NCBI RefSeq assembly: GCF_014066305.1
Contig: NW_023501064.1
Location: forward strand, 124,001 to 188,000
Reading direction: 5' to 3'
Length of the DNA stretch: 64,000 nt
Origin: Letharia columbiana
Taxonomy: Eukaryota > Ascomycota > Lecanoromycetes > Lecanorales > Parmeliaceae
The notes beneath the pieces are model-generated. The model did not search any database, was not told the DNA's origin, and saw nothing but the letters and a program-made list of their open reading frames with translations. Of this stretch, positions 1 to 64,000 are shown in pieces. A program made the position numbers and the translations under genes. Within the stretch, counting starts at the first letter, position 1; each line of letters opens with the position of its first letter.

Positions 1-1096
1 ATGCTCCGTAAGTCATAAGTCTATACCTCAGGCTAATGTGCCAAGGACCGTCTACACCAATCTGCCGTACATGTCTCCATCAAATCCGCGCTGCCTCCAG
101 CGCCGCCGCCTCCGTCGAGGCAGCTCCCATTGAACCTTCCCCTACCAATCGTGCACCACCACCTCTCACAGCTTCTCAGTCTCATTCCATCACCTACAAG
201 TTGAAAGCCGCTGTCCTTCTCTCACGCCCGCCCCTCTTGACCCGCGATCTCACCCCTTTCGAGAAATCTTACTTCCTCTATCAACGTCGCCTAAATGAGC
301 GTCTTGCTCTGCCATTCAGTCGTTACTTCTACTATCAGCGCGGCACGCCAGGAGACATCGATTGGAAGCGCAAGATAAAAGAGCGGAAAACACCCGCCCG
401 AGATATCGGCGTATACAATGCTTATGGGGTGGAAGGATGGAATGATGAGTTACTGGTAGGGGATAGTGTAAGCGAGCCCGAGGAGCAAGTGGAGAGGCTT
501 TTGAGTGATGCCGAGGTGGAGGTCAAGGAACGAGATGTCCCAGGGGAAGGGAAGGTAGTAAAGAAAGAGGAAGTAGAGAGGCCGTTGCCGAGGGTCACAG
601 AGGCGGATCAAGCCGGCGATACGAAGAGTCTGAACAGGGCTTTGCAGAAGACGTTGTATTTGATTGTCAACAGAGGGAAAGGACGATGGGGGTTTCCTTC
701 TGCTGAGTTGGCGAGACAAGAGAGCTTGCATACGGTAAGTCGATATCGTTCTGCAGCAGGCCGGGCTCGCGATGCTGAAACGAATTCTTGCAGAGTGCGG
801 AGAGGACGATCGTCCAGACCGGTGGTGTGAACATGAATACTTGGGTCGTGGGAAATATACCAATTGGCCACCAGGTCTGCAACTACAGCCAAGGCATTGT
901 CAACGAGGAGAAAGGGACAGTGCTGCGGGGAGAGAAAATATTCTTCATGAAAGCCAGGATCTTGGCCGGGCAAGCAAACCTGAAGGACAATCAATTTGGG
1001 CTTGAAGATTTTCAATGGTTGACGAAAGAGGAGATACAGAAAGCATTCGATCCACGAAATTGGAACGCCGTAAAAAACATACTACCTGAAAGGTAA
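1..1096 (+). CDS. Mitochondrial large-subunit ribosomal protein mL46 (MRPL17/MRPL46 family)
   Basis: Structural protein of the mitochondrial large ribosomal subunit. Proposed exons are 1-7, 46-734 and 794-1096, giving about 332 residues. The first intron (8-45, GTAAGT to CCAAG, with GCTAATG inside) is only 38 nt. It joins ATG CTC C to the next exon in frame and gives an N-terminus MLRPSTPICRTCLHQIR, rich in Arg/Ser/Thr with no acid, as expected for a mitochondrial presequence. Without it the protein would start at 36 with MCQG. The second intron (735-793) is ordinary. The core has the family's EKSYFLYQRRLNERLALP segment and the C-terminal Nudix-like part (GRWGFPSAE, then the FFMKARILAGQ region). 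The family assignment is from recognised motifs. The ATG lies exactly at the window edge, so an upstream exon cannot be excluded. The gene converges on the nickel transporter. Confidence 0.85.
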
Positions 1097-1250
1097 GGAG
1101 GAGAAATCATGTATTGTATATATGTCATAGCGTGCATTGCACGGCGCGAATAAAATGTCTTGAACTCTGCCCTTCCTCTATAACGCAGCTAAAACTCACA
1201 TGCGGGGTCTCATTATCAGTCTGCCCATGCAATATGTCTTCCCTTTTTCA

Positions 1251-3241
1251 CTACACCACTGCTGATCGAGAAGGTGCACCATGGCAGCTAGTGAAGGTCG
1301 GAAGTATTTCAGCTTCGAAAACATTCGGGTTGTCTGAATTGTCGTTGCCATTAGTCGGAGTCTCTCCGTCTCTTTGGGAAACGTCAAAATCCAGTAACAC
1401 TCCATTAAGCTCAGGCAAAGTACCCAATTCTTTGTCGTTCTGCAACTGCTGATGCTGTGGATGTCTCTCTCTTCTGCGGTCGATTCTTCTCCGCCAGGGT
1501 TTATACAACAGTGCACTCAAGCCACCCAAAACGACAAAGGAGCCACAAATAGCACCACCTGCGGCCTCATGTCAAACGTGTTCGACGCAAGAGAGGTCTG
1601 GAACATTACCAATAACGTCATAATGGTCACCGGCTGCTGCAACTCCGCCCTGAGCGTCGACGTCAGTATTACTGCTGGGTAATCGGAATAGGTTGAAGTG
1701 CCCACCCAGAACTTACCTGAGGGCTGAGCAACGTTAAGGACCTGGATAGAGGTTTCGGAGTCAGCATTGCCTGTCCAAGAAAGATTCCCGGGCCACGGGA
1801 CAATCCTGAGGAGCAAATACTCCTTAGACATGTCTTCAGGCTCAAGGTTGAGGTCGGACGAGGGATTTCAGACGCCAAAAATACGTACGAGAGTCAACAG
1901 TTGAACAAATCCTATAATCATCGCTACCATAACCGTGATGACCGTGAGCACAATCGAATAATACAGTATAGCGATCTGATCCTTTGCAAGTGCTGTAGAG
2001 GTATATAAAGCCATCATCAAGGCACCATCAATGGTATCGAGCAGGCACATCCCAACTGTTCTGGTAAGCTAATCACCATCTATGAACAGCTCCAGCAAGG
2101 ACTCATACCGGTGAACAGCACCGGAAATATCAGAATGAGCCATATGCTTGTGCCTTTCGCCCCTTGAATAGATGCAATCCCCAGCAGTGCGACCTCTGAA
2201 GAAGTGTCGAAGCCAAGGCCGAACAACAGGCCCAAAGGGTACCTAAGAACAGACACCTGCTGATTAGCTTTGCATGATCCTGCACCGTGTGCTGAAAGAG
2301 GGGTCTCGAGTGGACTGCACATTTTCCATGGACTGGGGCCTATAGTCAGCCATAGATCTCACCAGGAAGTGCCTGCAAGATTCGTTCCCACCGGTCAATA
2401 AGCTTGAATATTCTTTTGAAAAGATAAAATAAGCATCCAGCTCCTTTGATTTCAAAACTTTGCTCATCCCCTGGGGCTGAAGCGATCAACTTTCTCATCA
2501 ATTGTACAAGTTTGTGTAGAATATATATGTTCATAATTCCAAGTATAATGAGAAAGCCAGCAGAGACAGATGTACCGATGATGCCCCCAATCTTACTGAA
2601 TGCCCCGAACCTGGAGCTGATAGCAGAGGCCGTGGCGGCGACTACCACGGAAGTGACAATGACGATTCTGATGCAAGAAGACGAGGTCAGAGAGCCGTGT
2701 CAGTAAAACAGACGGAGCTTGCAACATGTGACGAGTGGAAGAGACGAACGTTGAATGACCAAGAGAGAAGAAAGTTCCAACAGTAACCGGACGTTGACCT
2801 GATGCTATGAGCCGACGAGTCATCAGATCGATTGCCTGTCTTCTCGGTGAGAAACCCGTGTGCTTGTCAGCTAGAATAAAGCGTACATACGGAAATGTGG
2901 TCCGCATCGAGAGCATGGCGGAGACCGAGAGTGTAACTCAGCACGGCCGTGGAGACGAGAGCTCTGTACAGATTGGACTCAGTACCTTTTGCTCCTGGAT
3001 TCTTCTAGGATTCCGTACATATGAAAGTGCTATGATTGCATCAGTGAGGAGGCGTAGAGGAACAGTGCTGGAGATGCCAGACAAGAAGAATACCGATTGC
3101 CACCCAGACAATGGCATTTGCAAACACCAATCCAACGATTATGCCTACAGCTGGAAATGGCAACGTCCGTAATCCCGGAATACGTCCATGGCAGGCAATT
3201 GCCCGTCTGTTGATACCGTTCTTCAGCGCAGGGAATCCCAT
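1251..3241 (-). CDS. nic1: High-affinity nickel transporter, NiCoT family (Nic1/HoxN/NixA type)
   Basis: Eight-helix plasma-membrane permease importing Ni2+, chiefly for urease. The coding sequence is spread over about eight exons. Joining them gives the family's signatures: [16 protein letters not shown] (the HX4DH metal motif, near 2855-2925), [26 protein letters not shown] (near 2200), [18 protein letters not shown] (near 2030), and a C-terminal GGAICGSF...[12 protein letters not shown] stretch before a polar tail ending at 1251. Two introns need unusual donors (GTTCGT between GHS and TIVIVTS, and probably GTTCCT after exon 1) to keep the frame. One short intron around 1700 is not fully resolved. 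The intron at 1742-1888 is one of the related introner-like introns. The upstream start at 3241 ([13 protein letters not shown]) is the first ATG in frame. No destroying mutation was found, but the model should be confirmed by transcripts. Confidence 0.85.
1742..1888 (-). mobile_element. Introner-like intron in the nickel transporter gene (147 nt)
   Basis: The intron joins LLTL to VLNVAQPSG in frame. It begins GTACGTATTTTTGG, contains the palindrome AGACATGTCT and the inverted repeat GGAGTATTTGCTCC, and ends with CAGGCAATGCTGACTCCGAA followed by CCTCTATCCAG. The 5' end, central hairpin and branch-site block recur in introns of unrelated genes in this window. Seen directly; mobility is inferred. 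Confidence 0.7.
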
Positions 3242-3674
3242 TCTGACTGATTTCGTGGTTTGGAAAGCCTCAACTGACTGCCCTTTATGATCATTTGATA
3301 GGAGGGTTGTGGAGAATAGGCCTCGAATGCAGATACTCAGAGTGCTAATTACAAGGTGACTTGGGACTGTACGGAGTACGAGAGTTCACATCAAGGATGC
3401 CATGGCATGGAGGAAGGGAGAGAAATCATGCCGGCAATCTGCTTTGTGCTAAGCCGGCATCCCACAGACGCCTGGATTCAAATGAAGGCCAAAGTGAATA
3501 CATCAAAGACTTGATGAGAACTCGAACCATGCTAGATATCCCTCCTCCAACATGCCTGATATAGAGCAGATGGCAAAACTGCCTTTTTCGAGCGCCGATA
3601 TGATACAAAAAATACTGCTTCCGCCCGACATTTGAACCCGACAGACGCCATGGTTTCCCTTTTTGATTCCACAT
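3242..3674. other. Intergenic: nickel transporter 5' side and flippase 3' side
   Basis: No gene recognised. The stretch must hold the promoter of the nickel transporter and the 3' end of the flippase transcript, both read on the minus strand. Small open frames here show no family motif. Confidence 0.6.
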
Positions 3675-6600
3675 TCATTTCCTCCGTGATTTGCCCCTCT
3701 CCATTCCTGGCCTTGAGCTCGCCATCTCACCGTACCTTCCTCGCTCCCTAGTCGTGTCATAGGCCTGCAGCACCCTATTTTGACTCTCGTCCGCCTGACT
3801 GAAAGCATAGCCCCTCTGCTTTCGCATCCGCTGTACTTGTCGCACTTTCCTGATCGCCTTCTGGAATTGCTCCATTCTGGGCCTGTAGTCCTGGATGTTG
3901 TACTTCTGGATCTCTTGCACGTGATGGTACGTTTGAGGCCGGTACATGCGTTTAGCGTACTTCCACGCAAAGTCTCGGAGGAGGCAGATCACGGGTAACA
4001 CTACCGCCATCAGGTAAAAGACAGGAGAAGTGAAGAGTCGTGGGATTACACCATCGTATTCGGTGGAAAGGCCGAGTTTGGGGGCGACCGTTGCGTAGAC
4101 AGCGATAAATGCCAACCAGATGACCATGCTCCCAGGGATGGCGAGGAAAGTCCATTTCGTCCAAATATTCGTAATCAGTGCCGCTTTCCCTAGGACAGTC
4201 GCGAGGACTGCCGTGTATAGAGCGGTCCCCCAAACCCAATGGCCAGCTATCTTTCCGTCGCTTTGGGGAAGATCCCAGAACCAGATGAGCTCAGATATGA
4301 AGTACGCGAGAAGAGAATGGTAAAACCCATTGAGAATCCAGGACCAGAAAGAATGCATCTTGAAAAACACACCTTTCTGTCCAAGCTGGTATAGTTGTGG
4401 ATAGCGATCGAGGAGACGAGCCGAAATGAATTGGTCAAAAATCCCTATTACAACTGGTGGAAAGACGGTGAAGAAGACATTGTAGAAGGACAAGGTCCAA
4501 GATTCGAAGATGACTTCACCAGAAAAGGCGTTCTGGAACGAATACTATATTCAAGTGGTTAGCCAGGAGGTCGCGTCAACCAAACCGGATATAAATACCC
4601 AAAATTGTGTCATGTACAATGCAATGTTCTTGTAAAAGGAGTAGAGAATCAGCTTCGAAATTCGCTGATAACTCCAAGCGCCGTGTACTAGCAAGAGCTT
4701 TCGAAGATATCGGAATTGTCCGATAGCTACATCGGCGCTTCGCGCTGCCTGAAGACCTTCAACGCCGCTTATGCCTACTCCGACATGTGCTGCCTGTATC
4801 ATGGAGACATCATTGGCGCCATCCCCAATCGCCAGTAGAATTGCCTTGAGGTTCCTTTTGACAAGCTTCACAACCAGTGCTTTCTGCAAAGGCGAAACTC
4901 GACTAGGAATCAGGTTAGCACTCATCAGACCATCCGAAACGAATGACACATACCAGCATATCACAGCTTTGCACATGATCGCAAGCTCGAGAAACATCTT
5001 CTCCATGTCTTTTTCCAAAGCAAAAGTCAGAGATTTGCCATCAATGACTAGAGCTAGCGTCTCTAGCTCAGCACCTCCCGCTGACTGATTTCGAATGGCA
5101 GTGAGCTTGTTCTCTATATTGGTTCTCGTAGCCGGCGAATTATCTTCATTGATGATCAACAGTGTCATATCTTCGCTTATGAGCTTACAGCTCATGCCAA
5201 TGTTAATGGCAGTCTCTTGTCGATCACCCGTTAGAACCCAGATTTTGATGCCTGCCTCTTGAAGAGTATGGATGGTATCTGGTACGCCGTCTTGAAGCTT
5301 GTCTTCGATAGCTGTGGCACCAAGCAAAAAAAAGTCATGCTCGATGATTTCTGCTGCTTTGTCAAGCTCCTCACCACGGGTCCCACTGACAGTCGTGTTT
5401 GCCTTGTCAAAGATCTGCAGCCATTGCTGGAGCTCTTCCTCTGGTATCTCGCGCATTGCTAGGCACAATGTACGCAAACCCTCCGTAGCGTATTCTTCCA
5501 GATGCTGCAAGGTTGCCTCAACTGTTGGACTGTCCTTACCAAGTCGCTCCAGAATGACGGTATCAGCTCCCTTGCAGTAGCAGCGCACTTTGCCATCGGG
5601 GCATCTGAATATTGTCGACATACGTTTTCGTGTTGAATTGAATTCTAAAACAGCTAACAGCTGATACTCATACTCCTCACCTTCTACTGAAATCGTCACA
5701 GAGCGGGGCCTTCGAGCCGTAAATTGATAGCCCAGCATCACCGCACCTTCAACCAGAGCACCCTCATCTGGTGAAGCCGCCTGATATTTGATCTCGCCAG
5801 GCTTTTCGTCCCTTCTTTCTGGGATGACCGTGTGACATGTTGATAAAAGCGCCAGGAAATGATGAATGGAGGTCTGGCTTGGGTGTTTTCTCCGATTTTC
5901 GGCAAGTTGTTTAAAGTCGTAGATGCCCACGGGGTTCTGTTCCGTGGCTCGTCGATCCTCAGGCACCTCATCCGCATACTGTATACCTGCTATCGAGCAT
6001 TGCTTGAATTCCATCATGTTGCAGGTAAGGGTGCCAGTCTTGTCCGAAAAAATATACTCAATTTGTCCTAGTTCTTCCACCAGGGACGACGTCCGGCATA
6101 TTGCGGGAGTGTCCGTTCGGTCGTAGTAGATATCAAGATCCGAATTGATTAGGAATGCTTGCCAATACTTGACGACCTCGATCGTTACAAATAGTGATAT
6201 TGGCACGAGGTTGGAGTAAAGAACCCAGTAGGTAAAGATGTCGGAGAAGAATTGCTTCGCAAGGCCGGTGTCTTCGATATATAGATATGCAAGCTTGCTG
6301 GTTGCCGTAGCTCGGATGATGAGATCGCCGACAGAGCTTATAATGCTCAATGCCACAAGAATTGCAACTAGCATGATAATCTGCAGGTTCACCAATTTTT
6401 CCACATGGGTCCTTTTGATGGGAGTCGCCGTAGCGTTACGCATAAGCTTCGTCTCATGGCCAGTGAAGACGACAATACCATGGATCCAAGGAGTATTACG
6501 GAGGGTCGCCCCTCTGAGGAGCAATTGGTCTGGTGCCAGGGGTAATTCCTTTTCGCCGCCACCGGCTGTCATCGTCAGAGTTGCTTCATACGTGTACAGA

Positions 6601-7856
6601 CTGCTATTTGGCTGTTCTGAACGGACCCTGCCAGACAACCGACTAAGCTCGTTCGGGCTCACAAGGCTCGCAGTTTCCGGAATAGCTTGCTTGATCTTCA
6701 AATTCGTTTCGCCATCAAGGTTGGCTGTCTCGATGTAGCACAAACCTTCGGGCTCGGAGGTAGCCAGTAGTACCAGATCCGCTGGGAACGGTTCTTCTGA
6801 TTCTACTCTTACAATGTCTCCCACCTTCACACTAACCCATCTGACATTTTCGAAATTTGATCCCCTCAATACTTTAGTTTTGGAGTGATTGAGTGACTTA
6901 TCCGAGTTCTTGCGCTTGAAATCCTCGATCAACTCCTTTCCGGCGGAAACAAGCAGTACGATGATGAGGGGCCCAATGGTGGTATATCGATTAGTTGGAG
7001 AGATGCCTGGTATCTGCTGCAAAGCTGCTGTAAATAAGAAGAACAAATTGGCGTATTTAGAGAACTGCTCGAACAGGAATTTGGGTAGGAAAGTCGCGAT
7101 GTTGTACTTTGCTGTGGATACATGATTATCGAGGTACCGATTCTGTGCATTCGCTGGCGGATTATTGAGATGTATCAATCTCGGGCCCAGAGTGGATGGA
7201 TCGGGCTTCCCTCTCCCGAGCCCAAATTTGAAATTCCCTGGATCGAATCTCTTGTGCTCTGCCTTTTTAGCCTGGTCTTCAGTCATATCGCTGTCCATTC
7301 TGGGCTGACCGGGCGTTGTCTCGCGCAACGGCATGTCCATTTCCGAGTATTCTGGTCCCCTGCCAAACAACGTCTTTGCCCTTCCCATGATGCCTCCTCC
7401 CATACTGTTCCGGTTTGCATGCCGTCCTCCACTGACCATCGGAGTTGGCCCTGAATCCACCGCACCAGAGGTGTGATAGAAGCCTCCCTGCATGGAAGGA
7501 TCGTCTTCGGGAAGATCGTCCATATCTGAGTACCGCTGATAGTTGTTCAAATCGGAAGTTTGTGAATAAGTCCGAATCCCTGTACCCAGGTACGGTTGTC
7601 CAGCGCGCGATACCCCCGGACTACCTGGCAAGCCATGGGATGACTGCTGTGCACCCACGAACTCATCGTAAGATACAGAGGGGCGAGGTTGCGGCCTGAC
7701 GGAGTGATCGATATTGTATTGATGGAGGAGCTCCTCATCGTTGACGAGAGGAGGCCTGCCATCGTTGTATGTGGGACTCGAGTCGTCGAGATCTAGAAGC
7801 GGACCCCCAGGATTTGGAGCTGCCTGGCCCTCTACTCCTGGTAGCCTAGCAGCCAT
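3675..7856 (-). CDS. DRS2: Aminophospholipid flippase, P4-type ATPase (Drs2 family)
   Basis: Flips phosphatidylserine and phosphatidylethanolamine to the cytosolic leaflet of late Golgi and secretory membranes, usually with a Cdc50 partner. The protein is about 1358 residues after removal of two small introns (4903-4953 and 4545-4598), both placed by restoring the conserved ICCRVSPLQK and YMTQFWYSFQNAFSGE segments. Motifs seen: an actuator DGETN loop, the phosphorylation motif DKTGTLTCN, TGDRQETA, the hinge GDGANDVSMIQ, and about ten membrane helices. The long polar N-terminus (about the first 200 residues, Pro/Ser/Asp/Gly-rich) and basic C-terminal tail are normal for fungal Drs2. The start is ATG at 7856, MAARLPGVEGQ. 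The gene is divergent from the CRIPT-like gene across 370 bp. Confidence 0.95.
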
Positions 7857-8226
7857 GTCGCAATGAGACGCAGGTGTCCCGAACCTGCCTTCGACCCGAG
7901 GGATATGGTCTCAGCAAAGCGGGCAGGATAATGCTTAACATCAATTGGTCCGAAGCCCTATACATGTGTGCTGTTCACACATATACGGAATGTGGCATGT
8001 TTCTCTGAGACTTTGGAAGTTCAACAACTGGTTGTTCAATGCCAGCTTACTCGTACTTACTCACAGCCTCAAACCGCGAAACCCGGAGCTTCTCGGGCCG
8101 ATGTTCATCCGCACTCTATCCCTAATCACAGTCATAACTCCTGACTTTCCCGGAGTCAAGCGCGGCGTCAAGACACAATCCACTCTTATTCAGTTACCTT
8201 CCGACTGGGATCATACCAGATATAAG
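7857..8226. promoter_or_regulatory. Divergent promoter region, flippase and CRIPT-like gene
   Basis: This 370-bp gap separates two divergently read genes and must contain both promoters. An open frame running from 7945 into the CRIPT-like start is in frame with it, but the upstream residues are not family-like, so the start was set at 8227. No clear TATA box or operator was identified. Confidence 0.5.
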
Positions 8227-8778
8227 ATGGTCTGCGCCAAGTGCCAGAAATCACAAAAGAAAACAGAGCTTGCCACACCAGGCGTTAAGCGCAAAAATGA
8301 CTTGTATTTAGGCTCGCCTGCCTCCAATGACAAATGCAAATCCTCAGCTACATCAAACGCCTCCGGCGTCGGGAAGGTAGGCCAGGCTGCTCTGCATGTT
8401 CTCATACTGTCGTGCAGCCTAGTTGACATGTTTGACACAGAGCAAACTCCTCAGCAAAGGTGCATTGAATCCATACGCAGCTTACAGCTCTACATGTGCA
8501 ACATGCAAGACGAAGGTACAGTCAAAAGCTCTGTGAGGGAAGAAAAGTGTATCTAGCTAAACGGGCCATAGGTAGATCAAGGCCACAAATTTTGCAATCG
8601 ATGTGCCTACAAGACTGGCAACGGTACGTTTTGTTCTGGCTAATTTTGGCAGTTCCCACCAAGAGCAATGGGCTGACTGTACATTTTAGCCTGCGCCATC
8701 TGTGGTAAGACCCAGAACAAGAGCATGGCGTCTAGCGGTGGACCCGTGGTTCAGGGCCAGAAGTTTTCTTCCAAATGA
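8227..8778 (+). CDS. CRIPT-like cysteine-rich zinc protein
   Basis: Small protein of the CRIPT family (cysteine-rich PDZ-binding protein; in eukaryotes generally linked to the minor or major spliceosome). It has four exons, 8227-8376, 8441-8515, 8572-8623 and 8690-8778, giving about 121 residues. The joined product starts MVCAKCQKSQKKTELATPGV and carries four CxxC pairs: CAKC, CATC, CNRC and CAIC. The middle exon encodes SKLLSKGALNPYAAYSSTC and the third HKFCNRCAYKTGNAC, both strongly family-like. All introns have GT...AG ends and the frame is uninterrupted. The gene is too fragmented to appear as one open frame. The neighbouring genes do not suggest function. Confidence 0.88.
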
Positions 8779-8993
8779 CCAACCCATGAGTTTTCAGTCC
8801 AGTCTCCCCCACCTGAGCAATTAAATTTGAAGTCGGTAACGTGTTGGACGGGTCATCGAGAATTACCCAAATTCGAGATTCGCAGGCATGATACAAGTTA
8901 TACAGTCTACAGAGCTTGGCTTCACACGACGTCCGAAGAGGGGGCTGTATAATGCTGAGGATATGGGTCCTCTCACAGGTCGTTCCGTTGCAC

Positions 8994-9061
8994 CAATACC
9001 GCCCGCGTGAGGTAATCATTGCTGTGGCAATACCGCCCGCGTGAGGTAATCATTGCTGTGG
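8994..9061. repeat. 34-bp perfect tandem duplication
   Basis: Two identical 34-bp copies, each starting CAATACCGCCCGCGTGAGG, lie at 8994-9027 and 9028-9061. A six-base start of a third copy follows at 9062-9067. Read directly. The region is non-coding. Confidence 0.95.
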
Positions 9062-9302
9062 CAATACGGCCAAAGAAACCTCCAAAGGTTGGGGTTGTAT
9101 GGATGACGCTTTTCATGATTTGGGTAGCACGTCTCTGGGGAATCTTATGGGCGCATTAAAGCAGCAATTGAAAAGCCCGATGCCGGCACCTGTAAGACAT
9201 CAAGTGACCGGGGGGTCCTTCCGGGATCAATCTGCATTTCGGTTTGGTGTTTGGTGTCGAGATGCGTAGGAACGGACATATACTTACGGATCACTTACCT
9301 CT

Positions 9303-9330
9303 TAGTCTCGGGCATTTAGTCTCGGGCATT
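9303..9330. repeat. 14-bp tandem duplication
   Basis: TAGTCTCGGGCATT occurs twice without a gap (9303-9316 and 9317-9330). It lies in the same non-coding region as the 34-bp duplication. Confidence 0.9.
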
Positions 9331-9827
9331 CGGGCCTGCGTGATGATGTTTGAAGTAGGAAGTATACCGGTCTGATTCTCGTCCAATTAAACAAGGGAGC
9401 AAATATTGGCATTCAATTTGTTCGTGAATGTGAGGGTCAGTTCAGGTAAAGGGAGTGAAGGCCTGATTTGTCAGATTGACCGACCGGCATCCAATGAAAT
9501 CAAGGGTTACTTTTTTTTTGAATTGTGATAAGACAGCTGAATGGGCCCAAAGATATTGGCAACAGATAGGTATGTCCAACAAGAATTTACTCGGTACAAG
9601 TGACCGTTGGGGAAAAGTCAAGTCAAGGCGAGGTGCAACGGCTGGGCGAGGTCAAGTGTGGCTTTGACGTTGCTATAAAAAGAGGGAGGGAAATTAGAGA
9701 GGGAAATTAAGCATCAAATATAAAGTAGGTACCGTGCGTGCGTTGCAGATCAGGTACAGGTACCAAATATCATACTTAAATCCCTCGGGTTCGATCCCTA
9801 GAGCGCCCAATGCTCTGCCCCTGGAAT

Positions 9828-9853
9828 ATCATCATCATCATCATCATCATCAT
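9828..9853. repeat. ATC trinucleotide microsatellite
   Basis: About nine uninterrupted ATC units in a non-coding region upstream of the Nrd1-like gene. Confidence 0.9.
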
Positions 9854-10139
9854 TGAAGAATGGAGATGCTGTAGCGTCACTTACTTCATTGACTCCTACC
9901 CTAACAACTTCTAAAATTCCTAAGGCTTCATATGACACAAACCAACGCGGCATAGATAGAGCAAGACGAAGCTACCTTGATGAACCAAATAATGTGGCTG
10001 AGAAAGGGAATGGGAAAGGGAATGGGAAAAGGGAAAGAGAAAGGGGGTTATCTGACCCCTGCCGAGCCCCAATTTATTAGCCCGGCTGCTAAAGTAGCTA
10101 CCTAAGGTAACTTCTACCCGTACTCCAGGAACATTTCTC

Positions 10140-10200
10140 AACTCTCCCCTCTCTCTCCCTCTCTCTCTCCTCTCTCAACCTTTTTTTCTATCCTCTTTTC
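10140..10200 (+). promoter_or_regulatory. Pyrimidine-rich tract upstream of the Nrd1-like gene
   Basis: A CT-rich run (repeated CCCTCTCTC motifs and a T-run) about 650 bp before the start codon. CT-rich tracts commonly lie just before transcription starts in filamentous fungi. That it is the transcription start here is inference. Confidence 0.5.
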
Positions 10201-10840
10201 CGGCAGCTCTCCTGCCACTACATTCTTTTCTAATCTTTAACACCCTTCTAATTCAGGTAGCACTCATTTGCAACTTCTATTAATATAATTCTTACATCGT
10301 CTCAAACATTCGATCACCCTCTCTTTGTTTGCTCAACATACAAGCCCATCCGGCATTCCAACATCAACACGTCCTGAAAGCGGCCGTGTCTCGAGAGAAG
10401 CACAGGTCCCCCGATCTGATACCCTCCCAAAACACGCAATAAGACTGCTCAACCATCTTGGCTAAGACCAGTACTTTTGGTACCATCACCGTGGACACCC
10501 TCCTTTTAAACCTTGATTGAACTACAAAGCTCGTCGGCGCTCCCTTTTCACCCGCGTATCCTATCTCTTGAAAGGTGTGCCAACTGTCCTTCTCGCAACA
10601 CATCTTCTATTCTCCTTTGGTTCTAACGGGTGCAGATCCTAACACTACCTCTCGAATAGCTGTCCACCTGTACCATAAGCACCTTTCTTCGACTCTCAAC
10701 TACCAGACGCGTCCACGAAACACCCTTATACCCAATTACTGTGTTCGGAGTTTATCATCCGAACACTCCCACCATCCAACACGGCTGCCGTAGCATCACA
10801 TCAGCAGGACAGCTTCGTCCTGCCACCGCATCTGCTCGGA

Positions 10841-13255
10841 ATGCAGCCCCAAGAGTCCGCAATGGATACTTCTCCCTACGCGCCAGCAGGGCGTTTCTCA
10901 AACTCTTTTTCGAAATCCGCAAATGCCAACAGCAACGAGACTGGCTTTTCTCACGGTGCATACAGCTCGAACCAGCATTCTGTTGGAGGTTACGCTCGAA
11001 GGCACCCACATCGAGCGAATATGTCTATCAACACTGGCAACTATGGGCAAACAAACCATCAAAATGCAAACGACATGACCACTCCCGGAACAGCCATGGA
11101 CATGAATTTCACCCCTCTTCTGCCAACTAACCTACTCATCGGCAGTCCTTTCCAGCCAGCCACGCCTCAATTCAACACATTTGGCGGTTTTCAACAGCAA
11201 AACTCTGCTGCGCATCAACAAAACCAGCAAACGCAGATTGACAATCCCATAAACCACCAACATGGTGCATTCTCTCCTCAGCCATATCAGAATATGGTTT
11301 CGCCGACCAACTATGGAGTGCAGCAATTTTTGGGAGGACCTCAGTCACCAACTGGCACATTCAGCAACATCGGAAATCAGGGATTTGGTGGAGCTGCACC
11401 AATGCAGATGGTGCCGACTATGGGTAACGCCAGCAGCAGGACCGTGTATCTTGGTAACATACCTCCTGAGACCTCGGCTGAAGAGATACTTGGCCATGTC
11501 CGGAGTGGACAGATCGAGTCTGTCCGGCTACTTCCAGATAAGAATTGTGCATTCATTTCATTCCTCGATGGTAGCTCAGCCACTCATTTTCATTCGGACG
11601 CGATTTTGAAGAAGCTTGCTATACGCGGTCAGGATATTAAGGTTGGCTGGGGAAAACCAGCACAAGTTCCTACATCCGTCTCTGTTGCAGTGCAACAATC
11701 GGGTGCATCTAGGAATGTTTATTTGGGTAACTTGCCGGAGACAGTGACTGAAGCAGAATTAAGAGACGATCTTGGCAAGTTTGGGCCCATCGACACTGTC
11801 AAGATTGTGCGTGAAAAGGCGATTGGATTTGTTCATTTTCTTTCAATCAGCAACGCTATCAAAGCTGTCTCGCAGCTGCCTCAAGAACCCAAATGGCAGG
11901 CCCCTCGCCGTGTCTACTACGGCAAGGACAGATGTGCTTATGTCTCCAAGACGCAACAGCAGAACGCAGCTCAGTACCTTGGTATCGCTCCCGGCTATGC
12001 ACATATGCTAAATGGAGCGGACCGTGACTTGATCTCCAATGCACTAGCTCAACAGTCAGTTGCAGCAGCGGCCGTGGCAACCCAAGCTGGAGGAGTGAAC
12101 AATCTTGGAAATCGTACCGTATATCTTGGAAACATTCATCCAGAGACCACAGTTGAAGAGATTTGCAATGTCGTTCGAGGTGGTCTTTTGCACCACATCA
12201 GGTACATTCCTGACAAGCATATCTGCTTTGTGACATTCATCGATCCTACATCAGCCGCTTCTTTCTACGCGCTAAGTAACATCCAAGGGCTCATGATTCA
12301 TAATAGGAGGCTCAAGATTGGCTGGGGTAAGCATTCAGGTGCTCTGCCCCCAGCGATAGCTCTAGCTGTTAGTGGGGGTGCTTCTCGGAACGTCTACATT
12401 GGAAATCTAGACGAATCGTGGACCGAAGAGCGCCTGCGTCAAGATTTCTCGGAATATGGTGAGATTGAACTTGTCAATACACTCCGAGAGAAGAGCTGTG
12501 CGTTTGTCAACTTCACCAATATCTCAAACGCCATCAAGGCAATTGAGGCCATTCGAAGCAGAGAGGATTACCAACGATTCAAAGTGAACTTTGGCAAAGA
12601 TCGCTGCGGAAATGCGCCTCGACAGAACAATCATCTCGCATCGCAACAGCAAAATCCTTCCATGCATGGACACGATAGCATGGCGTCGCCATCACCAATG
12701 AATGGAAGTCTACATCCGTCGATGAGCCACAATGGATCCTCAGTCAGTCCCACAAGAGCTACACTCTCACCCGCACCGGGTTCCACCGGCTCCAACTCAC
12801 AAAATGGCTTCCATTTCCATCAGCAATCCAACCATGCGCATACTCCGTCTGCGATCCTGAACGCTGGCAGTAACAATCCCTTGACAATGTACCTCAACCA
12901 AATGTCCCTCCAACAGACCCAGCAAGAGCAGGAGTCACAGCAGCAGCAGGTGGACCCTTACTCTGTTGCCACTCTACAACAGCAGCAACAACAAGTCCTT
13001 GCTAATCAGCAAGCCGCTATCTACGGAAACTCCAACAATGACGCTTTCAGCAGCGGCATGCTCGATACACCGCAACAACAGGGGCATAGCAGTAGTTATA
13101 GTCAAGGCGTTAACGGGATTGGTTTGTCTACCGCTGCGCCTACTATTGGTGGCTTGCTCGCACCTTCGCGCAATCAGCAGCATGCTCGCGCTGTCAGCTT
13201 ACCTGCTTTCTCACAAGAAGCTTTCACCAATAGCGGGAACCAGGGCCAACAGTCT

Positions 13256-13304
<49 letters not shown>

Positions 13305-13432
13305 GATTGCAGCAAAGCTCGCAGCAGCATTACAGCCACAGACATCAGCTGAGCAGCGTCAGTGGTTTGGGCTTTGGCAATGCCAGCTGGGGTCTGAATG
13401 GATGGGCAGAGGAGAGCGCTGGCGCGCAGTGA
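10841..13432 (+). CDS. Four-RRM RNA-binding protein, Nrd1/Mrn1 family
   Basis: Sequence-specific RNA-binding regulator related to fission yeast Nrd1 (negative regulator of sexual differentiation; binds cdc4 myosin mRNA) and budding yeast Mrn1. It is a single exon of 863 residues. Four RRMs lie at about residues 198-275, 289-368, 423-500 and 515-590. Each has a recognisable RNP2 (VYLGNIPPE, VYLGNLPET, VYLGNIHPE, VYIGNLDES) and an RNP1-like strand (CAFISF, IGFVHF, ICFVTF, CAFVNF). The N-terminus is Asn/Gln/Ser-rich and disordered. The C-terminus is Gln-rich with a pure 16-Gln run. The ATG at 10841 is taken because it opens the frame. The long non-coding stretch upstream suggests a long leader. 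The gene converges on the Ecl1-like gene. Confidence 0.9.
13256..13303 (+). repeat. CAG repeat encoding polyglutamine
   Basis: Sixteen pure CAG codons at about residues 806-821 of the Nrd1-like protein. Being pure in codon, the tract is likely to vary in length between strains. Confidence 0.95.
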
Positions 13433-14221
13433 CCGAGAGAGATCATCGACGCGGTCCATTGTACAATAAAATGTTTCCAAATTTCCTTTATCGCGCAATA
13501 CCGGTGTGTGCGCTTGGATACTAAGGGGCGTTCAGCTTGTCTTCAGGTACCCAAGTTCGCCGAAGCTTACGTTCACTTCGTGCAAATGTTTTATTCTTAA
13601 TCTTTAATGCCCCGTTCGCGTGGCTCGCGGCCAAGGAGTAGCACTTTGATTTGAGCGCAAAATGGCAGAAGAGCGGATTAGAAAGAAAGCATCATTGCAG
13701 ACTCCAGAATATCGAGGGGGCAGGAGAAAAGGGGACTTTGTATCTTAGAAGATAGGATAGCATAGGATAGCCATGAAGACGAAAAGAAAATAATCAGTTG
13801 GAGAAGTATTAGACCAAAGTCTTACGTTTCATATGACCGGTATTTTATTTCGCATAATACGAAAACATGGTCAAATGAAGTACTTAAAACCTAGCTATCC
13901 TTACAAAGAGGACCCGTGATTGGACTACAATCAGAAGGATGGTTGAGAATGAGAACAGGATTTTGCATCATATCTGAGTAGGCCAATCAAAGCTATCGGT
14001 ACCCATGATAGCATATTATGTTCGCATGCACAATTAATGAAACAAGTGCATTCACCTCCTCCTGCAGCCCCCGCACCACTCAAACAAGAATAAAGATTCG
14101 GCTGAAGAGAGGAAGGAAACGAGAGCCGTATACAATGTTCATGTATACTCGCGCGTCTTACTGACATATCACGCACTCTCCCAACAACCGTCTTCAGCGA
14201 GAGAATCTACAGCGAGAGAAT
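13433..14221. other. Intergenic between converging genes
   Basis: About 790 bp that must contain the 3' untranslated regions of the Nrd1-like (+) and Ecl1-like (-) genes. No gene, RNA or mobile element recognised. Confidence 0.6.
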
Positions 14222-15452
14222 CTAGTTCTCTCCTGTTCTTAGCAACTTCTTCAAGCTTCCAGTAGCAGAGCCCAAGCTCGTTCCGACAAATTTCTTCTCA
14301 TACGTGAGATCATGTTCCTCAACCTGGGCAAGCTTTCCACCGTCCCTGCAATGGGAAGCGGTCGTAGTCGGCATACTGAGAGCAGGGCGAGCCACAAATT
14401 CATACGGCGTCCCTGACAGACTCTCCTCGCTCGAGGTGCTAGCAGTGGGCGTATGGCTGAGCGACGGGGTGGTACGGCTCGAGATGGTGCTGCGACCGTG
14501 ATTAAGCGCAGGGCGACGCTTCGAGTAGAGCGAATCACTCGAGCGATGGAATTTGCTGAGGTAAGAGAAAGCCTCACTGCTGGGACGGTGGGGTAGCTTG
14601 GGCTTCCACTCCCCAGCTTTTGGACTAGGCGGTGATTTAGTTTCCGTCAGAATTGGTTCAGCTGGCTTCCACTCGGTGGGGTCGAGATCCGATTTGCCAT
14701 TGCTTCATCAATTCAGAGTCAGCATTGCCACTTCAAGACTAGGTGAGAGTCCAAAGACATGTCTTAGACAGAAAATTGCAAACTTGGATTTTGATCCCCC
14801 AATATGTGTTTAGACTCAAAAGAAGGTACAGAATGGGAGAGACTCGCTTGGAAAGGGTGCTTACTGGGCCACGGGAGGTATCCTTGCGTCGCTCGTGGGG
14901 CGAGGGGTAGGTTGCATGGCGGCAACGTAGGTAGGGATCTTAGAGCCGAAAGGATCATCGATATCGTCGGAGTAGGCGGAGGGCACCATTTTCGTGGGGC
15001 TGGCCAAGCTAAGGTAGGGATTGGTGGTGGGAACGACAGAGTCACGGCGACGGCAACTAGGATCTCTGTCAGTGAGATGCACGATGAGATGGAGCGGGAT
15101 GGGGTACCTCTCCGAACAGTAAAGGATAGAAGAGTTGGGGACCAGGATTTGCTTCTCGCACATTGCACTATGGATCCAGTCAGCGGTCGTAGACCATAAG
15201 AAGAGGTATATTTGCGGTGCCTCACCAGAATTGCAAGAAGCTTGACGCTATATCGTCGTCCTCGTCGTCTTGGAAAGTGTCGTCCTCGTCGTCCTTGGGA
15301 TGCTTGGTACTCTTGGCAACCTTGATGGTGATCTTCGGGGTGACAGGAGCCTTTGAAGAAGGGACAGGAGGAGGAGCTTTGACGTAGACCTTCCTTACAT
15401 TTGGAGGAGATCGACGGGTGACATGGACTTGAGCATGGTGGCTGCTGGACAT
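14222..15452 (-). CDS. Ecl1-family zinc protein (life-span regulatory factor type)
   Basis: Small zinc-binding regulator related to yeast Ecl1/Ecl2/Ecl3, which extend chronological life span. Four exons joined on the minus strand give about 320 residues. The diagnostic stretch is split by two introns and reads FLQFCAMCEKQILVPN followed by SILYCSESCRRRDS, matching the FCxxCxKQ...LYCSxxCRxxD pattern of the family. It is preceded by an acidic segment (residues about 55-72) and followed by a Ser/Thr/Pro-rich C-terminal half of about 155 residues ending LRTGEN. The start is ATG at 15452. The third intron (14703-14864) is an introner-like intron and is much longer than the other two. The family assignment rests on one motif; the molecular role is inferred from yeast relatives. 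Confidence 0.75.
14703..14864 (-). mobile_element. Introner-like intron in the Ecl1-like gene (162 nt)
   Basis: The intron contains the palindrome AAGACATGTCTT and the block GTGGCAATGCTGACTCTGAA ending GATGAAG, nearly identical to the nickel-transporter intron. Its 5' end (GTAAGCACCCTTTCC) has diverged from the usual GTACGTA form. Splicing joins VAH to NGKSD in frame. Confidence 0.65.
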
Positions 15453-16535
15453 TGAGAGAAGTTGTGTGCAGGATTTCGAGGCAGCGGTCGGAGCTGCCTT
15501 TGTTCCAAATGGCGGTGTAGAATTGGGGTTTGGGCGGTGAGGAAATAGGTGTGTCGGTGTGTAGAAAGAAAGTGAAATGGTGCAAGGTGAGAGGCTCTGC
15601 AGGAATTGGCTGAGGGTTGTTACGGCGGGTTCCTGGCCGAAACAGTTGGCTTTGGCGTGGGGTGAGAGGGTGGCTTATCGCCGTGGAAGCGGAGTAAGGG
15701 ACGGTGCTCCGCGTTTGAGTTGCCAGAAGGATGGTGGATGTTGAGGAAGATCACAGCACAAAAAGGTGAGAAGGATCAAAATATTGAATGCAGCACTCCG
15801 GTAATATGGAGAAGTGGTGGTGGTGGTGGTGGTGTATGAAGTATGTGAAAGAAAGACGAAAGATGCAGGGTCAGGTCAGGTCAGGTTTGTTGACTGACTA
15901 CGGAGTACCTTAGGTACTTTAGCTTTGAAAGATAAAGAACGCCTTCCCGCCGATAAGGTACAGAGCCCCACCAAACGGCTTTGTTGCCAAGGGGCCACCA
16001 GGGTACACGGTAGAATGAATGGGGTAACTATTAAAAGTAGTTAAGCTAAAGTCATTGATTGGAATTTTCAAAGGTGCATTGGAGCAAGTGGCCTTCTACA
16101 GCTTCATATACTACCTACTCTTGATTCCCAAGTCACCTCATCCTGGCAGACATCACCCCCATCGCATGCACCACATCCGCATGTAATCGTAGTGTACACC
16201 TCTCAACTCACCATGATACCATGTCGAATCATTGGCTTCAATTTCGACATTCGTTCTCATGTTCAGAGCCAATATGGTATGCAGCTCTGTCGCTCGTGAC
16301 CAGTATCCATTATGGCGCAACTTTCCTTCCAATCATTCCCTGCACACTTCCCCCTTTCTGCGCGTAGAGTACCTCAGAATGTCCAACATTCTTCGCACGG
16401 ACTCGTCCATTGGCTGCCAGCAGCCTTCTCTGCGAGCTTTCATGAGCTCCGCCTCGGCTTGGCATGAGCTGTAAAGGCATGCTTGGGAGGAATTGACCTT
16501 TTGCTAGGTGGTGAACGCGCAAGCTCAGGGGCTGG

Positions 16536-16570
<35 letters not shown>

Positions 16571-16648
16571 CCCGTCTAAACATGCTGGGTAGCCTCTGTG
16601 GGTCATCTTGACAGCCGTGTTCCAGTCGTTGCTCGCAGTTCAATCGCT
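15453..16648. other. Intergenic with GT-rich and GAT microsatellites
   Basis: Upstream of the Ecl1-like gene and downstream of Vps72. Contains a GTG microsatellite near 15812-15832, three copies of GGTCA near 15868-15886, and a GAT repeat near 16535-16570. If Vps72 has a third exon (see findings) the GAT repeat is coding and this gap begins effectively at 16440. Confidence 0.55.
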
Positions 16649-18315
16649 TCACGTCTCCTTCCAGAACCTTTCAGGAACACCTCGGGCAACGCTTTGTACA
16701 GGACCCACGTAGCAATCAAGCAGGTTACTCCACCGAGATGCTCCAGTCCGAAGCCTTTGAATCTCTTTATACGCGTACGAATTTGCATAAGCCAAACCCG
16801 TCTTCGGATCTCGAAATTTAGCCGGCTGCATCGTTATTGCGCAAGATTCTGAGACCGGCTCTGCGGAAAAGCTTAGCGAGATGACAGGAACAGATTGACA
16901 GTAGTCTACTCACTCGCTGGTTTAACGTTGCGTTTCTTTAGAAGCACACTGGTTTGTAGTTCAGGCATCTTCATGGGATTGGGGTCAAAGTTCTTGATAG
17001 CCACCAATGTTCGACTGTTGATATCGACTTCTGGGGTGGAATACGAGTTGGGTGGGGCCGCAAGTGAAGCTTGTTCTAATTGTTTTGGAAAAGACGGCTC
17101 AGGATAATGCTGAGGTAGCGAATCAGCGTCGGCGGTTCCCGTGAATTCTGCTTGATGTTGCTGCACTGGCAAGGCGGCGTAAGCGTGTATGCCATCAAGA
17201 AAGCCGTGAGGGGCTTGAGGCGCTGTGAATGTGATCTGCTGCGAAAAGGACGCCTGCTGCGCATCTGGTAGATGCGAATGTTGCGTATTTCCAGCTCCGA
17301 GCCCGAACGGAGAGCTTTCAGACATAACTATATCCTCGTCTTTGGTTCCAGCCGAATCCCGCTCTGCGATCATTTTGCTGTTCAGAGCGGACTTCCCCTC
17401 GTCAAGCATGACCGGTCTCTCTGCATGACCGGCCTCTCTAATCTGTCCAACACCGAGCTGCAAAATTTTGCCGTTGACCCACCTAGCCAGGCCACTCCAC
17501 CATGTAACCACAGGACCAGCCAGCTGCCGGTTGTGCAGTGCTTCCAGCTTAGCTCTCTGTTCCTCCGATCGCTTCTTCTCTGACTCCTCCCATCTATTCA
17601 AGCTCTTTGCATTCTTCCTCTCTGTTTTAGCAGCTTCCTCCATGCGGTCGGCTTGGGTCAAGGCCTTGGGCTTGGAAGCATCCTTGCGCTTCTGCGCTAG
17701 ATCCATTGAGTGCATTATCTTGAGCCGGGTTTGCTCGCTGTCCACCAGTTTTTGATGGACCAATGCTCTGTTTTGGACAGTCTGTTTTCGAGAAGAGACC
17801 CGCGTCGGAGCATCAGCATCAGTGTGCACCCAAGACACCCTCTCAGACTTCTTTCTCGGCCTTGGCGCAGGTGTAGTAGGAGTAGCCGAGGGGTCAATCT
17901 TGACCTTCTTTCGTAAAAAACCGGGCTTTTTGAACACTTCTTGGGCCTTGCGTTTCTTCTGTCGCTCGAATCTGTCTTGCCTCTGTAGCTCCCTCTCCCC
18001 ATCTTCATCGTCGTCGACCTTCGTAGGACCTTGGTCTTCTTCATCCGTAGAGGAATCAAGCTGGGCATCGGACGCGTTCTCGTCTTCGTCCTCAAATTCA
18101 ACATCCTCCTCCCCTTCATTCTCAGCGAAAAGCAATTCGAGGTCATCATCTCCCTCTTTTTCTAAAAGTGAAGATAGCCGATTCCCTGCCGTGGCGCGTT
18201 TCGCTCTCCCAGTGACCAGTGACTCGACATTCGGCTCCTCTTCGGCATCGTCATCTGATGATGTTGACTCGTTCCCACGATCACTGGAGGGTGCAGGAGA
18301 TGCATCTCCAGACAT
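16649..18315 (-). CDS. VPS72: SWR1 chromatin-remodelling complex subunit Vps72/YL1
   Basis: Histone H2A.Z-H2B binding subunit of the SWR1 complex. Exon 1 encodes an acidic N-terminus (residues about 20-110 with long Asp/Glu runs) and the YL1 nuclear region (ERVSWVHTDADAPTRVSSR, QNRALVHQKL). After an intron of roughly 70 nt, exon 2 encodes the YL1_C domain: SCAITMQPAKFRDPKTGLAY then NSYAYKEIQRL. The intron is placed by joining KPA to KPVSESCAIT in frame. Start is ATG at 18315. The stop at 16649 follows ERFWKET directly, but a GTGAAG donor overlapping that stop could splice to a third exon ending at 16440. The gene is divergent from the Puf gene. Confidence 0.9.
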
Positions 18316-19734
18316 GGCTAGGTGTGTTGAAGGGCAGGTTGCTTAATCAAATCTCGAATGTGGCATTAATAGCCTACGAGGTCACGTTTCTTCTATCGTA
18401 TGGTGTTCACATCTTCTGTAGGAGGGGTTGTGAGAAGTTGACACAGACCTCACCGGTGCGTAGGTATCTACATGTGCAGTGGTTCTCATAAACAACACTT
18501 CATGATCGGGTTTCCTTACTTGGATCCTCCAGGGTTCCGCGATCGTTTCAAAACTAAGGTAGTGTGATTTGTTAGCGTGCGGGAACATGAAACCCTAAGG
18601 TTACCTTAGGTACTCTAGAGTTTCGATTGATGCGTATTTCGTATCGTGGATAGTAAGTACTTAGGTGGGCGGTTCGTGGTTGGACGATGGACACCTACTT
18701 TGGCAAAGCTGCACCCTGCCTGATTGGTGTTGCTACTTGCTACAGTACTACGTAGGAATCGACCAAAACGCTTCGTTCATAGGATTATTACATGCGGAAG
18801 TGGTTGGGCATAACTCGGTCAGCTCTCTATCGCCGAGTGTTGCAGAGTCGAAGCAATAAAATAGACTTGGTCGCCCGTAGGAGTAGTAGATTTGGATTGG
18901 CCTCGACTTTTTGTAAACTCGTAGGCAAGATCACCCTTCTACCTCTGATGACCTGGCGAGCCTGGTCGCCTCTTGGTATTTTTATGTATTATTTAGCTTG
19001 CGTGTGGTGCCGGTGCGTGGAAAGAAGTTAGCCGCTGGTGCCGCCTCGCGAACTCCTGATTCCAAGTCCTCCCAAAGCTTTTCTTCTACGAGTACCACTT
19101 TCTCTCTCCACTCCGACTTCTACCCCCAACGACTGTCCTTTGAGAGCCTTTTGATATCGGACATCTAATTGCCTAATACTCTTTCTCTTCTTCCTTCCTC
19201 CGTACAACACTTCTTCTATTCTTTCCAACCACCTTCCCACTGCTCTCGGCCTCTTGCTGTACCACGCCGCATCGAATACGTTTCAAGCTTCATCAGTTCC
19301 ATCTTTCTTGCAGTGCTTCCACAACCGATATTACAGGGTCTTTGGACTGTTTTCGATAGCCAATACAGCCCTAGTATACTTGTCAGTCTTATTGCTCAAG
19401 TAACTCGAGTGGGGTCGCAGGAGCATTTGCACATCATCTCTCCGTCTCAATGCGACATCAATCAGCGGCGGGCACTGTCTGAACTCTTTGAGACCATCAA
19501 GTACGACCTTTGCGAATTTGTTGAACTCGCTGGACAACGACCCTTTGGTTTATCGAAACTGTGGAAGTTGCCTCAACGAAGCAGATACCCGTCGCTCGTC
19601 ATCGCTCACAGGGTCTTTCTGCGAGCCCACGCTCTTTAAGCCCTTGCGAAACCTGAATCCAGCACTCGTCATCCAAGACGTAGCCTCTTCTCTCTCCAGA
19701 CGTTTCGACCCCGGGAAAAGATCTAATAAAAGTA
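18316..19734. promoter_or_regulatory. Divergent promoter region, Vps72 and Puf gene
   Basis: About 1.4 kb between divergent genes. The right half (about 19080-19300) is CT-rich and probably belongs to the leader of the Puf gene. No protein or RNA gene recognised. Confidence 0.5.
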
Positions 19735-22700
19735 ATGGCACCTTCACCAAAGCCAGACCATCATTTGAATCTCAACTATCTTCCTCAACTTTCGGCGACG
19801 CAGCCACGATCTGGGTCATCGACTGCTAATACATCACCAATTGAACCACCAGCTGGCACTGCTGTACGATCACCCTTTGGAAATCCTGGAAGCAAGAGTA
19901 GCATGGGTGCAGCAACAGCTGGAAATACAAGGTCGGGGACTGGCTCCCCATCGCATGAACTTGGAGGTGCAAGTGGTCGGCTCTATTCAAAAAGGTAAGA
20001 AAAACCTTCTATGACGCGACAACCGATTTGCTAACAAGTGCTGGAAACATATAGGGCCCGAGAAATTCAAGCTCAAGAGGGTCTCACCCCAAATCTTTGG
20101 GGTCCCCCAGCTAGTGGTGGCTCAACCCCTTTAAGGGAGACGATTCCTGAATCACCCAGCCAAGATGGATTTCCTGACTTCATGCCACCCCCTGAGAGCA
20201 CTACACAAGGTCCTCCACGCAGAGCACGGGCTGGGACTGTGCCTTCAAGGTTCTCTCCTGCTGCTCCTCCCGGCCTGGGTGGCAGCCAGTCGTTTGTGCC
20301 AAAGACTTCGAGGCCTAGTCCTTTCAGATCATCTTCGTTCGTCGGCGCTGATGGCGGGAATTCAAGTTCACCATTAGGAAGTTCTACTTCTGCGCTTCTA
20401 TCGCGATTGAGAGCGGGATCTATGCCTCAGCGGGCAAGCTATGTCGAGAGTTCCAGTCCATTTGGTTCGTCACTATTCTCAAGTAGCTGGAGCAATCCTA
20501 GAGATAGGTCCACCACCCTGGCTAGCGTTCGTTCGGCCGATGTGCCGGCCTCTCCCGCGCAGTCCTCGTTCTCCAAAGACGGACTGACGGACACGGATGT
20601 CAAGACTCTGGATTATCTCGGCTTGGCGGAGACGCCTATGCAGACGCAAATCAATCTTGTTCAGCCTGGCATGCAGAGATTGTCCATGCAGCCTTTCCTC
20701 AACGACATTGCCGGCTTCAACAGGAATCTAAACAGATTCAGGTCCTACTCTGTCAATGCCAAAGAGAAGTACGCAGCGGAGGATGACGAAGATTATCCTT
20801 CCAATGATGGCTATTCGGGACAACAAAGTGGTGTCATGACTCCTATGGATGCTGCTATAGCCCAAACAAATGCACAGATCATCCATCACAATCTAGCAGT
20901 TCAGGCCTTTGCCACTCAAGCTTCCGCTAGTAGGCCAAGAGCACGCACAGCTGGTGTCCTTGATTCGCCTTTGAGAACACCAGTTGGTCCTTTGCGATAC
21001 CTCACGCGTCCTCCACAATTGACTAGCCCAGTCCACACCACAGATTGGACCGAAGATTACGAGGGTCTGCCGGAAGCTGTTCAGGCTCTTCATCTCAACG
21101 AGATGGGACAACGATCAAATTTCGAAAGCACTGAGGAGAGCAGCCAAGATGGACCGACTCGTGCGCTTTGGCTTGGTAATATCCCTACGTCGACTACTGT
21201 CACCTCTTTACAAGCTATCTTCGGCGCCCATGGCAAGATTGAGTCATCAAGAGTCCTCATGCACAAGAACTGTGGCTTCGTCAACTTTGAGAGCATCGAA
21301 AGCGCGATTAAAGCCAAGCAGTCGCTTAATGGAAAAGAGATTTTTCCTGGAGCTGGTCCGGTGAGAATCGGTTATGCAAAGGCCCCATCTGCTTCCGTTG
21401 GCGGCACTCCTGGAAATACCTTCCACTCACGAAGTCCTGATCCTTACAGTAATGGACAGACTGACAATGAAGCCTCTCAAGCTACCGATGACAATAATGG
21501 GAATCGCCAGGCCAATGGAGTCCACGCACAGAGTACCGCTGCTGCCCTTGAAGTGCCGGATCTGCCTGAGTCGAAGTCTGAGATGTTGCAGATGGCTCAT
21601 GAATTTGGAGCCAGCGCCGAAGACCGTTACAGCATTGAGGACAGCATTGATGCCGCCATAGCTTTTCAGGATTTCGAGAACGAGATCCTACCAATTTCAG
21701 AGCCAAGTCACGCGAGAATTCATGACGCACCCAAACTCCGAGAGATTCGAAAAAGGATAGACAATAATGCCATGACTCCTGGAGAACTTGAAGAAACCGC
21801 AATGGGAATGCTTCCAGAGATCGCCGAGCTGGCTTCCGACTACCTTGGAAATACAGTCGTTCAGAAGCTGTTCGAATTCTGTTCCGAATCTGTCAAGGAG
21901 CAAATGCTTATCCAAATTGCCCCTCACCTTGCAGAGATCGGGGTCCATAAAAATGGTACTTGGGCTGCTCAGAAGATCATTGACGTTTCGAAAGTGCCGA
22001 GTCAAATCCAGATCATCATTAACAGTCTACGACCGTACACCGTAGCTCTATTCCTCGATCAATATGGCAATTACGTTCTGCAAGGCTGCCTACGATTTGG
22101 CTACCCGTACAACAACTTCATTTTCGAGACTATGCTCAGTCGTATGTGGGACATCGCTCAGGGGCGATTTGGTGCAAGAGCCATGCGTGCTTGCCTCGAG
22201 AGTCACCATGCTACCCATAGCCAGAAACGAATGTTAGCCTCGGCTATTGCACTTCACAGTGTACAGCTAGCGACCAACACCAACGGTGCGCTTCTACTCA
22301 CGTGGTTCTTGGACACTTGCACCTTTTCTCATCGCCGGGCTGCTCTTGCACCCCGGCTGGTCCCTCATCTTGTCCATCTTTGCACACATAAGGTAGCTTA
22401 TCTTACAGTCTTGAAAGTCATCAACCAGCGGAATGAGCCTGAAGCCAGGGACACTGTCCTCCAAGCTCTTTTCTTCTCCGAGGACAACAAAACCTTAGAA
22501 GACATCTTGAGTGATCAAGCCTCCGGTGCCACACTAATTTACAAAGTTCTTACCACGCCATCTTTCGATGAAAGCCAGCGCAACGACGTCATGCAAAACG
22601 TGCGCAACGTACTCTTGCGGCTAAAGGCCTCGGCATCACAAGGGTACAAGAGACTTATGGACGAGGTGGGCCTGTCTGCTAAGGGCGTGAAGTCCGAGCG

Positions 22701-23303
22701 CGACCCTACTCCGAATGGGCACGGCCCTCACCAGGAGCGCAATCGTACTCCACAGCATGGGTCAAGGGAAGGCAGAAGGCAGCATCAAGCAGAAAGCGAT
22801 AGACAGTATAACGGCCAATTCTTCCAGCCTGTGCCTCAGCAGCAATACCCAATGCAGACAGGCTTCACTGGAACTTCAGCCATGGATCCGAACGGTATTC
22901 TGGCATACGAGCAGCTAGCGTCAAATTTTACATCCAATTCACTCAATCCAATGAGCCAACAATATCAGCCAGCATTACTGCCTAGAGGCGCCTCGCCAGC
23001 AGACTATTACACAGGCATGGGTATGGGTGGCTACTCGTCCCCTTCATCATCCTTGGGTCAGATGCCACAACAAAACATGCGGATGAGCCCCAGTCCCATG
23101 TTGCAGCAATCCGCTTTCGCTCCGCCCGGTTTCAATCCACTAATGGGCGGCAATGGTATGGCCGGCGGGTATCAATATCCAATGCAGTATTATCCCCAGC
23201 AGCAGCCTGTGATGCAACAAAACGATGGACGACGCGGCAGGGTATGTAACCCTTGAGTAGCAAACGTGACGTTTGAGTCTGACTAATGCATTGATAGCGC
23301 TGA
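19735..23303 (+). CDS. RRM plus Pumilio-repeat RNA-binding protein, Jsn1/Puf1-Puf2 type
   Basis: Post-transcriptional regulator that binds 3' untranslated regions of mRNAs; yeast Jsn1/Puf1 and Puf2 bind messages for membrane and mitochondrial proteins. Exons 19735-19994, 20055-23241 and a tiny terminal exon 23298-23303 (Arg-stop) give about 1150 residues. There is a Ser/Pro-rich N-terminus of about 440 residues, then one RRM near residues 450-530 (RALWLGNIPTSTTV, CGFVNFES). Pumilio repeats follow at about 660-930, with the repeat cores YLGNTVVQKLFE, NGTWAAQKIID and YGNYVLQGCL. A Gln/Met/Pro-rich tail follows. RRM followed by Puf repeats is the hallmark of this subfamily. The terminal exon is supported by a GTATGT donor and GACTAAT branch site before TTGATAG. 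Confidence 0.92.
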
Positions 23304-23991
23304 ATCTGTGTATCTTCCTCCGAAAACTGTGTCATATGTGGTGGTGGTCCTGATGAGAGCACAAATCAGTTCCGCATCACATCTTGTGACAAACATACGA
23401 ATCTAAGGGCAGCTTGAGTAGGTAAAGCTCTTTGGCACGCGCGCAGATAGAAGCGTCTTGACGAATCTCCTTCACCTTTCGAGGCTGCTGGCACGCCTCT
23501 GCATTCGTGTAGGTATATTTCAGCCGCGATGTTGGATGAGGGAAAGTCTTCGTGTAAGTAGTTTAAGTGGATTTTAAGGCGTTGCAGTCTTGATCAATGG
23601 CTTTGGGTGACGGAAGAACCATGTAGTATTAGCACATTTGGTCGTCACGAAAGGCTTGGATCCCTACAAATGGACCATAGGAATGATGAGATGGTTAAAT
23701 TTCTGGGTCGCTGATTGCTATTATATTCGCTATCACTCGAGTGAATGTTTCCATTTCCATTTCCATTTCCATTTCCATTTCCATTCCCGTTTGCACAGTA
23801 CTCTACGGAGGTACTCTAGTTTTCAATTCGGAGTTAACGAGTGCCCACTTTGTGTATCCGAAGCCTTTCCCACCGTTGACGCTAAGGCAGATAAAGTAAA
23901 GTAGTCAACATAGCAACCCCGCAAAACAGTCCAAACAGTGGTGGACCGCAACCGAATAGCACGCTTGGCTCTTCTACATTCCAACGTGATT
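23304..23991. other. Intergenic with TTTCCA hexamer repeat
   Basis: No gene recognised. Holds six TTTCCA units at 23748-23783 (read directly), about 210 bp before the start of the next gene. Confidence 0.6.
23748..23783. repeat. TTTCCA hexanucleotide repeat, six units
   Basis: Six perfect tandem TTTCCA units, non-coding. Not a telomere repeat. Confidence 0.95.
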
Positions 23992-25476
23992 ATGTCTTCT
24001 GTCCACACCGTCATGTCTGGCTCCTTCTCTTTTGACACCATTCTTCCTCCTAAGCTCGACATCAACGTGGGAGCAAAGTCGCACTTCTTCCAGCCTCCCA
24101 AGACACCCTCGGCGTCAAGCTCACTTCACAGATCCACAGCTTCACTTCCCGCTCAAGATGTCATCAACAAAACTGCGAGCCGGGAACGATCACGGCATGT
24201 TTCACACTCATCAGATCAACTCACACCATTTAAAACCCTGTCAAATGCATCGCCAAGTATGCTTTCTTTCACACCGTCCGGCTTGGAGTCTCCAAGTTCC
24301 TTGAGCCCTGTGCCCTTTGTCAATACGCAATACAGGCTAGCCGGCGGTCTTGATACGCCAACAGCACGCCTGACCATGGACGAAGAAGGAGGAGAATGTC
24401 GGGCGTCACCCGGTTTACACTTGCGGGGATTCAGAGACTCCCAGTCAGTTCCAGACAGCTACTTTCCTCAGTCTGATTCTGCGCTATCAAGAGAAAGCAA
24501 CGGACGTCCAAGGCAGCACGCCTCCCCACGAATCCAAGATGGTTTTGGCAAAGCAGTCTACGGCATAGCTTCAGTGGCGGGCAAGCTGTGGGATTTTTGT
24601 AGGACAACCGCATTCAAAGTACGTACATTTCGGAATGATCTTTTCATATTTAGGACCAAAGCCTAAGTCACAAGTTATGTTGCGGGAGCACAAGGTTCCT
24701 TTTGCTCCTGAGATTTGTGTCATTACTCAGGTTCTTGGCTCGAAGAAGCAATGCTGACTCCTGATTCTGCCTAGGGCTTTTATTCTGGAGGCGGTCAGGG
24801 ATATGAGATGAAGCCACCACTGGGATATATGAACTGCGATAAGAACATGTGGCAAGAAGTTGACTGCGACGACGTATTTCAGTCGAATCTATGCGAGAAG
24901 AGCTTGGTACCTGGCTGCTTCCCTGAGGAAGACTTCATCGCAGATTACATGTCCCAAATTCATCACACAACGCCGCCTCGCGCAGCAAAGAAGGTACAGC
25001 GAGAGAAGGGAATCGGTGGGGAGATAAGTGCCAGCTGGGTGCTTGTGGGCAGTACGTCTACCTCGCGCGAGACGAGTCCTTCACGGCTATCTAGTCGGAA
25101 AAATTCCCCCTCGAACACATCGGCGCGAAGACCAATACCTAAGCTTGGCAGAAGACCAATTCTACCAGCTTCAAGACCATCATTGACATCGTACGCTGGC
25201 TCGCCTGGCTTGCAATCCGATCGATCCGCATCTTTTGCGTCGCCAAGATCTCCAATCACGTCGCTGAAGCGCGAGAGTCCACAAAATGCAGAGGTACACC
25301 GGCAGGCGGCGAGAATACGGAAACGGGAATTGGAAGAAGATGCGAATCTAAAGCGATTCAACCAGCAGCTGAAAGCTATGATCAAAGAAGGGAAGGAGGC
25401 TTTGGGAACCAAATTCGAGGTCTTGGAGCCGGTAGACGAGAATTCTGCCTATGTTTACGGCTGTAGGAAACGCTGA
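23992..25476 (+). CDS. Conserved fungal protein of unknown function, Ser/Pro-rich
   Basis: I do not recognise a named family. Two exons (23992-24618 and 24775-25476) give about 442 residues. The open frame extends further upstream, but the first ATG giving a sensible start is 23992 (MSSVHTVMSGSFSFDTILPP). Features seen: a Ser/Thr/Pro-rich first half; a compact central segment spanning the splice junction (AVYGIASVAGKLWDFCRTT then FKGFYSGGGQGYEM), probably the conserved core; a second Ser/Arg-rich region; and a C-terminal helical segment (RKRELEEDANLKRFNQQLKA) that could be a coiled coil. The intron 24619-24774 is an introner-like intron inserted exactly within the central core. Confidence 0.7.
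24619..24774 (+). mobile_element. Introner-like intron in the unknown-function gene (156 nt)
   Basis: Begins GTACGTACATTTCGGAAT and ends GAAGCAATGCTGACTCCTGA plus TTCTGCCTAG. A strong inverted repeat sits in the middle: GGAGCACAAGG (24685-24695) against CCTTTTGCTCC (24698-24708). Splicing joins FK to GFYSGGG in frame. Confidence 0.75.
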
Positions 25477-26305
25477 TCGGAGCCTCCTTTCCCTGAGGTT
25501 TGATCTTAGTGGAGATTGAAAGAAATGCTCTGGCGCAGTTCAAGAAGTCATCGCCCTGTCAAGGCACTTGCAAATGGCAATGTATGAGTATTAGAATTAT
25601 CAAACGCGGCATCATTGGCATTTATCGCCTGTCGAACTTTCACGTTCCAGACTCCAAGCTAAGTGGTGAGGAGACCTTTAATGAAAAGGACATAAGCTTA
25701 TGTTGGTATACTACCTGGTGAATATCGTTCGAGCCTGTGGCGGGCTGTTTTCGTGCAGAGCCAGGCATGATCATCCCACGACCAGTACGAATGCATACTG
25801 TGGACCACTACGAGCCGCGATGGAACTACCGTGATCTTTCTATATTACTCAAGTGACCATAGAAAGAAAGTAGCGGAAGCGTCTAATTACTCGCTCTCAA
25901 TCGCGCTTCTGCGCTACGCTGTCAATACTATCTCTCGACACTGCATCTGGGACTACTTTACATACTGCTTAGGCTCCCAAGCCCCTTTCTCGCGCACAAG
26001 TTGATCAAAGGTCATCTGACAGCTTCCCGCCTTTGACAATCTGTCCTCACGGACGTGGTACATTGTACTCTACCTAATTACCCAAGCGCCAAGCGACACC
26101 AGATTGTAAACTTGTTGGTTTACCCTAGACTGGCAACAATCCTGTTGAAGCCATCATGAGCGAGCTTTGACACTAACACTTCTCCTAGACTTTGATTCTG
26201 GAAATGGCTACATCAGCACTTGGAAGCTAAATCTCCGCACCTGGGAATGCCGTTTTCCTACAATCTTCCACCTTGCCAAAATCAACCGCTACTACACAGA
26301 AGCAG
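25477..26305. other. Intergenic
   Basis: About 830 bp holding the 3' end of the unknown-function gene and the 5' side of the F-box-like pseudogene. Nothing else recognised. Confidence 0.5.
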
Positions 26306-27887
26306 ATGTCACCGTTGGAGAAGATCACGTCAGAGCTTCGCCGAAAAATCTTTACACGCCTTCTCACGGCCGACAATGTTCGGCAACCACCCGATCGGTA
26401 TCTCGTACGCCCCATACCGCTTGCTCACTGCAGTCTTGTCTGTGAGCAAGAAGATCCATGGTGAGGCACATGAGATGCTCTACCGCGAGAACTATTTTGT
26501 GACTATCTCCAGTGACTGGGAGATGAACTTCACATACATGACAAACCATGAAGTTACCACTGTCTGTCAAAAGCCACAGCTCGTTGCCAGGTTCAAGAAC
26601 AACATTATGCGCTTGCATATCAAGTTCCCATGGGCCAAGACCCAAGGGAACACCAAAGTCCATGCCAGTTTCATCGTGCTAGTTCAGGATCTGCCTAGCT
26701 TCACACGATTGCTTTATTTCTTGGGTGTCACTAATAGTAGAATACGACCGCAACTTAACTTAAATTTCCGGATCGAACCCACAGATGCCGGCCCTCCAAG
26801 CCTTGCCATCCAGAAGACTCTCCTAGAGGTACGTCATTTCGGAGTGACTCCTTTCTTTTCGGCACTTTGGTCTGACATCTCAATCATGTTTAACTGCTTT
26901 GTTTTGAATTATGATCCAACGGTGCCATGTAATGGGCTCCCCCCCAATCTGCTTCAGAACTGGTTTTAGGGGTCGATCCTATCCTACGTTTTAATAAGGG
27001 CATACTGACCCCGAAAAGCCATTTCGCAGTTTGACGACCGCTGAACAGAATGTGAACTTCTAAGGCAATGTCGACGCCGCCTACGCGCAGGACATATCGA
27101 AGACTATGATGCCGCCTCTTCACTGGGTTCGTGCAGCAGCTTGGAAGCTCTACCACACCTGTGCCTCCATTAAGCAAGTCGGCGATCAAGCTCTCCGGAT
27201 GGGAAACTACGACCTGGCTTTAGCCAAGTATCAGGACTCCCAGAATGTATTCAAGAGAGCCCAGGCCGACAACGAGAACATTTCCGGGGTAGAAGACCCA
27301 GGTTTGCATGCCTCAAGTGATCGGCTCATCTCGATCTGTGGGACCAACATTCTCCTGTGTACTCCCAAGGCAGGCGAAGATCCGAAAGAGCAAGGGACAA
27401 CTCCCCATGAGGCTGCGGCGACGTCTTGAAAAGCGCCGCAACTCACAATATCGAGGCTACAGACCGTGCCACTGAGCTGTCGCAGCTTGAAAAGAGTAAA
27501 TTTCACCATTATCGCGGCATCACTTATGCCATTAGAGATAATCACAAAGCGGCCTTGACTCAATTTCGAAAAGCAGCTCAGTGTGATCGAATGAGGGACC
27601 AACGCATTGAACTTGACCTTGCCATCACAAAACGTCATCAGGCGGCTGAATCTCCCAAGGAAAAGACCGCTGCAGGTAAAGTGAAAGCCTCGCGGCTCAA
27701 AGACGAGCCCCTGGAGCACGAGAATCCCATCTTCACGACTTCGAAATTCATCGACGGTGAGCGCTATCTGCTTCGCAAATTAGGTTATCACGGAGATATG
27801 CTGGAGCATATTCATGGAACCAAGGGTGTGGATATGAAGGAGATGGACAAAGTAGTGAAAAGTCTCGAAATCAGCAGCCTACTATGA
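26306..27887 (+). pseudogene. Decayed F-box-like / TPR-like gene with two frameshifts and a stop
   Basis: The reading starts MSPLEKITSELRRKIFTRLL (F-box-like). It continues through a region with FRENYFV-type strands (SKKIHGEAHEMLYRENYFV) and, after an introner-like intron, a helical part (WVRAAAWKLYHTCASIKQVG, then GNYDLALAKYQDSQNVFKRA) and a TPR-like tail (HYRGITYAIRDNHKAALTQF). Three lesions break it. A CCCC run at 26410-26413 has one base too many for the frame to pass from YLVRP to YRLLTAVLS. There is an in-frame TAA at about 27052-27054 between NVNF and GNVDAAYAQD. One base is missing near 27420 between HEAAA and VLKSAATHN. Each flanking segment still looks coding, so decay is recent or the assembly has errors. 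The F-box call is tentative; the intact family is fungal and of unknown target. Confidence 0.7.
26829..27018 (+). mobile_element. Introner-like intron in the F-box-like pseudogene (190 nt)
   Basis: Begins GTACGTCATTTCGGAGT and ends GGGCATACTGACCCCGAAAAG, a diverged version of the shared branch-site block. Removal joins KTLLE to PFRSLTTAEQ in frame. Confidence 0.6.
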
Positions 27888-30800
27888 GAAAGGGCAAGTT
27901 GATAGGTTTGTGGGTTGGGGGTGGGATGAAGCCGAAGGAGCAGCGCACATGCGGAGTTGGATTGCAGGTGGATTCGATCACTAACTCTATAAGGGTGATA
28001 AGGTTCTAAGGTGCCTGGGGAAATGCTGCTGGTATCATTTCCATGGCTTCAATAATCTCATGCGCCAAAATCACATGTCCTCTCACACTTCGCAGCTCGA
28101 CACGAGAAGCCTGGGTCTGTTCTTTTTTGTGCTTCAGCTTGTTGGCAGCCTAGCTGGTGGCTTCGTTTCTATTAGTCCATCAAAAAGCAGATAGACAGCT
28201 AGACGCTTAGTCCTTCAGGAACCAAAATCGCTCTAGAGAATCCTTGCGGATCGCTTCCCCTCACTCTTGCCAACCGTAGGTTCAGGCCGTATCTTAGATC
28301 CGATGCGATGAAATGGATGGACTGATTCTGCGATACGTCGCGCCTGTTCTTACGATTCAGTTCCGCAAAACCATCCCTTGGAATGAATTCGATAGGTTGG
28401 AAAGGTGTACGGCGATCCTACATGGCATCAACCACTGGAATGAGTAGTCCGGTGCAGAGTCTTGCTGCAATGCCTGATGATGGAGAATACGGACAGGAAG
28501 CTAAGCCACATGTATGCTTCATGAGAATCCTTCTTGTACGTTTGGCCAAGCTCTGCGAAAAATTTCCTTCCGGCCCAAGATGCTAAAGACGCGAATGGAA
28601 GATGTCTGTGGTTTGATGTATAGTGATTTGACTGACGTCTCTGCTCCTGTACTGTTTTTTGTTTTCCGGAAGAGCAGGTAGGTGCGTTAGCCATGTTGAG
28701 CTGTCCTGGCCGCATCACCACTGTAGGACATGCTTGGTTGTTTGACCAGAGTGGGCATGATGCATTGGCGGCCTGCAGCTGGACCACTGAAGACTTTCCC
28801 TGCATGATGTCTCTTTTCGGTTCGCAATTGTCGGCATGTATTGCTGATTTGCCGCTCTCTACTTCACCTGTAAAGAATTGGTTTGTCCTTGTCAGTTACA
28901 TTCAAGCCAGCCGATGCCTGAACAAGTGCCTTCTGCCTGAATGGAATTTCTCGTTCGTGGGATCATGCACGACTGTTGCTATGATTTGCCATCCCAGAGA
29001 CATTATCTGATAGGCTCTTTCAGCACTTCGGGACCAAAAATGGGATACAGACTTTCATTGCCAGTGAAGCTCGAGACTCGAACTTCCTTTCCATTCTGCT
29101 TCTTACACAGTGTGATTAGCGAGCAGAAAGAAGCAACGCTCTGTTCCTGTAAACAATGTTTGCAGGGAGTGATGGCCAAAACCCCTGTTGCGAACTTTGG
29201 TCATACTTTTGCTCACTGGCTCAGGATATATTATGGTGTCCGTGGATTTCCCCATCTCCGCTCATTGACCGGAATTGAAGCAGAGGGGGAAATACAAGCC
29301 TGTCGAGAAGGGTATGAGCCTGCACGTATACTATACTCATTACACGGTACACCGGCTGAACAGTTAGATCTCAGTGCAAACCTTCTTGTCAAGAAGCCGG
29401 AGGACTCCTTTTTCTCTGTACCCACGTTTTAAGGCCAGTCCAATAGATGCATTCCGTGATGCCAAATGCCCAATATTCTTAGGCAATTTTCATGCAAGGT
29501 CACTGATGGCGACTAAGCAAACAGATTGCCTTCAGCAGACATGCACTAGTGGTACCAGCAGTGTCACCTCTTTCGAACGGAAACTTTACATATATCACTT
29601 TTTTGTTGCATCAGCATGTTGCTCGGTTTGTGATTTTGCTTTTGCTGAAACCCTTTGCCTGGTCTTTCGTTGTGTCCCCTTTGTCACCTTTCCAGATAAC
29701 AGGCAGGCAATACAAAGGTTTACACGACGCAGCGTTCACATTTTGAATTATCAGCTATCGTCAGTCTTTTACACCTTTTGAGTTTTCTTACTTGTTTCTA
29801 TTTCATTGTTCAATATCTGCCAGCAGGATCAACTTTTACCACTGCACTGCTTACCGGACTCAAAAGGTGCCTGAGAAACCTTTTTACCTCCATAGTGCAC
29901 ATGTTTACATAGACCAGAACCCACCAGTATGTTTTTATGTTTCTATATGACGATTGTTCACAGAAAAATAGAGGCTCTAGGCAATGAAGCTCACACATAC
30001 CATACCATATCAAGACTTCAGCATCTGTACACTGCGGTCAATCTTTGGCTGTGGCGAGGACCCTCAGGCTGCCATCTTTCAGCTAATTAAAAAAGTAAAG
30101 AGATCAGGTTACGTCAAGACAATATCAGTACGTGTCCGTTCTCCAATTGACTATACTTCACGTATTTGAGACATAACACTAGAGATTGGAATCTTTGCTG
30201 TTGCATTCGAGCTGGCTAATTCTGAACAGGCTGGACCTAATCAATGAAGACTCGCGTCTCATAAAAACGCAGCTAGAAAGCCTGAGCAACAAAGGCTTAC
30301 ACAAAATTCTCAGTCTCTCTTTCATATAGGTGGTTCCCTGCATCCGAACGGACTCCCTATGTATACAGTGATTCTTGGGAGCCGACTGAGCCCAATCGGT
30401 ATTTTTGCATAGTCCAACTGGAGACTATACAAGATGCAGTTGGTGACAAGCGAAGGTCTATGAAATGGCGCGAGTCGGTGGGTTTTTGGGTAGTGCGCGG
30501 ACTGACCAACGCGCCTGGCCACGCCTATAACCAATAGTGTTGTCTCCATTGGGGTTCCACTTAGCATGAGTCGCGACCTTTGATAGCGCAGGACATCGAC
30601 AGCAGGTGCCATGACGTGCAATCACATAGAGCCCGTCGACAATAGCTGCTCGTCCGACCGCCATTCTGAGCTTGCTCACTAAGAGTCCGAATCGAAAGAG
30701 AGACGTTTATAAGCCACAAGATTAAAGCAGCCACACAGAAGAACATCTTATATAGTTTACTCCCATCCAGGTACCCTTTTTAGATGTTAGCCACGGAAAG

Positions 30801-31384
30801 AGCTACCCTAAAAAGAATGATATTGCTATCAGAAAGGACAAGGACACACGAGCAGCAAGAGTAGGTGGCTCCCTGTTTCGGTCTTCTTTGAAGAGATGCT
30901 GTAAGGGAAAGAGTTGGGACCTAAAGCTTGATTAGCCGAATTTTGCAGATAGCGACGCATGAGCATTGCAGTAAGATAACCTCGACAGGAGATTCTTCAT
31001 GCAGGTCTATCAAGTGTAGAGAAAGTTGAAGAGCACCATCGACAGTAGCGAGCCCGAGATAACAACACGAACAAGCAGTACTAACGGATCCATACGTCTA
31101 CAAATGCATTCAAGCGGAATCGGCACTGAGCGATCGGGAGCTGCACTTGGGATAGACATGTGAGTGAGTTAAAAAACCACCGATAATGAGACAAGTATCA
31201 GCAGACGACAGACCCAACCGCGAAGTCTTTTTCTATTCATTCCGAGCCGTAGGCTCTTTCATAGCACCGGCTTGTAAGGTCTCAAGAATCATAATCAAAC
31301 CTGCAGGCTGAGCTCCCTCTGGGGACCATGGCGAGCCGTCCGAATACCACTGCTACCTGGCAGCATTTCCTCTTTTCTCATAGC
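27888..31384. other. Gene-poor region, 3.5 kb
   Basis: No recognisable protein, RNA gene or transposase. Open frames up to about 160 codons occur on both strands, but none has family motifs or coding-like composition. Could hold a non-coding transcript or fully decayed repeats; not resolvable here. Confidence 0.5.
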
Positions 31385-34232
<2,848 letters not shown>

Positions 34233-36282
34233 TCACCTCAATAAACGCCAGAGGAAGCCTCTCTCTCGCGCTTCTTCCCTATCCCCTTGCACTTCCGGGG
34301 GCCCTTCGTCTTGCGCCCTGTCACGTCCAATAACCTTCCCTCTGACGTTCTGATCAATACTATCCAACCTGTAGTCCCTCATTAGCAGACTCAAAGGTAT
34401 CAATGGTGCGGCAAGACAAGCGGCGATGATCAGCAAAAGGTCCATCGTCTCTTGATAGCTCCGGTCAATGGCCAACCTCTCCAGGCTACCTCCCACATAA
34501 CTCTTCGCGATTGTCAGATTACCGAAGATCAATGCAGCATCCGATTGCGCATCTGGAGGCAGATACTTAGTTAGTTTCGCGGGGATATTCGCCGTCCAGA
34601 CGGCCCCTGAAATCGCATTCCCTACCGCTCCGCCAATTTCTACAACAGTGAGAAATATAGCGGTTGCGCCAGCCACGTCGCTGTGCGATACAGCAGCTTG
34701 CACGCCCAGTTGAGCCGGTACGTTAAGCATTCCGCCGCCAATGCCCACGGCAATCTGCGTGCCCACGATTTGACCTGTGGAGCTGCCAAGCGATCGATAG
34801 CGTATCATTAGTCCAACGCCCATGAGGTATATACAAGCACCGGCGGTGATGTAGTACTTGTAATGGCGGGTATATTTGATGATGACGGATATACAAATTG
34901 CCGTTACTGTTGATGTGAAAGTGAAGGTTTGGACGATGTGGCCAGCTGCCGTCACCGAATCGTCTTGCACAACCTGCAGATACGAGTAGAAGTACGGCTG
35001 GATCGAGGTATAGAAGACGGCGAAATAGAAGAAGCCAATGCCGCAGCCGGCGAGCACGTTACGGTTTGTCAGGAGACGCAATGAGAGGAACGGTCGCGGG
35101 GCTAGCTTGCGAGTGGATTCCCAAAAGGGAAACACGACAAGGCAGACACAGCCGATAACAATCATGGCAATTATGCTGGCATTATGCCAGTGACTCTTTG
35201 CAGTTGCGGCCAACGTCAGAGGAATCAAGATCAAGGCAAAAGCAGCCGAGAGCAACAGCAAGCCGATGATATCGAGCTCGTACCACAAATGCTTGAAACC
35301 TCCGACTACACTTTGACCCTTCCACGGAGACGGAGGAAGAAGATGCAGCCTTGCCGCATTTCTCACGTTCAGGAACAGTGCGAGAGCCAGCGGCATGAAA
35401 GCTGCTGGCAAAACAATGGTCCACAGGCCATAGCCCCATCTCCATGTGGTGTGGGCCAGTACACTGTTGGCAATCGGCGGACCAACCCAAACGGTAATCA
35501 GAAATGGGACATCTGGTAGGCTGGAAAACAGCGCCCTGTTGAGTAAGTCACTAGTATCTGCAACAAATATCTGTATCAATATTTGCAAGCCTGTGGAACC
35601 AGCGGAATAGAAGATCTGAGCCGAGGCGAAAGTCTTGACATTGTTGGAGCCAGCCATTTGGATGTAGCCAATGACATAAAGACAGACACTGATGGAAAAT
35701 GCTTCTAGTCGACCGAAAACGTTTGCAATTTTGGCCATCGGAGACTTAATGACGGCTGCGAGCGGTCAGAAGAGCCCATGGTGGTGTCTCATGTACTGTA
35801 CGACCCACCATTGACCACGCCTTGAACCACGTAGACAGTCGCAACTAGCGAGTGTTCTGCGAAAGCACTGGTTGCGTACACGGTCAAATTTGTTGTTGTT
35901 TGAACTTCGAGGGAGGTACAGAAGGCCACGAGGAAGATGCTATGAAGGAGTCAGACAAATTGTAAGACATGACGTTTCAAGCGACAATGGTGTATATCGA
36001 CCAAGTGTTTTGATGCTAATTCGACACATGATGGTTCCCCTTGGAACAAGAGATGCCATGGCCGATTAGGGATCACAGTAAGATGGGCAACGGTAAAGCT
36101 CACCCAAGATAAGCGGCAATGAGTGACGATTGAGTCCATGTTTGACTGACCGCTTCTATGTTCTTGACTCCAGTCTGTGTGGCATCTGAAGTGAAGGAGG
36201 ATTGGTCATCTCCATGATCCACGCTGATTTGGTCTTGATCACCATGAGCAGGAAGACTGTTTCCTGGCGCCACTTCTGCCAT
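34233..36282 (-). CDS. Siderophore-iron transporter, MFS (SIT/ARN family)
   Basis: Proton-coupled importer of ferric siderophores at the plasma membrane. Exons 36282-36104, 35939-35809 and 35755-34233 give about 610 residues and the usual 14 membrane helices. The first exon encodes a polar N-terminus and GVKNIEAVSQTWTQSSLIAA. The second gives the first loop (FLVAFCTSLEVQTTTNLTVY). The third holds SPMAKIANVFGRLEAFS and the SIT signature region QLGVQAAVSHSDVAGATAIF followed by VEIGGAVGNAISGAVW. These are strong family markers. The tail is highly charged. Start is the only in-frame ATG at 36282 (MAEVAPGNS). GATA-type iron-repressor sites were not systematically checked. The specific siderophore cannot be told. 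Confidence 0.9.
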
Positions 36283-37136
36283 GAGGGAATCATAGAAAGG
36301 GAAGTGCAGCACGCAGGGAAAGGGAGGAATAGGAAGGGACTGGTTATTATCCTGAGACAACAAACGACTATTGGTCTATACACAGTATATTCTCTTTCTC
36401 ATAGAGTGACAAAGTACCGGAGACTAAAATGTGGTAATGAATGTATTGGAAGAATGACAATCAGATCATCTGATAACGACAAATCATTTTAGGACGCTAG
36501 TCTACTTTGGGTCCTCGAATATGACATGACGTAATTTGAGTGGGGTGTGAGAGGGCCGGAAACTTTTGAGAGAGTCATTAATTATTTGATTATGATTGGC
36601 CATATGCAAAGGGGAGAGCAAAGATACGCTTAATCTAGCGTGGATCTACCTTACCCCTCAGATCTTATCAGATCCGCCCCTTAGCGCTTTGTTAATGTTC
36701 TTGGCCTCGGATAATCGGTCATAACTCACAGGTATATACTTGCCGTTAAACCCTCTGGTGCCCTCGAACCAACCTAAAGCTTGCCAAGTCCGTTATGCTG
36801 GGCAGCACGTAATACGTTGATGATAATGCATACTAATGGCATCAACATTACGATCCTGCTTCTATAATCTCTTGCGGTACAGCATAGAGTCATGTGGGTG
36901 CTTGTAATCGATGGGTCCGATGGGAAGGTAGGTGTAGAGCCAGGCATTCATGATGCATGGACCCACGCATTCGCCGAAGCTTGCACAGAGGTCGCCGTCG
37001 GCCCACCATGTCATCCCAGTTGGGATAAACACATTGCGAAGCGATTGCCACGTTGGTGCCTGCCATTCTTCAAATAGCGTGCCCGGGACACTATGCTGAT
37101 GCTCGCATCTTTCTTCACCTTATCCAACAGTCCATC
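36283..37136. other. Intergenic, upstream of siderophore transporter
   Basis: About 850 bp; must hold the transporter promoter. Several GATAA/TTATC-like strings occur (for example near 36665-36670 and 36710-36720), which could be read by an iron-responsive GATA factor, but this is weak inference. No gene recognised. Confidence 0.4.
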
Positions 37137-37395
37137 ATGTCCACCGCCGCCGTGGCTGAGGCGAAGAGTCTGGTACGATGCCAATTGTCATTGCGGAGCA
37201 GTCAAATACAAGATCAAGCTCCCGAACCTCGACACACATCCGGTAAATAGTTGCAACTGCTCCATCTGTACTAAATTGAGTCCCCACACATCCATTATTC
37301 TATCCCGTCAGTGTCAAACAGTACAGAACGGCCACATGCTTGTCTATCTGGCGCCAAGCGAAGTGATTTTCCATACAGGCTATGATACGTCATAG
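37137..37395 (+). pseudogene. Truncated GFA-domain gene (glutathione-dependent formaldehyde-activating type)
   Basis: The frame WYDANCHCGAVKYKIKLPNL then NSCNCSICTK, followed after a gap by NGHMLVYLAPSEVIFHTGYD, is the N-terminal half of a GFA/CENP-V zinc fold. The ATG at 37137 (MSTAAVAEAKS) is one base out of frame with the CHCG segment. The gap between CTK and NGHML looks like an intron without a usable donor. A stop follows GYDTS, so the second half with its last zinc cysteines is missing. Taken together these indicate a broken gene. The family is known for glutathione-linked carbon-sulfur lyases; no activity is expected here. Confidence 0.65.
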
Positions 37396-38697
37396 AGGAT
37401 ACTGACGCATGGGAAGGCTCGTATGATCAAAGATATAGAGATGGAGAAATTGAACATGAGAAATTCCAACGGGAGGCATAAATTGGAGTCGGAGTATGGC
37501 CCCAACGAGGTGCAATGAAAAAGGATATACTTAGGAACGCATGCAGCTCAATGTAATCGTTGTGTCAACTTATTGCCTCCAGGTTTGGTCCATGAACTCA
37601 GGACATTCCAAGATAAGTTTACGCTTCTCATTTGTCTAGTCTTGCCAAGTATAAAAAAAATCTTGCTTATGTTCGCATTCCCTGTTTTGTCAGGGGCTGC
37701 CGTCAATTTGATTGTAGTCAGAAGTACAATCAAGCTCATCTCAATTGCAAAGCCTCAATGATCAATGAGACCTAGCCCATGCCAGAATAGGAACCGACTT
37801 CCTCTCTGCGTTTACGTCAATGCCGTTCCCATCGAAATCCTTGCTGGGATGCTCACTTCACGCAATCCATTGCCATCATTGGATCGACTCCGGCAAAATT
37901 GCCCGAGACTCATGATCAGGAATTCACGACTGCCTAAACGCACGCAATCAAAGATCATCTGTCAGTCAAGCGGCTTCATCGCACTTTCTCTCTTCAGTGT
38001 TCTTGGTGGCTAGAATACGGCGGACGAAAGCTGACACTATGACAAGACCAAACGACCATCTTTTCTATCGTATGAGATTTATCATTCTACTTTGGAGATC
38101 GGGTAGATCCGCTAAGAATATCTATCGATTTCGGGACAGACACCCTATCGAACAGAGTCCATATCGCTTGGGCGAGATATCCTAAAGCTAGTATCCCAGG
38201 CAGAGTTCCTCAGAGGTAGAGAACCCGTAGGGCAGAGTCTTTTTGGCCCGGACATAAGTCCCTAGAGCTATTATACGATGCGCCGGAGGACTGGCGGGGC
38301 CATAGGCCAGAAACAGCTCATTTTCATTACCGTTCAAGGCACAAGTCTCGATTGCTCGAGGTTAATGACCCCAGGTTAATTCTACTCAGAGAGTACCTTG
38401 CGCGTGAGTAAAGTATCTGTCAAGCGAACAACGTCTAACACTGCTTTAGAGTCAATCAAAGTGTTTGATTATTCAGCCCAGTGCCTTGGGGCTCTATCCG
38501 ACTACAGTGCGCTTTATCAACGCGAGACCTTCGATGTGTGAAGTTGAATGTATAAAGGGGGGAAGAAAAAAAAAACCTCCCCCTATTTTGGCTATTCGCT
38601 CTTGAAATATCGATCTCCTAAAGCGTAGAGCCCTTAGAACAACGCACTGTATATCGACGATACTCTTTTCCGACGCAGGATCTCCTGAGTTCAGTCA
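37396..38697. other. Intergenic
   Basis: About 1.3 kb with no gene recognised. Includes an A-rich run near 38566-38576. May contain the lost half of the GFA gene in unrecognisable form. Confidence 0.5.
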
Positions 38698-40279
38698 TCA
38701 TAGCTCGTCTTTTCCCTTGCCCGAAGCTTGGCTCTTATCATCTTTGCCTTTCGCTTTCTCTATCTCGCTCATGCCGCGCCCAACCCAGCTGGTCAATATC
38801 TCAAAACCTACCTGCGCTGCGACTAGTGCCGTCTGCTCCCCTGTTCCGTCATAGGCAGGCGCCACCTCGACGATATCCGCGCCGACAACATTCAATTTTT
38901 CGAGACCCCGAAGAATCCTGATCACCTCACGACTCGTCCAGCCGCCTGCTTCGGGCGTTCCTGTACCTGGGCACTGTTTGTAGTCAGACATCAACATGGC
39001 TTGTGAAGGTGACAATAGCGGTCTACTGACCAGGCCCGGGTCAAGCACATCAATATCCAAACTCAAGTATGTCGGCGTATCGGTTCCGATTCTCTCCAAT
39101 ATCGCACTCACGATGCCTGCCGTGCCCATCTCATCGATATCATCTGCTGAAATGCGCAGGAAGCCCTGGCGTTCATCATCCTCATAATCATCCCAACCCA
39201 TAAGACGACTTCGCAGCCCAGCATGGGCAGATGAGCCATTCAGGATCAACCCCTCGTTGGAGGCGATCCAGAACATGCTTCCGTGAGTGAAATCGCTTTG
39301 TGTAGATGGCCAAGCAGACGGGTACTTCGCCGGGTCTGAATGACAATTCCGTAGTCAGTATTGCCTTTTTGAGGGGTTGTACTGAACCTCTTGGAACTTG
39401 TCTACAAAGCAGACACGGACTCGAAGATACGTACGCCAGGTGTCGAGATGGGCGTCAAAGTGCAATACAGCGATTGGTCCGCCATAGATCTTGTTAAGTG
39501 CTCTGAGGGCTGGAAGAGCAATGCTATGATCGCCACCCAATGTGAGTAGCTTGGGCTTTGGGTTGGTCGAGTGGGCGAAAGCTGGAGCGCGGGAACCGAG
39601 TTCGAGGAAGGCAGATGTCATCTGGTGGAGGGCAAGGGCGTTGTCAAAAGGTGTGACAGGGATATCACCACAGTCAAAAATAGTGTACGGTGAAGTGTAT
39701 GGATTCAGGCCACGGCGAGGGTTGAAGCCACGGAAGGAGGTTTGACGAGCAGAAGCTGTTCTGATGGCACGAGGCCCGAAGCGTGCTCCTGGGAAGTTCA
39801 CATTGAGCTTGGATGTTCTCTGCTTCGGGGAATCTGCAGGATACAAAGAAGAATTGACAAAAGCGTCAAGACGATCTTACCGGGCCTGTAGCTGACAGCC
39901 GTATCAAAAGGAGCACCTATGATTCCGATGTCGCTGCCGACTCGGTCAATGCAAAGGACAACGGTAATCAGCGTTTTTGCAGGCTACTGACAAGGGTGTG
40001 TCCCTCTCACTTAAGCATTTTATATGCCTCAAGTGTGCGAAAGTAGATATTCCTGAAAAGCCCCACTATGGTGGATCAATGATAAAGTCATGAGAAGAAG
40101 AACCAGAGCAGTGAGATACATCAGCAGGGCAATACCTCAAAGTCCCATTTCCTGTGAAGTTCTTCTGTGCTGTCTGGGCCCGTAGGAGGTGATGGATCTT
40201 GCTCAGGGTTGTCATAGAATGAGGAAGAAGTGCGAGCAAACGGAGAAAGGACCAGAAGGGCCAGCAAAACATAAAACAT
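38698..40279 (-). CDS. Agmatinase-like ureohydrolase with signal peptide
   Basis: Hydrolyses agmatine (or a related guanidino compound) to putrescine and urea using two Mn2+ ions. The first exon starts at ATG 40279 with [20 protein letters not shown], a classical signal peptide, so the product is predicted secreted. Further exons give [20 protein letters not shown], then the metal motifs [14 protein letters not shown] and [10 protein letters not shown], all intact. An in-frame intron near 38995-39050 is removed to give [16 protein letters not shown]. The intron 39336-39434 is a shortened introner-like intron, joining DTW to [11 protein letters not shown]. The C-terminus is Lys/Asp-rich and has no obvious sorting signal. 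The boundary between exons 2 and 3 near 39920-40010 is the least certain. Confidence 0.85.
39336..39434 (-). mobile_element. Shortened introner-like intron in the agmatinase gene (99 nt)
   Basis: Begins GTACGTATCTTCGAG and ends AAGGCAATACTGACTACGGA plus ATTGTCATTCAG. Both ends match the family while the middle is shorter than in the 147-162 nt copies, suggesting erosion. Confidence 0.65.
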
Positions 40280-40910
40280 TCTTATATGTAGGGCGGTGTG
40301 GCAGTAATCGAGAGCAATATTCACTCTGGTACTCTGTTACCTACGTCCAAGCAACAGCGGTGCAAGCGAACTTCATGATCAGACAATGATAGCAGGAAAG
40401 GTGGGGGACCACTTCTTGCTTATAAAGTAGAATGATCGGTGTGTACTACTCGGTTCTACCCACCGGTGCATTCTACACCCAAGTGTAACGTTCTATCACG
40501 ACTCCTCAGCCTTCGAGCTTGAAGACAGGATGTCGCATACAAAATTGCTCATAACACTGATTAAATCATCTTTTCCTGCAGAATTGTTCTGAGAAAGTGA
40601 TTCGCTGTGGACATATGCTCAAGGCAAATTTGTAACTTTGAGACTAACAAGTATCAATACGAGTAGAGCGGTGTTAGTTGCTCGGTAGTCGGTACCAAAG
40701 TCCCGTTCAGCCCTAGGAAGAACGCGCTGCCCACTGACGCGCCAAGTCGTAGATGAGGGCATTCTATAACACCCATTTCATTTCCTACCACATCATCGCT
40801 TTCCTCAAAACTCGAAAGCCCTAGGGACTGAGTAGGCTCTATAGAACCGATATGCAATAATTATTGGATTGAAAGGAGAGCCGAATACATAGCGCGCGGG
40901 GGGCACATTA
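40280..40910. promoter_or_regulatory. Divergent promoter region, agmatinase and Pds5
   Basis: About 630 bp between divergent genes; both promoters are expected here. No motif can be assigned with confidence. Confidence 0.5.
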
Positions 40911-43900
40911 ATGCCCGCAAGAGCAGCGGCTTCCGCAGCCACAGAGATCATGGATGTACCGCAGGACAACATGCCGGGCCTACAGTTCAGAGAAGAGTTA
41001 TCATGGCGCGCTGGGAAGTCCATCGCCATTGCGGACCTCTTGCGACGCTTACAAGCCCTGCACAAGGAGATGAGGGACATGGAGCAGGACGAGAGCGAGC
41101 GAGACTCTTTCACTAAAGTCGCAAAGGATCTGGCGAGTCCAAACTTACTGGCGCACAAGGATAAAGGTGTCAAAGCTTGGACGGCATGTTGTTTGGTCGA
41201 TATATTGAGACTCTGCGCCCCAGATGCGCCCTACACCGGGCAACAGCTGAAGGTCAGTAGACATGGCGAGAGGAACGGGTATAGAGGGTGCTCCAGCTTA
41301 CACTTGTTCAGGACATATTCAACATGCTGGTCACCGTGCTCCTCCCGGCGCTTTCAGACCCTTCGAACGCGTACAATCAGCAGCACCTATACGTCCTGAC
41401 GTCTCTGTCGGAAGTCAAAAGTATTGTCTTGCTCACAGATATACCGTCTTCGGAACCATTGATGATACACCTGTTCACCTCATTTTTCGACATCTTGGCC
41501 GGCTCCACCAAAACATCGACTGGAGAACAACTGGGCAAGAATGTCGAATTCCACATGACTTCGATACTGGTGACAATGGTCGACGAATCTGCAACCTTAC
41601 CCTCAGAAATCATTGATGTCATAGTCGCCCAATTCCTTAGGACAGATCCCCGCGCAATGAATGGGACTGCTGGGAAGGGCAAGAAACATGCTGTGACGCT
41701 TGACGAAAAACAGTCAACGTTGACACTGAAGGAGTTGCCGCCAGCGTACATCATGGCAAAGACAATCTGTATATCTTCCCCGGAGAAAATGGCAAGACAT
41801 GTCAGCCAATATTTCAACGATGTGATAGTCGACGCGTCGTCATCCTCGGCAGCTAACATTTCGAGCAAGAAGACATCACATCGAAGAGTCAGCGATGATC
41901 TGGATGACTCTGATATGGAGAATGGGAATGGTCCTACAGACGAGGACCTCAACGAGCTACATAAGGTCCATCAATTACTCCGAGAGTTGTGGCGCGCCTG
42001 TCCTACGGTACTACAAAATGTGATTCCTCAATTGGAGGCTGAGTTGTCTGCTGAGAACGTGCACTTACGCTCTCTTGCTACGGAAACCTTTGGAGACATT
42101 ATCTCAGGCATAGGAGCGGCGGGGTTGCCCCCACCATCGATACTGGACCCGGCCGCGTTTCCACCTCTTGACTTGACCGACACAGCAGAGTCAACACTCA
42201 ATCGCAACATTCTAACCAAACCTTCTTCCCCCCAGCCATTCCCTCAGACATACTCTCAGGCGTACGCTAGCTTCCTGGGAAGAAGTCACGATAAATCACC
42301 AGTAATTCGGTCAGTGTGGACTACGGGCCTCGGACGAATCTTGACAACTTCAGCTGGCGGTGTTGGCCTTGCTCAGCAAGAAGAAGATCGTCTCATCAAA
42401 GAACTTGCTAGGATGCTAGGTGACGCCGAAGAGAAAGTACGTATAGCAGCTGTGAAAGTTGTGGGAACGTTCAGCTTTCGAGAAGTAATATTCAAGTTAG
42501 GATCTTCTGGTGGCTTGGATAAGCCAGGATCCGTGCTTGCAGTCCTCGCAGAAAGAGTGCGTGATCGTAAGCATGCTGTTCGAGTGGAGGCAATGAGGGT
42601 TCTGGCCAGTCTATGGGGCGTTGCATCTGGAGCGGTAGCGGTTGCGGACGAGCAGGTGATTTCGACCATCGGAGCAGCTCCTTCCAAAATACTGGACACA
42701 TATTACGCTAATGATATGGATCTTATGGTTTTGCTGGATCACGTCCTATATGAGCAACTTCTTCCACTGAGCTATCCGCCAGTCAAGGCGAAAAGTGCAA
42801 AGCTTGCAAATGGAAATTCGCAAAAGGTCAAAGAGAGCCAGACGAACGGAGACGTGGAAATTGACAGCATTGATCCTGATAAAATCAGGACGGAGAGGAT
42901 CCTCGTACTCGTCAGAGACCTCGATGAAAGGGCCAAGAAAGTGTTTTTTGCGATCCAAACTCGTCAAACTCAGCTAGCAAAAGTCATGACAGCATACCTG
43001 CAGCGCTGTGAAGATTACAATGTAGGCTCATTCATCAAGCCTCCTGTTGGTTCTGGCTAATGACTGCTATAGGGAGGCGTCATGGACGAAAATGAGAAGC
43101 CGGTAAAGGAACACATGGCACGACTTATTGACACTTTCGCACACTTGCTACCAGATTCATTGAAAGCCGCGGAGAGTCTGTGGAAGTTTGCGAAAATGCA
43201 CGACCGTCGTAGCTATCAGCTGATACGCTTTTGCATGGCGCCAGAAAGTGATTATCGGACTGTGGTTAAGGCTATAGTAAGTTTCACCCCTAAGCCCAGG
43301 AATCGCTTGTAACTAAAGCAAATGTCTTCGTAGAAAGAGTTCACAAAGCGCATCGAACAATCGGCTACTGCACCGCAGGAGCTCCTCAACATCTTAATCC
43401 CCGTTCTTTACCGAGTCAGTCTCCTGGTGTACAATAAGAGCCATGTTGCAGCTATCATGGAGTATTCAAGGACCGACGACAAGTCCTTGGCCGCGACCGC
43501 TCATGAGCTGCTCAGAGAGATCTCCACTCGAACGCCCGAAATTCTGAAAGCTCACGTTCAGGAGATCTGCACGATACTCCAAGATGAAGCCCCCAATTCA
43601 AAGAAGACGAATGACGCGGGGGCAGTAGATAATCTGAAGGCGTGCGCTTCCTATGCCTTGAAATTCGCAGATGAGATTCCCCAAGATCGGAAATTTGTAC
43701 AAGCAATGACAAGTTTCGCTCTTCACGGCACTCCAGCAGAGGCAGCTAAACATGCAGTCACTATCATTATGACCGCCTCGGACAAGAAAGAGCTCTTGGC
43801 GAAAGATCTTATCACCAAGTGCGTCAATGGCTTCGAGTACGGGGGAGAAGGATTTCTTGCTCGTTTGGCCACCCTCTCCCAGTTCATGCTTCTTGCACCC

Positions 43901-45424
43901 CACCAGGCCAATCAAGAGAGCGATGCCATCAGTGACATCGCAATCGAAAAGGTCCTACTTCAGGTCCGGACGTCATCTACAGAACCCTCAGAGTCCTATT
44001 TATGGTCACCTACCCTGGAAACAGAATGCGAAGCAAAATGCTGGGCTCTGAAGATCCTGGTGAACCGCATCCGCTCTCATCCAGAGCCTGATACCCTTGC
44101 AGAGGTGGCGAGTCCGGTCTACAAACTTCTTTCGACTCTTGTTACCAAGAACGGAGAAGTCTCAAGCGCCCAAGACACACCACCTGCACATAAAGCTCGA
44201 CTTCGTCTCACCGCCGCCTGCCTATGCCTCAAATTATGCACCAAAAAACATACAGACGCCCTTTTCACACCTACTGCCTTCAATGCCCTCGCCTTGGTAG
44301 CGCAAGACCCTGTTCTCAACGTCCGCTCCTTCTTCATGCAGCGGCTGAAGAAGTACCTCGGCCAACAGAAACTCCCACAGCGCTTTTATACCATCCCCTT
44401 CCTCCTCGCCTTCGAACCCAGCGCCTCCCTGAAATCTGACAATACGACCTGGATTCGCAGTCGTACCGCAGCCTTCTACGCGCTCAGAGCTCAGCAGTCC
44501 TCATCTAAAGGGAATATCGTTATGGAATCTGTCTTCGCTCGTCTACTTTCTTTGCTAGCCCACCACCCTGATTATGATAACACAGCCGAGGACCTTGTCG
44601 ATTTTGCGCGATACCTGCTCTACTACTTACAACCTGTCGCCACCGAGGAGAATCTTTCCATAATCTATCACATTGCACAGCGGGTCAAGCAATCCCGCGA
44701 TGCTACTAATCCTTCGTCAGCATACGATAACAGTCTCTACCACCTCAGCGACCTGGCCCAACTCACCATCCGCAAATATGAAGACGCACATAGCTGGAAC
44801 ATTCAAACACTGCCGGGCAAGGTCCGCCTGCCAACGAGCCTATATACCGAGCTGAAGGATCACGAGGAGGCGCAGCGGATCGCAGAGAAAAATTACCTTC
44901 CAGAGGGCGTTGAAGAAGGCGTCGAGGGCTTGGTGAAATTGAGCATGCGCGCTGCACGCTCGCAGGGCAAGAAGCGGAGGAGTGAGGGCGATCACGAGGT
45001 CAATGGTAGGGATAGCAAACGTGCGAAGCAAATACCAACACGAAAAGCTTTACCCAAGGAGAAGAAAGCTAAGCCCGCTTTCACTACGATGAAGCCACCA
45101 AAGAAGACAAAGAGAAAGAATGACGAGGAAATGGTGCCATCAAGTGAACGGAGGAGGAGTGGGAGAATACAGACGACTGGCGGAGCGTATAAAGAGAGGG
45201 GCGATGAAGAGGATGACGAGGAAATGGGGGAAGGGGTTGCTGTTTGGAGGTATGAAGACGGTGAGGAAGTCAACGGTGACGACACAAGTGAGCAGGAAGC
45301 AGAAGACCAAGAGGAAGAGGAAGTTGATGAGCCGACTCCGAAACCCTCGCCTAAGCCCTCGCCGAAAGCAAAGAAGGGTGCTCTAATTGCGGGGGGCGGA
45401 AAGAAGCACGCGAAAGGGAGGTAG
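40911..45424 (+). CDS. PDS5: Sister-chromatid cohesion protein Pds5 (BimD/Spo76)
   Basis: Cohesin-associated HEAT-repeat protein that maintains sister-chromatid cohesion and supports meiotic chromosome structure. Exons 40911-41252, 41312-43021, 43073-43276 and 43334-45424 give 1448 residues with no gap in frame. The conserved N-terminal part is clear (PNLLAHKDKGVKAWTACCLV, then DILRLCAPDAPYTGQQLK), as is PPAYIMAKTICISSPEKMAR. HEAT-like helical repeats continue to about residue 1230. The last 200 residues are disordered, first Lys-rich then Glu/Asp-rich, ending in Pro/Lys repeats (TPKPSPKPSPKAKK), as is usual for fungal Pds5. All three introns are ordinary, 51-59 nt, without introner features. 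Start ATG is at 40911 (MPARAAASAATEIMD). Confidence 0.95.
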
Positions 45425-45574
45425 ATAGGAAGAAGGGTTGTTACGTTGTTGATCTTAGCCCGGCGTTACCTGTGGATATTACGGCATGTTCTCCAAATGG
45501 ATAGGAGGTTGATGGATATGTACTCGGGTTTCATGTCATGTTGCATACATAGCCTGCTCTTGCTGTAAATACAA

Positions 45575-46220
45575 TCAATATCGAGCATAGCTTATGTCAA
45601 AGGTCTCGTCCAGCATGGATTCCTGAGGTATATACCAATCCGTCCAGGAAAGACGCACCTTCCACTCTTCGTCATCGCTGAATTGCTTCCGGAGATAGAC
45701 ATGCCATACCTTCAGTAGCCCGTCTCAGGAATGCATCCTCTGTCTCGTGTCTGTTGCCCTTGCCCCCAAAGTCGGCAGCCCATACCCCATTCCGAACCTT
45801 TGAGGTGAGGAGTCCAAGCTCCAACATCCACTCCACGTACATTGACTCCAGCGTCCCCATCGCGGAAGCATGATTCCAAGCTCCAACATCCACTCCACGT
45901 ACATTGACTCCAGCGTCCCCATCGCGGCAAGCAGTGACTCCGATGCCGTCCCCCATAGATCTAGTAGACGGTCGAGTGTCAGTCGTCTTACGTCTCGAAG
46001 GCATGGTTTTGCTCACGGCAATGGATTTGATAACGCCAAAAGTGGAAGGAGCAAAGCAACGAAGGATCCTTTGATCAGCGCAGATGATTACAAGCTGTCC
46101 TCCTCCAAAGGTAAAGGATGTCGGTATATCTTTGGTGGGTAGGCCTCTCCGCGAGCCTGGCCCATAGAAGACAAGGGGCAGTCCTTCTAGGTCTTTACTT
46201 TGAATCTTGCCATGCGAAGC
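45575..46220 (-). pseudogene. Gene remnant broken by a 62-bp-period duplication
   Basis: On the minus strand, coding-like segments follow one another in different frames. An upstream segment contains GGGQLVIICADQRILRC. Then comes CLRDVRRLTLDRLLDLWGTA and LLAAMGTLESMYVEWMLELG, which is duplicated out of frame, then LLTSKVRNGVWAADFGG up to ACLSPE. After a further one-base shift the sequence is QFSDDEEWKVRLSWTDWYIP and ISYARY-stop at 45575. At least three frame breaks are needed, one caused by the duplication (period 62, not a multiple of three). The family is not recognised. The left end is uncertain. Confidence 0.5.
45813..45927. repeat. 53-bp direct repeat, period 62 bp
   Basis: Identical 53-bp copies at 45813-45865 and 45875-45927, each starting TCCAAGCTCCAACATCC, separated by nine bases. 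It is a short tandem duplication within the gene remnant. Confidence 0.95.
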
Positions 46221-46816
46221 TGCTTAGTCTCTGAATGGCTGTTCAGAATAATCGAATTCGAGATACTCTGTACTACGAATTGCTTCCATCATCGCTGCAT
46301 TAGATTCAGTATGTTTCTTGGACGTATTGAAATAGCGGAGGACGAGCAGGATTGCACACGTTGCTGCTGGCCAGATGCAATTCGGCGCGAATGGATCTTT
46401 TGTTCCGATTTAGCAGATCTAAGTATTTGATTGACCAATTCATTTGTTGGTTATTGTGGGCTTGGTATACTGGCGTTTCCTCCACCATGCCTTGAAACTG
46501 CTAGTGATGCCCTGATGTTCGATAAGTTCCATGCATGTATTGATCTGAGCTATCTGTATGACTTGCCACAGGATAAGTGGCCGGACTGCCGCCATAAGAT
46601 CTGATCTTTCTAAACGGTATGTGAAAGTCCCTGGGGCTACGAAGGAATGGGCCGAAGCCGTAAACACAACACCAACCACGCTACCTATGCTGATGAGCTG
46701 GCAAGGCCTGAGGAGCTTGAAGCCGATGGTATATCACAACCCTGTATGCATGCGTGTAGCCAAAAGGAGATAACGCCAGGCAAATGCTTCCACAGAATAC
46801 CGAGGACCACCTTCGC
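46221..46816. other. Intergenic
   Basis: About 600 bp downstream of the PHD gene. A minus-strand open frame (46440-46679) encodes hydrophobic and polar segments but matches no family known to me. Confidence 0.4.
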
Positions 46817-48477
46817 TCAGGAGCTACCATCAAGGCGGCGGCGAGCTAGTTCAATCAATGCCTGCAAATCTTTCTTCTCCTGCTCACTCGGAGCGGCGTC
46901 GGCAGAATCTCCAGAATTGTAAAGAGTTTCGACTCCAATGGGTGCCTCAGCCTGGTTCAAGAAGTCTGTCAGCCCAGACCTCAAACCTTAAGTGGTCAGA
47001 AGCTTACAATGAGTGTGCCTATGAGGTTCTTGACCTTGTCTGGATTGAGCGTCGCATCAGACTGAGCCAGTTGAGCAAGGTTCAGGGCGGCTTTGCGCTC
47101 AGAGAAAGGACGCTTATCGAACGATGCCTGCTGTGGTTTGGCGACTATGATAGTGGTAGGTGCGCGAGATTGAACCGGTGCCAGCCTTTGCTTCGCTTGA
47201 GCCGCTTGTTCGCGGGCTCTGAACCTTCATTAGCAGGATTCTGTAGAAAAGGGTCATCAGACTCACAGCTTCGCCTTGTGAATGAAGTCCAGCTTGATAC
47301 CATTCTCTTGGTAACGATAAATCACCTTTCCCTTCTCGTTCTTCTCAATCCTGGTCTCCTCCTCACTAACATCAAGCTCGATCTCGATGAGACCGTTGTT
47401 CTTGAGACCACGACGCACAGCTGGCGTGACAACATTCGCTTTCTTGGGGCGACGAATCTTGTACGAGCGGCTGCTATCTGGTTGAACTTGATTGGAGCCT
47501 TTGACAAGAGAAGGGTCGAGGCCTGACAGCTCGTTTTCGACGTGATTAGGACACATCCATGTAAAGCGAGGTCGACCATTGTTGCGCCGCACTGGTGGAG
47601 CAGCAAGCGGAGGATCGATGCAATCTAGGTGCCAGGATAGATTGCAATAGTCACATGCGACAAGCTCATTGTGGTCTAGGGCAGACTTGCCACAACGAAA
47701 ACAAATGACCGTGTTGTCTTTGCTATCTCGAAGCTTGAAATTGTTGGCGACTTCTTCGTATCCAGCACGTGCCCTGTATGATGGTCAGGTGTTTTGTGCC
47801 AATGTAAGTCTTGCTTGAGGGAGATGTGCTTACTTATTTGCTTTGACGGTGCTAGCCTCCTCGTATTCGCCCTCCTCCCCGGTTTTGACCCCTTCAAAGT
47901 AGTCTCTGACAGAATTGGCAAGGTTGAAAGCCACGGGATTTGTCTTGACAAGGTCACCAAACAGTCCGCCCAAGACTCCGGGCGGTGTTGCGTTCGGTGA
48001 TAAGTTGCGACGATCGCGGCATTTATAACAGTAGAAGTCGCCCTCGGGAAGGTTTTCTTTACCGTGAGGGGGGTCCCAGCACGAATGGTGGAAGGCGCGC
48101 CAACATCCTTCACAGCAGACCAGCTCACCGGGGCCACCACAGGATGTGCAGACGTCCGAGTTCTGTTTCTACGCGATGATTAGCCTTTAATCCTGAGCCA
48201 AAATACGTGTGCTCTGCTGCGGACATCGGAGCGCATTGAAAGGTGAGAGGATGTAGTACGATGTGAGTTGGGGCTGCGAATCAGGGCACGATGGGCAAAG
48301 GAATGGAGGACTGGGTTTGCTTACATCTTCTCTGTCATCATTGCGACCATAATAACCGAAAGCGTTTCCATTGCTCTCGGACTCTACTGCGCGACCGATC
48401 CCAGCGGTAACAGCGTTGCGCTTCTTGAGAGGACTAGTTGACGATCCAGCGTCAGTCGCCTTGCGTTTGGGAGCCAT
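46817..48477 (-). CDS. Double PHD-finger protein, Rco1-like (Rpd3S histone deacetylase subunit type)
   Basis: Likely chromatin reader of an Rpd3S/Clr6-type deacetylase complex. The exons on the minus strand include 48477-48325 and 48168-47834, an exon starting at 47773, and a final exon ending at 46817. The first PHD is DVCTSCGGPGELVCCEGCWR through FHHSCWDPP to FYCYKC (C4HC3). The second is CFRCGKSALDHNELVACDYC through WHLDCIDPP to WMCPNH, the C4HC2H form seen as the second finger of Rco1. A basic linker and a short helical C-terminus (KKDLQALIELARRRLDGSS) follow. The ATG at 48477 starts MAPKRKATDAGSS. The adjacent upstream open frame (48818-50401) is probably the N-terminal half of the same protein in related fungi; see that entry. 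Confidence 0.75.
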
Positions 48478-48817
48478 ATTTAACAAATCAGATGCGATAT
48501 CTGCAGAGAAATTTGGAAACAGAATAGTGGATGGAGTAAAAGAAAACGAAAATACTGCGGCCAGCGCAGATTTAAAAATGTAGTAGTGGACGAACTGTCG
48601 TGGTATGTATGGATGACGAAGTACAACTGTGACGTGAAAAATGTTGTGATGAAACATTTTGAAGTGTAAAGGGAAAGGGGCTGGTGTTGCGGAACAATAG
48701 ACCAAAAGTTTGACAATAGACCGATGTTGATTCACGAACATCCAATGTGATCTCAGCGCAGAACAATACAATTTCAAAACTTTACAGACAATAGAACTCG
48801 GCCGAAATTTCTAGTAC

Positions 48818-50401
48818 TTACGACATCTTGATTCGTGCAGCTTTTTTAACTCCCTTTGATGGACGACCCAACTGATTCGGAGTGGCCCCTCTGGAAGCAC
48901 CTGGCGGCGGCGGAATGAGAAGTTCGCCGTAAGAAGAAGATGTTGGGGAGTCGAGGTAATCTGGCTCATCTCTTCTACTCTTTTGGTTGACACCATTTCG
49001 TAATCGTGCTTGCTGTGCTTCCGCCGACAACACGGCTAAAGGAGCAGTCGAGTGGGGCTGTCTTATTGGGTTTGGATCTGCTCGCACCTTGCTGTGTCCA
49101 ACAACGTAGTCTTGGTAATTCTGCGTCAATTTCTCCTTACGCTTCGCACTAAGCTCTTCCGGCGTTAGATGGCTAGGTTGGGTGATGGGCTTCCTAACAG
49201 ATGGATCAATAGGTCGCGTAGAGAACGATCCTAATCTTGGCCCCATCGCGGGTTTCTGCTTAGCTTGGTTCAGTCCTTGATGAGTAACAGCGTTAGCTCC
49301 ACTGGGCATTGATAATTCAATGGCGGGAGCAAAGTCTTCGACAGCGGAATCCAATGACGAGAGAGACGAGTCACTTGATGCACTCTTCGAACGCTTTACT
49401 CGTTTCGAGGGGCGCTCGTCTTTGGAGGGGGTTCCATTCATTTCCATATCAGTGCTTTTTGGTTTCGAAGATCGATTGTTGGAATTGGGAGGATAATTGT
49501 TGAGTACAGGCGCACTGGCTCGGTCCTTTGTGGTACCAGAGTGGCGTACAACACCCACTTTGGCACTCTTGGCAGTTGGAGACCTCGAAATTGATTTTGA
49601 TGCTGAATGTTTAAACTGCTTCGCTGGATCATCAGTAGCTCTAATCTGCTTCCTCGCGGCTTTGATATAGCTCTGAAATTCAGCAGTTTGTTGCGACGTT
49701 GGCTTTTGAGAGAGCACAGCTTCAAGAAGGTCGGCTACCACACTATTCCTCAGGCTTTCCTCATACAGCTGCTTCAAAGCGATACCGAGCGCAGGGTCTC
49801 CAAGCTCTCGTGATCGGTCGATAGCCGACTCAACTATTTGCTGTAACCGTGTTTGTCCGACCCCCGTGCGTGAGGTTGGGGTTCCGAGAGGTGCTGCTTG
49901 TGTTGAGGCTGCCTTAATCGTCGTAGTCTTTGCACTACCCTTTGGGTTGTAGTCGTTATCCTGGTCTCTTTCTCGAGATGATGAGACCTTCCCGAGCCTT
50001 TCTTCGGTTTTGCGGGGCTCAGAGCGTCTTGTTCCAACTGGTGGTGCCGGTTCTGGAGTGTTCACCTCCTCCCTTGCCCCTCTTGCTTCCCCATTCTTTA
50101 GATGTGCTATTCTCCGCGTAGGCTCGTGGTGCTTCAGTCTCGTTTTGACCTTCTGACCTGGGAAAGTTCCTAGAGGGGCCATATGCTCCAGTACACCATG
50201 CCGTTCTAGCCCTTTGTAGTCTTCAAAGCTGGGTGCTGGTGCTCGTAGAGGTGGCTCAGTCCATTCTTCTTCCATGTCTCCATTCAAGTCGCCTACGTGG
50301 GCTTCAGTTTTCACATGCACGTTGTGTTGCGTAGAGGAGTGCGATGGGCTTGACATTCGAGACCTCCGCAAGTGCCTTGACGAGGCCATTTGAGAAGCCA
50401 T
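48818..50401 (-). CDS. Probable N-terminal half of the Rco1-like PHD protein (or separate gene)
   Basis: Open frame of 527 codons starting at ATG 50401 (MASQMASSRHLRRSRMSSP). It contains WTEPPLRAPAPSFEDYKGLE, RHGVLEHMAPLG, a helical segment (LQQIVESAIDRSRELGDPAL), a Lys/Ser-rich part, YQDYVVGHSKVRADPNPIRQ, and the end LGRPSKGVKKAARIKMS. From memory, such a segment precedes the PHD fingers in one protein in filamentous ascomycetes. A perfect GTAAGT donor overlaps the stop (ATG TCG TAA GT), which suggests splicing onward. The only acceptor in the correct phase would include about 90 codons that look non-coding. So either the exon joining is different from what I can see, or a frame break has split the gene. 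Confidence 0.55.
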   Translation of the reverse strand: MASQMASSRHLRRSRMSSPSHSSTQHNVHVKTEAHVGDLNGDMEEEWTEPPLRAPAPSFEDYKGLERHGVLEHMAPLGTFPGQKVKTRLKHHEPTRRIAHLKNGEARGAREEVNTPEPAPPVGTRRSEPRKTEERLGKVSSSRERDQDNDYNPKGSAKTTTIKAASTQAAPLGTPTSRTGVGQTRLQQIVESAIDRSRELGDPALGIALKQLYEESLRNSVVADLLEAVLSQKPTSQQTAEFQSYIKAARKQIRATDDPAKQFKHSASKSISRSPTAKSAKVGVVRHSGTTKDRASAPVLNNYPPNSNNRSSKPKSTDMEMNGTPSKDERPSKRVKRSKSASSDSSLSSLDSAVEDFAPAIELSMPSGANAVTHQGLNQAKQKPAMGPRLGSFSTRPIDPSVRKPITQPSHLTPEELSAKRKEKLTQNYQDYVVGHSKVRADPNPIRQPHSTAPLAVLSAEAQQARLRNGVNQKSRRDEPDYLDSPTSSSYGELLIPPPPGASRGATPNQLGRPSKGVKKAARIKMS

Positions 50402-50428
50402 CGAGTTGGCGGAGAATGGAATGCCGAC

Positions 50429-50488
50429 CTGTGAAGTGTTAGTACATGACAATCACATAGAGAGTTTGTGGAGCTGATGGATACTCAC
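50429..50488 (-). other. Predicted 5'-leader intron
   Basis: GTGAGTATCC donor at 50488, branch site ACTAAC and acceptor CTTCACAG ending at 50429, 28 bp before the ATG at 50401. Ordinary 60-nt intron, most likely in the untranslated leader. Confidence 0.55.
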
Positions 50489-51139
50489 AACCGCAAGTGT
50501 TATTAGGTAGGCAGCTGATCTTAGGGGATATATCGCGGTGTCATGCGCGTGGTGTCTGAGATTATTGAGGTGCGGCTTCGGCAGGGATTAATTCCTCAAA
50601 CTAATTTAGGAATTCACAAACTGTTTTCTGAAACTCCTTTTCTACAACGATGAGGATACTTATTGTCTAAAGATGTGATTGATGGTTTTGATGAAGATTG
50701 CAAAGGTGTGAGGGGGGATGGGAATATCAAGTCAGGGTTGCCAGTCTGCTCTGTAACCAATAAAGGGGTATGTGTTTGAGTGGCAGACCAGAGGACGAAA
50801 CCAGCAAATGTTCTATTAAGAGCTCGTGCCGTCATTCACTATTATGCAAGTGTTAAGTCATGTCTGCAGTAGGGAAGCTGGAAGTGAGATGAACATGGCT
50901 TCATTTGCTTTTAGCTATCTGTTGCCTGCACCTTGGCTAGTAGGCATTCGGACCTGGGAGGAAATCCTAGCTCACATCTCTTACCAAGATGCTGGAAAAG
51001 AAGACGACCCTCTGATCACGCTGCCTGTGCTATCCCTCGGTTCGGGGTCAGGATTATTCACCTATTCAACTTCCAGACGAACAAAACCAGCTACTGATAG
51101 GCATGCTCGCCAGATGCTGGGCTTCCCAGCGTTAATCGT
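50489..51139. other. Intergenic, upstream of the Rco1-like gene
   Basis: About 650 bp between two genes on the same strand. Plus-strand open frames here are the reverse reading of the Ebp1 C-terminus or non-coding. No element recognised. Confidence 0.5.
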
Positions 51140-52630
51140 TCACTCCTCATCGCTGGAGTCCTCGTCTTCCTCCTCTGTTGCTTTCTTGGCCGGCTTCTTC
51201 TTCTTTTTCTTGTTCTTACCCTTTGCCCCGGTCGACCGTGCTACAGGCTGCTCAAGAATCTTTAGGATTTCTTCATCGGTGATTTTCTTCTCCGTCTTGT
51301 ATTGTTCCAAGCTTGGGGCTGGCGGTGCGCTCAAACGGACGATCCCATTCTTCGTGATGGCTGGCTTTATTAGCTTATCGTTCTTGACACACTTACTCAT
51401 TTCACCTAAGACTTACCAATTGTTGTCAAAAGTCTTGCGACAGGAGCCGAGTCCTTGTCTGCTACAACCTCATACTGTCGGAGAACATTTGATCGCACAC
51501 ACTCTACCACACCAACTTTGGCCGCTCTTTCATCCTCAAGCTGCCTCAAGCTGAAGGGAAAAGTCCCAAATTTCTTTACGATCTCCGAAAGCGTTTGCCT
51601 AGAACTCGGTCTTTTGAGTTGGTAAGTGATGGTGGTTCTCCGGTGTAGCGTAGGGCGATTTTCCAACGTCTTTATCTTGCCGGTACCCAGACTAACACCC
51701 ATTTCCACGCCCCAAACATCCCCAATCTCAGGAACCCCTTCGCCCTTGCCGCCGTCTGATGGGGGAGAAAGGACAATCTTCTTTTTGCCCTCAATTTCAT
51801 TTCGCTCGAACAGCCAGGACGTGGTCCCTTCAACCAGGTTGCAGCCGTAACTTTTGACTACTTTTTCGAGAAGGTGTGTCATCTTCGACTGCGTGATGGG
51901 CTTTATCGATGCTGCTTTCTTTTTCTCCTCATCTGTCCCAGAAGCTAGGAGACCGGGAGGTATCATGAGCCTCAGGAGAAGCTCGTTTGCGTAATGTGTA
52001 GCAAGCAACAGATCAGCTTCCCGGCCGAGTAGTTTGTCATCCTTATTGGCCTCTCCTGGTATGATGATCGTGTCGCATACGATAGTGCCGAGGCCGTCTA
52101 TTTGGGCTCCCAATTGAATCTTGACCGCCTCGTTGGCCTTTAATGATGTAGGCGCTTCCTCGGCATCTGTAGAAAGTGGAGTGTATGGAGTAACGTAAGA
52201 GCTAGGAGAGACAGTCGTGGGATGTGATATTCCTGAAGGATATAACATCAGCAATATCTCTTTCGTAATGCGATTGGGTCTCTCTGACCTTTAGAGATTT
52301 TTTTTCCTTTGTAAACCTTGCCAACTTCTTCCGCCAGGAACTTATCTCCGCGTTCGCATATGGAGACAATCTTTTCTCCCTCGAGGCACCATCCTTCACT
52401 TACAATCAACAAAAATCCCAGACGAAGCATGGCGAGTGAACACTACCAGTAACAGCTTCTAGAACCTTGAGGGAGATCTGAGCGGCTGTCTTGTACTTCG
52501 TCAGAGTATCGGGATTGTTCAGCGTGTAATCTGCCAGGTCATTACTTGTTAGCCAGGACAAACAATATGCAAAACCTCGAGTCGATACGTGAGAAATCGT
52601 ATACGTACCGACCGCCGCATCTTCCGCCAT
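51140..52630 (-). CDS. Ebp1/PA2G4 family protein (methionine-aminopeptidase fold, Cdb4-like)
   Basis: Homologue of human EBP1/PA2G4 and fission yeast Cdb4. It is a catalytically dead methionine aminopeptidase-like protein that binds ribosomes and nucleic acid. Five exons were joined. The start is ATG at 52630 (MAEDAAV). Segments in order: YTLNNPDTLTKYKTAAQISL, GWCLEGEKIVSICERGDKFL, VYKGKKISKGISHPTTVSPS, then the large central exon (51406-52254 region) with GTIVCDTIIIP and the insert carrying EKVVKSYGCNLVEGTTSWL. The final exon encodes AITKNGIVRLSAPPAPSLEQ and a Lys-rich then acidic tail, as in the family (nucleolar/ribosome binding). All introns are short and ordinary. Confidence 0.88.
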
Positions 52631-52867
52631 GATTGGCAACTTGCCGGTCGTAGATCCAAGAACTATGATGTATAATCCGTTCACATTTACAATAATTGAA
52701 TGTCGCGTGAGTGGGGAAACATAATTATTATGTTAACTCGTCGGTGGGTTGACCGTTGTGTCGGCTACCGTTGCCCGCTATTTGAACCCTAATGCTTTAC
52801 TCCTTCTGTACTCCCACCCTTTCAACTCCAACTTCACCTCCACTTTCAAATCTTCACCCTCGGCATA
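52631..52867. promoter_or_regulatory. Short divergent promoter, Ebp1 and EEP pseudogene
   Basis: 237 bp between the divergent starts. CT-rich at the right side (about 52800-52860), consistent with a leader for the plus-strand gene. Confidence 0.4.
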
Positions 52868-53155
52868 ATGAAGGTGTACGAGCCTCTGCCCATCCGTTTG
52901 TTGACCCACAACATCCGTTACGCTACTAATTCATCCTTTAAAGGTGAAGAAAAATGGGGGTGTTCGTAAATTTCGTCTCATCAAGAGCTCTCTTTCAATA
53001 CAGCACACTGTGAAGAATCATTCATATGCTTGCGGGAAGTATTGCATCAGTAGTTGGTCGGTATTCTTTCAGGTTCAACAGCAAGAAGAAGGCATGAGCC
53101 TTTGTGGGTGTGGGCCGCGATGACGGGCTAGAAGCTGGAGAAAACTCCCCCATCT

Positions 53156-53482
53156 GTACGTATTTTCGGAATCCAGTGTTTCCTCTTTTGGACAATGTCT
53201 TGAGTCTCGAGATTTATATCGGAAAGTTCCACTCTCGAAACATGTTTTTCAGGCTCGTTATACCCTCTCAAGTAGGCGGCGATACCGACGGCGAATTGGA
53301 ATACAGTGTATAAACCTGAAATTTGGGTCTGTATATTCTTAGAGCGGAACGACCCTATTGCAGGCCATTTTTGGATCACAAAACATTCCGAGAGCAAGCG
53401 CCTCTTGATCTCCCTCTGAGCTGTCTCACCTCGGGACCTCGCCTGTCTTGAGGCAAAAATACTGAATCCGAAATCTTTGTAG
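53156..53482 (+). mobile_element. Introner-like insertion(s) in the EEP pseudogene, first (327 nt)
   Basis: Begins GTACGTATTTTCGGAATCC, contains AAACATGTTTTTC and GAGAGCAAGCGCCTCTTG, and ends GGCAAAAATACTGAATCCGA plus AATCTTTGTAG. About twice the usual length, so it may be two elements or one with added sequence. The following mini-exon (53483-53525) encodes ELKAQRTKWLSRTP. Confidence 0.55.
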
Positions 53483-53525
53483 GAGCTGAAGGCACAAAGA
53501 ACAAAGTGGCTCAGTAGAACGCCAG

Positions 53526-53681
53526 GTACGTGTATTTCGAAGCTGATATCTCCCATATGATATTGGAACCGAGTCGCAAAACATGTTTCGGGAGCAAGAG
53601 GACTTTTCTAGGCCCTAAAAATATTTTGCAACTCCATTACCTACCTCGAACAAGCAATGCTGACTCCGCAATCTGCGCAAG
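53526..53681 (+). mobile_element. Introner-like intron in the EEP pseudogene, second (156 nt)
   Basis: Begins GTACGTGTATTTCGAAG, contains AAAACATGTTTCGGGAGCA, and ends CAAGCAATGCTGACTCCGCA plus ATCTGCGCAAG. Removal joins TP to DRPSKRWD in frame. Same length as the copy at 24619-24774. Confidence 0.7.
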
Positions 53682-54262
53682 ACCGTCCCTCTAAGCGTTG
53701 GGATGCTGCCTCTACCAGGATCTTGACTATAGCTGTGTTCCAGCATCGGTCCACCAGCAAGACCGTTGTTGCTATGAATACTCATCTCGATGACCAAGGT
53801 AGCAAGTCACGCTTAGAGGCGGCAAAAATCATACTGGAACAGATACGACTGTTCACTGACCAGGTCCCCCACGGACAGAGCCCACCTATTTTTCTTGCGA
53901 CTTCAACAGTGAACCTGAACAAGAAGCCTACAATGAGATGACTAGTTCAACATCTCCAATGGCCGATCTGCAAATGATGGTCTCTGAGAATAAACGCTAC
54001 GGAGAGATCCATACTTTCACTGGATTCGATTCAAAACACCTTAAAAGAATCGACTTCATTTTCGTGAACAGGGACGAACCAAAGTTGGCCAACAGTAATT
54101 CTAAGAGAGGCAGTCCGGAGAGGTGGTGGCTTGTGGAGGGGTACGCTGTGCTCCCAAATCGATTCGAGTGTGGAATCTACAATTCTGATCATCAAGTTGT
54201 CGTGGGTGACGTGTCTACGATGTGAAAATCCCGCAGTACCTCATTCTCCGTCAATTACCTTC

Positions 54263-55957
54263 TCAAAGCTTCGCCGACGTGCTCGCCTCCAAGTCTAGTC
54301 CTTTGACCAATCGCACAACTTTCCTGGCGCTGCCAATCGCATTCTGATAGCTGTTATGATCTTAGTCAGAAACTCCGCAACAATTTTCTCGACGGAGTGG
54401 CGTACCCAGCGCCAGCATGACCATACGAATGCACTGTTTTGAATATCCCGTCTACAATTTCGGCCTCCACTCTCGGGGCGCCCTCTCTTGCTGGCCTAAG
54501 ACCACACTGGACGCTCAAGACCTCGAATGATCCGTCTTTTTCCAACAGCTCCGGAGCCAGGCTTTTGCAACCTTCCAGAATCGCATTCGTGGCCTTGTTG
54601 CTTACCTCGGTGCTCCTGACGCGGAGTCAAAGCTGTTCAACGGGGCCTCAACATCGAAATACTCACCAATTCCCAACCTCCCTAGTACCGCCTAGAATCG
54701 TCGTCCCGCTTCCCGGTCGTGGAATAACATACTTGTTTTCGTTCATCGTCTTTGCATACTTCGCCTCCCCCTTCACCAGCACGGTCTGTCCTCTCACAGG
54801 GAACATAGCATCATCCGGTACCAGCGCTTTCGCTCCCAACCCACTCGCGTTCACACAAATGAGCCTCTCATGTGGTTCTTGACTCATCGCCAAAGAGGCC
54901 GCAAATCTCAAAGCTCCTGGAAGTCCTTTGTCCGTCGGCAGACGAGCTTTGACAAGCTTCCCACCCATGGCAAGGAAGGTGGACAGAAGATAATTGAGAT
55001 GGCGGGGAACATTGATGCAGATTGTTGTAAAGCCTACTGCTGATTGGATGCCTTCAGGAAATTGATTTGCTGGTAGATAGCTGAAATTCTCGACGATTGA
55101 GCGCCACCATAATTGAGGACTAATCTCAGAGGCTGAAGAGGACCTATGTTGTAGTCAGCTACAAACATGATCACGAGAGATGCAACTTCTACGTACCAGT
55201 AGAGAGTAGACGGGACAATCTGATACACAAGATATCAGCCATGACCTTCTTATTTTTCTAGTGCTTAACACCTCTAAATACATCGCCGTGTGATGTGCTG
55301 GAAAAGCTGCGCAGGGTTCCAGTCCTCCCAAAGTTGGCCGTCTAGAACAATTTGAAGTCAACTCACTGCGCACGTTTCGGAGTCAGCACTGCTTTTCGAG
55401 GGCAACATTCAGGCTTGCAAGACACGTCTCGGGAGTAGAGAGAGCCTTCTGCTCCGGAAACATGTCTTTCAATCCAGAATTCGGCGTAGAAAAGGAAGTA
55501 AATACGCCGAAATGTAGAGTACGCACCCCCTAATCCAACCTCTGTCCCCTTCCCTCTCCTCACCATATCCATCCATTCCTTATACGTCTCTGCATCCCAC
55601 CCTTGCAACTCCGTCTCGTGTGCCTTGGCGTGACTCCGCCATTGCCCTCCGGCCCTAGGTGAGAATCAACCGCCAATCCTGCCGCGAGCCCTACGGGAGG
55701 TTGAGCACGATATGAGAGGAGTGGTGTACCAGGGTGAAGCATAATGCGCACTCTCATCTCCAGGAACATACTCTGCGATGATGGTGACTTGATATCCCGC
55801 ATCGAGGAGATAGAGGGCTGTCTGAAGACCTGTTATGCCTGCTCTGGACCGCGAAAAAGTGTCAATACAGGTATTTGGAAACACTGGAAGACGGCTTAAT
55901 TGTGAATGATTACCCCAGGACTGCTACGTGCTTGGCTTTGGGGTTTGGAGATGCCAT
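54263..55957 (-). CDS. D-amino-acid oxidase, FAD-dependent, peroxisomal
   Basis: Oxidises D-amino acids to 2-oxo acids with release of ammonia and hydrogen peroxide. Exon 1 from ATG 55957 gives MASPNPKAKHVAVLG. After an intron AGITGLQTALYLLDAGYQV completes the FAD-binding dinucleotide fold. HYASPW is followed after another intron by AGGQWRSHAKAHETELQGWD. The later part has LWWRSIVENFSYLPANQFPE, GFTTICINVPRHLNYLL, the FAD region RGQTVLVKGEAKYA, GSGTTILGGTREVGNW, and HSYGHAGAGYQNAIGSARKV. It ends SAKL, a type 1 peroxisomal signal. The segment 55190-55366 between the introner-like intron and LWWRS is poorly resolved: the simplest joins meet stops, so an extra intron or a lesion is possible there. 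Confidence 0.8.
55366..55526 (-). mobile_element. Introner-like intron in the D-amino-acid oxidase gene (161 nt)
   Basis: Begins GTGCGTACTCTACATTTCGG and ends AAAGCAGTGCTGACTCCGAA plus ACGTGCGCAG. The centre (55419-55469) forms a long imperfect hairpin with arms AGACATGTTTCCGGAGCAGA and AGACACGTCTCGGGAGTAGA (the latter read on the opposite strand). The true acceptor could be the later TTGTTCTAG at about 55334, which keeps a better frame. Confidence 0.65.
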
Positions 55958-56449
55958 GCTGTAGTGGTTCTGTTCTACGTTACGGCGGTTGCAGAAATTA
56001 TTGCAATGGGTGACATCAATTGCCTAGAAATGACGCGCCTAAGGTACTGCGGAAATGAAGAAATTTATCTGCTATTTGAACTTTGACCAGACTTGCCTAC
56101 GCCCAAATCCCGAACTCTGCCTTGTCCAGCACCTCCGAATGTTCAGCCTTGATGCTCGACAGCCTGTTTATGAGCCAAATTACGCATTGTCTTTGGAACA
56201 GCTATCAGTAATTGATGATGGCACGCGTATAGACAGAGCAACTTACTGGACGTTTTCAATTCACGATAAAGCTCTGCAGACCAAATACTGATATCCCACG
56301 ATGGTTCAGGACCCATGATGTAGTATCATCGCCAGCTCGATTTTCTAAAGATTACGGCGTTGGTTTGGCAGTCATAACAGTCGCTTTCGCAATGCTCCAC
56401 CCAAGATCAGCAGAGACGGCCATAGGGTAGACGGCCATTGGGTCTCATC
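55958..56449. other. Intergenic
   Basis: About 490 bp between two minus-strand genes; should contain the oxidase promoter. Nothing else recognised. Confidence 0.5.
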
Positions 56450-57607
56450 CTATTTCCTCACCACCGCAGGCTGTTCTCTCTTCTTCCAATGATCTCTGAT
56501 GCTCTTAGCTACCCCGATAAGATGCTCCTTCGATACACTGTCTTGTATGCTTTCCATAACACTGTTGACTGTGCTGATGTGATTGGCTTCTTTCTTGTCG
56601 TCTCGAAATCGCAAAAATCTCCATTGGTTCGATTTGTCTTGAGAGCACTCCACGATCCGCCAATTCAGAGGTTGCTGTAACGATTTCATGTCCTCCCACT
56701 CAGGGTTATCCACATGCATTCTACCGAATGGAATATCGGTATCCCCGTCCCCGTTGACGTAAAGCTCTATCTCAGGCAGAGCGCTGTAATCGGGATAGGG
56801 ACCTCCGTCTGCATCATCATCATCATCATCGGAATCTGGTTGGATGATTGGGAATCCAAGGACCATCCTGAAATCAATCGAGTTCTCCTCCTCGCTTTTC
56901 CACTTGAGAATGTGCTGATCTGTGCCGAATTGATACGGAGTGCTCTTGCAGGTGAAGATCAAACCATCGTTGCCGTGAGGTAAGTTCGGCAGAATCTCCT
57001 TGAACATCTTTTCTATGCCGTAAGCTAATTCCATCGTCTTGCGCTCCACCAGAAACGGCAGCGCCGCCGCATCATCGTTCCATTTCTTGTAAAATGCTTG
57101 CAGTGGGTTGTCCAAGTGTTCGTAGAAGTACCCAAGCCGCTTGTCCAATGTTCGATGTATCAAGCGATTGCCGTCAAGGACCAAGCAGTCGAACACGAGG
57201 TACTTCATCCGAATTGATCCATCTGCTTGTGTGTCGTTGACAAGTTCGCCGTCCAAGACTGTAGCAACGTGGAAATCATACGGCTTGTCGACGGACTTGG
57301 GAAAGATTGGGCCGGGCACGTACCAATAATCATTCTTCCGGTCTATCAAGTATGTCACTTGTACTCGACCCTCGGATTGATCATCATATGTAAGGTACAT
57401 CAGACATCGTATGCCGTCAGACTTTTCGCAAACAAAGTAATGTTGCTTTTGGAGTTCAGCGATGTGTCGCGCGGCGAAACTGACAGGCTGAGCGCCTGGA
57501 AAGTTTGGGGATTTTCGATCTAGTAGCTCTGCAACTTCGGCGCGAAGGGTGGTCAGAAGGGGCCCCTCGGCCTTGACTCCAGGAATATCGGGCACTGAGC
57601 CTCCCAT
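56450..57607 (-). CDS. CEG1: mRNA capping enzyme, guanylyltransferase subunit
   Basis: Transfers GMP to the diphosphate end of nascent mRNA. Single exon, 385 residues from ATG 57607 (MGGSVPDIPGVKAEG). Motifs: the nucleotidyl-Lys site EKSDGIR (Lys about 62), then YLIDRKNDYW, DGELVN, YLVFDCLVLDG, NDGLIFTC and LKWKSEE, followed by an OB-fold region ending WRFLRFRDDKKEANH and a basic tail. An Asp run (PDSDDDDDDADGG) sits in the OB linker. The frame is open further upstream through a polyleucine stretch, but that stretch is the reverse reading of an AAG microsatellite and is taken as leader. There is no triphosphatase domain, as in other fungi. Confidence 0.93.
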   Translation of the reverse strand: MGGSVPDIPGVKAEGPLLTTLRAEVAELLDRKSPNFPGAQPVSFAARHIAELQKQHYFVCEKSDGIRCLMYLTYDDQSEGRVQVTYLIDRKNDYWYVPGPIFPKSVDKPYDFHVATVLDGELVNDTQADGSIRMKYLVFDCLVLDGNRLIHRTLDKRLGYFYEHLDNPLQAFYKKWNDDAAALPFLVERKTMELAYGIEKMFKEILPNLPHGNDGLIFTCKSTPYQFGTDQHILKWKSEEENSIDFRMVLGFPIIQPDSDDDDDDADGGPYPDYSALPEIELYVNGDGDTDIPFGRMHVDNPEWEDMKSLQQPLNWRIVECSQDKSNQWRFLRFRDDKKEANHISTVNSVMESIQDSVSKEHLIGVAKSIRDHWKKREQPAVVRK

Positions 57608-58377
57608 GTTGACCAAGGAATTATTAGTACCTGCGGCAATGCGCAGGTACTCGTACACCGTTGTGCCGGTGCTGGGAATGTGGTCAGCAGGTGAGAGCAA
57701 GGTGAGAAGTGCGAGCAGAAGCAGAAGAAGAAGAAGAAGAAGAAGAAGAAGAAGAGCAATGGATGTTCTGGTGCCTAAAATGAAGAATCTCCAGGAGACA
57801 CCATCGTGGCTGTTCAGGCAAAACTTGGTAACAAAGAGAGAAAAAAGAGAAAATAATAATGAGGCGTGGAAGCTCACTGGCTATGGTATAAATAAAGCTA
57901 TTGGTGGCATTCAATCAATCGGTCCAGCCCTATAAGGCAACACTCAATCTACTTGTAGCAGTAGCGTTAGGCTTTTAAGTGGGAGGTAGACAACACGCCG
58001 GAGCCGATTCGCAATAATATGGATTATTTGCATCTGACCTTGCGCACGACGCGATTATTGCGCCTCTTGAATACACTACATGGTACGTTGCTATCATTCC
58101 CTCTCCCTTGTTCACATTTGGTGATGATTTCCACCTCGCCGTCGTGGCTCGGCGATGATGCTGCTTCACCCTGGCCCGCTCAAGACCTCAGACCCTCTTC
58201 TCTCATCCAGAAGGCGGGGATGTCGCGCGCGCCTATCAATCCACCCCGTATATCGCTCTCTGCTCTTTTCATTATGGAGCTGACTCACCGTGTCTTTCCA
58301 TAGTGATGCTTGCCGATCTCTATCGATGATTAAGCCTCCGTGTGCCTACCCCCCCTATCTCCCTCCTCTGACCCACC
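57608..58377. promoter_or_regulatory. Divergent promoter region, capping enzyme and Snf5
   Basis: About 770 bp between divergent genes, with an AGA/AAG microsatellite at 57724-57755 about 120 bp upstream of the capping-enzyme start. Confidence 0.5.
57724..57755. repeat. AAG trinucleotide microsatellite
   Basis: About eleven AAG units, non-coding, read directly. Confidence 0.9.
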
Positions 58378-61057
58378 ATGCCGTCCCCCAACACTCAACT
58401 ATCACCATCTGCTACACCCTCGCCCCAAGAGAAGCTCACCAATGCGGCCTCAACCAATGGAGTCATTAGAGCGACGAAGGATGAGTTGCGCAATGGCTTC
58501 GAACCCAATGGTGTTGCACAAGGAATCCAGTCTGCGGAGCCAATGCAGGAAAGGAAGCAAAAGGCAAAAGCCATCATGGCGGCTTCAGGTCTCTCCGCGG
58601 CAACTGATGGAGCAGTTATTTTAGAGAAGTCCGACGCAGCTAACGGGTCCGCCACGATACCAAATGGCATGGTGCAGACCAGGAAACGTTCCCGATCCGG
58701 CACGCGAATCCTCAGATCACCAAGGTGTCGAAACAATGACAGGATATTGAAGCCAAGGGGTCCCAATGACCCAAATGCCGAGGGGCTCGAAAATGTCGAG
58801 TTGCACCAATACGTCAATCGCACCCTAATCCACACTGACGCAAGGATGTATGATGGCATAGAGATGGATAAACTACACGACTTCAAAAGGGATGAGGCGG
58901 ACTTTTACATGGCTCTACGCGGTCTTGATGCCGAGCAGGTCAGAGAAGGGAAACAGGCTTACCTAGACCTTCATAGGGAGGCGCGACCGAAATGGTTGGA
59001 TCCACCAGTCACCAACTTGATCAACCCAGCTGCCATCTATGGTCCTGGCTATGGTCAGTATGGGAAATTCGGGAACGGCATCAATCAAGGAAAGGGCACG
59101 ACTCTTGTCTATCCTGCTCAACGCAAGCGAGCTGGCGGAAAGAAGACCCGGGAGTTACGTGTGCCGAGGAAGGAACTTGCGAAACAGTCAGAGCAGCTTG
59201 ATGAGCTCGTGCCCATTAGGTTAGATATCGAGTGGGACAAGATAAGACTTCGGGATACTTTTACCTGGAACCTGCACGATAGAGTGACACCTCCTGATTT
59301 GTTCGCACAACAGCTTGTCGAGGACTTCAAGCTGCCCCTCGAACAATGCGGACCTCTAGTGCAACAAGTCAGCGCGAGCCTTAAGGAACAAATACAGGAT
59401 TATCATCCTCATATATTCATTGAAGAAGAGGCGCTGGACCCTCATCTGCCATATAATGCATACAAGGATGACGAGATGCGGATAACGATAAAACTTAATA
59501 TCACTATTGGCGCGCACACACTTGTGGACCAGTTTGAGTGGGAGATCAATAGTCCCTTGAACTCTCCGGAGCTGTTTGCAGAACAAATGACTCGGGATCT
59601 TTCCTTGGCCGGCGAATTCACAACAGCAATAGCACATTCAATTCGAGAACAAAGCCAGCTCTTTACTCGCAGTCTCTTCGTAACAGGTCACCCTTTCGAT
59701 GGACGGCCCGTCGAGGACCAGGAACTGAAAGCCGGCTTTTTACCATCCCCGATGCAGTCGCCGTTCCGTCCCTATCAAGCAGCCAAGGAATTCACCCCTT
59801 ATCTTTATGAACTTAACGAAGTAGAATTAGAAAAGACGGAACTTTCACTTTCAAGAGAAGAGCGCCGGCAGAAGCGATCAGTCAACCGACGTGGTGGGCC
59901 TGCTTTGCCAGATTTGAAAGATCGTCGGCGGACAATACGAACCTTGGTCGTATCATCAGTCCTTCCAGGTGCAGCAGAGACTCTGGAGGGTAGTATGATA
60001 TTCAAGCGAACTGCTGCTGCTTCCGGAAAAGGTCGGCGTCCTGGCTATGGTCAAAAAGACGGAATTGACGATTCGGATGAGTCGGATAGTGATGAGTCAG
60101 CTCCAGATTCACCTGCAATTCCAGCACACTTGCTTGCTGGTACTGCACGCACAAGGGGAATGAGAGGCGCAGCAACTGTAGCCCAAGCCGCTATGCGAGG
60201 CGCACTAGGGCGCTCTGCAACCCCTGAAACAACGATACTACATCACCACGAGACACGAACCTCAGGTCGCAGGTTTGGTGGCAAAGACTACCGGGAAGAG
60301 AGCGTCGACGATACGCCACCTTCGCTCATCGTCAAGCTTCGGATTCATCGCGATCGATTGAGGCAATTCATGCGAGATCAAAAGGGCAGAAGTAAACCTA
60401 CGCCTCTTGAACAGTCGTCTCATCAACGGTCCTCGAGTGCAACACCTGGACGAGGCACCCCAGCTCCTGGCACAATGGGGCCGCCCACGACACCCGGTGT
60501 ACAACAGCACCAGCAGACACGTCAGCATGGCAGCCCAGCCGAACAGAGAGATGGAGTCAACCCTCTCCATCCTCACGCGGCACAAACTGGGCGGGTGGAC
60601 GCTGTCGGTCCACCCACCCCGGAGCACCCCATGGTAAGCCGTGTTTCCCCTTCTATTTCGTCAAGTAGTATTTCGAAGTCCCTCAGCCGCTGATCCGTTT
60701 TTGCAGCCTGATCCACCCTCCTGGCTTCACCAAGCCCTATCGAAGCTTCAGATCACATACCCTGATGACCTCTTCGAGGGTACGATGCGCTACACTGCAG
60801 TCTCGACAGTGACGGACATGCCCATTAGCCTAAGGCCTAACGGGCCCAACGAGCCTTCGCCGCCAGATACGAAATTCATGTATTACCCAAGGATCAAGTG
60901 CCTCGATTGTCCGGGAAAGCTGTACACCCCAGGTCCTGAGACAGGTGTGAACAATTTTGAGGTACACCTGAAGAATCGTTTGCATCGGGATAAGGTTGAA
61001 AAGAGAGTCAGAGAGGGGGGAAGAAGTGTTGGGCCTGACGGCACGAAGCCTAGATGA
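58378..61057 (+). CDS. SNF5: SWI/SNF chromatin-remodelling subunit Snf5 (SMARCB1 homologue)
   Basis: Core subunit of the SWI/SNF remodeller; contacts the nucleosome acidic patch. Exons 58378-60633 and 60707-61057 give 868 residues. The duplicated SNF5 repeats lie at about residues 275-440: LVPIRLDIEWDKIRLRDTFT with PDLFAQQLVEDFKLP, and DDEMRITIKLNITIGAHTL with SPELFAEQMTRDL. They are followed by SLFVTGHPFDGRPV. An acidic patch and Pro/Thr-rich region precede the second exon, which encodes PDPPSWLHQALSKLQITYPD and a C-terminal Cys pair segment (RIKCLDCPGKLYTPGPETGV). The ordinary 73-nt intron lacks introner marks. Confidence 0.93.
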
Positions 61058-62419
61058 TGCGGCCAAAGCTCATCTCGTTGATACGCTTTTGGGTTGGTAA
61101 AGGGAATGGATTGGATATGTATTCACGATGCATCTGCAAGTATTAGCAATTTGATAGTGTACTCATATGATTACCTTGCACATAGCTACTATATTCACAA
61201 GGGGCTTGATGACTAGGCTTACATAGCCTCAGAGTTGCTGTATCGTAAAACCTCATGTCTTTAGATACTCAAGTGAGACGCTTCGATTTGGGTGTGCAAC
61301 GCTTTCTGACATTTGCTGCTGCTGATGTCGCTCTTTTTCCGCCCGGGCAGAATTCCCAAAGCTCATGCTTGAAGCTCTTGGCCTGGATCAATTGCATAAA
61401 ACACAAGTTGCTACCTTGCCTTGGAGCCTTTCTGAGCTCTGATGCGGATGACGTCTCTAATTGAGCAGCAAGCCAACATGGAGAGCATTACTAGGTCCTG
61501 ACGCTCCTTGAAATGACCCCATGGTTTGCAGGCGGCCTTCAATGTGCACACAAACCTCTGTTGATTCTCGTAGACTTTTTACGGTCAGTCAAAACTGTCA
61601 ACTACCGCATTCACCTCATCCCAGAATTTGGCTGTTGACATGGTGTTTAAAGATCATAATACTATCCAGGTTCACATAAACATACATGGAACGCGTTGGA
61701 AACAAGAATATGGGAAGGCTAGGAAAACATTTGGCACAAGAGAGGAGAGATATCTACAAGATAAGCTAGTCGTTGGCTTTCATCAATAAAATTGGTCTAG
61801 GAGCTTGCAAAGACCTGAGGATAGTAGAGAACCACTGTCAGATTCCATGCAAGCATGAGATGCATTCTGAGCCACCAGAGGTATAGGGCGTGGTCCCTTT
61901 GTCATGGAAATGGTATCTTCCCCCCTAAAAGAATCCGATCAATCACCGCAGGGAGCATTGATTAGCCGCGCCTCGCTTAGTAGTGTGTAAACATACCTGG
62001 TGATCCGCCTCACTTCGTCCGAATATTTCACTCCATAAAGCTCTAAATCGCGTTCCCTTCACCACGATTGTGACTTGCCCTTTATCTTGCTATTTTAAGG
62101 GTCGGTAGGAAATATATTAAATAAGTAAGTGCCATTAGACATTTCTTCTTCTGGATCGCTGCACCTGGGTATGAGCCCGGTATCGACGCTGTCATTTGGC
62201 GTGAGCAGCTGTCTGGCTAGTGGCCCACCACAGCCATGTCAGCTTGGCGCCGGCGAGGATGCTTGAATCCATAGAGAGCAAACAAGATTAGTTGCTCGGC
62301 GACGACTAAGCAAGACAGCTTGTTTCCCCTTTGACTCATCTTTTCATTTCAAAACAAATCCTGAATCATAACCCTCACTTCAACACGTCTTGCTGCTCCC
62401 ATCTCATTGTCAAACCACT
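61058..62419. other. Intergenic
   Basis: About 1.36 kb between two plus-strand genes. No gene, RNA or repeat recognised; contains the promoter of the edge gene. Confidence 0.5.
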
Positions 62420-64000
62420 ATGGCTCAACAGCCTGCCGCGAATGAGAGCATACCGCTCTTAGCTTCTGATCCGCTATACCCTACCATGGAGCAGCAGGTC
62501 GAGGGACGCAAATTTCACACAAATTCCATTTCACCGGGCTCAAACACCACCATCCAGCCCAGTATCGAGGGTGCTCACCTCTCGTCTTCTACTTTATCAC
62601 GCTCGAGTATCAGAATGCAGCTTGATCACGAAGACGAGAGTACGCCACTCTTGCTCTCTGCATCACAGCACTCCGCTATGGAGCAGCAGCAGGAGGGACG
62701 CGGGCCCAATCCTCGCGCAACATTCAACTCACCACGCGTCGAGGATGAGAGCACGAAGCCTTTCTTTTCTAGCCCAATTCATACAGACATAGAGCAGCAA
62801 CACGAGCACAGTCCATACTTACTTTCCACTTCAGGGGAACTCAGTCCCGATATTCAGCACAACGTCGGAGACGATACTGCTTCTAACGCCTTCGCGCAGC
62901 AGGCCGAGATACAGCAGCACCGTTCTTTCTCGCTTTCCGACCCAACGCAATCTACTATCATGCTTCGTCGAAGTGCCCATGCGGAGTCTGCATCCGCAGG
63001 TCGCAGTTCCGACGAGACTATGCAAAATGTGAATCCAAAACGCGTCAAACATCTCATCAGTCTTCTGGGCTTCGACGATCAACTTTCCGAGATGCTCTAT
63101 AAGCTCGTCATTGCAACAGCCCCATTCCACAACACCGAATCACTACTCACGCCACCAGCCCCTGAAGAGAGCAACCCAAAAGCCGAGGCTCTTCGTGAGG
63201 CACTCGGCAACCTCATGTTTGCACCAGAGTCAGCCAGCCCCACCGGATCTCCCACAGCTACGACTGCGGAAGAGGGTTCCATAGCCGGCAATAGCACTGA
63301 CAATCCCACCGGAGAGCTTCTCTTCGATGCCAATGCAGCTGAAAACCTTGGGTCATGTCCACTTGAACCATGCTCCGACCCACCTCCGATGCTTTGGTCC
63401 ACCGCAGCAGCTGAAGAATCACTTGACCCCAACGCCGAGGATCCAACATATTTTACCGTTGCTGAGTTCATCAACACCATCGTCAAGAATAACATCCAAG
63501 TTGAGTCGGTCACCGAACAAGACTGGTGGATCGAGGAGGTACGCGTGGCCATCCTGAACCGCTTGAAGCTTGATGCCTCTGAAGAAGATCTCACGGCTGA
63601 AGAAGACTCGAAGGAAGTAGTGATGACTAAAGAAGAAGCAACCGAACAAGTCAAGGCCACAGCCACAGAAGATACTTCCAAATCAGATCTGCAGAGATGG
63701 AAGGAACAGGGTCCGGAAAATTGGCTAAAGGGGGATGACGGGACAGACATGAACGAAGAACAGATCGACGAGGAGTGTGCCCGATGGGACGCAATGGTCA
63801 GGAAGGCGAGGAACGAGAAAGAGGCAGAAGAGGCAGCGCTTTCGCTTGGCAAAGATCTCGATCTGAAAGATAAAGGTTTCTGGGAATTCGTGCGATCAAG
63901 CAAGCAGAAGGAGCAAACCCAAGGATCGATCTCGACTCACGGCCAGGACGAAAAGATCTCGGTCTCGACGCATGATCAGGATGAGAAGGCGAGTCAGAAG
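62420..64000 (+). CDS. Glutamate-rich protein with N-terminal repeats, 3' end beyond window
   Basis: Open frame of 527 codons from ATG 62420 (MAQQPAANESIPLLASDPLY) to the window edge with no stop. The family is not recognised. The first 150 residues carry three degenerate repeats of about 35-65 residues, each with an ES(I/T)(P/K)LL-like start and an MEQQ-EG-like end: ESIPLLASDP...TMEQQVEGR, ESTPLLLSAS...AMEQQQEGR, ESTKPFFSSP...DIEQQHEH. A possible helical segment follows (NPKRVKHLISLLGFDDQLSE), then a long acidic region rich in Glu, Asp, Ala and Thr with EEQIDEECARWDAMVRKARN, and a Gln/Ser/Thr-rich stretch with a repeated STHxQDEK motif at the edge. Predicted largely disordered. Confidence 0.7.
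   Translation, partial: MAQQPAANESIPLLASDPLYPTMEQQVEGRKFHTNSISPGSNTTIQPSIEGAHLSSSTLSRSSIRMQLDHEDESTPLLLSASQHSAMEQQQEGRGPNPRATFNSPRVEDESTKPFFSSPIHTDIEQQHEHSPYLLSTSGELSPDIQHNVGDDTASNAFAQQAEIQQHRSFSLSDPTQSTIMLRRSAHAESASAGRSSDETMQNVNPKRVKHLISLLGFDDQLSEMLYKLVIATAPFHNTESLLTPPAPEESNPKAEALREALGNLMFAPESASPTGSPTATTAEEGSIAGNSTDNPTGELLFDANAAENLGSCPLEPCSDPPPMLWSTAAAEESLDPNAEDPTYFTVAEFINTIVKNNIQVESVTEQDWWIEEVRVAILNRLKLDASEEDLTAEEDSKEVVMTKEEATEQVKATATEDTSKSDLQRWKEQGPENWLKGDDGTDMNEEQIDEECARWDAMVRKARNEKEAEEAALSLGKDLDLKDKGFWEFVRSSKQKEQTQGSISTHGQDEKISVSTHDQDEKASQK

Follow-up and report, generated by a model that had tools for sequence, protein, structure and literature searches.

An introner-like family of spliceosomal introns in coding exons of the lichen-forming fungus Letharia columbiana, with a proposed hairpin-RNA mechanism of spread

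Introners in the window and their host genes

The window analysed here, a 64,000-nucleotide stretch of Letharia columbiana DNA, holds a series of related spliceosomal introns in genes that include a NicO-like nickel-transporter gene, an agmatinase/arginase-family gene and a gene carrying three of the elements. A first-pass annotation had placed eight introns with shared ends in the window, and its placements and intron ends held up: a profile made from 30 copies, to which the window contributed five (1742, 24619, 39336, 53526 and 55366), matches all eight regions, each on the expected strand. The elements at 14703, 26829, 53156 and 53327 were left out of the profile model. The features are as follows.

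1742..1888, minus strand: introner of 147 nt in the NicO-like nickel-transporter gene (104.5 bits)
14703..14864, minus strand: introner of 162 nt with a diverged 5' end (63.7 bits, outside the model)
24619..24774, plus strand: introner of 156 nt, subfamily D, cluster 18 (138.8 bits)
26829..27018, plus strand: degenerate introner candidate, 3' boundary provisional (23.1 bits, E = 4.5e-4, outside the model)
39336..39434, minus strand: eroded introner of 99 nt in the agmatinase/arginase-family gene (32.0 bits)
53156..53306, plus strand: introner, subfamily B-like, first of a tandem pair (49.7 bits, match 53156-53304)
53307..53326, plus strand: 20-nt micro-exon between two introners, completing LYKPEIW in the spliced frame, with gapless alignment to 3g6s
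53327..53482, plus strand: introner of 156 nt, second of the tandem pair (37.3 bits; homology across the junction)
53483..53525, plus strand: 43-nt exon between introners, ELKAQRTKWLSRTP, open and aligned to 3g6s
53526..53681, plus strand: introner of 156 nt, subfamily A, cluster 20 (136.3 bits; homology across the junction)
55366..55526, minus strand: introner of 161 nt, subfamily E, cluster 19, frame across it provisional (121.5 bits)

At 1742..1888 the spliced frames are open on both sides, the retained form meets a stop after 6 codons, and the NicO match of the spliced stretch crosses the junction (E = 2.1e-9). The spliced frame is likewise open at 14703..14864 (phase 2, 109 and 110 codons), where the divergence of the 5' end described earlier was borne out, and at 24619..24774 (110 and 110 codons). 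The attribution of all eight regions to one family stood, its weak member being 26829, whose match is the lowest of the eight and covers only 26829-26893; the acceptors tried for this element leave 4-14 codons in the upstream frame, and its 3' boundary, like the frame across 55366-55526, is provisional. One claim fell, namely that 53156-53482 is a single 327-nt intron. The profile gives two tandem matches there, 53156-53304 and 53327-53482, so that we read the interval as two elements around a 20-nt exon, which makes nine introners in the window. The splice ends of 53156..53306 were set by homology, and its 5' end is matched by the subfamily B pattern with 3 mismatches. The spliced product of this three-introner gene aligns gaplessly over all three junctions (E = 2.6e-18) to 3g6s, a solved protein annotated as endonuclease/exonuclease/phosphatase family; searches of Pfam and NCBIfam gave the gene no name, and solved structures did. 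Scans of the window with Rfam at the gathering threshold and for tRNA returned no matches, and exact matches to a 22-mer were absent from the bacterial and archaeal genomes searched. A 17-mer had one match to a viral contig, which was taken for chance.

Family size, placement in coding exons and splicing

Several hundred related intron copies are present in genes of this lichen-forming fungus. The branch-site block has 444 matches in the 52.2-Mb genome against 6 for a reversed control pattern, clearly more than the ten genome-wide matches that the first-pass annotation had set as a minimum for recent multiplication. Patterns for three subfamilies gave 80, 88 and 66 matches, with 0, 0 and 1 for their controls, and estimates of copy density derive from such pattern-based searches only. 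From 180 non-redundant elements, 35 partial profile matches and 2 elements without an acceptor were dropped, leaving 143 full-length copies, of which 33 fall outside the five named clusters. Donor, branch-like block and acceptor, as chosen by our own rule, were assignable in 98 of 99 full-length copies.

The shared intron ends were confirmed, and the similarity goes beyond them: the introns are alike in sequence from end to end. The idea that ordinary introns merely resemble one another by constraint, through an extended branch-site consensus, draws on the fact that CTGAC is a general fungal branch consensus. It is refuted by the end-to-end alignment, is further opposed by the excess over the control pattern, and retains next to no probability. 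Moreover, the branch-site block occurs in 0 of 20 short predicted introns from the window and 3-kb loci (median 59.5 nt, one pair being duplicate), which are our own predictions under a rule that included CTGAC.

The exon flanks of the listed copies are unrelated except for one identical pair, in keeping with the earlier statement that the host genes are unrelated. Could the copies nonetheless have spread as their genes were duplicated, in tandem or in segments, or have arisen through gene conversion among ordinary introns? One copy, flanks included, does recur identically on contigs C77 and C109, and a gene with an introner occurs in two versions in the same species (C68 and C101, 99-100%), filled in both. 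The otherwise differing flanks, the different subfamily membership of the two partners in 13 of 20 pairs less than 1 kb apart, and an empty orthologous site (below) nevertheless make this explanation very improbable. Barring the identical-flank pair, the top pairwise identity among the 143 copies is 97.1%, and a neighbour at 90% identity or more exists for 20 of the 143. Near-identical copies, which are reported for only some fungal introner families, would point to present activity; here no pair with different flanks exceeds 97.1%.

The copies sit in sense orientation within coding exons. In the 143 full-length copies, found by genome searches made without selecting for genes, the spliced frame is open for a median of 89/90 codons in sense and 62 in antisense; the sense frame is the longer in 111, the shorter in 23 and equal in 9. 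Frames with at least 60 open codons number 128 of 143 for the spliced sense reading, 79 for antisense and 72 with the element retained. Neighbouring elements less than 1 kb apart lie on the same strand in 61 of the 64 pairs. In four abutting pairs the gap is just 0-1 nt, a count that leaves out two further close pairs at the end of their locus; a typical copy is a single intron.

Protein matches support splicing at the expected ends in two genes and for six copies, one in the window and five in another gene. The cDNA-like protein P0001, from a 1551-nt contig, corresponds to the spliced product across 39336..39434: residues 107-223 lie at 39786-39436 and residues 225-325 at 39333-39031, and the H224 codon is made by the splice. 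The window exons account for every residue of P0001 but those of the start codon and of two codons located at introns. The second protein, P0121, also cDNA-like, matches the spliced five-element gene at 99% identity and runs through it without interruption. Unspliced copies were also found inside public predicted proteins. The introns of the L. columbiana window are members of a real introner-like family, an interpretation already offered by the first-pass annotation and upheld by the genome-wide excess, the sense placement and the splicing in two genes; the route by which the family multiplied is what we infer below.

A comparison of orthologous sites for precise presence or absence had been proposed as a check. 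Five sites were tested, the empty cases being those in which a relative is filled and this genome is empty. At one of these, residues 1-53 and 105-310 of P0245 map directly next to each other on C27 within a single open frame, and the C27 DNA reads straight through where the relative carries the copy; a second site looks empty here, in a more diverged match. The comparison points to a newly gained position, absent from one of the two compared genomes, at the first site and probably at the second. Of the filled sites, one lies in a gene with a 95% identical protein match, a second, probably filled, in a match at 72%, and a third in the twice-present gene described above. Two or three of the five tested sites, one of them same-species, are thus filled in both contigs, which speaks against recent gain. 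Sites common to relatives are what would be expected if these were old, class-wide introns that had retained a common sequence. That account is contradicted by the clearly empty site, by the second that looks empty and by the identity of up to 97.1% between copies at different sites, and we regard it as highly unlikely. The precisely empty site has T at +1, where the filled protein implies A or G, and the element may have replaced the +1 base there.

Hairpin symmetry, junction bases and route of multiplication

In subfamily A, the largest, the consensus is palindromic over nearly its whole length, a symmetry that has decayed in the individual copies. This consensus folds at −65.1 kcal/mol, compared with a mean of −45.8 for 28 copies, scores 66 against its own reverse complement (shuffled maximum 21), and carries an inverted repeat that extends to the element's second base. 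Consensus symmetry, with terminal inverted repeats, is present in subfamilies A, B and C, and the mean folding z-scores are −3.3, −2.2, −2.1, −3.0 and −2.9 for A to E (28, 28, 28, 10 and 6 copies). The hairpin became apparent on folding each subfamily consensus; RNAalifold returned only 3 pairs for the mixed 30-copy alignment and next to nothing for separate subfamily alignments. Over three subfamilies, pair-keeping G-U changes number 391 and pair-breaking A-C changes 306, and this slight excess indicates that RNA pairing is hardly maintained in resident copies, a point against the RNA mechanism proposed below. Folding of the consensus suggests that the ancestral form of the largest subfamily was a nearly perfect hairpin.

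The exon bases at −1, +1 and +2 vary with the subfamily. Junction logos were drawn from 128 elements, comprising 109 distinct copies from the five named clusters (52 A, 32 B, 9 C, 10 D, 6 E) and 19 of 20 added C copies. With five clusters and A unsplit, the junction test reached its floor of 1 in 2001 at all three positions under shuffles that treat copies as independent; the division of A into A1 and A2, which uses the last four bases, was post hoc. C|A is found in 14 of 15 neighbouring leaves of the A dendrogram, two of which are the identical pair. Nearest neighbours within A share flank bases in 22 of 53 cases (shuffled mean 12.3, maximum 26 in 1000), so that the clade structure of the A preference is suggestive only.

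Target-site duplication was not found. When every offset was allowed (97 elements), the top words of 5-8 bases turned up in 1-2 elements; when equal offsets were required (128 elements), repeats of at least 4 bases occurred in at most 2, as in shuffles. A 3-base repeat ending at +1 is seen in 4 of 52 subfamily A copies against 1.3 expected, a level reached by 1 in 200 shuffles with many offsets tried, and a 3-base GGT repeat in 5 of 6 subfamily E copies is one that shuffling cannot separate from a shared junction preference. For the 4-mer shared most strongly (16 observed, 5.7 expected) the offsets are unequal, and we attribute it to subfamily A, in particular its C|...CGTAG class. A model of insertion at TA with duplication was rejected because exon bases would be lost on splicing.

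How could such introns multiply? We hypothesize, with a probability of roughly 0.7, that they are mobile spliceosomal introns that multiplied through coding exons; the mechanism that we propose for this runs through a hairpin RNA. The excised intron would fold as one long hairpin with its terminal Gs free, and this RNA, or a copy of it, would enter transcribed exons anew with no bases gained or lost, most probably by reverse splicing, either into an exposed coding strand or into mRNA that is afterwards converted to DNA. Since both splice sites travel with the element, the new copy would be spliced from the start. The hairpin would be dispensable after insertion and would erode until the copy resembled an ordinary intron. 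The sense bias could also come from selection after random insertion, because an antisense copy lacks splice sites.

Element-specific junction bases and inverted repeats are also to be expected from a DNA transposase, an observation that weighs against an RNA route. The introners might accordingly be short non-autonomous inverted-repeat transposons, moved as DNA by a transposase that has a short target preference and leaves its target site unduplicated. The inverted repeat reaching the second base, and junction bases that vary by subfamily, with C|A so frequent among neighbouring A leaves, fit that description. However, neither search found a target-site duplication, both splice sites lie inside the element with none co-opted from the target, and the predominance of long spliced sense frames arose although searches were made without gene selection. 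Movement as DNA is accordingly the less probable account, though a serious one; between the two routes our guess inclines slightly toward RNA.

A more speculative possibility, and a rather doubtful one in our estimation, is that the element itself directs its integration, every branch recognising a short exon junction particular to it (for instance C|A in one A clade, CN|WC in C, TG|GTG in E) and inserting there seamlessly. If true, insertion would be guided and duplication-free, unlike random break repair or proto-splice-site insertion, and would imply either reverse splicing with an exon contact specified by the intron or single-strand hairpin transposition into the exposed coding strand.

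Comparison with known introners

Where new introns come from has been asked for a long time, and in fungi it is still unsettled whether they arise by way of RNA or of DNA. Random break repair predicts no junction bias and reverse splicing by the ordinary spliceosome predicts that one shared site is favoured, whereas element-guided insertion predicts the subfamily-specific bases observed; different kinds of landing site for different branches could help to show how fungi gain introns. The texts retrieved in our literature search held no report of introner-like elements in Lecanoromycetes, a class that this large lichen-fungus family would add.

Introner-like elements of Dothideomycetes were reportedly described by van der Burgt in 2012. 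Such elements are known in Fulvia, Dothistroma, Zymoseptoria and Passalora, and according to the sections of PMC4457414 consulted they resemble the present family in being spread as many similar copies over unrelated genes, of which some hold several, in exceeding ordinary introns in length, in degenerating fast and in occupying positions that are intron-free in other species. Predicted stable structures are a further likeness (cited in PMC8469720). The present family differs in its class, its host being placed close to Parmeliaceae (Lecanoromycetes) rather than among Dothideomycetes, and in junction bases that vary by subfamily. Its copies are more diverged than the 98-99% given for Fulvia and Zymoseptoria (PMC4457414, in part); the comparison with these families is by description.

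Among DNA-transposon introners, those of the Huff type obtain one splice site from the target-site duplication (Huff 2016, as cited). Inverted repeats and enrichment in genes are shared with DNA-transposon introners (Gozashti 2022, PMC9860276, in part), in contrast to the target-site duplication and co-opted splice site, neither of which was found here. According to the same extracts, ascomycete families have neither inverted repeats nor target-site duplications, whereas inverted repeats are present in L. columbiana.

The symmetrical sister stwintrons of Hypoxylaceae and Xylariaceae and the introns derived from them, as described in excerpts of PMC8469720 and PMC12403724, share with this family terminal inverted repeats, a fold in which the terminal Gs come together, seamless insertion with no target-site duplication, and function on the coding strand only. 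In a [D1,2] stwintron an internal intron splits the external donor between bases 1 and 2, whereas copies here are mostly single rather than nested. Those excerpts state that the symmetrical fungal introns lack an exon-junction bias, and the junction bases that differ by subfamily set the L. columbiana family apart from them.

Introners in the window and across the genome

The positions of the eight introns that the first-pass annotation had grouped as one family were borne out on re-reading of the sequence, and a profile built from 30 copies matched all eight window regions on the expected strand. That annotation had also read 53156-53482 as a single intron, a reading that had to be given up since the profile search gives two matches there. 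With one intron spliced out on either side of a 20-nt exon, the gene encodes GVGRDDG...SPI LYKPEIW ELKAQRTKWLSRTP DRPSKRW, and its product aligns without gaps over those junctions (E=2.6e-18) with 3g6s, a protein of known structure annotated to the endonuclease/exonuclease/phosphatase family. In-frame stops and an apparent frameshift are observed beyond the spliced stretch of the three-introner gene at approximately 52868-54220, which may be a pseudogene or may have an incomplete exon model. The weakest member in the window is 26829-27018. Alignment from donor to acceptor holds for 30 copies from window and genome, whose lengths fall mainly near 147 or 155 nt.

In the genome holding the window (52.2 Mb, 161 contigs), the 19-base branch block with at most 3 mismatches occurs 444 times, compared with 6 times for the reversed pattern, which upholds the proposed genome-wide multiplication, for which a floor of ten matches had been set. 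Patterns for subfamilies A, B and C give 80, 88 and 66 genome matches (controls 0, 0 and 1), and 107 selected loci (285 kb) contain 180 non-redundant elements, 143 of them full length by the rule set in this analysis. Merging the lists of the three subfamilies gives 232 positions, with 20 pairs no more than 1 kb apart where uniform placement would give 1.0. Since 13 of these 20 pairs join members of different subfamilies, the clustering does not stem mainly from local duplication. One GH17-like gene (locus L010) holds five elements inside 1.1 kb. Identical or 99-100% matching stretches are present on two contigs in the cases of C77:208424 / C109:29719 and C68:9372 / C101:43529, which suggests segmental duplication or unmerged assembly haplotypes. 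A single exact 17-mer at 2754-2770 of locus L152 matches a viral contig, probably by chance.

Placement in genes and splicing

Neighbouring elements within 1 kb share a strand in 61 of 64 pairs. Across the 143 full-length copies, the sense frame over the junction stays open for a median of 89 of 90 codons when the element is removed, as against 60 when it is retained and 62 in the antisense frame; the sense frame is the longer in 111 copies, the shorter in 23 and equal in 9. In four pairs the elements lie directly side by side, with 0 or 1 nt separating the splice ends as read (C34:217476, C2:521130, C12:1109258 and C1:1713990), so that joint or nested splicing would be needed.

Two proteins bear on splicing. 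The exons of the window agmatinase gene account for all of P0001, from a 1551-nt contig, except for the start codon and two intron-interrupted codons, and the codon broken by element 39336-39434 is restored when splicing occurs at the element's ends. P0121 comes from a contig of 2014 nt; it shares 99% identity with the spliced GH17-like product and runs unbroken over all five elements, with differences that include the residue directly before the fourth junction. From their length and continuity we infer that both source contigs are transcripts.

Symmetry, insertion sites and mechanism

Since the elements are in part self-complementary, the profile also gives weaker opposite-strand matches (E<0.05) in 6 of 9 window elements. 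Folding of the subfamily A consensus yields a single hairpin that spans bases 2 to 154 of 155, terminal Gs free, at -65.1 kcal/mol, compared with a mean of -45.8 for 28 individual copies; the same trend, less complete, is seen in B (-58.2 versus -37.0) and C (-47.8 versus -34.4). Consensus symmetry scores are 50 for B (shuffled maximum 24) and 33 for C (21), and mean folding z values against dinucleotide shuffles are -3.3, -2.2, -2.1, -3.0 and -2.9 for A to E. The copies are less symmetrical than their consensus, which suggests a symmetrical source for the multiplication and a later loss of symmetry. Pair-keeping G-U changes are only slightly above pair-breaking A-C changes (187:141, 125:104 and 79:61 in three subfamilies).

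Exon bases at the junction vary with subfamily. In the 31 A copies with a GTAG end, -1 is C in 18 and G in 11 and +1 is A in 25, and the remaining 21 A copies all have G at -1. This base is G in only 4 of 32 B copies and in all six E copies, where mostly GTG follows; in C (n=28), -2 is C in 16, +2 is C in 17 and +1 is A or T in 20. Mutual information between subfamily and base is higher than in any of 2000 shuffles at -1, +1 and +2, is weaker at +3 and -2, and is not significant at -10 to -3 and +4 to +10. Ordinary introns predicted here have G at -1 in 40%, although this sample (n=20) is too small for a firm baseline.

How, then, would an element reach a new site? The splice sites are self-contained in the element, insertion is seamless at one clear site, and consensus symmetry is accompanied by subfamily-specific junction bases. 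We propose that intron RNA would re-enter transcribed exons. No target-site duplication was found among 97 elements in one test or 128 in another, and the junction bases and inverted repeats would also fit a DNA route without such duplication. Sense bias cannot decide the route, since a copy lying antisense in an exon would fail to splice and so be lost.

Variation between relatives and known systems

The second frame of the A element lacks a stop in 24 of 52 copies, and unspliced copies therefore appear inside predicted proteins. A search with the A-element peptide returned nine proteins at E up to 10, eight of them below 1e-3. In the public predicted proteins P0241-P0249, introner sequence has been translated as if coding; this artefact of annotation is usable for mapping the family.

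Sites were compared with this genome for five of the nine. Residues 1-53 and 105-310 of P0245, whose Pfam domains mark it as a dehydrogenase, adjoin back to back on contig C27 at 91-92% identity, and the DNA there reads an uninterrupted SFDPYQRGRM; the site is therefore empty in this genome. The P0242 site is probably empty as well, judging from two adjoining matches on C132 (71% and 47%). P0243 (95% match) has a filled site both here and in its source, and P0244 matches at 100% with the site filled, its source evidently being the same species. For P0241, a single 72% match continues through the element region, and the site is probably filled in both. These mixed outcomes indicate that introner sites vary between relatives, and the presence/absence contrast sought at orthologous sites is thus seen in part.

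The best named homologues are from Alectoria sarmentosa (95%) and Usnea florida (96%) for the agmatinase, and from Cornicularia normoerica (95%), Imshaugia aleurites (92%) and Alectoria fallacina (92%) for the GH17-like protein; Cornicularia and Alectoria belong to Parmeliaceae, Lecanoromycetes. Titles and the starts of abstracts yielded no report of introners in lichen fungi or Lecanoromycetes, and mention in supplements or in other papers is possible. Earlier reports describe introner-like elements in Dothideomycetes (PMC4457414), symmetrical relatives in Xylariales (PMC8469720, PMC12403724), and, from Gozashti et al., ascomycete families without inverted repeats or target-site duplications (PMC9860276). 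The similarly built introns of Hypoxylaceae and Xylariaceae are reported to have no junction-base bias (PMC8469720, PMC12403724), whereas in the family described here the junction bases vary by subfamily.
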